From Marasmius tenuissimus (Eukaryota > Basidiomycota > Agaricomycetes > Agaricales > Marasmiaceae), in assembly GCA_029532415.1 (NCBI GenBank), contig JAQOTA010000053.1, positions 3,286,001 to 3,350,000 of the forward strand: a stretch of 64,000 nt of DNA. The letters are read 5' to 3'. Below, piece by piece: positions 1 through 64,000 of this stretch. The translations under genes were made by a program, and so were the position numbers. The notes below the pieces were generated by a model. The model ran no database searches. It was not told where the DNA came from and saw nothing but the letters and a program-made list of their open reading frames with translations. Positions within the stretch are counted from its first letter, which is position 1. Each line of letters starts with the position of its first letter.

Positions 1-1521
1 GACAGACACGCTCGGCTTGGGAGGGATCGGACATAATGGCATCGTCCGCGCGGGTAGACGATATGACTATGTTTCCGATGTGGATGATGGCTGCGACAAT
101 TCGGAAGAGGTCAAACTGTTCATTTGCGGTGAAGCCCACCACGTCGAGAGCAGACTACAAATTTCATTCAGGTTCCTGCCCCGGAAAGATACCGAGTGCA
201 CTCACCAGCAAGGCTGCCCACTCTTGTCTATCGTCTACACCGTCGATTTCGCGCCGGCTCTTATTGAGATATTCATAGTCCTCAACCCCACCCCCCAGAA
301 GTAATTTCTCTATGACGGGTGTTAGTAGAGGGGAGAGTCGTCGTGGAAGAGTATGCACCTTTCAGCGGCTCCGGACCACCCATGAGTTGATAGAAGACGT
401 GGAAGCTTCGTTCAGCGTCACTTCTAACCACGACCCTGCTCTTTTCCAACAGATACCAATCGATGTTCGCGCCTGCAATGCTTCCGTCTGGGGCGAACAT
501 GATTCGAACAAACTTACCAAAACGACTAGAGTTGTTGTTGCGCTGAGTCTGAGCGTTACCAAACGCTTCGAGAATGGGATTGGCTTGGAGGATCTGCCGT
601 TCAAGAAGACCAAGGCGACCTTTGGCGTTAAGAAATCCGCTTCCAGTCATGGAGGGAGTCGCGACATGATTCCTCTTTGTCGAGTTGCTTCTTGGCAAGC
701 CTATCGAAGGCATGGTAGAATACGATGTCGAGCCAGACAACGTCGGAGATCGAGAATGGGAGGGCGTGGGCGGATGGTGCACATCGGTAGCGATGGCTGC
801 CAGATATTGAATGACTTTCTTCGTGCTTTCGGTCTTCCCCGCTCCAGACTCTCCTCTGCAAAGGAGGCTTGAATGAGTATGAGAAACGTTTGCAAGTTGC
901 GGGAAACGCACGTTATGAGGATACTTTGGTTCTCGCGTTCATCACCCATGTTGACCCACGCGCGTTCGGCGACAGCAAAGATGTGAGGAGGGTTCTCATC
1001 TCGACGTTTGCTCCGATATTGGTGTATTATGGCGTCAGAATACAGCGGGAGGTTCTGGTATGGATTGACTGCAACTAAGAACAGCCCGGAATACGTCTGG
1101 AAGAACTTGTGAGCTCATTGCAGCTACAATAAACGACAGGCACTTGCATATATGGAGCCTGACCCGTATCTCAGCCGAAGATTGTGTACGACGCTAGCCT
1201 CATTCAAGAACGTAAGATCCGCGATATCTTCCACTCGATCAAACTTGGGGGGATTCATCTTCGACAAGGCGTACAGAGGCACTTTTCGAAACTAGACCGG
1301 CCTGTTCAGGGAAGAACAAGATGACAGAGTCAAAGGAAACTTACATCTCCTCCAGCCGCCATTATCACTTCAGCAAACTCTCCATCCTCCTTATTGACCC
1401 AACCTGAAAGATAGCCATCTCGGTCGTCTGGTACCCAAACCCATTTCTTCTCGTTGAATTCTGCCTGAGCCGCAGCAGCCCTTGCAGCCTCCGCGCTTTG
1501 TGAGAGACGAGGTGCGGGCAT
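1..1521 (-). CDS. Class II myosin heavy chain, N-terminal part (partial, runs off left edge)
   Basis: Actin-based motor expected in the contractile ring and cortex. The ATG is at 1521. Exons I can place are 1345-1521, 1148-1291, 912-1096 and from 855 downward, with further exons to the edge. Exon 1 encodes a conventional myosin II N-terminal SH3-like segment ([18 protein letters not shown]). Exon 2 carries [20 protein letters not shown]. The P-loop GESGAGKT is at about 834-853 and switch [10 protein letters not shown] follows in the same exon. Between them, after [13 protein letters not shown], lies a Ser/Pro-rich loop-1 insertion of about 50 residues. The sequence then continues through the motor core ([16 protein letters not shown]) to the edge. 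The second intron (1097-1147) starts with GC instead of GT. The class call rests on the N-terminal motif, since the coiled-coil tail lies outside the window. Confidence 0.9.
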
Positions 1522-2096
1522 GAAGTGGTCGTCTGGTAGGATTCGGTTGTTGACTCAGGCGTGAAAGAAATCAGTTGATGTCTGAATATTGTTGATTACC
1601 GTCAGAGAACGCGTAGCATAGAGGAAGAAGGGGTTTCAAGGAGGCGGTCAGAGAAATTAGGAAGGAGATGAATGGAGAGTGGCCGTTCCCGAATGTCGAT
1701 AGAGCCTTAGGAGGCTTGTGAGGTGGAACAGAGCAAGGCAGACAACTGTCGATGTACATACAACCAACATCTCCCAATTTGGCAATCGATAAGATTCGCA
1801 TGACAGATTAGATTAGATGGGTAAGCCCCTGAGTTCATCTGACTCGCAATGGCCATGGACTTCTACTGATTCAGGCTTGGCAATCGCATTGAAAGACAAG
1901 TACTTGAGCATTGAGCAGCTTGCCCTACCTCAGTCCCTTGAGGGCTCCTTGAATTGTGTACTACATCTAGGGCACAAGTGATTCACCCTGACCCGTTTGC
2001 ATTGAAAGTTGAACGTTGAAACTCAACAGGACTCAACGCGGCAAACGTTACTAGGAAACGTCACGAGTGTGACACATCCCTCTTCGCCTTTCCGCC
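1522..2096. promoter_or_regulatory. Divergent intergenic region between myosin and YKT6
   Basis: These 575 bases separate the start codons of two genes transcribed away from each other, so the region must hold both promoters and 5' UTRs. I see no convincing TATA box and no conserved open frame. The open frame at 1571-1801 on the minus strand has no recognisable similarity and is probably leader sequence. Confidence 0.5.
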
Positions 2097-2881
2097 ATGA
2101 AGATCTACTCCATTTCAGTCATTCTCGCCCCTCCTTCAGGTGCCTCCACTACCCTCAGCAATGCTACGGATCTCTCATCATTCTCGTTCTATCAACGAGG
2201 CTCGGTCGGCGAGTTTATGACCTTCATGTCCAAGACCGTGGCAGAGCGAACACCCCAGGGTCAACGATCAAGTGTCCAGGAAAACAACTACGTAGCTCAT
2301 GTCTATAACCGGGGAGGTGCTGAGCAGCTTGCAGGTTTGTTTTGTACTTCCTCAGCTCACCGCCTCAATCATGCTCAGACAAGTTTGCCCACATCACAGG
2401 CGTCATAATCACCGACCAAGAATACCCAGTTCGCCCAGCATTCTCACTTCTGACCAAACTACTCGACGAATTCACGACCAAAGTTCCGCAATCCCAATTC
2501 AGCAATCCGTCTTCCATATCATTCCCTGATATCAACACATACATCCAGAAGTATCAGGATCCCAGCCAGGCTGATACGATCATGAGGGTACAGCAGGAAT
2601 TAGATGAAACCAAGATTGTATTGGTGCGTTGTAATTTTCCTCTCGCTTTCGCATCCATATCAATTACCGGTGTATGCAGCACAAGACAATCGAATCCGTT
2701 CTACAGCGAGGCGAGAAACTTGACAACCTAGTGGATAGATCCAACGCCCTGTCCGCACAAAGCAAGATGTTCTACAAGACCGCTAAGAAGGTATGTTTTA
2801 CAATCTTGACCCCGCATGCAACCCCACAGCCTCTAACCGCCTCGTTCATCCCAGCAAAACTCTTGTTGCGTCATTATGTGA
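2097..2881 (+). CDS. YKT6: R-SNARE Ykt6 (synaptobrevin homologue), 4 exons, 199 aa
   Basis: Prenylated SNARE acting in Golgi, endosomal, vacuolar and autophagosome fusion. Exons are 2097-2334, 2400-2623, 2680-2790 and 2855-2881, all GT-AG with consistent phases, giving 199 residues (family about 200). Residues 1 to about 130 are a longin domain ([32 protein letters not shown]). The R-SNARE motif follows, with [20 protein letters not shown] and an Arg at the ionic zero layer. The last exon encodes QNSCCVIM: the terminal CVIM is a CaaX box and the preceding Cys is the palmitoylation site. An alternative acceptor at 2378 would add seven in-frame residues (starting DKFAH), but the shorter form matches known Ykt6 proteins better. 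Confidence 0.97.
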
Positions 2882-4057
2882 AGGCAGGACATCGACTTGG
2901 GAGCTGTCACTGCAACTTCGCAACTACTATCTCCGGATCTCGTACTTTACATACCTGCAACGGACTTGCATCGGATCTCACCCTATAATCTAGCCTCTAT
3001 TCTGCTTTGATGCGAGCGCAGACTGAGCTTTGAAGTTGCACGGCATGACTGCCAATACTGGCGATAGCCTTCATCACGCATTTGTACTAGCAATGGCGGG
3101 CCAAAGAGCACATCGGGTGGCTGGGCGATCACGGATATCTCGCTTCCATCAATTCTCCTCCCCGCTGACGAACCGTCAAATAACCTAAGGGCCCATTTCA
3201 GGTCGCAGAGGCGGTGGTTCAAAGTCGCCGTGGTGTGCAAACATTCAGATCAGTCACATATCAAAAGTGCTGTGGTGACCATCCCGTGTAAACTTCCGTG
3301 TTGGAAATATCCCGAATCCTGTCCTCCATGATAATCATGATTTCCCTCCCGTAGACCCTTTTTCATGTGTGGTTCTCAGCGAGGCGCTGTGGGCCGGTGG
3401 TAGGCTGTGCTCTGATAGCCATGGTGCGTTGAAGATGGAAAATAGGTGAGCGTTCCCTTTAGCACTATTCCCTCCGCCTCTATCGGTTGATCGAGTGCTC
3501 AGGGTGCCTCTAGACTCCCGGCGACCTCCTCAATGTCTTGCGGTCAATTGCACTAACGAAACCTTCCAGGCCAAGGCGACCAGGGTCACGTATGTACGAT
3601 AACTTTATTGTTCGTGTCTATCTACTACCCACACAGCAATTATGTTGCAGATCGGTCAGAGCTTGACAGACAATTGATCTCTCAAGCTTCAGGAACGGCT
3701 GCAGATGATAGATTGAATAACCACTACTCGGAGGTTAGTTGCGACCGGGCACTCGGCTGCAAGAACTATGTTGTGTGATTTCTACTCCATAATGTCCTTG
3801 TATTTCCCCGCTCTCCGTTCACAATCAGTAGTAGACGTGCCGTACGCCATACAGTAAGAACACTAATACGCGCTAGTACTCGTTCCATCGATAGAACCGG
3901 CAGTGACGTTCAAACTTGTTCGTGATTTGAATCAGCTTCTTTACCATCACCATCATCATCATGCCAGGCATGCCCCGAGCCTTTAAATACGCCACGGGCT
4001 CCCGCAGTTCACCCTATTCTTTCCCTTCCCCATCCCAGATCAAGATAATACTTTAAC
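2882..4057. other. Intergenic region between YKT6 and the dioxygenase gene
   Basis: These 1,176 bases show no convincing gene on either strand. The minus-strand open frame at 2983-3240 has no recognisable motif. The right end is the promoter of the dioxygenase gene. It holds a run of CAT triplets at about 3947-3963, a short palindrome around 3961-3973 and a TATA-like TTTAAATA at about 3982-3989. Confidence 0.6.
3982..4057 (+). promoter_or_regulatory. Core promoter and leader of the dioxygenase gene
   Basis: A TTTAAATA box lies about 70 bases upstream of the ATG at 4058 and is followed by a pyrimidine-rich stretch (about 4013-4036) that looks like a fungal transcription start region. This is inference from position and composition. 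Confidence 0.5.
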
Positions 4058-7000
4058 ATGGACACCCTCAAGAAGCAACTTCACCAGAGCCTTAAGGCTA
4101 AAGACCTGCACAAAATTGCATCAGGCCTTGAGGATATAGTCGAGCTTGCTCAACTTCTCCCGCCCACAGATTGGGTATGTTGCTCGCTACGTTTTGTGGA
4201 CTAAAGACTGATTGATTCCATAGAAAGCATACTGGAATGTGCTCTCTCACAATGACTCCATTAATGACCGATACCTTTTCGTGAGTATCTCGCGATAGTG
4301 AAAGTCAATAGGATTGCTGATCACTATGCTTTCAGCTTGAAAAGATTCTGGTCCTCATGTCACGTCTCGGTGACTCTAAGCAAGATTCACCAGGCCTCCG
4401 GAAAGTGGGTGAAGAGATCGAGGAATTCATGATTGACTTGTGTAGGTCTTTTCTTGGCGTGTTCTTGGATTCATGTTCACGAAGCGGGTTTCAAGTGTAC
4501 AAGGATCTTCCTCACCCTCCCAGCGCCTACTTGAGCAACTTGACTGGAAACACGCCACCACCGGCTGCAGCTGGAGGTTCCATCAGTTACGCGTCCCGAT
4601 CTAGCGATGGGAGCGGGTACAATCCTTTGTTCCCCAGCCTCGGCAAAGCGGGAACTCCTTATGCACGCTCTGTTTCGTCGACCAAATTCCCTCCGCTCTC
4701 TAGCTTGCCTGATCCGAGCCTCGTATTCGACACCTTGTTGAAGCGGGAGAAGTTCGTCGAGCACCCTGGAGGTGTATCAAGTTTGTTCTTCGCTTTCGCC
4801 GACTTGGTGATTCACAGCATCTTCAACACGAACGTCCGAGAACCGACCTTGAATGACTCGAGCAGTTATCTGGATTTGAGCATTCTTTATGGGAGCTCGG
4901 ATGCTCAGGTCCAGAAAGTGAGGAGGAAGGACGGAACGGGCAGGCTTTGGGACGACGTGTTTGCGGATAGTCGACTTATGCTTATGCCACCTGCGACTTG
5001 TGCGCTGTTGGTGTTGCTATGTCGCAATCACAATGTGAGTACTTTTGGTCGTCATATTCGGGCACTTTCTTTCCGGTGTGGTCTTGCTGATATCCTTGCC
5101 GTCATACAGTACATCGCGGATAGGATCTATCTCATCAACGAACGGAGGGCTTACAAAAAACCACAAGAGCTTTCGGACGAACAACGGAAAGCACAGGATG
5201 AAGAAATCTTCCAACGAGCGCGGCTAGTCAATTCCGGATATTTCGTACAAATCATTCTGGGAGGTGAGCACTAGATCCCATTGGTATCGCATTGAGGGGG
5301 AGTGGCATTGATTTTGGTGGCAGATTACGTCGGTGCTATTCTTGGTCAAGTCCGCGATGGCCAGGATTGGAGGTTGAATCCTCTCCTTGAGATGCGACAA
5401 GTCAACCACGAGTGGGCACCACGGGGAGAAGGGAACGTGATCTCTATCGAATTCAATCTCCTCTATCGATGGCATGCTACACTTTCACAAGAGGATGAGA
5501 GGTGGACGGAAAAAGTATTTAAAGAGTATCTTGGGGAGGACGACCTATCACAGGTGAGAATAGGCTTATCAGAAACCTTCCAGGCGCTGATGTTCTGATC
5601 TGATCTCATCCTATGGATAGGTTGACCCGAAGCAATTCCATGTCGCCGCAGGTAAAGCGCTAAGACAGCCTGATGACCCCAGAGAATGGTCGTTCGAGGG
5701 GTAAGTGTTATATACATCAGCAGTTTCGCTATCTAATTCTCATCCCGGGCTCCCAGACTGGAACGTGTCGATGGCAAATTCAAAGATGAGGATCTGGCAC
5801 GGATACTGATGGACGCAACTGAGTATCGGGCGGGAGCATTCAAGGCGAGGGGAATCCCGGAAGCATTAAAGGTGGTCGAGGTTCTCGGTATTGAACGTGC
5901 GAGGCAGTGGGGGACTTGTTCGGTAAGCGAATCTATCTTCAATCTTTCTTTCCATGTTTTGTTTATCTGACTTGTCTACAACTCTCCAGTTGAACGAGTT
6001 CAGGAAGTTCATGGGGCTCAAACGTGAGTTTAGGCGTCTCCAAGTTGCCATACTCTCGTTCATGAACCACATTCACAGCATATACATCCTTCGAGGAATG
6101 GAACAGGGACAAGGATGTTGCGGTATGCTCATGCCAATCTATTATCATCTTACATTATTGATTGTGAACTTCCTGCAGAACACAGCGCGTTCGCTCTACA
6201 AGGACATCAATAACCTCGAGCTCTACGTGCGCCATTTGACCTTCATCTCGTACATAGCCCTCATCAATCAAATAGGTCGGTCTACAAGCCGAAGAAGCCA
6301 AAGAACCTGGGCCCGGTGCAGGCTTGTGTCCTGGATACACCATTTCCCGAGCCATTCTCGCAGATGCCGTTTGCCTCACTCGCGGGGACCGATATCTGAC
6401 AGTAGACTTCACGCGTAAGCCCCTCCACTGCTTGGCATAGCGAACCACTGGTGCTGACGCGCCCCCCGGGTAGCGTTTAACTTGACAACTTGGGGATACG
6501 AAGACTGCCAGTTCAACCCACAAGACGGGTCATATGGAGGAATGCTAACCAAATTGCTCTTCCGCACGTTGCCCGACCAATACACACCTGGCTCGGCGTA
6601 TGCACATTTCCCATTCTTGGACCCCGTGTATATGAAAGCTGAGTTGGGGAAGCGGGACGCTAAGGAAAAGACGCAAGTCAGAGGGAAATATACATGGGAC
6701 AGGCCAGGAAAGGCGGTGGAGACGAAGACGGTGACGGGATATCGGGAGGTGCAGGAGGTGATGGCCGCTACAGGGAGATTGTTTGTGGACGGGAGTGAGT
6801 CGAGGTTGAAAAGAATTTTGGGCCATGGTGTGCCAGAGCTTGATTTCGTGAGTGTGATCAGATCTCTCTTGTCTTTCTCGTCCCTGAGCGTTTTGGCTCT
6901 TGATGCTCACTGCAGGTCCAAAAACACCTCATCGCTCATAAAGACAAATGGGCAAACCACTTCGCTAGTTCGATTGACGAGCTGTTACAGGCTCGAGCCA

Positions 7001-8414
7001 TTAAACATGTCGGGAAGAATGTGCGAAGCGTGGACATTGTCAGGGACGTGCTAAACGTGTTACCGGTGAGGTGGGTCTGCCGGATGATAGTAAGTTCTCT
7101 CCACTTGATATATCCCAACCTGGGCGCTTTCACGGAGCATTCAGTTGACTTGGCTCGTTCGTATCTAGGCGGGACTTCCAGTCTCGAGTGAACCGAGCCC
7201 GGCCCCAATACCGACGAAACTCACGGAAGGGGAATATTGTCGCAAGTTCCAGGATGTGTGCCAGTGAGTACCCTTCAATGTCCCATCTAACTGTAAGAGC
7301 CTGACTGGTGTCAACTTTCAAGATATGCTTTCCTTGACCTCGATTACTACAATGACTGGCAGCTCAGGGAGAGCTCGATTGCGATGTATAAGAAGATGAA
7401 GGAGGAGGTCACGAAGGACTTCGCTGCGTTTGATTCAGTGGTAAGCACAAAGATAGCAAAGCCTCTTCACTGGTATAACGTGGATTTTTGGGCGGCAGAT
7501 CAAGGACACCTATAACAGCTTCCTATCGTATGACTCACAAGACTATAGCCGTGAATTCCTCAAACAGCTCTGGGCGGATCGGGGAGCGGCTGACGCAGCG
7601 ACCTTGGCGGACGCGCTATTTTGTGAGGTGTTACCGACAGCTGCGCATTTCTCGCAGGCGTTGGCGCATGCTGTGGATTACTATCTTGGGGATGGGGAGG
7701 AGAGAAAGAAAGAGCGAGAGGAGCTGTCGAAGCTGGCCATGGAACATGGGGTCGAGGCTCGGGCTATGGTCGTTAAAATGATCTATAAGGCGCTTGGTGG
7801 GTGTTTCCCTTCACTGTAGACGGGCAACTTACAAATGGCTTGCGCCTCTAGCGGCCAACCCACCGATCAGCGGGACATTCTTGACGGCCTTAAGAGATTC
7901 ACACGGCGTGAAGGCAGGAGAAAGAGTATTTGTCAGTTTGAGGCCGGATGTGAGTGTTTGCCTTCGCGTAGGATTCAATCTGGCTTACAGATCATCATAA
8001 CTTCTGTTTGTACAGGAAGAGCAAGTCGAGCATCCCAATCTCGGTCTAGGCTCGCACGGCCTTTTGCTTAAACCGCTTTTCGAATTGGTACAGTGCTGTC
8101 TTGACCATAGGCTTCTCTTGAGTCTGATACTATCCCTCCTGTATAGATCGCTCCTCAAGTCCTAGGCATCATCCTCGGACTTCCCGGTCTCCAGCGTGCT
8201 CAAGGGGAATCGGGGAAGTTCAACAAGTTTGAGGAAGACTTCAGGGGAGTTCCGCTACAGCAATATGTGACCTACGATGGAGGTGTTTCACCGTTCCCAG
8301 ATTCCTTAGTTATTCAGGTCAGTGGCTTGTCTGATTGTGGCGCTCCTGGGTTGTGCAGGTCCAAGTTGTGAAGAAATGGTGCTGACTTTGCTTTGTGGGT
8401 AGTACACCGTTTGA
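4058..8414 (+). CDS. Ppo/linoleate diol synthase family fatty acid dioxygenase with degenerate P450 half, 21 exons, about 1041 aa
   Basis: Haem peroxidase-like dioxygenase that oxygenates linoleic or oleic acid to hydroperoxides (psi-factor oxylipins). Exons: 4058-4174, 4224-4280, 4336-4441, 4496-5034, 5110-5263, 5324-5553, 5621-5700, 5757-5922, 5990-6023, 6079-6122, 6179-6226, 6276-6414, 6474-6847, 6916-7089, 7169-7263, 7323-7440, 7499-7796, 7852-7949, 8016-8087, 8147-8317 and 8403-8414; phases agree throughout. Dioxygenase half: distal His near residue 200 (DLVIHSIFNTN), the NHNYIAD motif near 272, catalytic Tyr about 372 and proximal His about 375 in YRWHAT, almost the positions known for PpoA. 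In the C-terminal P450 half, the motif normally containing the haem-thiolate Cys reads GLGSHGLLLKP (about 967-977), with Leu where Cys is expected. I also see no ExxR in the preceding helix region. Inference: a dioxygenase without diol synthase activity, as in PpoC. The oxygenation position cannot be told from sequence alone. Confidence 0.93.
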
Positions 8415-8732
8415 AAAGCCCTGGATACACGCGTAATTGAACATTTGTAAAGAAAAAAAAGGGAGCAATCGCATTATACATGGTGACCTGTTGCAATCAA
8501 TCTGGTATGAGGGACTTTATTGAACAAAATCAACAATAGTTGTGAGAGATGACACTATTGACCCAGGACGGGGTGATCATCGCCCTTGTTCGGGTGAATT
8601 CCAACCTTTCACCCGATATCGGGGTGAAACAGCTCGGCAGTATCACCCGCCCCTTCGAGTGGTGGGAGGCAAACCCTGCCAACTCCGCGTGTCATTACCT
8701 AATACAGATCTGGCCAAGTTAGCGGCAAATTT
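8415..8732. other. Region 3' of the dioxygenase gene
   Basis: It holds the 3' UTR of the dioxygenase gene (A-rich stretch at about 8451-8462) and, near 8570-8635, several imperfect copies of a GGTGAA/TTCACC motif. I see no gene. Confidence 0.5.
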
Positions 8733-9339
8733 GGTACTGACCTATTTCAATCAATTTGGATGTCACACGTCACACCCCCCTCAGTATCCGAATTTTTTTC
8801 GGATGGTCACTACAGTCACGGCACAAACTGATGCAACTTCCAAATGGGGATTTGGCTCCGGACGCAGGGGATTCACTAGGATCCTGTGTTGACCTCGTTT
8901 GAAAAACCACTCACGAGAAATCCTCTATTGTGCAAGCTCGTATGATGGATCTGAGTCTACTCCCAGAAAATAGTAGAGCCTCTACGTCTCCCCGGACATT
9001 TCCATATATGGTAGTTGCATCAGTTTGTGCCGTGACTGTAGGTCACAGGGGGGTCATCCAAAATGTTCCCAAATGTGACAAGATTTCGGGCGGCCCACAA
9101 AGCCAGGGAATCAGACTTTCTGCCATTTTTGGGCCTGAAGCTGGTGTATTCTGCAAATTCTGACCGGTGGCAGCTGTTAGCCGCCATGATTCTCCCTCGG
9201 CCTACTGAGTTCCTTACAGTTCCATACAAAATTTCCGCTGGTGTCACTGGTCACCAACCTGCCATCCCAATTCATGCCAGAAAAATTTTCGGTCACACGG
9301 GAAACCCCATCCGAATTGATTGTGAAATAGGTCAGTACC
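8733..9339. repeat. Foldback element with nested inverted repeats
   Basis: Segment 8733-8762 is an imperfect reverse complement of 9308-9339 (about 30 bases with two or three differences). Segment 8808-8838 is a near-perfect reverse complement of 9013-9042. The two pairs are nested, so the 0.6-kb stretch could fold into a long hairpin. It has no credible coding capacity. It fits a non-autonomous foldback or MITE-like element. I could not define exact ends or a target duplication. Confidence 0.6.
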
Positions 9340-9434
9340 TTCAGAAAACATTCCTCAAATACACATTCCCTCGTGCAGGAGCAACAGAAAAACTCATACT
9401 TTGGGTACCCTAGATACTTTGAAGTATTTATGTG

Positions 9435-9809
9435 TTAAATTAACAGTAAATATAGTATAAAACAAGGGTAGAATGTAGGGCAAAGGCTAAGTAAATTTAT
9501 GGTCATCTCTACTGTGTTACAACTCTTGACATATAAGCCCAAATACTTGATGGAATACTTTCTAGGTATCCAAGTAGCAACTAGAGACCTCCACTGGTGC
9601 TCTTTCTGTGTTGCTTGACCCCACTTGAGGACATAAACCACCCCCTTCTCATGACTCACCCAGTGAGCCTTCCCACGCGCGTTGAGATGGTTTGCTGCCG
9701 CTTGGTAGGTCATTTTCCCCTTGCTACTTGTACTAGACATGCTATAACTCATCATGATGAAAGATAACACATCAAAAACATACTGAAAAGTGAGATTGAA
9801 GGCTGACAT
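9435..9809 (-). CDS. Hypothetical protein, 124 aa, unrecognised
   Basis: Open frame with a genuine ATG at 9809. The central part (KGKMTYQAAANHLNARGKA, then HWVSHEKGVVYVLKWGQA) has ordinary soluble-protein composition, while both ends are hydrophobic. I recognise no domain. It lies between the foldback repeat and the first Copia LTR, in repeat-rich surroundings. It may be a fragment of a larger element or a chance open frame. Confidence 0.25.
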   Translation of the reverse strand: MSAFNLTFQYVFDVLSFIMMSYSMSSTSSKGKMTYQAAANHLNARGKAHWVSHEKGVVYVLKWGQATQKEHQWRSLVATWIPRKYSIKYLGLYVKSCNTVEMTINLLSLCPTFYPCFILYLLLI

Positions 9810-9919
9810 GATGTGCAGACATGCCTGTGTAGCTTAGGTAAGCCTTTTTCTCCCCATCAAATCGTGTCTTACTTTTCCAGCATGTCTGGCCACATTACTA
9901 CTTGTTTTAGGGTTATTTT

Positions 9920-10240
9920 TGTTGAATCCGTGGACTATTATTAGATCCCGGTATATCCGAAGTCCCGGTTCATACTTCCCGCCATTGTATTATGTGGGAC
10001 AATGCATTCGCTATTGTTCTATTCTTCATTGTTCATTATGCTCATATGTACAATTTCTATTGTTGTCCCTATATGGTAACTCTATTGTATCTTCATGTAT
10101 ATAAGCTCGTAGTTCTCTACCTGAATCTACAGTGTGCTTGAGCTTCTACGTCTTGCCTCTATCTCTCTAAACTCCTCTCTGGTAAGTAGTAGTGTAGCCA
10201 TGTTGTAGTCCTCTGCGCTAGGCGTCATGCCGGCTCATCA
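9920..10240 (+). repeat. 5' LTR of family-1 Copia copy A
   Basis: 321 bp, TGTTGAATCC...GGCTCATCA. It contains TATATAAG near 10097-10104, likely the promoter TATA box. Confidence 0.93.
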
Positions 10241-10253
10241 GGTTATGGGCCCC
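10241..10253 (+). promoter_or_regulatory. Primer binding site, half-tRNA type
   Basis: GGTTATGGGCCCC directly follows the LTR. It is complementary to GGGCCCATAACC, the anticodon stem-loop of eukaryotic initiator tRNA-Met, not to a tRNA 3' CCA end. This is the priming mode known for Drosophila copia and yeast Ty5. Confidence 0.8.
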
Positions 10254-10540
10254 AGTTAGCCCGACTACAATGATGAGCGCCTTGATGGCTGCTGTCAGCA
10301 ACGAGTACCCCTAGGCTGCTGTCATCGGCCAGCTAGGCTAGACCTGCATGTTGCTATTGACCTCTTAATTGAGTAGTTGATCTATGGCATTGATGTACGT
10401 CCTTCGACGACATTGGATCTAAAGGATCCAATGCTCCTCGTTGAGCATAGCGCCTTGATGGCTGCTCCCTGTGTTGATCAGACGCATGCTGATGCTGTCT
10501 TTTCTAGATCCAACACCAAACCTCTCAACCTCTTACTACC

Positions 10541-13500
10541 ATGTTTGATGTTAAGAAATATTTCTCTGGTCGCTTTGACAGCACCAACTTCAAACAGACC
10601 TACTACAGCAAGATAGAAGCTGTGTGCAAGACCCAAGGTCTTTACAGTCATCTCACTGGCCAAGAACCACGTCCCTCCATGCCCCTTGGCACTGTGACTG
10701 GCCCTGCAGGGGTTACTCCTGTTACCCGCGCCACCGTCCCTCCTGAGGAGCACACTGCCTGGGTTAAGGAAAGTCTTGCTTGGGACAAGGAAGATCTCCA
10801 GCTCATGGGAATCATCCAGATCACCACCACCAAGGAGGTCTTCGATCCGATTAAGGACATGAATGCCGAAAAGGCTTGGGAACAGCTGAACCTCACCTAC
10901 AGCGAGCCCACTCTGTCTGCCATCTATGGCGACTTTATTAAACTTGTCTCTTTCAGACTTACCACCTCTCATCCCCAAGCCGGCATTGCCAAGTTCAAGT
11001 CCTACATTGAACGACTCTCCGAGGTAGGAGTGGTTCTCCCTGAGTTGATCAAATCCCTCTTGCTCATCGCTACTATTCCTCCCGAATGGGATGCCGTCTC
11101 ATCCAAATTCCTTCATGACTACGTTAGGGATCCTGAGGATGAAGATTGCATCACCGTTTTGAAAGTCCATGATGCAATCATGGTCGAGTACGAATGCCAG
11201 AACCCGCAGCTCGCCAACCGCCTCTCTGTGGTGAAGTGTGCTGGTAATCGAGAACCATTGTTCAGTCAGCAGCAGCGCCTGCAGCAGCAACATCAGCAGC
11301 GTGGGTATCAGCAGCAGACCAACACTCGCCCACCACAGCAGCGGCAGCAACGCCCGTCTTCAAACCAGAACAAGGGTAAGAAGAAGAAGCAGCAGCAGCG
11401 TGGTACCTGCAGTGGTATCAACCAGCACCAGGGTCCCAGCAACGCCAGTGGTAACAGCGGTAACAATCGGTCTCGTGGTCACTCCCATCTGGCGTCTTAC
11501 GCATCTGTCGTCGCTTCCCCTCCTCCTGTCTGTCCTTACTCCTCGATCACTGACCGCAGGGAATGTATTGCGTTGAACGCAGTCAACAACTCCTTGCGCG
11601 CTGAGATCACCAGCACCCCTCCTAGCCGTGCTAGGGGATCACCGCCCCCAGCGCACTTCACTGGTCTCTGGGACAAGTCTTGTGACAGCACTGTCGCTCC
11701 CACTGTCAAGAAGAATCCGGCTGCCATGCAGTCCTTCACCGGCTTCAAGCCATCCGAGTCAGTATTTGATGATGTACGTGAAGCACATTCACTTGCTGAC
11801 AGACTTGGTGTCCCTAAGACGGCGTGGCATCTCAAACCATTCAAACAGATCGTCACGTCCGCCGCCAATCGTTTGCTTCAGGATCGTATCTCAAAGCCTG
11901 GTTCCTTGTTCAAGCGAGTTCTGGAGGACGATTCAGAAGATGAAGGAGCTGGATGTCCTTCTTCTACTTCTTCTAAACGTGCTTGCAGCACTGATCCTGA
12001 TGAAGATGTAGAGATGGACTGGGGATCTGATGATGGTATGGATGATATGACTTCTCTATTTGGTAATGATGTTGACAATGACATTGCCGAAGCTGCAGGA
12101 GTAGAGGACGTCCCGGATGACGTCTCTCTTGGATTGTTCCACAATGACAGGCAAGTTCCATACCTTGACCTGCTTTCCCAAGCTGATGCAAACCTACAGC
12201 GCTGCTCTCAACTAGTTGGTATCAGTAGTGCGCGCGGTAGTCATAGTGATCTGGTATCACTTGTACATTTTTGCAATGCTATTTCGACCCACTTTGTGGG
12301 ATGTACTTAATGTAAGGGAAAGAAAAGTGTGAACAACGCACAGGGTTGGCTCCTTGATTCTGGTGCCTCCTCTCATTTCACGAATGACATGAATGACTTC
12401 GCTGAATATGAGACACTTGATGGTCCTATTGTAAATACTGTGAATAAGGGCAACCCTATACAGATCAAGGGTAAAGGCACAGTCTTCATTAAGCATAATG
12501 TTGAAGGACATGACGGGAAACTTACTGAGTGTGTTTCGCATCTCTATCCTGTATATTACATACCTCAATTGGACATACACTTGCTATCCATGGGAGAGTT
12601 CCTTCAAGATGGTCTTTCAATTTGTGGAAATGCAAAGAAGTTGGCCTTCTACTCATCACAGCGACGACAGTCGCTTGTTTCCTACCCTCATATGCCTGGT
12701 CAAACCATTTATTGGGTACACTCGCAGAAAGCATCTGCTGAGGTTTTAATGGCCAAGTCAGTCGTTTACAATGTTGACTACAATATTGAGCACGGACACT
12801 TTGGGCATCCGTCGGATAAAGCCCTGAATAAAGCTCGGAAACATATGCAAGGTTTCCCACTTGACCTTAAGATGCCTACTAAGAAGACACCTCTGTGTTG
12901 TGGTTGTGCTGAAGGCAAGATGCATGAGAAATCGTTCCCCAACTCTACAATGAGAGCTTCTAAACCATTTGAACGCATACATTCGGATCTGAAGTCGTAC
13001 CTGGCTGAATCGTATCACCGGTACAAGTACTACATGTTTTTTCTCGATGACTGCACGTCCTACGTTTAGACCTCCAAGCTCAAGACGAAAGACGAAGCAG
13101 TACCCACTTTGAGGGACTTCCTTACTATGGTCAAGACGCAGTTTAATGCTGTTGTCAAGACCTGGATGTCTGATGAAGGGGGAGAGTACAAAGGAGACAA
13201 GTTCGATGCAGTACTGAAAGAGTATGGGATCCAAAGGGATCAAAGCATACCATATACACCACAACAAAACAGTCGTGCTGAACGATTCAACAGGACTATT
13301 CATGAGAAGGCTGAAGCTCTTCGCTTTGAAGCTTGTATGCCTCAGTCCTGGTGGGAATTCTGCCATGTGCACGCCGTCCACCTCTACAATCGCACTCCTG
13401 TGCAACGTTTGAGCTGGCGAACTCCGTTTGAAATGCTTTATGGCGAAGCACCTGATGTTTCACATCTCTGAGTTATGGGTTGTGCAGCCTACGTCTTCAT

Positions 13501-15886
13501 TCCTGAAGATTGTAGGAAGAATAAGCTTGCTCCTCGCAGTGAGTTAATGACTTTCATTGGCTATCAAGACGGGATGAAAGGCTTCCCGTTCATGAGAAGT
13601 AATAATTCTGTATTCAAAGGTAGCACTGCACTATTTGATGAGACGCTATACAATAAGTGTCCTGATGCCAAAACTCATGGCTTTACACCTGTCGGTAGCG
13701 AACCATTTACTTTGGGTGAAATCCCAACATTCCTTCAGAAGATGAAGACTCTGATGACGATTGGGACGATACTCTGTTCCCAGATCTCAGACGTCGCTCT
13801 GAACCTTCTAAGAGATCAAAACCTCAGGTTGACGAACCTGCAGGTGGCCCTGCGCCAGGGGATATGCTGCTCCCTCAATCTGGTCCTCCGACGCCTCCAG
13901 GCGAGCCCGCCGTTCCTCCGCCTGCACCAGCAGCGGATGGTCCACGCCGGTCTTCGAGGCAGCAGAAGGGTACAACGCAACCTGGTAATATATTTGGGGA
14001 AAAGCGGAACCCAAATAAACCCTCAGAGATTGTTTGCGACTTAGAGAATAAGAATACTTGGAGAAACGTCACTGGAGATAAAGAACCTACACATCCAGTT
14101 GATCGTCCTAGCTCTTCGCAATCTAGGAAAGGCAAAGGTGGTAAAAAGGGGATTCCTGGTCCACTTCCGCCTCCGCCTGCTCCAGAACCCAGTGGAAGCA
14201 CTGAGTCGCATGGGGAAGAAAGCATAGTCGAAAGACTGACCCAAGAAGGGGGAGTAGGATTTGTGATTTACCTGTTGAACAATGCCGTTCCAGTTCACGA
14301 TTTGCTTCCAACCGTCCGATACTCCTGATTTCTCTAATATCAGAGAGTGGACACTCTGCGATATTCTAAAGTTGCCTGTTGAGCAACAGAAGGAATGGAA
14401 GAACACTTGCCACAAAGAACTTGAGGCACTTTGTAAACGCAAGGTCTTCGAACTCTGTGACTTACCTAAAGGTCGCAAAGCCATCAGAAACAGATGGGTC
14501 TTTGACGTTAAGTCAAATGGTCGCAAGAAAGCGAGACTTGTTGCCAAGGGTTTCTCTCAGGTCGAAGGTGTCGACTTTGATGAAATCTTTTCACCAGTTG
14601 TTTGTTATGAGACTGTTCATATGATGCTTGCTCTTGCAGCTCTCAAGAACTGGTACATCACCTCTGTTGATGTTAAGAACACCTTTCTTTATGGCGATCT
14701 TGTTGAGGAGATTTACATGGAACAACCTGAAGGCTTCAAAGTCAAGGGCCAAGAACGTAAGGTACTACGCCTGTGTCGTGCATTATATGGACTGAAGCAA
14801 GCTGCCCTTGAGTGGTGGCGAACCCTTGGCTCGTCCATGGAAGTACTAGGCTTCAAACACCTGACTTCTGATGCTGGACTCTTTATCTGCAAAGATCCGA
14901 AGAGTGGTGAAGTTGTGTATGCGATCATCTATGTTGACGATGCACTCTTCATGGGTCCTAACAAAGCTTTTGTTGACAAGAAGAAAGCCGAGTTCATGGC
15001 TCAATGGGAATGCCGCGATATGGGCGATGCTAGCGAGTTTCTCTGCATGAGCATTTGTCGCGAAGGGAATAAGATCATGATTGACCAAAAGGATTATCTG
15101 AAGAAAGTCCTTGAACATTTTGGGATGCAGAATGCAAAAGGTGCTCCTACGCCCTTACCTGCTGGCTATGTGCCAACTCCCAACGATGGTCCAGTCAATC
15201 CTGCCATTCGCTCCAGATTCCAGTCTGTGATTGGGTCGCTTCTGTACATTATGCTGGGCACACGTCCTGATATTGCCTATGCAGTTATGAAGCTTTCCCA
15301 GTTCTCTTCTAATCCAACAAAGGAACACCTCAATAAAGCTCTGTATATCTGCCGCTATCTTGCTGGCACATCAGATTATTCACTTGTCTACGATGGTGAC
15401 TCTGATGGAGGTCTTCTTGCGTTCACAGACTCGGATTGGGCTGCCGATCCTATCAAACGCCATTCGATCACTGGTTACTTCTTCAAGTTAGCAGGCAGCA
15501 TCTTCTCGTGGCAATCACATGCCCAGAAGACTGTAGCTCTTTCTTCCACTGAAGCTGAATATATGGCACTGTCGGATTGCAGTCGTCAAGCTTCCTGGAT
15601 AAGATTGTTACTCTCTGAACTTGGAATCGACTTAGGTCCTATTCCAATCTGCGGAGATAATCAAGGCTCTATCTTCATTGCATCTAATCCGGTTCAAGAA
15701 CGCCGAACCAAGCACATCGATATTCAATATCATTATATTCGATCGTGTGTTGAAGATAGCAAAGTCGAGTTGTTCTTTATTGAAGGAGTCTATAATCCCG
15801 CAGATATGTTTATGAAGAATCTCGGACATGAGAAGTTCTTACAGTTCAGAGATCACCTTGGACTTGAATTCTATTCGTCCACTTGA
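10541..15886 (+). pseudogene. Family-1 Copia gag-pol polyprotein, copy A, decayed
   Basis: ATG at 10541 (MFDVKKYFSGRFDSTNFKQ). Order: gag with Gln-rich basic tail (about 11255-11470), protease (LLDSGASSHF, about 12350), integrase zinc region (about 12790-12910), integrase core (MSDEGGEY, about 13170; PQQNSRAERF, about 13260), RT (YVDDALF, about 14930) and RNase H (TDSDWAAD, about 15430), ending at 15886. Defects: in-frame TAA at 12308-12310, TAG at 13067-13069 (Trp codon expected), TGA at 13469-13471 (Arg codon expected), a one-base loss near 13720 and an extra C near 14312. The loss near 13720 is shared with the other family-1 copy; the extra C is not. No CCHC zinc knuckle is seen in gag. 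Confidence 0.92.
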
Positions 15887-15917
15887 TTTGCTCAGATGGG
15901 CTTTTCAGCTGCACTTA

Positions 15918-15928
15918 GCGAGGGGGTG
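15918..15928 (+). promoter_or_regulatory. Polypurine tract of family-1 Copia copy A
   Basis: GCGAGGGGGTG lies directly before the 3' LTR, the expected place for the plus-strand primer. The same tract occurs before the 3' LTRs of the other Copia elements here. Confidence 0.75.
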
Positions 15929-16249
15929 TGTTGAATCCGTGGACTATAATTAGATCCCGATATATCCAAAGTCCCGGTTCATACTTCCCGCCATTGTATT
16001 ATGCAGGACAATGCATTCGCTATTGTTCTATTCTTCATTGTTCATTATGCTCATATGTACAATTTCTATTGTTGTCCCTATATGGTAACTCTATTGTATC
16101 TACATGTATATAAGCTCGTAGTTCTCTACCTGAATCTACAGTGTGCTTGAGCTTCTATGTCTCACCTCTATCTCTCTAAACTCCTCTCTGGTAAGTAGTA
16201 GTGTAGCCATGTTGTAGTCCTCTGCACTAGGCGTCATGCTGGCTCATCA
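15929..16249 (+). repeat. 3' LTR of family-1 Copia copy A
   Basis: 321 bp, differing from the 5' LTR at only a handful of positions, so insertion was fairly recent relative to the decay of the coding region. Confidence 0.93.
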
Positions 16250-17701
16250 ATATTGGGGAGGCCTCAGACTTTCAAAAAAAATGTTCAGACCGCTGAGCCA
16301 TGAAAGTCGCTGGAAATGGTATATTCATGTAATGTGCAAGGTCAAAAACACATTAAATCACTGATGTAGAAATCAAGGGTCTCAACAAGTTGTTTGTTTT
16401 CACTCAAGGAACATTTCATTCATGAAGTACTAAGGCTAAATTCGTGTCTATGATGTGTTACAGAAATTTGCCAATGAAAATCATAGTTTGGTGTATGGGA
16501 AAATTCTGAGTCAGAGTTTAAACTGGCAGGGTTTGCCTCCCACCACTTCAAGAGATTGTCTTGGGAATCCCTTCAGAGGGTGATGACAAGAGGTAAAGTC
16601 TTCCCCAACTCTCTTGACAGGAGGGCTTTATCGACACCTGTTGCCCAATCATTGAAAGCATGTGAGTATGGGTGCGCATGACTAGGTATGATCTCCACAC
16701 CCATGACTCTTTGAAGTTTAAATCGACACTGTAAGGGTGGCATTGGTTGATTATCATCTGGGTTAGTGTTGCCAATGGTTTGAGAGGAACTGAACTGGGC
16801 AGAACCGCTTGGGAAAATGGTTCACTGGAGAGCAATCGGGAAACCAGGAGTCCAAGACAGTCCAAGTTCAAGTCCAAGTCCATGTCCAAGTCCAAGTCCA
16901 AGTCCAAGTCCGGATTCAGTTGATTTCTGGACTGAGCTTTCCAGAGTATTCTGCCCTATTTTGTGGGTTCTGTAAGCTGTTCTGAGGCATTTCAGGCATC
17001 CTAACAGGTGCAGTTTGTCTTTAGACTCAGTTCTATTGGCCATTTTATGAAAATGGACTTTAGTATGTGGTATATATGTTGTTACTATGGCCCTGCAGCC
17101 TCAGCGCTTTAGATACATGATTTATACTCACTCTGAGTCTCTTTGCCCCCTCCAATGTATGCACAAGAGTAACCTCTGTTCGCACTCAATCCTCCATTTG
17201 GCTTGCACTTTCGATCCTAGGTTGCATGAAATTTATGTTTGGGAGGCATAGGGTCAGCACTGGCTGTAGAGACACGAGAACTGGGGTTTGATGAAGATCT
17301 AAGACTTGAGTATCTCAGGGAGAGAGATGCTTGTGAAGGCTGGTTTGTGTGTGAATGCTGTTGAGTGCTCACGCTCAGATCCAAATCCAGTGGGATTCAG
17401 GCAATAGTCAAGGCAATCCCTAGCTTGCATTTGAGTGGTACATTTGAGTAGAATAATATAATTAATGCATGGAATGGGTTGGAATTTCCAGCCTTTGCTA
17501 CCCTCATCACTAAACTCAGAATACCTTTTGAGCTGCCAGATATCCCACAGAGAAATTCAATCTGTAGTCTTCAATCAAATCTCAGATGACCTGTTGGCAT
17601 TCGTGTACCTTTTGTACATTTTTGCGGCATCTTCTTGAGAAAGGTGGGCCAAAGGGAAAGGGCTATGTGTAATGGAGGTGAGAGGGAATGGTAGATGCTT
17701 T
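16250..17701. other. Repeat-derived spacer with a hexanucleotide repeat
   Basis: No gene recognised. Part of it (about 16790-16880) resembles, in inverted orientation, 21505-21580, so it belongs to a dispersed repeat. The minus-strand open frames here are produced by the hexanucleotide repeat at 16861-16911. Confidence 0.5.
16861..16911. repeat. Imperfect CCAAGT hexanucleotide tandem repeat
   Basis: About eight imperfect tandem copies of a six-base unit (TCCAAG). A related shorter run lies near 21507-21535 on the other strand. Confidence 0.85.
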
Positions 17702-18059
17702 TGTTACATCCATGCACCTTACCCTGGTCTATCTCACCTAGTCACGTCACCTCTAGACCCATTCCGAGTATTTCCGGGTATTTCCAGGCTTTTATTCAAG
17801 TCCATTCCAACACTATTCCATCCCCAGTACTCAACCTTCACTTCTGCAGTTCAGTCTCTTGCACCAAGTCCATCCCCAGAATCTCTGCCACTTCTGCCTC
17901 CACTTCCGGGACTCTTTCACCTTTCATTCTGACTTGTTCTGACTTACTTATCTCCGACTTCCGAGATATTCCCATGCTCACTTATTCTATTCATATCTTC
18001 ATTCCATCATGCACTTATTCATTTCCAGTTTATTTCTCATCCGGTACATTTCTCCCCGC
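17702..18059 (+). repeat. LTR family G2, left part (split by insertion)
   Basis: Begins TGTTACATCC and matches, in reverse orientation, the distal part of the LTR at 33162-33878. It breaks off at CCCCGC (18054-18059), where the 3.06-kb insertion starts. The remaining half continues at 21116. No internal gag or pol of this family adjoins it, so it looks like an old solo LTR. Confidence 0.8.
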
Positions 18060-18737
18060 TGTAAAGCGCCACTCGCGGTGTATAATAAAATCTAACTCGT
18101 AGGTCAAATCCTCCCAACACTTAAGAGTGTAGCTGAAGAGTGCGGGAATCGGGGATCGGCGTTGATCGTAGGTTCCGCTCTTAGCCAGACTGCAATAGTA
18201 GGCTGAAGGAAATCTGACTCAAGAAACTATCCAGCTAAGGTAGCCTCGCCTCTGAAACCAGTTTGGAGGTCAAAAGTGGGGTTCGGAAGAGAGGTTTATA
18301 GGTTGTTTCGGGGAGTGTAGAGTTTGTTTGGTGCTTCGGAAGTGTGTTCTTAGGCTTCAACTAGCTTCAGAACCACTCGAACAGCGAGGGGCAACAAGAC
18401 AATCAAATCAAACAATGGCAACAAAGACTCCAATCAAGTCTGTCAATAACCGAAGACCAACTGTCAACGGTGAACAATATCCTCAGCCCAATTAGCTTTG
18501 GAAGTTCAACAATAGCTCAGCCAGTCAAGTCGGCGTCGCAGACAAACAATGCAAAGTCAAGGTCAAGCAAGTGTTCAATGGATTTTCTAGGTTTGGGCAA
18601 ACAAAGTTCTATTCCGTTCTAATGTCTCTCCAGAAGCGCTCCCGAGTCAACTAACTACCCAACAAGTGGAATAGCTTCGTATCCTCTGAATACTAATTGT
18701 ACGGATTGCTTGGGGATTCTTAATGAAAACCCCACTG

Positions 18738-18745
18738 CTTATATA
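18738..18745 (-). promoter_or_regulatory. Minus-strand TATA box in the 3-kb insertion
   Basis: TATATAAG on the minus strand, facing away from the plus-strand TATA box at 19003-19010. About 650 bases downstream on the minus strand I find no long open frame. Confidence 0.4.
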
Positions 18746-19002
18746 CTCTAGGAGGCTCTATTTAGTCAATATTCTAGGTATGGCAACTTCGGCCTAGCTA
18801 ACCATTGCGCCTACCTGACCCTACACATTGTATGATATCATTATCCCTTTGCCCTACATTACTCACTATACTCCTCCATACTCCACAACCCTTTGCCTTA
18901 CTGATCATACTTACTCCTATGTACATCATGCACAGTTGGACCTACATCATGCACAGTACATTCTACTCCATTCTACTATATTCTAGCTATCTTGTACTCT
19001 CA

Positions 19003-19010
19003 TATATAAG
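19003..19010 (+). promoter_or_regulatory. Plus-strand TATA box upstream of the spliced gene
   Basis: TATATAAG in the sense of the gene starting at 19946, which would leave a leader of about 900 bases. Confidence 0.45.
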
Positions 19011-19945
19011 CTAGCTAGGAATACCATACTACCTCAGCGGTTTGTTTACCACCGCTTGAGGCTTTCTGCCTTCTCTCTTTCTCTTGCTCACTGCAGTATT
19101 GCAACTTATTTCTACCGAATTGTACAAATATCGAATAAACCATGCCTCGGAGGCATAAACTACCTACTTTGGAATATACTTGGAGAGTTTTTGTGTTTAA
19201 TCTATGCTTTTGAACCCCAAAGTCAAAACCAATAATTTGCTTTGGAAGTATCATCAGCCTCGAACATTTTCTAACATTCTATTCTTCCGGGTCTCTCCTA
19301 TTGATGGTTCCGTTTTGCCTATCTGCCTCTGCAGCATTGATTCTCCGGTTCTAGACTCTTCAATTGTCATAGGTCATCCTGTTCTGTCTGCCTCTGAAGC
19401 ATATACTCCCTTCGTCTGAAGCAAAGTACTTGCCTCCGAAGTGCTACTAGATGCCTACATTCATGGAGTTACCCAGCCGTTCATAGCCAGGTCAATGTCC
19501 TTTCCGTAGCTCGGATAATTCTGACGTCCTGCCATCCATATGGCCGCCCCACTATATCCAATCTTGGTACCTTGGATACCGGGTAATAGTTCAATTGTTC
19601 AGCCAGAACTCCTACTCAATTCTTCGGTACACCATTCCTTTCTTTCTAGTCCCTTGCCTTCCAGTGCAGTTGAGCACTGTGTTTTGCTACCAGCACCAAC
19701 TATGCCCTTAGTACAGTCAATATCTCCATGTATGAGTACAAGGGAGGTACGTCGACGGTGCAACTCCTTCGATCACTTCTCGATCATTGTTTAGCGGCCA
19801 GTGCCTGGTTCGGATCCACACCTCCGAAGCGCTAATTTCCTAGTTTCTGAAGTAAAATTTCCACTTCAGCGGCAAGTCCAGAGGTCAGTAAAAGCAAGTA
19901 CTAGGTTTTTCCCAATTCCTTGCTTACTTTTCCCCCGAGCGCACT

Positions 19946-20640
19946 ATGGCACGCTTGCATAACATTGAAGATCACTTCCGCAACTTGCTTTATAGTAAGT
20001 CTTTCTATTTTCTAAATTCCGAGGCAGCCTTCTGACTTCCTCTCCAGAGTTGTATAAACTCTGGTGGTATCCAGAGGATTACTCTGATAAGATCAAGGAG
20101 TGCCACATCATCCTACCCATTCCACTCAACGCAGAACGAGAGGCTATCCTCGGAATCATCTTCCAGCAGTTCTTCCTCAGTCGCCACAGATCCATCTACT
20201 GGGGCTATGTGATTCGTTACGACATGATCCAGGACGAAATCTATCTCTGTGAGGACACCTTTGACCACTTCATTCCTCATGACGCCAGGTCTGTCATCGA
20301 CATGGTCGCCGAGTCTATTGCTCGAGTTGGTTTCCTTGACTTCAAAACCGCTTGTACTCCTGGAGCCGTCAACGCTTGGATTGACGCCGTCGTCAGTTAT
20401 GCTGAGTGCCCAGCACCTCCGAAGCTTGACTATACCAAGCTCTCGTTCTTCAAGTACTCCCCTGTCATGGGTCGTTGGCTCTCTCGATCCTTTTCTTTCT
20501 ATAATCCTATTTTATGCGATCCATTCTATACCAATTATCTAGATCATGAAACCTTCATTGATTCTTATTATCCTGAAGATTCCAACGTAGATAATTACTT
20601 TGGTTGGGACGAGGTAGCTCTAGCTAATATGGATGACTAG
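19946..20640 (+). CDS. Unrecognised 213-aa protein encoded inside the insertion, 2 exons
   Basis: I do not recognise this protein. Exon 1 is 19946-19994 (MARLHNIEDHFRNLLY) and exon 2 is 20048-20640, joined by a 53-base GT-AG intron. Without splicing there is no ATG in a suitable place, which supports the intron. The protein has a tryptophan/tyrosine-rich start (KLWWYPEDYSDKIKE), a hydrophobic middle (ILGIIFQQFFLSRHRSIYWG) and a strongly acidic C-terminus (SYYPEDSNVDNYFGWDEVA). I see no signal peptide or catalytic motif. Codon use looks like a real gene, with mainly C- or T-ending third positions and no internal stops. It is the only open coding region in the 3-kb insertion and could be a passenger gene or an element-specific protein such as a Gag-like factor. 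The function is not inferred. Confidence 0.6.
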
Positions 20641-21115
20641 CGTAACCTGTAGTATACCTAGTATACTTGAATCAATCATGCCTCCAAAGCGAGGCCTCGA
20701 CCTTATACCAAGCTTCTGAGGCTCGACTTAGTCTCGCTTCCCAACCATCCATGCTTCCGCAGTGACTTCCTCTGTCTAGCTCTACTAGTACGGGTCATCG
20801 TCAAGTCTGATTCTATTATTCTAATCCTTAGTACGATGCCTCCGAGCCACTGGAGATATTCCCTTGATATGACTACAGGTCCTAGTCGTGCCTCCGAAGT
20901 GATACTTTTGTCAGTTATATGACTCCTACAGTTTTCAGAGATAAGGAGAGACGCCTCCGAGGCGCTATTCTCCCCTTATGCTAGGAACTGAGCCTTTTAC
21001 TAGCCGCTCGGGACTCGCTCTAGTACTTGTATTACCTAGTCATTTCTTATCTGTTTTATGCTAAACTCGCACAAAAACAAGGCTCTGAAGCTGCTTTTTA
21101 ATAGCAGGCACTACA

Positions 21116-21486
21116 CCACATTTGGCTTCCATATGATACATCAACATTTCCCGCACTTGACTCACTTATGATTCATTCATTTACTATTACCCTATATAAG
21201 CTCTATACTTCTATCCTGTATCTGAAGACTCGAAATCAACCAGGTTTCAATCTGGGTCAATCCCCATCATGACTCTAATCTTTCCATCTCTCTTGCAACT
21301 TGTCCTCTTAGTCTAGTAGAAGGACAGCTTAGTTCATGGTGCTGTTGGCAAAACCTTCAGCTACTGTCTGCTCTAGATCTGTTGCTCCCACACTCCTTCA
21401 TCATATCTCTTTCCTATCCATCTATCCAACAGCATATAAAACCCCATATCTTATCTTATCCCTATCCGATCCACATGATCCTAACA
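21116..21486 (+). repeat. LTR family G2, right part
   Basis: Continuation of the LTR interrupted at 18059. It contains CCCTATATAAGC (TATA region near 21192) and ends CCTAACA. It aligns with the reverse complement of about 33162-33535. Confidence 0.85.
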
Positions 21487-22626
21487 GCTTTGGATGAAGG
21501 TCTGGGCTGAGATGTTGGACTTGGACCTGGATTTGGATGCCTGTCTTGGACTCCTGGTTTGCTGGTCTTTCTTGTTCACTGGGAAGCCAATTTACCAAGC
21601 AGCTTGAAACTGGTTGGAGCTGTCTTGTTGTTTTTTTTTAGCTTTAGCCTCACTTTTGGGCCTCAAGAGATGCCAGTAACTAGTTAGAATACATCTGGGA
21701 TACACATTTGTATATATAGAGGACTGAATTTCATAGAATTTGGTGTTTACCAGTGAAATTGAAGTGAGAAACCAATGGCCTTGGCTGTCAGCAATCACCA
21801 GATCTGACCTGGTGATGCATTGCACTAAGCTTTCAGACAAGAGGGAATGAGGCAAAGAACAGAGAACTCTATACTGGTGAGGAATAAACCAGCTCAAGAC
21901 TGGGGAATACATGCAGAGTATCTACTTCTTATCTACTACTGTGAGGACTACGGCGTGTGTCTATGGTGAGGTATGACATCAAGGTATGACATTGTAAAAC
22001 AGTATCTGAAACAGGACCAACATGTGTCTACAGCATGTAGGTCCCTTCATGTATCTACCATGTGTCTATATGATAAGATATGAGTCATGTGGGGGATAAG
22101 ATATAGATAAGATGGAAAAGGATAAGATAAGGAGAAAAGATAAGATAAGAGGGAAATTCATGGTATTGGCATGGGAAAGGGGACCTGCCAGTGGGTTGCT
22201 ACATGCAGAGACAGTCCATTTCCTAGATGCCGGCAAGCAGCAGAGCCTGCTACTGCTTGTACTGTGGTCATAGTGTTTCCTGCACTTCATTATGTACCTA
22301 CTTCAAAGTTCAATAGTAATAGGAACAATTATACACCAACCTCAATTGGTCTTGGATAGGCAACAACTAAACATGTGCTGCCAATAAACTTTGTTAGGGC
22401 CGCTGTTAGTCAACTGGTGGTCCACATCACATCAGAGCATGCCTTATGCCTTCTTTCCCACCTCATTCATGAGTGAAAAGTCACTGTTGAAAGCTAAATC
22501 TTCCTTGGTGGGTGACTCATTGCTCTCCACATTCTCCTATCTGATTGTGTTGCTCTAGGTCATGAATTACGATATTCACTATGTATCAAGGGACAGCAAT
22601 GAATCACTGTTCAGTGAGGTGCCTTC
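21487..22626. other. Repeat-derived spacer
   Basis: No gene recognised. It includes a stretch (about 21505-21580) related to 16790-16880 in inverted orientation and a GATAAG cluster at 22072-22149. Confidence 0.5.
22072..22149 (+). repeat. Cluster of seven GATAAG motifs
   Basis: GATAAG occurs at 22072, 22095, 22106, 22121, 22126, 22139 and 22144, some overlapping. GATAAG is the core site of fungal GATA factors, but a simple-repeat origin is equally possible. Confidence 0.6.
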
Positions 22627-22953
22627 TGTCATGAATGGCCTCTGTGACTGGGAAACTCTCAGGCCATTCAATCTGGGACTAGGGATCAAGGGTGAAAGAG
22701 ACAGCTATTGAGCAAGTACACCCTCAACATAGTACAAGCTAGGCAAGCAGTATAGACAAAATGGACAAGCTGGGGAACTACCTACAAGTGACTATGAGTA
22801 TATATGACAGTCCCAAGCTGTACAATGATCATGGGAACAAACTGCAAAGGGATAAATGATGGATCTATGGATCTGATCAAAGTAGTGTTGCCTGTGGCTT
22901 GGCTTGGCTTGGCACCATAAAATCAGCTTGGTTTGTTTTCCACAGCCTGCCCT
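22627..22953 (-). repeat. Truncated LTR of family T
   Basis: Begins TGTCATGAATGGCCTCTGTG in plus-strand reading, like the inner end of the Gypsy G1 LTR at 39732, and shares the GAGTATATATGA and ATCATGGGAACAAA segments with the solo LTR at 53510. It stops where a family-2 LTR piece begins. Confidence 0.65.
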
Positions 22954-23037
22954 TGTTGAGGCAGAGGTCCTGCCCACACAGTGGCAGCATGGGACAGACT
23001 AGCTCACCTGGAGACAGGCTTAAGAGGCAGCAACAAG
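22954..23037 (-). repeat. Fragment of a family-2 Copia LTR
   Basis: TGTTGAGGCAGAGGTCCTGC onward matches about 84 bases of the 3' end of the 259-bp family-2 LTR in reverse orientation, then stops abruptly next to the start of the Gypsy LTR piece. Confidence 0.8.
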
Positions 23038-23091
23038 TGTCACAAACTGCCACTATTCTTTTGTCCTGTCCACCCCAATGCTGGCCCTACT
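23038..23091 (+). repeat. First 54 bases of the Gypsy G1 5' LTR
   Basis: Starts TGTCACAAACTGCC, resembling the start of the T-family LTR at 44189 (TGTTACGAATCAACC). It ends in CTACT (23087-23091), the reverse complement of AGTAG (40187-40191) beside the rest of this LTR. I read it as the outer stub of the LTR that continues at 40191-39732, separated by a Copia insertion and then by the inversion. Confidence 0.65.
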
Positions 23092-23412
23092 TGATGAGCC
23101 GGCATAACGCCTAGCGCAGAGGACTACAACATGGCTACACTACTACTTACCAGAGAGGAGTTTAGAGAGATAGAGGTGAGACATAGAAGCTCAAGCACAC
23201 TGTAGATTCAGGTAGAGAACTACGAGCTTATATACATGTAGATACAATAGAGTTACCATATAGGGACAACAATAGAAATTGTACATATGAGCATAATGAA
23301 CAATGAAGAATAGAACAATAGCGAATGCATTGTCCTGCATAATACAATGGCGGGAAGTATGAACCGGGACTTTGGATATATCGGGATCTAATTATAGTCC
23401 ACGGATTCAACA
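23092..23412 (-). repeat. 3' LTR of the second family-1 Copia
   Basis: 321 bp, nearly identical to the 3' LTR of copy A at 15929-16249. Confidence 0.93.
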
Positions 23413-23454
23413 CACCCCCTCGCTAAGTGCAGCTGAAAAGCCCATCTGAGCAAA

Positions 23455-26190
23455 TCAAGTGGACGAATAGAATTCAAGTCCAAGGTGATCTCTGAACTGT
23501 AAGAACTTCTCATGTCCGAGATTCTTCATAAACATATCTGCGGGATTATAGACTCCTTCAATAAAGAACAACTCGACTTTGCTATCTTCAACACACGATC
23601 GAATATAATGATATTGAATATCGATGTGCTTGGTTCGGCGTTCTTGAACCGGATTAGATGCAATGAAGATAGAGCCTTGATTATCTCCGCAGATTGGAAT
23701 AGGACCTAAGTCGATTCCAAGTTCAGAGAGTAACAATCTTATCCAGGAAGCTTGACGACTGCAATCCGACAGTGCCATATATTCAGCTTCAGTGGAAGAA
23801 AGAGCTACAGTCTTCTGGGCATGTGATTGCCACGAGAAGATGCTGCCTGCTAACTTGAAGAAGTAACCAGTGATCGAATGGCGTTTGATAGGATCGGCAG
23901 CCCAATCCGAGTCTGTGAACGCAAGAAGACCTCCATCAGAGTCACCATCGTAGACAAGTGAATAATCTGATGTGCCAGCAAGATAGCGGCAGATATACAG
24001 AGCTTTATTGAGGTGTTCCTTTGTTGGATTAGAAGAGAACTGGGAAAGCTTCATAACTGCATAGGCAATATCAGGACGTGTGCCCAGCATAATGTACAGA
24101 AGCGACCCAATCACAGACTGGAATCTGGAGCGAATGGCAGGATTGACTGGACCATCGTTGGGAGTTGGCACATAGCCAGCAGGTAAGGGCGTAGGAGCAC
24201 CTTTTGCATTCTGCATCCCAAAATGTTCAAGGACTTTCTTCAGATAATCCTTTTGGTCAATCATGATCTTATTCCCTTCGCGACAAATGCTCATGCAGAG
24301 AAACTCGCTAGCATCGCCCATATCGCGGCATTCCCATTGAGCCATGAACTCGGCTTTCTTCTTGTCAACAAAAGCTTTGTTAGGACCCATGAAGAGTGCA
24401 TCGTCAACATAGATGATCGCATACACAACTTCACCACTCTTCGGATCTTTGCAGATAAAGAGTCCAGCATCAGAAGTCAGGTGTTTGAAGCCTAGTACTT
24501 CCATGGACGAGCCAAGGGTTCGCCACCACTCAAGGGCAGCTTGCTTCAGTCCATATAATGCACGACACAGGCGTAGTACCTTACGTTCTTGGCCCTTGAC
24601 TTTGAAGCCTTCAGGTTGTTCCATGTAAATCTCCTCAACAAGATCGCCATAAAGAAAGGTGTTCTTAACATCAACAGAGGTGATGTACCAGTTCTTGAGA
24701 GCTGCAAGAGCAAGCATCATATGAACAGTCTCATAACAAACAACTGGTGAAAAGATTTCATCAAAGTCGACACCTTCGACCTGAGAGAAACCCTTGGCAA
24801 CAAGTCTCGCTTTCTTGCGACCATTTGACTTAACGTCAAAGACCCATCTGTTTCTGATGGCTTTGCGACCTTTAGGTAAGTCACAGAGTTCGAAGACCTT
24901 GCGTTTACAAAGTGCCTCAAGTTCTTTGTGGCAAGTGTTCTTCCATTCCTTCTGTTGCTCAACAGGCAACTTTAGAATATCGCAGAGTGTCCACTCTCTG
25001 ATATTAGAGAAATCAGGAGTATCGGACGTTGGAAGCAAATCGTGAACTGGAACGGCATTGTTCAACAGGTAAATCACAAATCCTACTCCCCCTTCTTGGG
25101 TCAGTCTTTCGACTATGCTTTCTTCCCCATGCGACTCAGTGCTTCCACTGGGTTCTGGAGCAGGCGGAGGCGGAAGTGGACCAGGAATCCCCTTTTTACC
25201 ACCTTTGCCTTTCCTAGATTGCGAAGAGCTAGGACGATCAACTGGATGTGTAGGTTCTTTATCTCCAGTGACGTTTCTCCAAGTATTCTTATTCTCTAAG
25301 TCGCAAACAATCTCTGAGGGTTTATTTGGGTTCCGCTTTTCCCCAAATATATTACCAGGTTGCGTTGTACCCTTCTGCTGCCTCGAAGACCGGCGTGGAC
25401 CATCCGCTGCTGGTGCAGGCGGAGGAACGGCGGGCTCGCCTGGAGGCGTCGGAGGACCAGATTGAGGGAGCAGCATATCCCCTGGCGCAGGGCCACCTGC
25501 AGGTTCGTCAACCTGAGGTTTTGATCTCTTAGAAGGTTCAGAGCGACGTCTGAGATCTGGGAACAGAGTATCGTCCCAATCGTCATCAGAGTCTTCATCT
25601 TCTGAAGGAATGTTGGGATTTCACCCAAAGTAAAAGGTTCACTACCGACAGGTGTGAAGCCATGAGTTTTGGCATCAGGACACTTGTCATACAGCGTCTC
25701 ATCAAACAGTACAGAATTATTGCTTCGCATGAACAGGAAGCCTTTCATCCCATCTTGGTAGCCAATGAAAGTCATCAATTCACTGCGAGGAGTGAGCTTA
25801 TTCTTCCTATGATCTTCAGGAATGATGACGTAGGCTGCACAACCCATAACTCAGAGATGTGAAACATCAGGTGCTTCGCTGTAAAGCATTTTAAACAGAG
25901 TTCACCAGTTCAAACATTGCACAGGAGTGCGATTGTAGAGGTGGACGGCGTGCACATGGCAGAATTCCCACCGGTCCTGAAGCGAACAGTTGGCAGCAGA
26001 TGTGACGATCTGTTCAAAAGGTTTGAGATGCCGCGCCGTCTTAGGGACACCAAGTCTGTCAGCAAGTGAACGTGCTTCACGTACATCATCAAATACTGAC
26101 TTGGATGGCTTGAAGCCAGTGAAGGACTGCATGGCAGCCGGATTCTTCTCGACAGCAGGAGCGACGGTGCTGTCACAAGACTTGTCCCAG
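23455..26190 (-). pseudogene. Family-1 Copia pol with gag-integrase deletion fusion
   Basis: A 673-residue open frame (25476-23455) runs from the proline-rich linker through RT (YVDDALF) and RNase H (TDSDWAAD) to the stop. Upstream, 25847-25296 holds the integrase end, read in another frame because of a one-base loss near 25616-25622 that is also present in copy A. Further upstream (26190-25902) gag residues FEQIVTSAANCSLQDR run directly into integrase residues WEFCHVHAVHLYNRTP, an in-frame deletion fusion. The product cannot be a working polyprotein. Confidence 0.88.
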
Positions 26191-26211
26191 TGACCAGTGA
26201 AGTGTGCTGGG

Positions 26212-26470
26212 TGTTGAATCCGGACTCCCGGATATATGGACCGTTGTATCGGGCCGCACATATGCTTCAATCGTTTCACTATGATCTATGCTATTCCTAG
26301 TCACTCCTGTTATAGAAGATACAGCCACCTCTGTATAGTATATAAGTAGCTCTGTATCTACATACAATACCAGTACTTTTTACTACTCTCGTTGCTGCCT
26401 CTAAGCCTATCTCTAGGTGAGCTAGTCTGTCCCATGCTGCCACTGCGTGGGCAGGACCTCTGCCTCAACA
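26212..26470 (+). repeat. 5' LTR of E1
   Basis: 259 bp, TGTTGAATCCGG...CTCAACA, with a TATATAAG TATA box near 26339. Confidence 0.93.
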
Positions 26471-26483
26471 GGTTATGGGCCCC
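26471..26483 (+). promoter_or_regulatory. Primer binding site of E1, half-tRNA type
   Basis: GGTTATGGGCCCC directly after the LTR, complementary to the initiator tRNA-Met anticodon stem-loop. Confidence 0.8.
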
Positions 26484-26799
26484 GGTGCCCTATCGATGTG
26501 CCCTGCGATGGCAAGCTCTCTAGGATGTGCACCTTTACTGTGTGCTGCCTATGATGATGCGCTATTGTGGTCGTTGCACTCGATAACCATTGTGACTGCT
26601 TAATCACTGCCGTGATGGGCAGACCGTTAACACCGGTTCTGGACCTGTGAAGTCGACATCTTCATTGATGTTTGACGATGGTGGACTGTGTCCTCAACAA
26701 CGATCGATGGCTATCGCCGTTGACCGTGCAGTGATTTCTTTTATCATTGCCTATGATGATGAACCTATGCTGATCGTTGTTTTATTACTCCAGATCGCT

Positions 26800-29700
26800 A
26801 TGGCTCCTGTTATGTCTACCCTTATCCCCACCGTTGAGGTCTTCAGCGGTGTCAACTGGCGCAAGTGGTCCAAGGGTCTTGGTACCTATGCCATGATCAA
26901 CGAGTTCTACGACCACTACACCAACGACGATCCTGAACCCACTGAACCCGAGAAACCTAAAGAACCATCTGAACCCAAGCCAACTACTCGCACTGTCACC
27001 GTTCCTGCTCGTGAAGGTGGAGAAGCTACTCGACGTACAGAGACAGTCTCCCCTACCGATGAGCAAATGCAGCAGTATGGCAGGGATCTTGAGCAGTATG
27101 CTAAGGATTTGGAAAGGTACGAGAAGGATTATCTCAGGTACGAGAAGGACCATCGACGTTGGAAGAAGTATGAATTCAAGGCCATGGGTGCACTACGTGC
27201 CACCACCACCATTGCCGTGCAGAGTATTATCGAGGATGATGATACGGCTTGGGGCGCTTGGGAGAAGATCAAGGCTCGTTATGGTCAACAGACTTCTGTT
27301 TCTGTTTGGGCTGACTTCAAGTCGGTCATGGAGTTTCGTTTGTCCAGAGGTAACCCCGTTCCCGAGATTGCCAGACTCGAACTTCTATTCGGCCAACTCT
27401 CTGAAGCTCAGATTGAACTCCCTACCCTCGTCAAAGCCATGCTCCTTCTCTCCATCATTCCACAGTCATGGGCCAACGCTCGTGAATTCGCTACCAATGG
27501 TAACTCGCCAGCTGAACTTACTTTCGAAGTGGCTCGTGATGCCGTCATTAACCACTACGAATCCCGCAAACCCGCTCCTCTCGCGTCGCGCATCTCTTCT
27601 GTCAAGAAGAAGGACAAGGACCCGAAGTTTAACCAACAGTCTAATCCTCCTTCGTCGACGTCTAACAATAACAACCAGTCTAAGAACGACAACGACCAGA
27701 AGAAGAAGAATAACCGACGTGGCAGGAAGAAGAAGGGTGATTCTCAGGACAACAAGGGTGACTCCTCTCACAAGGGTCATTCTCATATCGCATCCCTCTC
27801 TCATTTGTCCATCTCTTCACCACCCATTGTTCCTGATACTCCATCTGTCGTACATCCTGCGGACCGATCCCGGGATCCACTCCATATGCAGCGTTTCTCT
27901 GGTGCTACCTCTGGTGGTACTGTTTTTGAGAATGCTCAGGCTGCTCGCAGTCTTGCCGATCGTCTTGGTGTTCCCAAGTATGCCCACATCCTTGAACCTA
28001 TGGAACAGGGATATGCGGCTGCTTCCTCTTCCTCCCTCAAGCATCGTATTGATGGTCCCTTCTCTACTGCCCCACCTGCAAAGCGTGCTAAGAGCGTTGA
28101 GAAGGTTTATGACCTCTATGATTCTTTCTATGAGGACTCCGACTCTGAGCGTGAAGATCGTATCACGTTGAACGCTGTAAACGATTCTTTGCGTACGGAG
28201 ATTGCGAGTGGAAGTGCCATGGACGTTGACAGCGAGATCGCAGATGCCGCTGGTTTTTCCGACGATGTTGAGTACGATTCAGTCTCCATCGGATCTGAGG
28301 AATCTGACGATGACAGGCAAGTGCCTTATCTCAGTCTTTCTTCTAACACTGATACGAACCTACAGTGCGCCGCTTTATTAGCCGCTTCTAAACGTAGTAG
28401 TTCGGATATCGTGTCCCGTATGAAATTTGCGCAATTTATTGGTGATCACTTTGCCACATGTGCCAATTGTAAGGGAAAGAAGGCGACTGGAAACTCGCAA
28501 GAGTGGATCGTCGATTCAGGTGCTTCATCGCACTTTACTTATGATCTCGAAGATTTTGCTGAGTACGAACCCATGAACAATGGACCGCAGCTAAACACTG
28601 CACAGAAGGACAACCCTATCCAAATTAAAGGGAAGGGGACTGTGTTCATCTCTCATTCTGTTGAAGGATTTGACGGTCGTATGGAGGAACGCATTACGCG
28701 ACTCTATCCTGTCTATTATGTTCCGCTTCTGTCAATTCGACTTCTCTCGCTTGGAGAATTCTTGCAAGGTGGTCTGCAAGTACGCGGATCGTCTAGCAAA
28801 TTGGCTTTTTATCAAAAGGGTCGACGCCAGTCATTGGTATCTTACCCGCTCATGCCTGGTCAAACCATTTATTGGGTTAGCTCGCAGAAAGCCTCTGCTC
28901 GTAGCTTAATGGCCAAGTCAACAATGGATAAAGTTGACTACAAGGTTCTACACAGACGTTTCGGACATTGTTCAGACAAGGCTCTGGATAAAGCTCGGAA
29001 GCATACTAAGAACTTCCCGGAATTCGACCGAAAACCGAAGAAAACCCGGTTATGCCGAGGATGTGCAGAAGGAAAGATGCACTCCAGATCGTTCCCTGAC
29101 TCCACTACCCGTGCCTCGAAACCCTTCGAAAAAATCCACTCCGACCTCAAACAATTCCCCACTGAGTCGTACCACAAATACAAATGGTATATGTCGTTTG
29201 TCGACGACTGTACTTCACATGGCTGGACAATGCTCATGCGACGCAAATCTGACTCTGTCAAGATGCTCCGTGACTTTATCGCTATGGTGAAGGTACAATT
29301 TGGTGTTGATATTAAGGAATGGATGTCCGATGGAGGGGGAGAGTACAAATCGGATGCCTTCGATGATGTACTAAAGGAGCACGGTATCAAAATTCTGACC
29401 AGCATTCCATATACGCCGGAACAGAATGGTCGTGCAGAACGGTTCAATCGGACTATTGTCGAGAAAGCTCAAGCTCTTCGCTTTGATGCTTGTCTTCCAC
29501 CTTCTTGGTGGGAATTCTGTGTGTTGCACGCTGTTGCACTTCACAATCGGACGCCATCCCAGCGTTTACGTTGGTTGACCCCGCATGAGAAGTTGCATGG
29601 CAGTGCACCGGATGTTTCGGATCTTCGAGTATTCGGATGTGCAGCGTATGCGTTTATTCCGGAAAAGCGTCGAGTTAACAAGTTATCTCCGCGTTCGGAA

Positions 29701-32001
29701 CTGATGACCTTTATCGGTTTTCAGGAAGGCATGAAAGGATATGTCTTCATGAAGATGTCCAACAATAGTATCTTCAAAAGCGCTACTGCTCTGTTCGATG
29801 AAAACTTATTCCCGAAGTGTTCTGATAAGAAACCGCGTGGCTTTACCCCGGTGGGTGAAATCCCTGAAATACCACCGGTATTGGGTGAAAATCCCAACTT
29901 CTCTTCGGATAGTGATGATGATTCGTCTGATGACGATCTATATCCTCCCAAGAATCTTCCAAAGCGATCGGAATCTCCTCATGACGATGATGGAGATGGT
30001 ACTGTACCTCAGGGTGAACGTCAACACTCTGATCCTGATCCTCCGTTCCAGCCTCCCAGGCCACCTACACCAGTGGGTGGTAAAGAGCAGTCTCCGCCGC
30101 CAAGGCGTTCAGGCAGGAAACGGACGGGTACTAAGCAACCTGATAATGTATTTGGTGAACAACGAGACCCAAATAATCCCTCGCGCATTGTGCGTGATAT
30201 GGAGAAAAATTCTACATGGAGAGATGCCACAGGTGATAGAGAACCCATGGATCCGCCTACTACTCGTAGGAGAGGCAGACCCAGAAAAGTTCCTGGGACT
30301 AATCGTGCCAGTCTGTCTACCATGTGTAACTTCAGGGGGAGTCGGCCCGATAACTTAGTGCAACAATTATCCCAGGAAGGGGGAGTAGGTTTCGTGATTT
30401 ATCTGTTAAATCGGGCAGTTCCTGTTCACGATGACCTCACCGATATGTCTAACGTTCGAGAGTGGACTCTCCGTGACATACTGAAGCTGCCAGCTGAGCA
30501 GCAGAGAGAATGGAAGGCCGCTTGCCGCGATGAACTAGAGGCTCTTCGCAAGCGCAAGGTCTTCGAATTGGTTGACCTACCTAAAGGTCGCAAGGCTGTC
30601 AAAAACAGATGGGTGTTTGACGTTAAGTCAGACGGTCGAAAGAAAGCTCGACTTGTTGCCAAGGGTTTCTCTCAGGTCGAAGGTGTCGACTTTGATGAGA
30701 TCTTCTCACCAGTTGTACGGTTTGAAACTGTACGGATGATGCTCGCACTTGCAGCTCTCAAAAACTGGCACATTCAGGCGTTGGATGTGAAGAACGCCTT
30801 TCTTTATGGTGAACTTAAAGAAGAGATCTATATGGATCAACCTGAAGGTTTCAAGGTTAAGGGTCAGGAAGGCAAAGTCTATTGCCTTCGCTGTGCATTA
30901 TATGGACTGAAGCAAGCCGCTCTTGAGTGGTGGCGTGCCCTCAGCTCGTCCATGGAAGTAATGGGCTTCAAATGCTTAACTTCCGATGCAGGTCTCTTCA
31001 TCTGCAAAGATCGTGAGACTGGTGAAGAATGTATTGCTTTGATTTATGTCGACGATGCATTATTCCTTGGACCCAACAAAGCCTTTGTTGAAAAGAAGAA
31101 AGCCGAGTTTATGGCTCGTTGGGAATGCCGTGATCCTGGAGAAGTTAAAGAGTTCTTGCGCATGCGTATTCATCGCAGAGGCCGTAAAATCCTTCTTGAC
31201 CAGACCGACTACTTGAAGAAGGTCTTGAAGCGATTTGGCATGCAGAATGCAAAAGCAGCAGATACTCCTCTTCCCGCCGGCTATATTCCACAACCCAACG
31301 AAGGTCCTGTTGATCCCGAACGTCGCGCTCGATATCAATCAGTGATTGGATCGCTTCTGTATATCATGCTTGGCACTCGTCCAGATATTGCCTACGCTGT
31401 TACAAAGCTTTCTCAATTCTCTGCTAATCCATCGGAGGATCACCTGAAGAAGGCGCTTTATATTTGCCGCTATCTTGCAGGAACTCCAGACTATGCACTG
31501 GTCTATGATGGAGCCTCTGACGGAGGTTTACTAGCATTCACTGATTCTGATTGGGCTGCTGATCCTATCAAGCGTCGGTCGATCACGGGCTATTTCTTCA
31601 AATTGGCAGGTGGCATCTTCTGTTGGCAATCACGCGCCCAGAAGACTGTTGTGCTTTCATCCACTGAAGCTGAATACATGGCGCTATCCGACTGTAGTCG
31701 TCAGGCTGTGTGGATTCGACAGTTACTCTCTGAACTTGGGATTGATATGACTCCTGTACCCATATGTGGAGATAATCAAGGCTCGATTTTTATCGCCTCT
31801 AACCCAGTTCAAGAACGTCGCACCAAACACATTGATATTCGCTATCATTACATTCGCGAATGTGTTTCAGACCGCAAGGTCGATCTTTTCTTTATTGATG
31901 GTGCCTACAATCCTGCGGACATGTTTACCAAGAATTTGGGTCATGTCAAGTTCTCCGCTTTTAGAGAACATCTTGGACTTGAATTTTATTCGTCCGAATA
32001 G
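26800..32001 (+). CDS. Family-2 Copia gag-pol polyprotein, 1733 aa, uninterrupted
   Basis: The frame is open from 26647; I choose the ATG at 26800 (MAPVMSTLIPTVEVFSG) because family-1 gag starts at the equivalent place, though ATGs at 26668 and 26707 are possible. Domains: gag of the UBN2 type (about 130-240), a basic Asn/Lys-rich tail (about 265-330), protease DSGASSH (about 571), integrase zinc region HRRFGH...CRGC (about 718-760), integrase core HSDL/MSDGGGEY/EQNGRAERF (about 780, 841, 873), RT with YVDD (about 1415) and RNase H TDSDWAAD (about 1581). There is no CCHC knuckle; only CANCKGKK precedes protease. Compared with E2, E1 has Cys for Arg in RT (RCALYGLKQA; KCLTSDA), so an open frame does not guarantee activity. 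Confidence 0.95.
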   Translation: MAPVMSTLIPTVEVFSGVNWRKWSKGLGTYAMINEFYDHYTNDDPEPTEPEKPKEPSEPKPTTRTVTVPAREGGEATRRTETVSPTDEQMQQYGRDLEQYAKDLERYEKDYLRYEKDHRRWKKYEFKAMGALRATTTIAVQSIIEDDDTAWGAWEKIKARYGQQTSVSVWADFKSVMEFRLSRGNPVPEIARLELLFGQLSEAQIELPTLVKAMLLLSIIPQSWANAREFATNGNSPAELTFEVARDAVINHYESRKPAPLASRISSVKKKDKDPKFNQQSNPPSSTSNNNNQSKNDNDQKKKNNRRGRKKKGDSQDNKGDSSHKGHSHIASLSHLSISSPPIVPDTPSVVHPADRSRDPLHMQRFSGATSGGTVFENAQAARSLADRLGVPKYAHILEPMEQGYAAASSSSLKHRIDGPFSTAPPAKRAKSVEKVYDLYDSFYEDSDSEREDRITLNAVNDSLRTEIASGSAMDVDSEIADAAGFSDDVEYDSVSIGSEESDDDRQVPYLSLSSNTDTNLQCAALLAASKRSSSDIVSRMKFAQFIGDHFATCANCKGKKATGNSQEWIVDSGASSHFTYDLEDFAEYEPMNNGPQLNTAQKDNPIQIKGKGTVFISHSVEGFDGRMEERITRLYPVYYVPLLSIRLLSLGEFLQGGLQVRGSSSKLAFYQKGRRQSLVSYPLMPGQTIYWVSSQKASARSLMAKSTMDKVDYKVLHRRFGHCSDKALDKARKHTKNFPEFDRKPKKTRLCRGCAEGKMHSRSFPDSTTRASKPFEKIHSDLKQFPTESYHKYKWYMSFVDDCTSHGWTMLMRRKSDSVKMLRDFIAMVKVQFGVDIKEWMSDGGGEYKSDAFDDVLKEHGIKILTSIPYTPEQNGRAERFNRTIVEKAQALRFDACLPPSWWEFCVLHAVALHNRTPSQRLRWLTPHEKLHGSAPDVSDLRVFGCAAYAFIPEKRRVNKLSPRSELMTFIGFQEGMKGYVFMKMSNNSIFKSATALFDENLFPKCSDKKPRGFTPVGEIPEIPPVLGENPNFSSDSDDDSSDDDLYPPKNLPKRSESPHDDDGDGTVPQGERQHSDPDPPFQPPRPPTPVGGKEQSPPPRRSGRKRTGTKQPDNVFGEQRDPNNPSRIVRDMEKNSTWRDATGDREPMDPPTTRRRGRPRKVPGTNRASLSTMCNFRGSRPDNLVQQLSQEGGVGFVIYLLNRAVPVHDDLTDMSNVREWTLRDILKLPAEQQREWKAACRDELEALRKRKVFELVDLPKGRKAVKNRWVFDVKSDGRKKARLVAKGFSQVEGVDFDEIFSPVVRFETVRMMLALAALKNWHIQALDVKNAFLYGELKEEIYMDQPEGFKVKGQEGKVYCLRCALYGLKQAALEWWRALSSSMEVMGFKCLTSDAGLFICKDRETGEECIALIYVDDALFLGPNKAFVEKKKAEFMARWECRDPGEVKEFLRMRIHRRGRKILLDQTDYLKKVLKRFGMQNAKAADTPLPAGYIPQPNEGPVDPERRARYQSVIGSLLYIMLGTRPDIAYAVTKLSQFSANPSEDHLKKALYICRYLAGTPDYALVYDGASDGGLLAFTDSDWAADPIKRRSITGYFFKLAGGIFCWQSRAQKTVVLSSTEAEYMALSDCSRQAVWIRQLLSELGIDMTPVPICGDNQGSIFIASNPVQERRTKHIDIRYHYIRECVSDRKVDLFFIDGAYNPADMFTKNLGHVKFSAFREHLGLEFYSSE

Positions 32002-32030
32002 ATGCTTTGTGCTCTACTTGTGCCGCACTT

Positions 32031-32042
32031 AGCGAGGGGGAG
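32031..32042 (+). promoter_or_regulatory. Polypurine tract of E1
   Basis: AGCGAGGGGGAG immediately before the 3' LTR. Confidence 0.8.
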
Positions 32043-32300
32043 TGTTGAATCCGGACTACCGGATATATGGACCGTTGTATCGGGCCGCATATATGCTTCA
32101 ATTGTTTCACTATGATCTATGCTATTCCTAGTCACTCCTGTTATAGAAGATACAGCCACCTCTGTATAGTATATAAGTAGCTCTGTATCTACATGCAATA
32201 CCAGTACTTTTACTACTCTCGTTGCTGCCTCTAAGCCTATCTCCAGGTGAGCTAGTCTGTCCCATGCTGCCACTGCGTGGGCAGGACCTCTGCCTCAACA
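32043..32300 (+). repeat. 3' LTR of E1
   Basis: 258 bp. It shares CATGC and a run of four T with the 3' LTR of E2, where both 5' LTRs have CATAC and five T. Confidence 0.93.
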
Positions 32301-32305
32301 AAAGA

Positions 32306-33161
32306 CTCATTGTTAAAGCATATTCCCTCCTGACTTATTAAATAATATTCTGTTTTGTTTTACTTAACAGAACTGGCAACAATTGATGGATGAGAAGCAA
32401 GCTTGAATTGTTTTATGTTTATGTTACAGCAGATTTTCTTTTTCCAACATTTCCCACATCAATCTATGTTTAGTCCACACTTTGAATGTGCTATATAGAA
32501 AACACAGTTTTAGCCTTGGAAAAGACATGGAAAGAGAAATGATATCACCTTTCCCTTTTGTCCATCTTGCACTTGACTATTGCTGATTTAAGCTCCTAAC
32601 ATGTCAGTATCTTTAACAGCTTAGTTAGAAGTCCCTCTGTTCAAAGCTGTGCAACAGAAGCACTATGCAAGTAGTGCAAGTTGGGCAGATTGTCCTTGTA
32701 GGCCATTCACTTGAGAAATGTATTATTGGACAGTAGCTCTGGCTGGATATATGTGTCTTCCATATTCTTCATCTCCCATTCAAATATGGTTAGATCTGCT
32801 AGTTCTAGAGTGACAGTGAACTGTGAGATGGGAGGAGTGTATGTGTTCCACCATTGTAATGTTACACATAAACTCCTCACCATCACATTGCAAAGTGGCT
32901 CTTAGCTCCATAGACCGTTAATGAGCCTATTCAGTACCTATTTTAGGGCATTATTAGACTGTTGTTTAGTTTTATAAATGGTAATTGATGCCTGAATATC
33001 AGTGCCTAATAATATACTGGAAACTGAAAATTGGGTAGCCTTATACCATGGTATTCTTTTCCAGAGCCACAGAGAGGAACAGGGGGAGTGTACAACTTGG
33101 TTTGGGCAGTGAGCTCTTTATGACTCCCACTATGCCTGGATTTCCATGTGTTTGCCTGAGT
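32306..33161. other. AT-rich spacer between E1 and the G2 LTR
   Basis: I find no gene, no LTR ends and no recognisable motif in these 856 bases. Open frames are short and without recognisable similarity. Confidence 0.5.
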
Positions 33162-33878
33162 TGTTAGGATTGTGCAGATCAGATAGGGATAAGATAAGAT
33201 ATGGGGTTTTATATGCTGTTGGATAGATGGATAGGAAAGAGATAAGTGAAGGAGTGTGGGAGCAATGGATCTAGAGCAGACAGTAGCTGAAGGTTTTGCC
33301 AACAGCACCATGAACTGAGCTGTCCTTCTACTAGACTAAGAGGACAAGCTGCAAGAGAGAAGGAAAGACATTAGAGTCATGATGGGGATTGACCCAGATT
33401 GAAACCTGGTTGATTTCGAGTCTAAATGATACAAGATAGAAGTATAGAGCTTATATAGGGTTATAGTAAATGAATGAATCATAAGTGAGTCAAGTGCAGG
33501 AAAGGTTGATGTATCATATGGAAGTCAAACGCGGGGAGAAATGTACCGGAAGGGAAATGAATCGGAAATGAATATGTGCATGATGGAATGAAGATATGAC
33601 TAGAATAAGTGAGCATAGGAATATCTCAGAAGTTGGAGATAAGTAAGTCAGAACAAGTCAGAATGAAAGGTAAAAGAGTCCTGGAAGCGGAGGCAGAAGT
33701 GGTGGAGGTTCTGGGAATGGACTTGGTGTGAGAGACTGAACCGTGGAAGTGAAGATTGAGTGCCGGGAATGGAGTAGTGTCTGAATGAGCTAGAATAATA
33801 GCCCAGAAATACCCAGAATAGGTCCAGAAGTGATGTGACTAGGTGAGATAGACCAGGGTAAGATGTATGGATGTAATA
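33162..33878 (-). repeat. LTR family G2, complete (717 bp)
   Basis: Plus-strand reading starts TGTTAGGATTGTG and ends at the reverse complement of TATTACATCC (TG to TA at the first dinucleotide compared with the copy at 17702). The TATA region CCCTATATAAGC is near 33455 in reverse orientation. It abuts the end of the Gypsy G1 pol directly, but the 5' LTR of G1 is of another family, so I read it as a solo LTR or truncating insertion rather than the true 3' LTR of G1. Confidence 0.75.
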
Positions 33879-36800
33879 TGAAGAGAAGTGTGAAATACTA
33901 GGTGGATTCTGCTCCATGTCTTGGGTAACTTGAGACAGTAAGTTACTGGACCAAGAACATCAACAATCTCAAAAGGGCCATGACGACAATTTGCCAACTT
34001 AGCTTTTGGTCTTGTTGATTTGAGGTTTTTTCCATCCAATGTAACTTTATCACCAACTTTGAAGCTGATACCATTCTCCATATGGTTATGGTTATTCCTC
34101 TTCATCAACTCTGCTGCCATTTTCAGACTTGCTTTAACCTCTTCTCTTACTTCTTTCTAGTTGTTGGAGATGTTCCTCCACTCTTGGGACATCTGTCCTT
34201 GGGTTGACCGAGGGGAACAGCTTTGGAAGAAAGCCATAAAGAAGTTTGTATGGTGCTTGTCCTGTTGCAGAGTGAATGCAATTGTTGTGACAGAAGACTG
34301 CAAAAGGAAGTAACTTGACCCAGTCATCTTGTTGATAGTCACAGAAAACCTGCAAATATTGCTCAAGCTCCTGATTATATTGTTCTGTTTCTCCATCAGT
34401 TTGTGGGTGGTAAGCTGTACTGAGTCCCTGAACAATGCCAAGTTTCTTTGACAATGCTGTCATAACCTTCCCTGCAAACTGTGGACCTCGATCTGTAATC
34501 ATCTTGTCCCACAATCCATATCGTGCCCACACATGGTCTACCAGAAGATCTGCTGTCCCATCACTGTCGATTGTCTTGTTACATGGTGTTGCAACCACTG
34601 TCTTGGTTGTCCGATCAACCACCACATGAATGGAGTCTGAACCATCGCAAAGAGGCAGGTCGGTAATGAAGTCGGAAGTTATGATACTGAATGGCCTCTC
34701 TGGAATCTCGTTGGGAACTAGTGGGACATGGGGAGGATTGTTGTTGGCTTTGGTAAGTTGACAAGTTGCACATCCTTCCACATATTCTTTGACAAACACC
34801 GACATGCCTGGCCACCAGTACTCGCGGCTAAGGAGTTCATATGTCTTGAAGCGTCCTGGGTGTCCAGCAGCCAGTGTATCATGATGGAGCCGTACCAGTT
34901 CACGTCGAAGCTCGATATCATATGGAACATAGACCTTTCCTCTGAAGAGGATTAGTCCATCCTCGTAATTCCATTCCTGTAGATTTTTGACAAGCGAGCG
35001 GGGACCATTGTTCAAGATGACATTGAGGGCACTCACAACCTCAGCATCCTTTCTTGGACACTCTACAATCCTACGTCTCAACTCTTCATCCATAGATGTG
35101 GTAACCATGCCAGGTCGGGTTGCTCGGATTTGAAAAAACTTGTGATCGAGGAGAACACGATCAGAATTGTCGTTCTCTACCCCCTCTTTATGATCTGGAC
35201 GCCGGGACAGAGGGTCACTGCGATTGGATGGACCTGGCTTGTGGATGAATACAAAGTCAAATCGAGTCAAGAATAAAGCCCATCGCGCTTGTCGACGACT
35301 TAATTTCTGTGCTGTGGTAAAGTACTCCAGGTTCTTGTGATCTGTATGAATCTCCACTGTATATGGTGCTCCTTCCAAATAGTGTCTCCATGTTTCCAAT
35401 GCTCTGATGATTGCCAAGAGTTCTTTATCATGGATATCGTAGTTCCGTTCGGCCTCTGACAGTGATTTGGAAATATATGCTGTTGGGTGCCACTGGCCAT
35501 CTTCACCTTGCTGTGAGAGGATTCCTCCAGTAGCAAAGTCTGATGCATCAACTTCCACACGATACGGTTTTGATTCATCAGGCATCAGCAATACTGGAGA
35601 GGATATGAACGCAGCTTTTAAAGCATCAAATGCTGTTTGACAATCTAGGGTCCAGTTCCATTGATGTTCCTTCCTGGTCAACTCGAATAATGGTCTTGCA
35701 ATCCGAGAAAACCCCTCTATAAAGCGGCGATAGAAATTCCCAAACCCAAGAAATGATTGCACTTCCTTCACAGAATGTGGTGTTGGCCATTCAGTGACAC
35801 CTGCTACCTTTACTGGATCCATAGCAAGGGTGTTGTGAGAGATTATCAGGCCCAGGAATTCAACTGACTCAGCTTCGAAAGTGCACTTTTCTGGTTTCAA
35901 GTAGAGGTCATGATCTTTCAACCGCTGAAGCACCTTTCTGACAATTTGACGATGTTCCTCCATAGTGTCCGTGAATATAAGAATGTCGTCCATATAGATG
36001 ACCACCTTCCCTGACTCAATCAAGTCACTAAAAATGGTGTTCATCATTGCTTGGAATGTTGCAGGTGAGTTCATAAGGCCAAAGAACATCACCGTTGGTT
36101 CAAAAAGGCCTCGGTTTGTCTTGAATGCAGCTTTCCACTCATCCCCCTCCTTGATTCTGATATTGTTGTAACCCCATCTGAGATCCACTTTAGAAAATAC
36201 TCGTGCTCCCTTGAGTTTATCCACAAATTCTGATATGAGGGGTAGTGGGTATTCATTCTTGACAGTGCCAGTGTTGAGAACCCGATAGTCCTGTACAGGT
36301 CGTAGCTTTCCATCTTTCTTTTTGACGAAGAAAAATGGACTTGCCATTGATGACTTTGAAGGACGAATATATCCCTTCTCTAAATTCTCCTTGAGGAATG
36401 AATCAAGTTCCTGCTGTTCATTGGGTGATAGAGGATATGTCTTGCAAGTCTTTGGTTGGAAATCTGGCTTGAGATCAATGGCATGATCCCAATCTCCTTG
36501 TGCTGGTAACCGTTCTGCTATCTTCTTGTCAAAAACTGATAGAAATCCATGGTATTGCTCCGGAACTAGTTCCTCAAGCTTCTTGGGAGTTTTATCAGCA
36601 GCATGGTGTTTCTCTGCTAATACTTGTGCATTTGTGAATGCTGCTCGGATATTCATAGTAGGACTGTCCTCGAAATCTGGTTCGCTCACCGGAGAGTCCT
36701 CTTTTCCAAAGACTTGTTTCAATGCTCTAATTACCCAATCTCTAGGCACCTCAACTTCTCCATCATCATCTTCTGTGAACAGCTTTGATGGTAGTGGGGG

Positions 36801-37418
36801 ATGTCCAACAAACGAACGGACTCGTCTGCGACTTCCAGCAATCTTGGTAACTGGAACTGGAACACCGTCCTCCTCTTTCCAAGTAACCTTGTAGTCCCGA
36901 TAGAAACAAGGAATTGTTGATTTGGATGCCCGAAATGTTGATTTTACCTCTGACTTGGTGCAAACATTCTTGACAGGTGGATTTTCGCAAATGCATGTGG
37001 GAGGACATCTAACCATATCCACCTCTCGGTTTATCCAATTGATCTCTGGATTATGCTGCTCCAACCAATCTGTTCCAAGTATAACATCATGATCCCCAAT
37101 ATCTGTGACATAGAATTCAGCTGTTTCCTCGTGGAATGACAGATGGTCTTGAGAATAGATACGAAGCTTTTGTCGGGTAAAATATCGAACCCATCCAAGG
37201 ACATTCTCAGATCCATCCACATTCCGGACTGGAAAAGGGGTTGAAACAGGAAGAAGAGTGAAACAATGTTTTCGGGCAAAAGTTGAATTAATGATGATCC
37301 CTTCCGCTCCACTATCAACAAGTGCTTCTGCGTCGATTTTCTGACCGGTAATCTTCCCTATGAACTCAACTTGTAGTGTAATCGATGGAGTCTGTCTGTT
37401 TCTGGTGATTGCAGACAT
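33879..37418 (-). pseudogene. Gypsy G1 pol polyprotein with 3' frameshift and truncation
   Basis: First ATG of the frame at 37418 (MSAITRNRQTPSITLQ). Protease VDSGAEGIIINSTFA (about residue 32), RT with YMDD (near 35990), RNase H (VDASDFATGG, near 35550), integrase HHCC zinc region (HHDTLAAGHPGRF...CATC, near 34890-34760), integrase core (SDFITDLP, TDRGPQFAGK, AYHPQTDGETEQYN) and the start of the C-terminal region. The long frame stops at 34134 because of a one-base shift; the next frame continues (FKVGDKVTLDGKNL) to SRIHLVFHTSL and then runs into LTR sequence. No chromodomain is visible, and the region where one could occur is missing. Confidence 0.9.
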
Positions 37419-37534
37419 TCTCAATTCTGATGGAAACGATTGCTCACAGAGTAGGTTCAATATATCAAATCAATTCGAAGATAGTCCGGTAAGTAATGGT
37501 ACAACTCCTCCTAACGACGCAGTAGGGGAGGAAA

Positions 37535-38863
37535 TCACAAATCCTTCTTGTCGCCAAGGTCCCTCCAGTGTGCAGCAACGGCAGCCTTGGTTTCTGGGTC
37601 CAGCTTCTGAATATTGTTGAATGTCTCGGTGATTTCTTTCATATAGTCAGGGGTAGAGAAAGGGGAAGTGGTAGCAAGATTGTTCATAGGGGTAGAAGAG
37701 AAAGATGGTGGTACAGTGGAAGATGATGGAAAAGAGGATGAAAAAGATCCAGGAGTAGTAGCACGGATATTGGTGCCTGTGGAACGCTGAATAGGAATGA
37801 ATTGTCCTGATCGTTGGTTGGTTGGTGGAAATGTAGGACATTCATATCCTTGATGACCTGGTTGCCGACATCTGAAGCAAAGTCCTTTATCAACACACCA
37901 CTGTCGTTCCTCAGGAGTCAGCTTTTTCAGAGGGATAAGGGGCGAAGATGCACCTGGAGCCTTAAAGGCATTGACTTCCTTTGATGCTCTAGCATCTGCA
38001 GCAACTCTACCTGTGGTGGTAGATGTGGTAGTTGTTTGGGAACGAGTGACATAGTTCCCCAGGCGAGTGTTCTTCCAGCGTGCTGCTTCTGCCCTGCGAC
38101 TCAAATACTCATTCTGCAACTCTACAGCTCGCTTCTTATAACCCTCTAATCCCTTTGGCCTTGGGTATGTCCCAGACACCCGATCAACTAGCTTGGGATG
38201 AAGTCCACGCTTGAAGAAGAGCAAAAGTGCCTCCTCCCCCAGCTCAGAGACAGCTGCATGTCCTTCAAATTCAGAAATGTACTTGTCAATGTCAGCCAGG
38301 TCCCCAGTCATGGTGATGGTTTCAATAGCGGTCTGAGCCTTGCCTTTGGGGTCAAGTGGAGCAAAGTCCTTCTTGAATTGTTTCAAGAGAGAATCAAGGG
38401 TTGGCCACTTAACAGACTTCCTAGAGGATGCTGTAGAGCTTGCAACTCCAGTTTGTTGGCCTGCAAGATCCACGTTATTGTCCTGGTGGTCACTGCTACC
38501 CCAATCACTTCCTTCATCATCACTACCCCATCCATATATCTCCTCTATACATCTATCTGCCCATGCTGCACCAATATCTCCACTTAGTAATGAGAGGAAC
38601 AGCACTTGTTGGTCCACTACAGTGGGGTACTTGTCTTCATTCAGTGCAAGGTAGTTTCTGAATTTATTGACAAATCTGTTGGTCTTGACACAGTCCCCTT
38701 CCCAAATCTCAGGCTTAACACCTCTCTCACTGGGAAAGGAGGTACAGGCAGCCTTATCCAACCCTGCTCCAAGGTTGGTTGATGATTCTGGTTGGGATGA
38801 TGGACGATTGTGCGTGGGATTGGTAGTAGCTGGTTGATTGGGAGATGTTTCATGTTCTGACAT
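37535..38863 (-). CDS. Gypsy G1 Gag, 442 aa, with one CCHC zinc knuckle
   Basis: The ATG at 38863 (MSEHETSPNQPATT) is the first Met in the frame. Retrotransposon gag domain (FVNKFRNYLALNE ... KQFKKDFAPLDPKGKAQ), then a CCHC knuckle CFRCRQPGHQGYEC near 37880-37840. It ends at 37535 and pol begins about 115 bases downstream in a different frame. The same reading frame is open, without any ATG, upstream to about 39256 and, beyond one TAA, to the LTR edge near 39730. Confidence 0.85.
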   Translation of the reverse strand: MSEHETSPNQPATTNPTHNRPSSQPESSTNLGAGLDKAACTSFPSERGVKPEIWEGDCVKTNRFVNKFRNYLALNEDKYPTVVDQQVLFLSLLSGDIGAAWADRCIEEIYGWGSDDEGSDWGSSDHQDNNVDLAGQQTGVASSTASSRKSVKWPTLDSLLKQFKKDFAPLDPKGKAQTAIETITMTGDLADIDKYISEFEGHAAVSELGEEALLLFFKRGLHPKLVDRVSGTYPRPKGLEGYKKRAVELQNEYLSRRAEAARWKNTRLGNYVTRSQTTTTSTTTGRVAADARASKEVNAFKAPGASSPLIPLKKLTPEERQWCVDKGLCFRCRQPGHQGYECPTFPPTNQRSGQFIPIQRSTGTNIRATTPGSFSSSFPSSSTVPPSFSSTPMNNLATTSPFSTPDYMKEITETFNNIQKLDPETKAAVAAHWRDLGDKKDL

Positions 38864-39731
38864 GTTGGTTGATGGTGAGGACTTGGATTTTGGTCGAGGA
38901 ATTGGTCTAAGGGGAACAGGACTAATATGTTCTTCTTTGATAGTTGGTGATGTACAGGTTTGCTCTGGAGAAATGAAGATGTGTAACTCTCTCTCCTCAG
39001 CAGCTGTCAACCAACAGTTCTCTCCTTGTGTTTCTCCAACAATATACCAGCCGTGTTGTCCATCTGAGGTAGGCTGATCTAGCCAGTCAACTTCTTGCCA
39101 GACATTGGCAAGTACTGCAAAAAGTCTCTCTCCATCTCTGGGTTCAATTACAATGTAGTAAAGGAAAAGGGCGGGGATACTGAGGTTCTGGTCTTGGTTC
39201 TGGACTAGGTGCTCTTGCAGTTTCTCGAGGTCCTCGTTGCCGGGAGGGTGAAGCAATGTTGGGCAATGAGATTATTCGATGAGGATGAAGGAAAGAGCAC
39301 GAGCTTGGAGATCAGGATATAGAAGACGACCAGAAAGTGTGAAAAATAAGTTGGAAACAAAGGTGAATTCTCTTCCAGGAATAATAGCAGGAATATGTTG
39401 TGCAAGAGTGGGTAAAGGGGTGTCAAAGAGTTGAGTGATGCAAAGGTGGCCCTGGTATAGGATAATGGTGATAGAGGGATCTGTGAGTTCAAAGACCCTC
39501 ACTAGTAGGTACTGATTGTGGAAAGTGGAGTCTTCACCTGAGGTCCACACTGCACGGTGTGTATTAACCCAGCAATTGTTATATCTCTCAGGACTCTGGA
39601 GTATTCTGTGACCAAGTTCTTCACAGTTTAAGGTTCTGCTAAAGGATGGGGCAATCCTTGGGTAGGGGTATGCGTCAATATGTGCCAGTGTGCCAACAAG
39701 GTGGGGTGAGAGTAAAAAGAGCTTGTCCAAG
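38864..39731 (-). other. ATG-less open region between the G1 5' LTR and gag
   Basis: In frame with gag, about 285 codons are open except for one TAA at 39272-39274 and contain protein-like sequence (EVDWLDQPTSDGQHGWYIVG; REFTFVSNLFFTLSG), yet no Met codon. It could be a conserved N-terminal extension whose start codon has been lost, a non-ATG-initiated extension, or leader RNA. TGGACAAGC, just inside the LTR edge, could be a conventional primer site beginning TGG. Confidence 0.5.
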
Positions 39732-40191
39732 TGTCACGAATGGCCTCTGTGAAGAAACCTCTCAAGCCACCTGAACTCACTCAAGGATAAGACTAGTTGA
39801 TAGAAAAGTAAAAGAGTAGATTGAGCAGCCAAAAGCTCAACCCAGCACAAGTGCTACAAGCAGTGGGGAGACAAAGGGGACAAGCTGGGAAACTACCTAC
39901 AGAGACCATGAGTATATATGAGAATATGCATCACAAGGAATGAATGAAATGATGAGAAATGTCAAAAGTATCCATGAGAGAAAAGCAGAGAAGTCAAACC
40001 AAACATGTATAGTTGTAACTGATGGTAAGGTATGAGAAAGAAATCAAAAGATGATTGTTCCATGATGAAAGACCAAAATAACTGATATGGCTCAATAAGT
40101 AAATGAGGATGACAGGTGCCAATGCTATGTCAATGGGAGAATTGATTGGAATGACTCTGGTGATGGTAAATGGCAAGATCCAGGGAAGTAG
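39732..40191 (-). repeat. Gypsy G1 5' LTR, inner part (family T)
   Basis: Plus-strand reading starts TGTCACGAATGGCC and shares the ACTACCTACA...GAGTATATATGA segment with the T-family LTRs at 22627, 44189 and 53510. It is cut at 40191 by the family-1 Copia LTR. AGTAG (40187-40191) is the target duplication. Confidence 0.8.
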
Positions 40192-40512
40192 TGTTGAATC
40201 CGTGGACTATAATTAGATCCCGGTATATCCAAAGTCCCGGTTCATACTTCCCGCCATTGTATTATGCGGGACAATACATTTGCTATTGTTCCATTCTTCA
40301 TTGTTCATTATGCTCATATGTACAATTTCTATTGTCATACTTATATGGTAACTCTATTGTATCTACATGTATATAAGCTTGTAGTTCTCTACCTGAATCT
40401 ACAGTGTGCTTGAGCTTCTACGTCTCGCCTCTATCTCTCTAAACTCCTCTCTGGTAAGTAGTAGTGTAGCCATGTTGTAGTCCTCTGTGCTAGGCATTAT
40501 GCCGGCTCATCA
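40192..40512 (+). repeat. 5' LTR of the second family-1 Copia
   Basis: 321 bp, TGTTGAATCC...GGCTCATCA, with a TATATAAG box near 40369. Confidence 0.93.
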
Positions 40513-40524
40513 GGTTATGGGCCC
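40513..40524 (+). promoter_or_regulatory. Primer binding site, half-tRNA type
   Basis: GGTTATGGGCCC directly after the LTR, as in copy A. Confidence 0.8.
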
Positions 40525-40810
40525 TGGTTAGCCTGACTACAATAACGAGCGCCCCTAGGCTGCTGTTAGCGATGAGCGCCCCTAGGCTGCTGTCATCAGC
40601 TAGCTAGGCTAGACCTGCATGTTGCCATCGACCTCTTAATTGAGTGCTCGATCTATGGCATTGATGTACATCCTTCGACGACATCGGATCTCAAGGATCC
40701 AATGCTCCTCGTTGAGCATAGCGCCTTTATGGCCGCTCTCTGTGTTGATTAGACGCATGCTGATGCTGTCTTTTCTAGATCCAACACAAATCTCTCAACC
40801 TCTTACTACT

Positions 40811-41924
40811 ATGTTCAACATAAAGAAATACTTCTCTGGTCGCTTCGATGGCACCAACTTCAAACAGACCTACTACAGCGAGATGGAAGCTGTTTGTAAG
40901 ACCCAAGGTCTTTATGGTCATCTCACTGGCGCCGAACCACGTCCCTCCATGCCCCTTGGCACTGTGACTAGCCCCGCAGGGGTTACTCCTGTTACTCGTG
41001 CCACCGTCCCTCCCGAGGAGCACACTGCCTGGGTCAAGGAAAGTCTTGCTTGGGACAAGGAAGATCTCCAGCTCATGGGAATCATCCAGATCACCACCAC
41101 CAAGGAGGTCTTCGATCCGATCAAGGACATGAACACCAAAAAGGCTTGGGAACAGCTGAATCTCACCTACGGCGAGCCCACTTTGTCTGCCATCTATGGC
41201 GACTTTGTTAAACTCGTCTCTTTCAGACTTACCACCTCTCATCCCCAAGCCGGCATTGCCAAGTTCAAGTCCTACATTGAACGACTCTCCGAGGTAGGAG
41301 TGGTTCTCCCTGAGTTGATCAAGTCCCTCTTGCTCATTGCCACTATTCCTCCCGAATGGGACGCCGCCTCATCCAAATCCCTTCATGACTACGTCAGGGA
41401 TCCCGAGGATGAAGACTGCATTACCGTTTCGAAAGTCCATGACGCCATCATGGTTGAGTACGAACGCCAGAACCCTCAGCTCGCCAACCGCCTCTCTGTG
41501 GTGAAGCGTGCTGGTAATCATGAACCATCGTTCGGTCAGCAGCAACGCCCGCAGCAGCAACGTCAGCAGTGTTGGTATCAGCAGCAGACCAACACCTGTC
41601 CACCACAGCAGCAGCAGCAGCAACGCCCCTCTTCGAACCAGAACAAGGGTAAGAAGAAGAAGCAGCAGCAGTGTGGTACCCGGGGTGGTATCAACCAGCA
41701 CCAGGGTCCCGGCAACGCCGGCGGTAACAGCGGTAACAATCGGTCTCATGGTCACTCTCATCTTGCGTCCTACGCATCCGTCGTTGCTTCCCCTCCTACT
41801 GTTCGTCCTTACTCCTCGATCACTGACCGCAGGGAACGTATTGCGTTGAACGCAGTCAACAACTCCTTGCGCACCGAGATCACCAGTGCCCCTCCTAGCC
41901 GTGCTAGAGGATCCCCGCCCCCAG
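40811..41924 (+). pseudogene. Family-1 Copia gag, 5' part, interrupted by E2
   Basis: ATG at 40811 (MFNIKKYFSGRFDGTNFKQ). The gag domain and Gln-rich basic tail are open up to GSPPP, where the family-2 LTR begins. The frame reads on into the LTR to 42097, but that tail is not native. Confidence 0.9.
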
Positions 41925-42183
41925 TGTTGAGGCAGAGGTCCTGCCCACGCAGTGGCAGCATGGGACAGACTAGCTCACCTGGAGATAGGCTTAGAGGCAG
42001 CAACGAGAGTAGTAAAAGTACTGGTATTGCATGTAGATACAGAGCTACTTATATACTATACAGAGGTGGCTGTATCTTCTATAACAGGAGTGACTAGGAA
42101 TAGCATAGATCATAGTGAAAACGATTGAAGCATATATGCGGCCTGATACAACGGTCCATATATCCGGTAGTCCGGATTCAACA
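41925..42183 (-). repeat. 3' LTR of E2
   Basis: 259 bp, family 2. It carries CATGC and four T in sense reading, like the 3' LTR of E1. Confidence 0.93.
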
Positions 42184-42224
42184 CTCCCCCTCGCTAAGTG
42201 CAGCACAAGTAGAGCACGAAGCGT

Positions 42225-45200
42225 CTATTCGGACGAATAAAATTCAAGTCCAAGATGTTCTCTAAAAGCGGAGAACTTGACATGACCCAAATTCTTGGTA
42301 AACATGTCTGCAGGATTGTAGGCACCATCAATAAAGAAAAGATCGACCTTGCAGTCTGAAACACATTCGCGAATGTAATGGTAGCGAATATCAATGTGTT
42401 TGGTGCGACGTTCTTGAACTGGGTTAGAGGCGATAAAAATTGAGCCTTGATTATCTCCACATATGGGAACAGGAGTCATATCAATCCCAAGTTCAGAGAG
42501 TAACTGTCGAATCCACACAGCCTGACGACTACAGTCGGATAGTGCCATGTATTCAGCTTCAGTGGATGAAAGCGCAACAGTCTTCTGGGCGCGTGATTGC
42601 CAACAGAAGATGCCACCTGCCAATTTGAAGAAATAGCCTGTGATCGACCGACGTTTGATAGGATCAGCAGCCCAATCAGAATCAGTGAATGCTAGTAAAC
42701 CTCCGTCAGAGGCTCCATCATAGACCAGTGCATAGTCTGGAGTTCCTGCAAGATAGCGACAAATATAAAGCGCCTTCTTCAGGTGATCCTCCGATGGATT
42801 AGCAGAGAATTGAGAAAGCTTTGTAACAGCGTAGGCAATATCTGGACGAGTGCCAAGCATGATATACAGAAGCGATCCAATCACTGATTGATATCGAGCG
42901 CGACGTTCGGGATCAACAGGACCTTCGTTGGGTTGTGGAATATAGCCGGCGGGAAGAGGAGTATCTGCTGCTTTTGCATTCTGCATGCCAAATCGCTTCA
43001 AGACCTTCTTCAAGTAGTCAGTCTGGTCAAGAAGGATTTTACGGCCTCTGCGACGAATACGCATGCGCAAGAACTCTTTAACTTCTCCAGGATCACGGCA
43101 TTCCCAACGAGCCATAAACTCGGCTTTCTTCTTTTCAACAAAGGCTTTGTTGGGTCCAAGGAATAATGCATCGTCGACATAAATCAAAGCGATACATTCT
43201 TCACCAGTCTCACGATCTTTGCAGATGAAGAGACCTGCATCGGAAGTTAAGCGTTTGAAGCCCATTACTTCCATGGACGAGCTGAGGGCACGCCACCACT
43301 CAAGAGCGGCTTGCTTCAGTCCATATAATGCACGGCGAAGGCGATAGACTTTGCCTTCCTGACCCTTAACCTTGAAACCTTCAGGTTGATCCATATAGAT
43401 CTCTTCTTTAAGTTCGCCATAAAGAAAGGCGTTCTTCACATCCAATGCCTGAATGTGCCAGTTTTTGAGAGCTGCGAGTGCGAGCATCATCCGTACAGTT
43501 TCAAACCGTACAACTGGTGAGAAGATCTCGTCAAAGTCAACACCTTCGACCTGAGAGAAACCCTTGGCAACAAGTCGAGCTTTCTTTCGACTGTCTGACT
43601 TAACGTCAAACACCCATCTGTTTTTGACAGCCTTGTGACCTTTAGGTAGGTCAACCAATTCGAAGACCTTGCGCTTGCGAAGAGCCTCTAGTTCATCGCG
43701 GCAAGCAGCCTTCCATTCTCTCTGCTGCTCAGCTGGCAGCTTCAGTATGTCACGGAGAGTCCACTCTCGAACGTTAGACATATCGGTGAGGTCGTCGTGA
43801 ACGGGAACTGCCCGATTTTACAGATAAATCACGAAACCTACTCCCCCTTCCTGGGATAATTGTTGCACTAAGCTATCAGGTTGACTCCCCCTGGAGTTAC
43901 ACATGGTAGACAGACTGGCATGATTAGTCCCAGGAACCTTTCTAGGTCTGCCTCTCCTACGAGTAGTAGGCGGATCCATGGGTTCTCTATCACCCGTGGC
44001 ATCTCTCCATGTAGAATTTCTCTCCATATCACACACAATGCGCAAGGGATTATTTGGGTCTCGTTGTTCACCAAATACATTATCAGGTTGCTTAGTACCC
44101 GTCCGTTTCCTGCCTGAACGCCTTGGCGGCGGAGTCTGCTCTTGTCCACCCACTGGTGTAGGTGGCCTAGGAGGCTGGAACGGAGGATTGTTACGAATCA
44201 ACCTACTGTTTTCCCTTCCCTTGGTCCCCGGGTACTTTTTCCCCATGTTTTTCTCTTTATTTCCCATGGTTACATGTTCTCACCATCGCATTCTGGCCTC
44301 CATATCATTACCTGGTACTACCTGGTGTTCCACATTGTTTCCAGATATTTTCCCAGCATACCATATGGTTTCCACTATGACCCTGTTTCCACATGTATCC
44401 CTTGATTCTAATCACTTGTTCTTTCAGTTTTCCTGTTTTATCTTCGCTCCCATGATATCTCTACAGCTTGGTTCTGTCATATATAATCATGGACACTTCT
44501 AGATAGTTCCCCAGTCTGACAACTTCGTCTCATAGTGCTTGTTTCCAGCATGTACTATTATACACTTGCCCTACTCAATTCTATCTTCTCTCCTTCGCAC
44601 TCTTGTTGGTAGCTTGAGGGGTTTTCCTAGTCACTGGCCTCGTTCTTGACAAGGATCAGGATCAGGATGTTGACGTTCACCCTGAGGTACAGGACCATCT
44701 CCATCATCGTCATGAGGAGATTCCGATCGCTTTGGAAGGTTCTTGGGAGGATAAAGATCGTCATCAGACGAATCATCATCACTATCCGAAGAGAAGTTGG
44801 GATTTTCACCCAATACCAGCGGTATTTCAGGGATTTTACCCACCGGGGTAAAGCCACGCGGTTTCTTATCAGAACACTTCGGGAACAAATTTTCATCGAA
44901 CAGAGCAGTAGCGCTTTTGAAGATACTATTGTTGGACATCTTCATGAAGACATATCCTTTCATGCCTTCCTGAAAACCGATGAAGGTCATCAGTTCCGAA
45001 CGCGGAGATAACTTGTTAACTCGACGCTTTTCCGGAATAAACGCATACGCTGCACATCCGAATACTCGAAGATCCGAAACATCCGGTGCACTGCCATGCA
45101 ACTTCTCATGCGGGGTCAACCAACGTAAACGCTGGGACGGCGTTCGATTATGAAGTGCAACAGCGTGCAACACACAGAATTCCCACCAAGAAGGTGGAAG

Positions 45201-47894
45201 ACAAGCATCAAAGCGAAGAGCTTGAGCTTTCTCGACAATGGTCCGATTGAACCGTTCTGCACGACCATTCTGTTCCGGCGTATATGGAATGCTGGTCAGA
45301 ATTTTAATACCATGCTCCTTTAGTACATCATCGAAGGCATCGGATTTGTACTCTCCCCCTCCATCGGACATCCATTCCTTGATATCAACACCGAATTGTA
45401 CCTTCACCATAGCAATAAAGTCACGGAGCATCTTGACAGAGTCAGATTTGCGTCGCATGAGCATTGTCCAGCCATGTGAAGTACAGTCGTCGATGAACGA
45501 CATATACCATTTGTATTTGTGGTACAACTCAGTGGGGAATTGTTTGAGGTCGGAGTGGATTTTTTCGAAGGGTTTCGAGGCACGGGTAGTGGAATCAGGG
45601 AACGATCTGGAGTGCATCTTTCCTTCTGCACATCCTCGGCATAACCGGGTTTTCTTCGGTTTTCGGTCGAATTCCGGGAAGTTCTTAGTATGCTTCCGAG
45701 CTTTATCCAGAGCCTTGTCTGAACAATGTCCGAAACGTCTGTGTAGAACCTTGTAGTCACCTTTATCCATTGTTGACTTGGCCATTAAGCTACGAGCAGA
45801 GGCTTTCTGCGAGCTAACCCAATAAATGGTTTGACCAGGCATGAGCGGGTAAGATACCAATGACTGGTGTCGACCCTTTTGATAAAAAGCCAATTTGCTA
45901 GACGATCCGCGTACTTGCAGACCACCTTGCAAGAATTCTCCAAGAGAGAGAAGTCAAATTGACAGAAGCGGAACATAATAGACAGGATAGAGTCGCGTAA
46001 TGTGTTCCTCCATACGACCGTCAGATCCTTCAACAGAATGAGAGATGAACACAGTCCCTTTCCCTTTAATTTGGATAGGGTTGTCCTTCTGTGCAGTGTT
46101 TAGCTGCGGTCCATTGTTCATGGGTTCGTACTCAGCAAAATCTTCGAGATCATAAGTAAAGTGCGATGAAGCACCTGAATCGACAATCCACTCTTGCGAG
46201 CTTCCAGTCGCCTTCTTTCCCTTACAATTGGCACATGTGGCAAAGTGATCACCAATAAATTGCGCAAATTTCATACGGGACACAATATCCGAACTACTAC
46301 GTTTAGAAGCGGCTAATAAAGCGGCGCACTGTAGGTTCGTATCAGTGTTAGAAGAAAGACTGAGATAAGGCACTTGCCTGTCATCGTCAGATTCCTCAGA
46401 TCCGATGGAGACTGAATCGTACTCAACATCGTCGGAAAAACCAGCGGCATCTGCAATCTCGCTGTCAACGTCCATGGCACTTCCACTCGCAATCTCCGTA
46501 CGCAAAGAATTGTTTACAGCGTTCAACGCGATACGATCCTCACGCTCAGAGTCGGAGTCCTCATAAAAAGAATCATAGAGGTCGTAAACCTTCTCAACGC
46601 TCTTAGCACGCTTTGCAGGTGGAGCAGTGGAGAAGGGACCATCAATACGATGCTTGAGGGAGGAAGAGGAAGCAGCCGCATATCCCTGTTCAATAGGTTC
46701 AAGGACGTGGGCATACTTGGGAACACCAAGACGATCAGCAAGTCTGCGAGCAGCCTGAGCATTCTCAAAAACAGTACCACCAGAGGTAGCACCGGAGAAA
46801 CGCTGCATGTGGAGTGGATCCCGGGATCGGTCCGCGGGATGTACGACAGATGAAGTATGAGGAACAATGGGGGGTGAAGAGATGGACAAATGAGAGAGAG
46901 ACGCAATATGAGAATGACCCTTGTGAGAGGAGTCACCCTTGTTGTCCTGAGAATCACCCTTCTTCTTCCTGCCACGTCGGTTATTCTTCTTCTTCTGGTC
47001 GTTGTCGTTCTTAGACTGGTTGTTATTGTTAGACGTCGACGAAGGAGGATTAGACTGTTGGTTAAACTTCGGGTCCTTGTCCTTCTTCTTGACAGAAGAA
47101 ATGCGCGACGCGAGAGGAGCGGGTTTGCGGGATTCGTAGTGGTTAATGACGGCATCACGAGCCACTTTGAAAGTAAGTTCAGCTGGCGAGTTACCATTGG
47201 TAGCGAATTCACGAGCGTTGGCCCATGACTGTGGAATGATAGAGAGGAGGAGCATGGCTTTGACAAGGGTAGGGAGTTCGATCTGAGCTTCAGAGAGTTG
47301 GCCGAATAGAAGTTCAAGTCTGGCAATCTCAGGAACGGGGTTACCACCAGACAAACGAAACTCCATGACCGACTTGAAGTCAGCCCAAACAGACACAGAT
47401 GTCTGTTGACCATAACGAGCCTTGATCTTCTCCCAAGCACCCCAAGCCGTATCATCATCCTCAATAATACTCTGCACGGCAATGGTGGTGGTGGCACGTA
47501 GTGCACCCATAGCCTTGAATTCATACTTCTTCCAACGTTGATTATCCTTTTCATACCTGATAAGATCCTTCTCATACCTCTCCAAAGTGTTAGCATACTG
47601 CTCCAGGTCCTTAGCATACTGCTGCATCTGAGCGTCGGTAGGAGAGACCGTCTCCGTGCGTGTAGTTGCTTCAGTTGTAGTTGTAGCAGCAACAGTGATA
47701 GTGCGAGTAGTTGCTTTCGGTTCAGTCGGTTCGGTAGGTTTGTCGGGGGCATCAGGTTCAGGATCGTCATTGGTGTAATGGTCGTAGAACTCGTTGATCA
47801 TGGCATAGGTACCAAGACCCTTGGACCACTTGCGCCAGTTGACACCGCTGAAGACTTCAACAGTGGGGATAAGGGTAGACATAACAGGAGCCAT
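42225..47894 (-). pseudogene. Family-2 Copia gag-pol of E2, inactivated
   Basis: Start ATG at 47894, equivalent to 26800 in E1. It keeps the domain order of E1 with gag, protease (DSGASSH), integrase, RT (YVDDALF; RRALYGLKQA with the usual Arg) and RNase H. It is broken by TGA at 45954-45956 (CGA in E1), TAA at 43818-43820 (TTA in E1) and the solo LTR inserted at 44189-44651 in the integrase-RT linker. Apart from these, the frame is kept throughout. Confidence 0.92.
44189..44651 (+). repeat. Solo LTR of family T inserted in E2 (463 bp)
   Basis: TGTTACGAATC...TTCTTGACA, flanked by a perfect AGGAT duplication (44184-44188 and 44652-44656). AGGAT occurs once at the matching place in E1, so the insertion is dated after the E1/E2 family split. 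It shares most of its sequence with the solo LTR at 53510 in opposite orientation. Confidence 0.93.
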
Positions 47895-48210
47895 AGCGAT
47901 CTGGAGTAATAAAACAACGATCAGCATAGGTTCATCATCATAGGCAATGATAAAAGAAATCACTGCACGGTCAACGGCAATAGCCATCAATTGTTGTTGA
48001 GGACACAGTCCACCATCGTCAAACATCAATGAAGATGTCAACTTCACAGGTCCAGAACCGGTGTTAACGGTCTGCCCATCACGACAGCGATTAAGCAGTC
48101 ACAATGGTTATCAAGTGCAACGACCACAATAGCGCATCATCATAGGCAGCACACAGTAAAGGTGCACATCCTAGAGAGCTGCCATCGCAGGGCACATCGA
48201 CAGGGCACCA

Positions 48211-48222
48211 GGGCCCATAACC
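48211..48222 (-). promoter_or_regulatory. Primer binding site of E2, half-tRNA type
   Basis: GGTTATGGGCCC on the minus strand directly inside the 5' LTR. Confidence 0.8.
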
Positions 48223-48482
48223 TGTTGAGGCAGAGGTCCTGCCCACGCAGTGGCAGCATGGGACAGACTAGCTCACCTGGAGATAGGCTTAGAGGCAGCA
48301 ACGAGAGTAGTAAAAAGTACTGGTATTGTATGTAGATACAGAGCTACTTATATACTATACAGAGGTGGCTGTATCTTCTATAACAGGAGTGACTAGGAAT
48401 AGCATAGATCATAGTGAAAACGATTGAAGCATATATGCGGCCCGATACAACGGTCCATATATCCGGTAGTCCGGATTCAACA
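48223..48482 (-). repeat. 5' LTR of E2
   Basis: 260 bp. It carries CATAC and five T in sense reading, like the 5' LTR of E1. Confidence 0.93.
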
Positions 48483-48487
48483 TCTTT

Positions 48488-51400
48488 CTGATAAACTAAA
48501 GAGGGAAAACAAGAAAACACAATTGCTACAGTAACAGTACAAAGTGGTTTGATTGGAAAGCATCATTCTGACATGCTGTCTGATGAAGCATTTAAGGTGG
48601 CATGTTTAGAGACAGAATACTCAACAGTGGGCAAAAACATAATTGCAGATGTGTATGGAATATCCCAAGTTTGCAAGAGTTGGAGACAGGTTGTGAGAAT
48701 CCTTGTTGCTGGTCCTAGTTGAAGTTACAAGAACAGGGAGTTGAGTTAGGTGGTTTAGGAGTGAGGGTGGATTGAGGAATAAGTTTTGCTCTCCGGCAAG
48801 ACTCTGCTGACAATTACCATTGATATCCTGATTCTCTAATAGAATAAGCTCATGTCTCCTCAATCTAGCTTTAGAACATGCTGATTGTTGGCACTCTCTC
48901 TTCATCTATATTGCTGACCACAAGAGAATCCCCCACACAAACTTTTTCTGATCTGAAAAACACTTGAGTTTGGAAGCTCACTAGCATACATAAACACTCT
49001 CATCTTGGACATTGGTCTTGATCGTGACCTGTTGGCAAACTCAACGGCCATACAAGCTCACATCACTCCAAGAGTGGTCTCATAGATGCCTCATTTGAGA
49101 TGATGGTTCCTCAGATCTCTTTTTTCAAGACCAGGCAGGGGAATCTTGTCATTCATCCTGAGCTTGCCAACCTCTCCCTCACTGTGATGCCTTACCCAGC
49201 CAGATACCCCTGTCAATCCTTTCTTTATGACACACTCACAGGTATCTTTGAACATCTGGTTAGCCCAACACTCTATTCTTTGGCTTTGGAAACATTATAG
49301 CCTTGGGGAGTGGGCCCAATGGAAGACAAGGAGCTCTTAATAGAATCTATTGAACAGGCGACTGATGTTGTTACCACCACATCTTCAGAAGAACAGGATG
49401 GAAATGGTATTCCACTCATGTTTGCTCAACTGACTCAAGCTGGTTTCAATCCCCTTCTATAGCTCCCATCTCTCATATCTGTTGACGGTGACCCAAATCA
49501 CTGAATAGAACACTGAATAGTCTTTGAACTGGCATGACAAAGACATTGCTTACCAAAAAAGACTGTCAAACAAGCAGTTTTTTGAGTGGCAAAAAGGCAA
49601 GGAGAACCTCCAAAGGCAAAACAACCTTGACCTGGAGTTTACCACTGGGTGTCCAAAAAAGGGTAAGATCACAAATCTACTTAAGAAACTCAGAACACAA
49701 AGGCTGCAAACAGCTGTCATCACTTTGAAGGTGGAGGGGCTCCATATATGCAGCATGACCTTGGGATTTGGAGAATTCCTAAAGCTCCAAAAGGATGGGC
49801 TTATGCTGGCCTGCCCTTGTCTGATCTGCACTTTTTATGACAATCTCAACCAAAAACATTTTGATCTCTTTAATCTTGGTACCCTGCAGTGGTTATGTCT
49901 GAAAACTTACCTCAATGACTTATTTCTGTCATCTATTAAAAAAAAATAGCACAACATAGACTCGACCAGATTTATTTTTTCTTTTCCTTTCTTTTCCTCT
50001 CACTATGTTGGACAATATCCTGCTTCCCAGTGACACTCCCATTCCCAAGACTGCCACTTTCTTTATTGTTGGATACAATGAGTTCTTTTCAACAATCAGA
50101 TACACATTGAGCTTCTACATTGACATCAAAACCTTTAGACAATAGACAGATTATTATAGCTTCTACCAGGTCAGTAAGTTGGCCATCTGAGTAGCTCCAT
50201 TGTCAAATATCATCACTGACACATGTCAAATTTGACACCTGGACAGTGAGCTCCAATGCAAAGCAAGCACACATCCTCATCTAGAACTCAACTTACTATT
50301 CAAACAACAGGAAGAGATCATGTATTACACATGACTATGGGGATTCATGCCCGAATATACATGTGACCACTGGACCATCCTGGAAGCTCATGTCCCCCTC
50401 CATACAATTACCTCAGACGATCTACTGTGCCTTCAGTTATACTACTACAAAGACCATGAGATTGCTTTTACAATGGGTGTCTGCAGGATGAGAAATTTAA
50501 GGACTTATGGGGCAGAAAGATCTCTGGTACTGAGGTGCAAGGATGTATGAGCATGACAGCAAACTGGTCAAGAAGTTTCCATATTACCAATATGAGGACC
50601 CCTTTGGGATCTTATTGTAAGGCGGAGGGAGAACAGGAAGATATCCTCTCAACAAATTCCCATTTTATCAAGACTTTATCATCACTTTTTTATTCAATAG
50701 TACTGACATTCAATTGCTTTATCCACTACAGCCTTTCAAGGCATAGCAATTTGGTCTCATTTTCAGCCTACTTTCTGAAGGAGAGAAGTTTTACCAGGAT
50801 GAGCTGGACATAAATGAGGAGGCTGAGGTTGAGTACACATTATTACAGTGGGAAGACAAGCAAGATTTTGATTCTATGCTTAATGTGTATGTAGACACAC
50901 CATCCAACTTTGAAGTTAGTCTGTTGGCTATGTTGTCTTGTCTGCCCTCTCAATAAGTAGGTTTTGCCTTGTAACTTTACCGTTAGTATTTTCTTTTTCT
51001 TCTTTCTGTTGTGGCTGTTTCCATGTGTGCCTATTGCTTATCCTCTTTTGATCTTTTTACCATGCTTCTCTCTTGTACCACTATGTCCACTATTGATACC
51101 ATCATTATTAATGTCATATTTTGATGACCCCAAGTTTTGGGAAGAACAGCAATCACCTTTCAAGGAGCACAAGAGCCAAAAGATGGAGGAAGTCCTGAAA
51201 GATGCTTTACTCAGCACAGACCCCAACACTGGCTACAATGAACAAGTTTTCTAGTCAGTCTCTTTTCACATTTGCTAGATTCCAAGTTTTAGTTTCCTCA
51301 TTTTAACTGATTTTCTAGCTCTAGCCATCCCAATGGCACATCTCTCACTCCCAAAGAAGTCTTCAGAGATGTGTAGTGTTATTGTCAGGAATGTGTTGGT

Positions 51401-51955
51401 CTGATATCTGAAGACAGACTTTTGCAGTCTGTCAAGGGATGGAGAATGAGGAGAGAAGCACCTTCCTTGGCAAGTGCTTCTGAAAGGGCCAAAACTGCCA
51501 TATATATGCCCACTGCTGAACTCAGTGCCCAGTCAACATCAACACCATCTGCTCAAAGCTCATCACACTCTTGGATGACAAAAAGAACCTAGATCTCAGT
51601 TGAGAGCAGTGCAATGAACATTTGAAAGCTGAACAGCTTGCACAATGTTCTGACCTATGCTGCTACTTGGACCATTTTGACTGGCTGAACAATTATGATC
51701 ATCTCAAATGTCTTTACAACAACTAAGATAGAACAAAGGATAAATAGAAAGCATGAACTGTAAAAGAAAAAGCAAAAAAAATACACTTGTAATAATATCA
51801 TCAGAACCCTTGTTTTTCATACACAATAAACCAGTCTTTGACCAATCCTTCCATTGACTTGCACTGCCATACCATTGGCTTTGTATGACCTAAATGTTTT
51901 AATATATCTTTGTGGAATAACACCATGAAAGTCCAGAACAAGAGAATCAAGCTTT
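48488..51955. other. Degenerate AT-rich region with broken coding remnants
   Basis: Several stretches have coding-like composition but are broken by stops and shifts: about 49100-49300, 49524-49949 (141 codons, Lys-rich, starts in MNWHDKDIAYQKRL), 50347-50550, 50560-50950 and 51100-51254. I recognise no domain in them. They could be remains of one large old gene or transposon on the plus strand. Confidence 0.35.
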
Positions 51956-53345
51956 TTCAAACTGGAAGACAGAGAGAGGCACATTTTAACCAAGTATCAA
52001 TCATGTACAGGTCAGATCTTGAAGACAAGGGAGGTGGCCTTGTATTGACATCCATGAAAGGAAAGATGGACTTGTGAGCATCCTCATGGTTGACAGGGCT
52101 GATGTTAATAAAGAGAGAATGATGTCAACAGCATTGACAATCACTAGCTCACATATGTTTGGTACTGTGTCTAAGACCTGCAACAAGAGAGCAGGTTAAA
52201 ACATCAAGTGCTCCAGCAGCAATATGCAAAGAGAGTTTGCAACCCCAGACCAGTTGGTGAAATCAACTACCAAATCTGAGAAGAACCAGGAGCAATGTTC
52301 TCTATCCAAGCTATAAGCACAGAAAACTTTGTCATTTTTGCTCATAGTGGAAAAGACCCCATCATGTCTTTCATAACCAGCACCAGCCCTTCTAAAGATG
52401 GGTATTCAACCATGTCTAACATCCAACCCCATATCTGATGCAAGAAAGTGTCTCTCATATTTCCTGATTGCCTCTCTAGCATCTTGAGGCTGAGGATTTC
52501 AAGATTGGGATACTGCTGATGAGACAGTCTTCCTTGAGGAAACATCAGGCATATAAAGCTAGTCTGATGCACACCAACTTGGCATGTACCACCTTTGGAC
52601 AAGCCACCAGTAGAAAAATCACATTGTTTGGTGCTAGTGTGCAACAGAGGGCTGTAATGTGCTCGCCCAGGAGAACACTTCTGTCAGTATCAAAGACTGG
52701 TAGATCACTGAGAGGAACAGGTCTGCCATAAAAAAACAAACACTTTAACCACACAAGAGTCATCATTTCCCTGGATTCCCATACACAGTTCAGGATTTCA
52801 TGTAATGTCTTCCAGAGGTTTTCCAGCTGTATGAGTTGTTACACTCTCAAGATGAGTCATGTGAGGCAAGCCGTCAATGAAGAATGTCCAAGGAAGAGGA
52901 GGGTCAGAAACAGTGTGAGTGAGCCAGAGCTGGATTCTCAGAGCTATTACTAATCATTGAGAGTGATCCAGGAAAAGTTGGAGCAACATTGGATATTCCA
53001 TGTAACAACTCTTTTTTTTTTGTATGGGAGATGAGTGAGAGCAACAGAGAACAGCCTCTGGGCAACTTGAGATACGTCTTCAACAGAGAATTTGCTCCAG
53101 AGGTGAAATTGTTGGTTCTCCTCACATCTATTTTGATATGAAGAATACTCTCCACATCTCTGGTGTGGAGAGTGCCACCTCTTGCCAAAGATCATAGACT
53201 TGAAGGATTCTTGTTTATTCACAGTCAACACAACCCATGCAATTGGTTGAGATTTGGACCAGAGTCAAGCTTTCATAGAATATCTTGGATAAAATCTCTG
53301 GAGGCATACAGTTGATCAGTGCTGCCACATCACCTTAAAAGAATG
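51956..53345 (-). pseudogene. F-box/LRR-like protein pseudogene
   Basis: On the minus strand INCMPPEILSKIFYESL (near 53315-53265) resembles the F-box consensus of the large agaricomycete F-box family. It is followed by VYDLWQEVALSTPEMW (near 53190-53145), the usual 'VCKxWRxIALxTPxLW' segment. Further down are leucine-rich pieces (HLPCLQDLTC near 52010; LEILSLKMLERQSG near 52490). Stops and frameshifts separate these pieces and no intact frame exists. Such proteins act as SCF ubiquitin ligase adaptors, but this copy is dead. Confidence 0.6.
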
Positions 53346-53509
53346 GTGTCAAAACAGTACCCAGTTTGGAAGAGATAAGATAAAAGTCTTACTGTCACCA
53401 GCAGAATTTTTGTTGGTCATTGTTGTCATAAAAGGGAAAGAAGAGAAGATTACAAGCAGAAAAAAAAAGTACATTTCCCCACCTTTCTTTGAGTCTCTTT
53501 CTCTCTCTC

Positions 53510-53978
53510 TGTCAAGAACGAGGCCAGTGACTAGGAAAACCCCTCAAGCTACCAACAAGAGTGCGAAGGAGAGAAGATAGAATTGAGTAGGGCAAGTGTA
53601 TAATAGTACATGCTGGAAACAAGCACTATAAGACAAAGTTGTCAGACTGGAGAACTATCTAGAAGTGTCCATGATTATATATGACAGAACCAAGCTGTAG
53701 AGATATCATGGGAACAAAGGTAAAAAGGGAAAAATGAAAGAACAAGTGATAAGAATCAAGGAATACATGTGGAAACACTGTCATGATGGAAACCATATGG
53801 TATGCTGGGAAAACATCTGGAAGCAATGTGGAACACCAGGTAGTATCAGGTAATGATATGGGGGCCAGAATGCAATGGTGAGAACATGTAACCATGGGAA
53901 ATAAAGAGAAAAACATGGGGAAAAAGTACCCAGAGACCAAGGAAAGGGAAAACAGTAGGTGGATTTGTAACACACACA
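53510..53978 (-). repeat. Solo LTR of family T
   Basis: Plus-strand reading TGTCAAGAACGAGGCC...GGATTTGTAACA, the same length (463 bp to 53972) as the LTR at 44189. The left flank is CTCTC (53505-53509). CTCTC also follows at 53979-53983 after a short CA expansion, which probably makes it the target duplication. Confidence 0.8.
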
Positions 53979-54343
53979 CTCTCTCCTTTTCTTGCAAAGA
54001 ACCCAAAGAAAGGTAAAGTTTGTTTGGAAGCAACAGTTCATGTCAGATGGAGCTTTATTTGGATAGGGGCTGAATAGCACATCCAGCTCCAAAATACCAC
54101 AAACAAGAACAGTACCAAGTTTTGCATTACATTGTTGACAAAAAAAAAAACAAAAAACAATATAAAAGTACATTTTGATACTGTCTACCTTCCAAGAAGA
54201 GAATCAGAAAAAGAAAGCATTCTCATCCAATGCTGCCACTCTCTATTTCTCCTTTACAAGCCGGCAATCAATAATCTTGCTATTTACTTTCTGTGAACAC
54301 ACTCTTACAGCCATGCCCATCTCCAAGAGGTTTTCAAATCTCT

Positions 54344-54526
54344 TCACATATGGACCAGGGACTGTCTCTTAAGATTGAGCCAAAGCAAGTCAAGTTTTGT
54401 AAACCCAAGTAACAAAGAGAATTGCTTCCTCATCATTGATTCTAGCATCTCATCCCTGGGGGACTTAACCAAGCAGAGGCACAGTTGTCTTAGATGAGGT
54501 AGATGATAAGGCTCAGACATCCACAA
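54344..54526 (-). pseudogene. Leucine-rich remnant, possibly from an F-box gene
   Basis: A 60-codon minus-strand frame with LPHLRQLCLCLVKSP and GFTKLDLLWLNLK resembles leucine-rich repeats of fungal F-box proteins. It lies beyond the solo LTR from the F-box pseudogene and may be a second remnant. Confidence 0.3.
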
Positions 54527-54585
54527 GAGATGGTTGGTTTGGCTATTAGCATTTGTCTATATGAGATATTTGCTAGGTCAGGCTC

Positions 54586-54594
54586 TGTTACATC
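54586..54594 (+). repeat. Start of a G2-family LTR, split by the hAT element
   Basis: TGTTACATC equals the first nine bases of the G2 LTR at 17702. The LTR continues after the hAT element at 57927 (GTTACATCCATGCACC). Confidence 0.6.
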
Positions 54595-57500
54595 TAGGGC
54601 TGGGTTGCAAACTCCTTTGGGGGTTGTTTGTATCGTATCAAACTCTGGGCCGATTTTGCGGCTCGTAACAAATGTTTCAAACAGTTTCGAAGTAATAAGC
54701 GCCGGTTTAGCGCCTGGTGCAGGCCGCGCGATTTTTCGAGTTTGATACGATACATACGGTGTATAAAACTATGCAATGTAGCAAACATGCCTCGAGCTTC
54801 AAAGCATGAACTCGTCGGCTTTGTAGTGTTCTTCCTTCCACTCCTCTCCGGGTTTTCTGGATTGAATGGCCTCGGAAGCTGGGGAAGGCCCCTGAATTGC
54901 CTTCCCATCGTACCTGTTAAGTAAATTAATATTCAACAAGTCAATGAAATCTTTGATATCAAGCTGTCTACCACCGCGAATGGTGAGAAACGACGTGTCA
55001 TCTTCGTCATCCGGGTCAACCAGAGAGTCCGGGCTGTAGGGGTTGGAGACATTGAATAAGGTTTCTTCGTTGGCAGGGGTAGGGTTGAGTAGGTCGGAAA
55101 GTGTTGGAGTGGGAAGCTGGCGGTATTGTATCTCTCGGGTCGATTTCTGCTCCTTGGGAACCTCCAAATGAACCTGGTGCTTTGAAGAGGTCTTCCCGAG
55201 ACCATGTGTCCAGTGAAGTTGCAATTTAGCAGACTGGATGATATGAATACCACTCAGTCTGTTTCTCTTTGCGGTGCTCAGAGCAGTCAGCCGTGATGCA
55301 GTTTGCTCATCACACATCTCGGAAGGTGACACCAAAAATAACTTCACTCTGACGATCTACACGAGGGTGAGAAATAAACTCAAGATTAAGTTCTAGGTCA
55401 CTTACTGCGAGCACAGAGGATCTTGGATCACTAAGCTTTGACTTCCACCAATCAAGCCACCTATCCTGACTTGGACAAGGTTCATCGAAGGGGCTCTCAC
55501 GGTAGAGATACGCTAAGTATTGATGTACAATTAGATCTCGGACATATAGGTCTGAACAAGGCTTACCTTTGAATTGTTGCACGATGAAGTTTCCCTGTTC
55601 TTTCCCCCCATCCTGGACCCTCTTTTGTTCATTTTGAAGTAGGGCGCGCAAGGACTGAATCAACTGAAGGAGAAGAGGAGCTGCGGTTGTGTTGATCAAA
55701 CTCTCCTTATTTGCTGGGAGGTTTAGCCGTACTGCATCATCTCGATAGAAGACTAAAAAGAATCAGCTACGAGTCATAAGTATAGAGAATGAGAGGCTTA
55801 CTGGGATCCAGGACATAGGCGAGGACGTAGACATCATCGGAAGACTCATTGAGAAGAAATCCCAGGCGCCGGTTGAATGCAGCGAAGGACTCATCACGAT
55901 GAGTGTAGATAGGGTCCTCAATGTCAGCAAAAACTCATGTGAAAGCTATACCTATCCCAATGAATACATAAAACACATCCGAGAGTGTCGTGTTGAGCCC
56001 TTCAAGACTATGAAGACCGGTTTCAATCGGGTCAAGAATCCGGATAGTTGTCCAAAGGCTTGCAACGAAGGCCATCTCACGGTCAAACTTCTCAAGATGA
56101 GCACAAATAACCTGTGATCCCTTCCCCTCGAATTTCAAGACACCTGACTGAAAGCAGCGCTGGATTGCAGGCCAACAGCGTTGAATACTTTTTGTGTGGG
56201 TGCTGTATGTTGAAAACCGCCTCCCTTCTCAATCCCCCGCTTATCCACCTCCTTCTCCATCTCCATTGCCAGATGATATTTCCCGTTTGAGGATATGGCA
56301 GGGGTCAGGGGAATTCATGATCCATGGCCACTTCAAGCAAAGGATGCGGCGTGCAGCACGTACATTTTTTGCGCTGTCAGAAATAACGAGGGAGAACTGC
56401 GTGGCAGTATAAGTCAGAATGACCTTCCCAAGCTCCCCTGCAATTCTCTCTCCAGTACAGCTGAGCCCAGTGAGTAGGAGTCCTTCGACAAAGTAAGATT
56501 GCCGGATATCGGGTGTGGTGATATGAACCGTGTAGATCTCATCAAATCCCTGACTTGACCAGCCATCGAACGAGAGTGTGAGGTGAATGAACTGGGTAAT
56601 ATACTCCAAAACTTTGCCAGTCACCTCCTGCGCCTCAGAAGCGAGACGGGATGAAAGAAAGTGGGATCAATCGGGAATCTTATATGCAGGATTCCTAATC
56701 CATCCATGTCAGCTGTCGCTTGAGAAAGGTAATATAGAAGTAACTCACAACACGTTGATGAAATCAATAAAGAAGCCATTGTCTAGCAGAGCCCAAGCGA
56801 GTGCACAGCAGACGAGAAACCATAGTAGGAAGAAGTCAATCCTTGACTGCTGCTGAGGTGTGAGTTGAGCAGGACCAAATGACTTGGTGATCTTTCCCTG
56901 GCGGAGTTCCTCAGGAACTGGTACTCGCCCGTGGTCCTCATTTTCTTCTACCTTCCTCTTGCCAGTCCGGAGAGCAGGAGCCTCTCCCTCTCCCTTAGCT
57001 ACAGAGGCCGCAGATTTGCTTCCCAACTTCTTGGTGGCATCACTCCATGCCGAGTGGAAGGCATGTTGCAGAGTAGAGCAATTTTGCGCGTGTGGGTACG
57101 TTCTATCTGCAGCAAGACTTGCCCAGAAATCCAAGCAGCCAATACACCACACATGTTTCTTCCAGCCTTCTTGGTTGCGCACAATAACTAGTTGATTGAG
57201 TAGTGTGTCTTGTGGAGCACCTGTGTTCTTCTTCTCCCGTTCAGGAATGTTGCCGTTAAGGCAGCGACGTTCACGTTCCTCTTTGACATCCTGTGGCGCT
57301 CGGCTGAAGTTCTTTGCCACAAGAGGGCTTAGATCGACAGGATTCAGCACGGGAGATGATGGGGATGCCGTGGATGCATCCGGCACTGCGGCTTCAAAGT
57401 ACGTAGGTGGGTGAGGTATCTATAGAATGGGTATTAGGCAAAGCCACCAATTGAATAAGATGTCTTTTTCGGAAGTTGACACAGTACGTACCTCTGGCAC

Positions 57501-57926
57501 AGAAGTTGTAGAATCCAGCTCTGTTGCAGCAACTGCAAACACCCAATACTGTGCCCAAATAATACCCTCTTCACTCTCTTGTCCTTCCGACTGGTATGGC
57601 CCGAAAACCTCTTCCATGACTTTGTCGGCTTCAGGTAGGCCGTAGTCTGCTGTTGTGGAAAATAGCTGAGCGGCCTCGCATAGTTTCTTGTAGCCCTCCA
57701 GGGTCAGTGGAGGCATAGCGTGTAGACTTAAAGTTTGGCCAAAAACGCGTCGACGCACCAGTGAGAAGGAAAAATTATGATTGGCTAGTGATAAAAATCA
57801 TTATCTAATCATTTCGGAGTTTGATACAGTTTGATACTGGAAAATCCCGACCTCAGCCCGTATCAAACGTATCAAACCCTGTATCAATGGTATGTAACGA
57901 AGGGTTCGATACGCAACCCAGCCCTA
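54595..57926 (-). mobile_element. hAT DNA transposon (3,332 bp) with intact termini
   Basis: Terminal inverted repeats TAGGGCTGGGTTGC (54595-54608 and reverse complement at 57913-57926) are flanked by a perfect 8-bp duplication GTTACATC (54587-54594 and 57927-57934), the hallmark of hAT insertion. Several copies of GTATCAAAC or its complement lie near both ends. It carries a multi-exon transposase on the minus strand and is inserted near the start of a G2 LTR. Confidence 0.95.
54799..57758 (-). pseudogene. hAT transposase, multi-exon, with a nonsense codon
   Basis: Minus-strand exons lie at about 57758-57490, 57400-56750, 56700-56250, 56140-55935, then 55699-55310 and 55330-54799; boundaries are approximate. 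The first part ends with a zinc-finger-like region (WCIGCLDFW...HAQNC). Then come FFLLWFLVCCALAWALLDNG, the hAT catalytic region (TLSFDGWSSQGFDEIYTVHI; FSLVISDSAKNVRAA) and a C-terminal dimerisation segment (STAKRNRLSGIHIIQSAKL). A TGA at 56667-56669 (KIPD*SHFL) replaces an expected Arg of the conserved P-x-R motif, most simply CGA to TGA, so this copy is probably inactive while its ends remain usable in trans. Confidence 0.82.
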
Positions 57927-58008
57927 GTTACATCCATGCACCTTACCCTGGTCTATCTCACCTAGTCATGTCACACTTGGCTAGTCACATCACTTCCAGA
58001 CCTATCCC
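57927..58008 (+). repeat. G2-family LTR fragment
   Basis: GTTACATCCATGCACCTTAC onward matches the start of the LTR at 17702. It is cut at 58008 by the family-3 Copia LTR. Confidence 0.75.
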
Positions 58009-58514
58009 TGATGAGCCAGCATAGTTAAAGTGCACAGTGGGTATAACGAAGTAAACCTCACATGGGTAATACACAGAGTGTTCTTGTAGTCTTGAGATGC
58101 TTGAGAAGAGGTGATACCTAAGGCTTAAGGCCTTTTGTCCAGTCTTTTATACAGAAGTTTCTGGTACATGTAATGAGTATTACACTAACGGAAACTACTA
58201 CTAGAAGTAGGTATTCGGCCCTAAAGGCGTAAAAGACATTAGTACTGTGTAAGTACTTCTACCATGAATGGTAGTATGCTTGGTGAGCATAGTCGTGTTT
58301 GCCTCATGTATTAAAGGCTCTACTTATGCTATTGGATAGCGACTGTCTATAGTGTCATATATGATGAAACTAGATGTACGTAGTAAGGTATGTAGACAGA
58401 GACGTAGTACTTGCATGAGAACGCAAGTGTTCTAGAGGCGTAGCTCTATAAATAGTGTGACGCGTAAACAACACGTCAACAATGTGTATCACATGATTTC
58501 CATCATGTTCAACA
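58009..58514 (-). repeat. 3' LTR of family-3 Copia
   Basis: 506 bp. Plus-strand reading TGATGAGCCAGC...GTTCAACA. A reverse TATAAAAG box lies at 58144-58151. Confidence 0.9.
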
Positions 58515-58525
58515 CTCCCCCTCAC
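58515..58525 (-). promoter_or_regulatory. Polypurine tract of family-3 Copia
   Basis: AGTGAGGGGGAG-type purine run on the minus strand directly inside the 3' LTR. Confidence 0.7.
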
Positions 58526-58549
58526 TAAGTTCATCATGTGATCATGGAA

Positions 58550-61500
58550 CTAGTGAAATGTTAATCCTAAAGATTGCCTGAACAATTCGAACTTTGTTCT
58601 GCCAAGATTCTTCATAAGAAGATCAGCAGGTTGTTTAGCAGTTTCAACGAAATAGATTTGAGTCTTTCCGTGTTCCACTGCTTCCCTGATGAAGTGATAT
58701 TGATTGTCACTGTGTTTTGTTCTTTTTTGAAAAGAATTCTCCCCCTCGATCGAAATGCACACTTTTGACCTTTTTATTAGTCTGGCACTCTACAAGAGCT
58801 AGCCAATTGCGCAATTTCTGATCTGTATCGCTCTTTCTACGAATTGGATATACCCGTCCGTATGATGTTGCATCATCGAATAAGGTTAGTACATATTCGT
58901 TTTGATAGTAAGAGCGAGTTGGATATTCTATCAAATCACCGTGCACAAGCTCAAGAGGCTCCTTAGCTCGTTTAGAGGATAAAGGGTACGATTTGGCAAC
59001 CATTTTGCCTTTGGCGCAGCCTCGGCATGGTTTCGTTTCTCCCTTCGAAGTAACCAACTTCGTTGAAAGCCCTTTAACATTATCCATTAATTTTCCTAAG
59101 ACTCTGGGATCACAGTGTCCCATACGTCTGTGCCATAATTCAGAAGTATTGAAAGATACAACAGATGTGAAGGAAGTTTCTCCCACAAGAACCTTCGCGT
59201 TCATCCATCGTAAAGGATCATCTTTATGGCTTGGGTAAAAGCTCATTAAAAGAGAATCATCTTTCTTGCTCCGGATCGAAGTCTCTGGAGAGTCCAGTAT
59301 AGTATAGTAACCTATACTCCGGAACTTCCCACTAGAGATTAAACGATGTGGGCTGTCGGGATTATACATCACTGGGTATAACTTTGTGACTTGCGTCACT
59401 CCTGCGCTATTGGTGTGTCGGATGAGGACAGTACCATAGCCTACTATTTGCACATTTGCTTTATCACCCGCTGATGTAGTAAGACCTATTGGCATTTCCA
59501 AAGTCTGATAGTCTGAGAAATCCGTTTTATACGGAGTCATATGCGCTGATGCCCCACTATCAAGTAGCCAGGCATTTTGTGTATTTCTCACTTCACAATC
59601 ACTTGAAAATGCAGCAGAAAACGACTTATATTTCGTCGTTGCATATACAGAAGAAATACTACATTTCCTTGGTACTGAGTTCCTTAGGATATGATAGTTC
59701 TGCATCGAGGATTTAGTGAAAGTTTGACTATTAGAACTTTGAAACACTTGCCAGTCTCCACGATCATTGCTTTCAGCCCAATCGTTATCAACTCCTTCAA
59801 GGCCATCTCCATAGTCACAATCATCAAAGTACCGTTCATGCCATTGAAGCGGTTCTTGATTCTGACTTTGGAATCCTTGGCGAACAAGAAGCTCTCGACG
59901 CTCCCTTGTTCTGAGTTCTTCTTGATAACGTTGATTAGCGGCGTCTTCAACAGCTATCCAAGCTTCCAATTGGCGTCTATAGTTCTGCCATTGAACGAAT
60001 CTCGTGGCTTGATATGGCTGATTGTTATTAACAACCATAGTGATATTGCCAATACTCGTGCCATTAGCAATGTGTAAGGGTATTCCATTGGTCCTTTCTC
60101 CAATTACTGCAGGTCCGTAATTCTCGAATTGAGAGTTTTGGGGATCACTTGGAGATGTAACCCAGGGGTCAACCTCAGGTTGTTCATCTACCGGACTAAG
60201 TCTTTCCGGTTGATCTGGTGGAGCAGTGGTTGGTCGAGAAGGTACTTCAATGTAATCATCCTCTAAGGATCGTATGCCATAAAAAGATTCGGGAGAGCTT
60301 GGAGGTGTGTGGACGACTTGGTCCTGCCATTGTCGTACTCGAGGTGGTGTAGTTGCGGGGCAGTTTATGTATGCATGGGTAGGAAGGAATGGAGATTGGG
60401 AACGATTCATTGCCTCAGCTAATTCCATGAAATCTCCAGGGTATGTTCTTGATCGTTCACTGAAGCGACCACCCTTGAGTTCTCTTCGAGGAATATCAAC
60501 CTGAGTCATGGGAACAGACATTCTGATGTTGTTCATCCATTTGTACAAGTGCGTGTGCCAGTTACGAACATCTGGAAGACTAATGTGAGGGATGTAGCGA
60601 ACCCAGCGCCTATTAAACCCTGGTTGTCTCCATTGGGATGCTCTAAATGGACTCGCTCTTATGTCTGTCGTTCCAAACAACCATTTTCCTTCAAGACCAA
60701 GTTTGACTAATGAATGCCAGAAGATAGGATTCAACACTTGTACAGGAAGTGTGACATTCCTCTTGTTGACTCGGAAGGCTTCATCCACCGAAGTCGAACG
60801 AGGATTTCTCACTCGTTGAACAAATTCTTCAACGGTGCTGATCCAATTTTTGTTATTGATTTCAGCTATAACCGTCAATAGGTGTTGAAGGTTCCAGGTT
60901 TGGTATCCGTATTCAAACATGAACTTGTTATCTTCTACTGTTTCCACATGTAATATCCTTTGTTGTATGGGTAATTCATGAAGAGCTTGACGAGGTGTCA
61001 TATTATGCACTGCATCTCTTCTGATAGCATACATAACAACATATTTTCTGGTCCTGATCAGAATCCAGATCCAAAATTTATGGTCTGATGAGTTGCGTAT
61101 TAGTTTGCAACGCATTCTGATCATGGATTCCTTCAATGCTATGTCGTTAATCGTCTGATTTCCGAAGTCTCGGAATATTTCAACGACAGGAAGTGGGAGT
61201 TTAATCCCATTTATTACATGTGGTCTAGTATTCCTCAGGTTAACTCGTCGCATCAAATTGTCATATTGTTCTTTGTATTCTTGTAAGAATCGCCATTCAA
61301 CTTTTCTATTGATGAGAGGTGGCTTTGTGATGTCATCTCCATCTTGAGAATAGTTTTCTGGTCTGAACAAATGAACAAGATGGCGTTTGCCTTCCCCTCC
61401 CAAGCAGACGCAGAAGGAGTTGGGTAAGTCAACTGGGCTGATGTGCTGGAATTAGCTCCCCATAGACTCTACGGAGGGGTGTGCGGGCCCTTGCTGCTGA

Positions 61501-62448
61501 GCCTAGGCGGCGGGGGTGAAGGACGTGGGAGCAGGGGGCACCAGCGCGTCATAGCCCATGATGATATAACCCTATTTACCACATAGTGTTGGTGAAACAC
61601 TGTGGATACGTTCTGAGGGGCGGTTCCCAAAGAGGCGCACCTCCTTTCTAGTTATTACGCATTTGTGGCATGCTGCATTTGTATATAGCGACTGGACTGT
61701 GTTCGTACACCGGTATATAAGAATATGATTCAAAAAAAAAAAAAAAAAAAAATGAACAAGATCAACGTGGTTCCTAGGAAACATAGAATCTGCTCATGGT
61801 CCATAATCGTCAGGAGGTGTTGAGACTGTTACACGCATGTCTTTTTGTGTAGACGGTGTCATTTCGAGATTCTCACCTTGGTCAACTTCGTCCGCAGGCG
61901 AAGTATGATTAGGTGTCGCCTCTCGTCGTGGCATTGTGAAGATAATTTCTTCATTACTATGCGCGCCATAAGAGTGTTCAGAACATGTATGACTATCATT
62001 TGATGAATGATCAGATGAAGAGTCACTATCAGGTTCTGTTAATACCAATTACTTTGTTACGCCTAGAAGTCCACTCAGTTAGAGCGGTAGCTTCTCCTGA
62101 AGTAGCAGGAGAAGATATTTCAGGCATTACTTCATCCAAGACTTGAGGTATGCCTTGGGTATAGAGGTAACCCTCAAGTAATCGGTACCATTCTTCGAAA
62201 TTCAAACCATCATCTAGCAAAACTGGAATGATACTGATTCCTCCTGACCCAGCAGGAAAGTTGCTGTCTGCAACCTGAGAGTACAACGGTTCCGTATTGT
62301 AAACTTCTACAGAATTTTCTACTTCCGTTCCCAGAGTATATCCCGGCGTATTTCGAACAAACGTCGTTGGGGGATTACTTGGGGAATGAGAAGCAGACCT
62401 AGATCCAGTTTGAGACATATTGAGGTCTGCCAAAAGTCCCGTGAGCAT
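58550..62448 (-). pseudogene. Family-3 Copia gag-pol, broken and internally deleted
   Basis: Gag starts at ATG 62448 or 62418 (MSQTGSRSASHSPSN), with a gag-like segment VLLDDGLNFEEWYRLLEGYL. A frameshift follows near 62040 and a TGA at about 61793. The frame then continues through the retroposon site into a region of about 600 residues (61370 to about 59560) with no recognised domain. After it come protease (WLLDSGASAHMT, near 59560), integrase zinc region (HRRMGHCDPR...CRGC, near 59130-59020) and the first part of the integrase core (HGDLIEYP; HFDRGGEFF). At 58715-58730 the sequence jumps, in an A-rich stretch, to the last 60 residues of RNase H (KRTKHSDNQYHFIREAVEHG) and the stop at 58550. 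Confidence 0.85.
61382..61751 (+). mobile_element. PolyA-tailed retroposon (SINE or processed RNA copy), about 370 bp
   Basis: A GC-rich start, an AT-rich end and a run of about 20 A, flanked by an 11-bp direct repeat ATGAACAAGAT (61371-61381 and 61752-61762). This is the signature of target-primed reverse transcription by LINE machinery. The reading frame of the host Copia is restored if the insert and one repeat are ignored. I could not identify the source RNA and see no convincing Pol III A and B boxes, so a 5'-truncated mRNA copy is at least as likely as a SINE. Confidence 0.85.
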
Positions 62449-63456
62449 ACTCTTCAAATATAGAAGGGTGGAGCCAAGAGAGTGTCAATCGACAAAGGCT
62501 TCTAAGAAGCACCCATAAATAAATAGGGTTCGATGCACACCGAGAAATGCTCCAAAGGTCTAGGACTTTTAACAGGCTGTATGCGTCAAGCAGATCATGG
62601 GGTGTACCACGTGCAGGTAGTGCAGGGGAGTTAATCTGGTTACGAAGCCCTGCCCAATTGCTAGGGTCTTACAACGTTCCCAGTGTGTATCGGTGTCTTG
62701 TGTCCCATCATGCTATCTGGTCTCAACTGCAGACTAGCAAAAGTATGAGTGAGCAGCTCATACTGTCCGAATGACCCATAGAAAGTTATTATTTAAACCT
62801 AGTCATCCATATGAATTGAGTTCATGCACCCTCTGCCTTAGGCATGTCGGTGTCCAGAAAGCAATCATAGGTGAGTTAGAGTCTAACAATAACGTAGAAG
62901 AGAGGGGTCATTGGGAGGGGAGTCCCTGTACATACTAAAATGGCCATGTGATACCGTAAAATTGTATAGTATCAAAACCTAGTTGTAAGGAGATCAAATC
63001 TCCCAGCATGTATATCATGCCCGGTCTTTCGACTGTCAGGAATCATGGCAAGTTGATTTATAAGCACAACCCCATAGACCCCTAAACGATGCCTCATAGT
63101 GAGGATCATTGCCAACCATTGGTTTTCATCGGCATTAGGCAGTAATAATATAAGATCAAAGCCCAATCCGGGTTATCAGCAGGGAGACAGAGCTGCTTAC
63201 GCGGATAGGTCTATGCCGAAGAAGATGAAGCCAAGACAGTATGTACATGCGTTCGTGCAACATGCAACAGTACAGGGACATAGTGGATAGGTGTAAAGGG
63301 AACTAACAACCCTTGACCTTGACACCAGACGATGACAAGCCTGACATCACTAGAGACTTCCATAACCCATGTAGGTTACAGGTCGTCTGCTAGGATGGTG
63401 GCGACACACGGGAGCTAGGCTACTCCGATCATAACATCGACCTGACCACCGCTTGC
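62449..63456 (-). other. Long leader of family-3 Copia
   Basis: About 1 kb between primer site and first gag ATG, much longer than in families 1 and 2 (about 290-330 bases). No open frame of note and no homology to the other leaders that I can see. It may contain an unrecognised insertion. Confidence 0.5.
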
Positions 63457-63469
63457 GGGGCCCATAACC
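63457..63469 (-). promoter_or_regulatory. Primer binding site of family-3 Copia, half-tRNA type
   Basis: GGTTATGGGCCCC on the minus strand directly inside the 5' LTR, identical to the site in families 1 and 2. Confidence 0.8.
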
Positions 63470-63911
63470 TGATGAGCCAGCATAGTTAAAGTGCACAGTG
63501 GGTATAACGAAGTAAACCTCACATGGGTAATACACAGAGTGTTCTTGTAGTCTTGAGATGCTTGAGAAGAGGTGATAATCGAGTAGATTGTCCTAAGGCT
63601 TAAGGCCTTTTGTCCAGTCTTTTATACATAAGTTTCTGGTACATGTAATGAGTATTACACTAACGGAAACTACTACTAGAAGTAGGTATTCGGCCCTAAA
63701 GGCGTAAAAGACATTAGTACTGTGTAAGTACTTCTACCATGAATGGTAGTATGCTTGGTGAGCATAGTCGTGTTTGCCTCATGTATTAAAGGCTCTACTT
63801 ATGCTATTGGATAGCGACTGTCTATAGTGTCATATATGATGAAACTAGATGTACGTAGTAGGGTACGTACGTAGACAGAGACGTAGTACTTGCATGAGAA
63901 CGCAAGTGTTC
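63470..63911 (-). repeat. 5' LTR of family-3 Copia, truncated
   Basis: Matches 58009-58433 closely, with one insertion of about 15 bases (near 63578-63590), then breaks off at CAAGTGTTC (63911). The outer part present at 58434-58514 is missing. Confidence 0.88.
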
Positions 63912-64000
63912 AGTGCGTCCTTCTTTCTCAGGTGCTTCCATCATCTACCCATGGGAACTACTAGTTGCTGCAACCCAAAAAACGTTCTACACTACACAGA
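63912..64000. other. Unassigned sequence at the right edge
   Basis: 89 bases with no recognisable feature. They lie directly against the truncated LTR. Confidence 0.4.

Follow-up and report, generated by a model that had tools for sequence, protein, structure and literature searches.

The closest described systems come from Drosophila, and one of them is based on Galileo, a DNA transposon. LTR retrotransposons reportedly served as substrates of homologous recombination in the experimental system of Kupiec and Petes from 1988; the likeness to the locus considered here is limited to that. In the available sections of two papers, two inverted elements with exchanged target-site duplications (TSDs) are an accepted sign of ectopic recombination (PMC2775673, PMC3355041). 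According to the same sections, Galileo made inversion 2z3 of Drosophila buzzatii, where the exchanged TSDs are treated as proof of ectopic recombination (PMC2775673), and BuT5 made inversion 2s of Drosophila mojavensis (PMC3355041).

Here we consider a pair of retrotransposons, E1 and E2, in a 64-kb window of a fungal genome (the window is the whole stretch of DNA analysed). As described for 2z3 in the sections at hand, oppositely oriented copies of a transposable element lie at both breakpoints and the TSDs are exchanged. Unlike Galileo, a transposon of a fly, E is a Copia LTR retrotransposon of a fungus, the interval is 9.6 kb long, and nested elements are split. The 2z3 study also had the uninverted chromosome and chimeric copies, whereas E1 and E2 are known from the present arrangement in one genome (PMC2775673, same sections). 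The likeness to 2s consists in reverse-complement exchanged TSDs at two breakpoints; unlike at E1 and E2, the TSDs in the excerpted account of 2s are 9 bp long, one copy is reduced to a 27-bp remnant, and the breakpoints come from comparison with D. virilis (PMC3355041). In the collection searched, wordings of "exchanged TSD" matched only Galileo in D. buzzatii and BuT5 in D. mojavensis, and fungal cases may well have been published elsewhere; the available part of PMC10085805 contains no exchanged-TSD case. The E1/E2 case adds a further, well-supported example of a mechanism that is already known.

Two inverted Copia elements and the insertions around them

Two related elements stand in opposite orientations at the ends of the interval (Table 1). 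Both start with TGTTG and end with CAACA; E1 has 6,089 bp and E2 6,558 bp. The E family has the Ty1/Copia traits of LTRs with TG...CA termini (about 259 bp in E1 and E2) and a 5-bp TSD. In E1, a single open reading frame places the integrase ahead of an RVT_2-type reverse transcriptase; the Pfam order gag, integrase, RVT_2 is that of Copia, with rve at residues 841-941 and RVT_2 at 1321-1559 of 1801 aa. Among 120 of 869 matches listed for the reverse transcriptase of the window's Copia, the best one had 74% identity and covered 78% of the query; the named matches were from Trametes, Ganoderma and Rhodofomes, polypore proteins being the nearest named ones, which points to an agaricomycete as the probable host. 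A search for a mitochondrial COX3 gave no match. Another Copia-like element, at 58007-63911, has Pol domains on the minus strand and end repeats of 426 and 444 bp with two base differences and 18 gap positions. Elsewhere in the window, an open frame at 4321-5274 contains an animal-haem-peroxidase domain (PF03098).

A preliminary description of the locus called E1 and E2 nearly identical. This has to be corrected: the identity is 96.9% across the shared part, with 188 substitution sites, the longest substitution-free stretch is 260 bp, and the 463-bp insertion is present in E2 only. The flanks CTGGG, AAAGA, CCCAG and TCTTT given in that description are exact in sequence and position, and E1 and E2 are indeed inverted Copia copies. 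The exchanged TSDs are CTGGG/CCCAG and AAAGA/TCTTT. As was claimed, a flip of the interval restores both of them; beyond that claim, it also rejoins an older Copia element, F2, and an LTR of a Gypsy element, G.

Table 1. Coordinates of the E elements, their flanks, the older insertions and the second pair
Feature	Position	Strand	Basis or remark
E1, full-length Ty1/Copia (LTR, one 1801-codon open frame, LTR)	26212-32300	+	Self-BLAST, TGTTG...CAACA ends, Pfam order
E2, inverted E1 copy with an extra 463-bp insertion	41925-48482	-	Self-BLAST, 96-98% to E1; 188 substitution sites
463-bp repeat inside E2, absent from E1	44189-44651	-	94.6% to 53510-53972
CTGGG, E1 left flank	26207-26211		Partner of CCCAG 41920-41924
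CCCAG, E2 left flank	41920-41924		Partner of CTGGG 26207-26211
AAAGA, E1 right flank	32301-32305		Partner of TCTTT 48483-48487
TCTTT, E2 right flank	48483-48487		Partner of AAAGA 32301-32305
Interval, very probably inverted, between E1 and E2	32301-41924		9,624 bp
196-bp tail of E1 3' LTR	32105-32300	+	Identical to E2 41925-42120; candidate crossover place, one of two
Matching tail of E2 3' LTR	41925-42120	-	
F2 5' half, older Copia, host of first E insertion	40192-41924	+	92% to F1 9920-11651; stops exactly at E2
F2 3' half, beyond E1	23092-26211	-	92-98% to F1 11647-11886 and 13350-16250; stops exactly at E1
AGTAG, F2 TSD, 5' side	40187-40191		
CTACT, F2 TSD, 3' side	23087-23091		Reverse complement of AGTAG
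F1, F2-related element without E	9920-16250	+	BLAST pieces; empty E site: CCCAG 11647-11651
G, Gypsy (reverse transcriptase, RNase H, integrase)	33873-40191	-	3' end lost; LTR piece 39732-40191 cut by F2
Last 49 bp of the same G LTR, other side of the inversion	23038-23086	-	Unbroken 509-bp LTR in L030, L032, L034
P	C10:6095806-6109577	+	Flanks GAACC, GTGAG
Q	C10:6147132-6153541	-	Flanks GTGAG, GAACC in element orientation

The left flanks of E1 and E2 match adjoining stretches of F1. In the self-comparison, 40192-41924, up to E2, matches 9920-11651 of F1, and 25972-26211, up to E1, matches 11647-11886. These two pieces of F1 overlap by exactly five bases, CCCAG. Thus the two flanks are halves of one Copia element, F2, once invaded by E. 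The TSD of F2, AGTAG/CTACT, is also divided and is the third pair parted by the event. The LTR of G is unbroken in three fetched G copies and has 509 bp there; in the window its first 460 bp stand on one side of the interval and its last 49 bp, reversed, on the other.

A flip of the interval between E1 and E2 mends four features at once, namely two E TSDs, F2 and the G LTR, and these simultaneous repairs point to a flip between E1 and E2. The flanks are contiguous in unoccupied relatives: in F1 for the first E insertion, and in the three G copies for the insertion of F2 into G. The arrangement of E1, E2, F2 and G is not in doubt. The recombination between E1 and E2 proposed in the preliminary description is thus supported by the split F2, the F2 TSD, the G LTR and the unbroken relatives.

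The second E insertion (AAAGA) gave no such relative: no paralogue was found for its right flank, nor for the left flank among the 40 scored of 368 candidates. When the flanks of this site were joined, no open reading frame of at least 60 aa spanned the junction, and ten open reading frames in the DNA around it gave no Pfam hit at a threshold of 0.01.

Several further observations concern F1, F2 and G. F1 is 98.3% identical to the inverted 3' half of F2 over 2.9 kb (9920-16250 and 23092-26211), and only about 92% identical to F2 upstream, over 1.7-kb and 0.24-kb pieces. This contrast may stem from conversion between the two inverted neighbours, or else from a mosaic origin. Besides its 3' LTR, G has lost about 370 bp, and another repeat (33162-33876) stands in their place, with the boundary at 33873-33880. 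A repeat of the same kind, about 0.7 kb long, was found at 17704-21489, where about 3.06 kb of different sequence interrupts it. The tail of an older E LTR (22953-23037) directly adjoins the outer end of the G LTR, and on this sequence evidence G was probably inserted into an E relic.

Survey of the E family

The assembly comprises 71.06 Mb in 70 contigs. With two queries, the best 40 of 596 and the best 40 of 579 candidates were considered, and the survey is a sample of the family members closest to E1. Both flanks were read for 46 further E copies, giving 48 with E1 and E2 (the 3' end of L024 was taken from L058). Outside the 48 are one-flank copies (C69:1174, C19:778977, C3:3570003, C37:1.08 Mb), a truncated copy (C37:966473) and 3' ends (C28:3304132, C23:1975085, C19:2485057, C7:1205958).

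The TSDs are perfect in 38 of the 48 copies, for instance CGAAG/CGAAG in L011, and mismatched in ten. Thus a mismatch is not the norm for E copies. The mismatched copies are E1, E2, P, Q, L014, L016, L027, C31:362, C2:1.116 and C35:797; they form two reciprocal pairs (E1/E2 and P/Q), one half-exchanged pair, and four copies with no known partner. Age alone was rejected as the cause of mismatch in both reciprocal pairs, as the exchanged TSDs are perfect.

Differences between the 5' and 3' LTRs number 0-4 (mean 1.1) in 30 matched copies and 1-11 (mean 4.3) in the ten mismatched ones. The remaining eight of the 38 matched copies (L017, L024/C5, C28:2.25 Mb, C28:3.27 Mb, C35:500, C35:514, C54 and C19:1.95 Mb) fell outside this comparison, as their LTRs were not retrieved or aligned in full. 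The divergence is higher in mismatched copies (one-sided Mann-Whitney p = 2e-4), although not uniformly, C2 and C35:797 being the exceptions. Indeed, of the four partnerless copies with unmatched TSDs in this sample, L027 (C69) and C31:362131 have divergent LTRs, and C2:1115815 and C35:797500 have nearly identical ones with one differing position each. Thus a mismatched TSD alone is no proof of exchange. An exact-pattern search for partners of L027 and C31:362 found none.

The second reciprocal pair, P and Q, is also inverted and lies on the same contig, 2.8 Mb from E1 and E2, with a spacing of 37.6 kb. Eight paralogues were found for the last 133 bp of the P flank, and three of them (L141-L143) were fetched. 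In all three, a piece of 133-134 bp at 99-100% identity is immediately followed by 602 bp of the Q flank at 98.8-99.0%, joining the 5' flank of P to the 3' flank of Q. No flank-joining paralogue was seen for the GTGAG junction. The LTR pairs predicted from the TSDs have 4 and 3 differences, against 2 and 3 in the present arrangement. By its sequence, P/Q is a probable second inversion of the same kind as E1/E2, with support of the same sort.

The half-exchanged pair, L014 and L016, was found on C31 at about 561-574 kb. The two copies stand head to head, and the 96 bp of G sequence between them run opposite to the G sequence on the far side of L016. ACCAT/ATGGT is exchanged, and the other side does not fit. 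The 5' LTR of L014 and the 3' LTR of L016 differ at 2 positions and have in common 217A, which none of the other LTRs compared carries. The present LTR pairs have 11 and 4 differences, and thus one of the pairs predicted from the TSDs is more alike.

Crossover site and alternative explanations

If the crossover occurred in the body of E, the 5' LTR of E1 would pair with the 3' LTR of E2, and the 5' LTR of E2 with the 3' LTR of E1. These pairs have 7 and 4 differences, and the present pairs, with 6 and 3, are more alike. The pairing predicted from the TSDs with a cut in the body is therefore disfavoured by divergence. Set against 20 other copies, the 188 differences between E1 and E2 show no clear change of affinity along the body. 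With a cut in the body, 11 differences remain in total. The lowest total, 9, is reached when the crossover is placed within columns 1-62 of the 5' LTR or past position 62 of the 3' LTR; for any single cut, one LTR pair keeps at least five differences.

Three markers were considered among 80 LTRs. A T insertion at position 62 is present solely in the two LTRs of E2 and pairs them as now. An A at position 153 is present solely in the 5' LTRs of E1 and E2. The third, 165T, is common to both these 5' LTRs and to L011, L025 and L026. E1 and E2 are identical over the final 196 bp of the elements, but at their starts only over the first 15 bp, which favours the 3' LTR as the place of crossover. The few markers suggest that an exchange inside an LTR is more likely than one in the body, and we lean towards the 3' LTR rather than the 5' LTR. 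Models with a single crossover between the two elements need a separate conversion between the 5' LTRs for the common 153A.

One possibility, a rather doubtful one, is that the inversion arose between a solo LTR in F2 and the central LTR of a tandem dimer (LTR-body-LTR-body-LTR) at the AAAGA site. One crossover between LTR positions 62 and 153 would then explain 62T, 153A and 165T together, and the central LTR would differ from the 5' LTR of E2 at 2 sites. On the other hand, this scheme requires a solo LTR and a dimer whose two bodies are about 3% apart, neither of them observed. Moreover, two of the three markers consist of length changes in runs of T, which recur easily; 165T is also present in the three other copies. 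A crossover between two full elements seems the likelier form of the inversion.

Another explanation, to which we assign a low probability, is an error of assembly: the chromosome would be uninverted, and the assembler would have crossed between the E copies in both elements. This would yield identical exchanged TSDs and the same split of F2 and G. Both full exchanges are indeed on one contig and between inverted copies. The exact pattern of four TTAGGG units was not found in the assembly, which may miss chromosome ends, although this point is weak, as the search skips simple repeats. However, E1 and E2 are readily distinguished by their 188 differences and the 463-bp insertion, with no substitution-free run above 260 bp. 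The 38 matched copies show that most members of the sampled family are correctly bounded, and neither the 64-kb window nor 238,851 bases of loci (partly overlapping each other and the window) contain an N. Finally, undoing any single swap leaves at least five differences in one LTR pair and at least nine in total, compared to 0-4 per pair in the 30 matched copies. The latter argument is only moderate, since an old insertion could have divergent LTRs too. A mis-join at E1/E2 is unlikely, and the event probably occurred in the fungus itself and not in the course of assembly.

A coincidence of flanks is practically excluded: 5-bp words are short, and GGAAT, for example, stands next to two unrelated copies (C61 and C33), but three pairs are divided, the F1 empty site, the F2 TSD AGTAG and the G LTR being further split markers that make chance negligible, and the paralogues of F1 and G refute it directly. 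When 11 pairs of 5-bp flanks were taken from random places in the window, 200,000 trials gave a reciprocal match of any kind at a frequency of 8e-5.

Order of events and implications

The nesting, the three divided 5-bp pairs and the empty sites for E in F2 and for F2 in G are directly observed, and they are consistent with the following history. G would have been inserted first, and then F2 into the LTR of G, with the TSD AGTAG. One E copy would have entered F2 (TSD CCCAG/CTGGG) and another the nearby DNA (TSD AAAGA/TCTTT). The two E copies would then have recombined by ectopic, non-allelic homologous recombination, the crossover falling presumably in an LTR, and the interval between them would have flipped. 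A genuine inversion between E copies by intrachromosomal crossover is very probable, wherever exactly the crossover lay.

Comparison between genomes is the usual way to infer inversions caused by transposable elements. Here one genome records the order of events, which can be read because the flip cut through nested insertions. Simply surveying TSDs was sufficient to find a second case, P/Q. In other fungal assemblies rich in repeats, this survey could serve to count similar rearrangements or, where reads contradict them, to reveal mis-joins.

With two complete and one partial inversion among 48 copies, it is tempting, if still speculative, to suggest that the E family of Copia elements repeatedly flips segments of its host via LTR-to-LTR exchange between inverted copies, E1/E2 being perhaps a product of a solo LTR and a tandem dimer. 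If so, such segments may still flip and may be polymorphic between nuclei or isolates.
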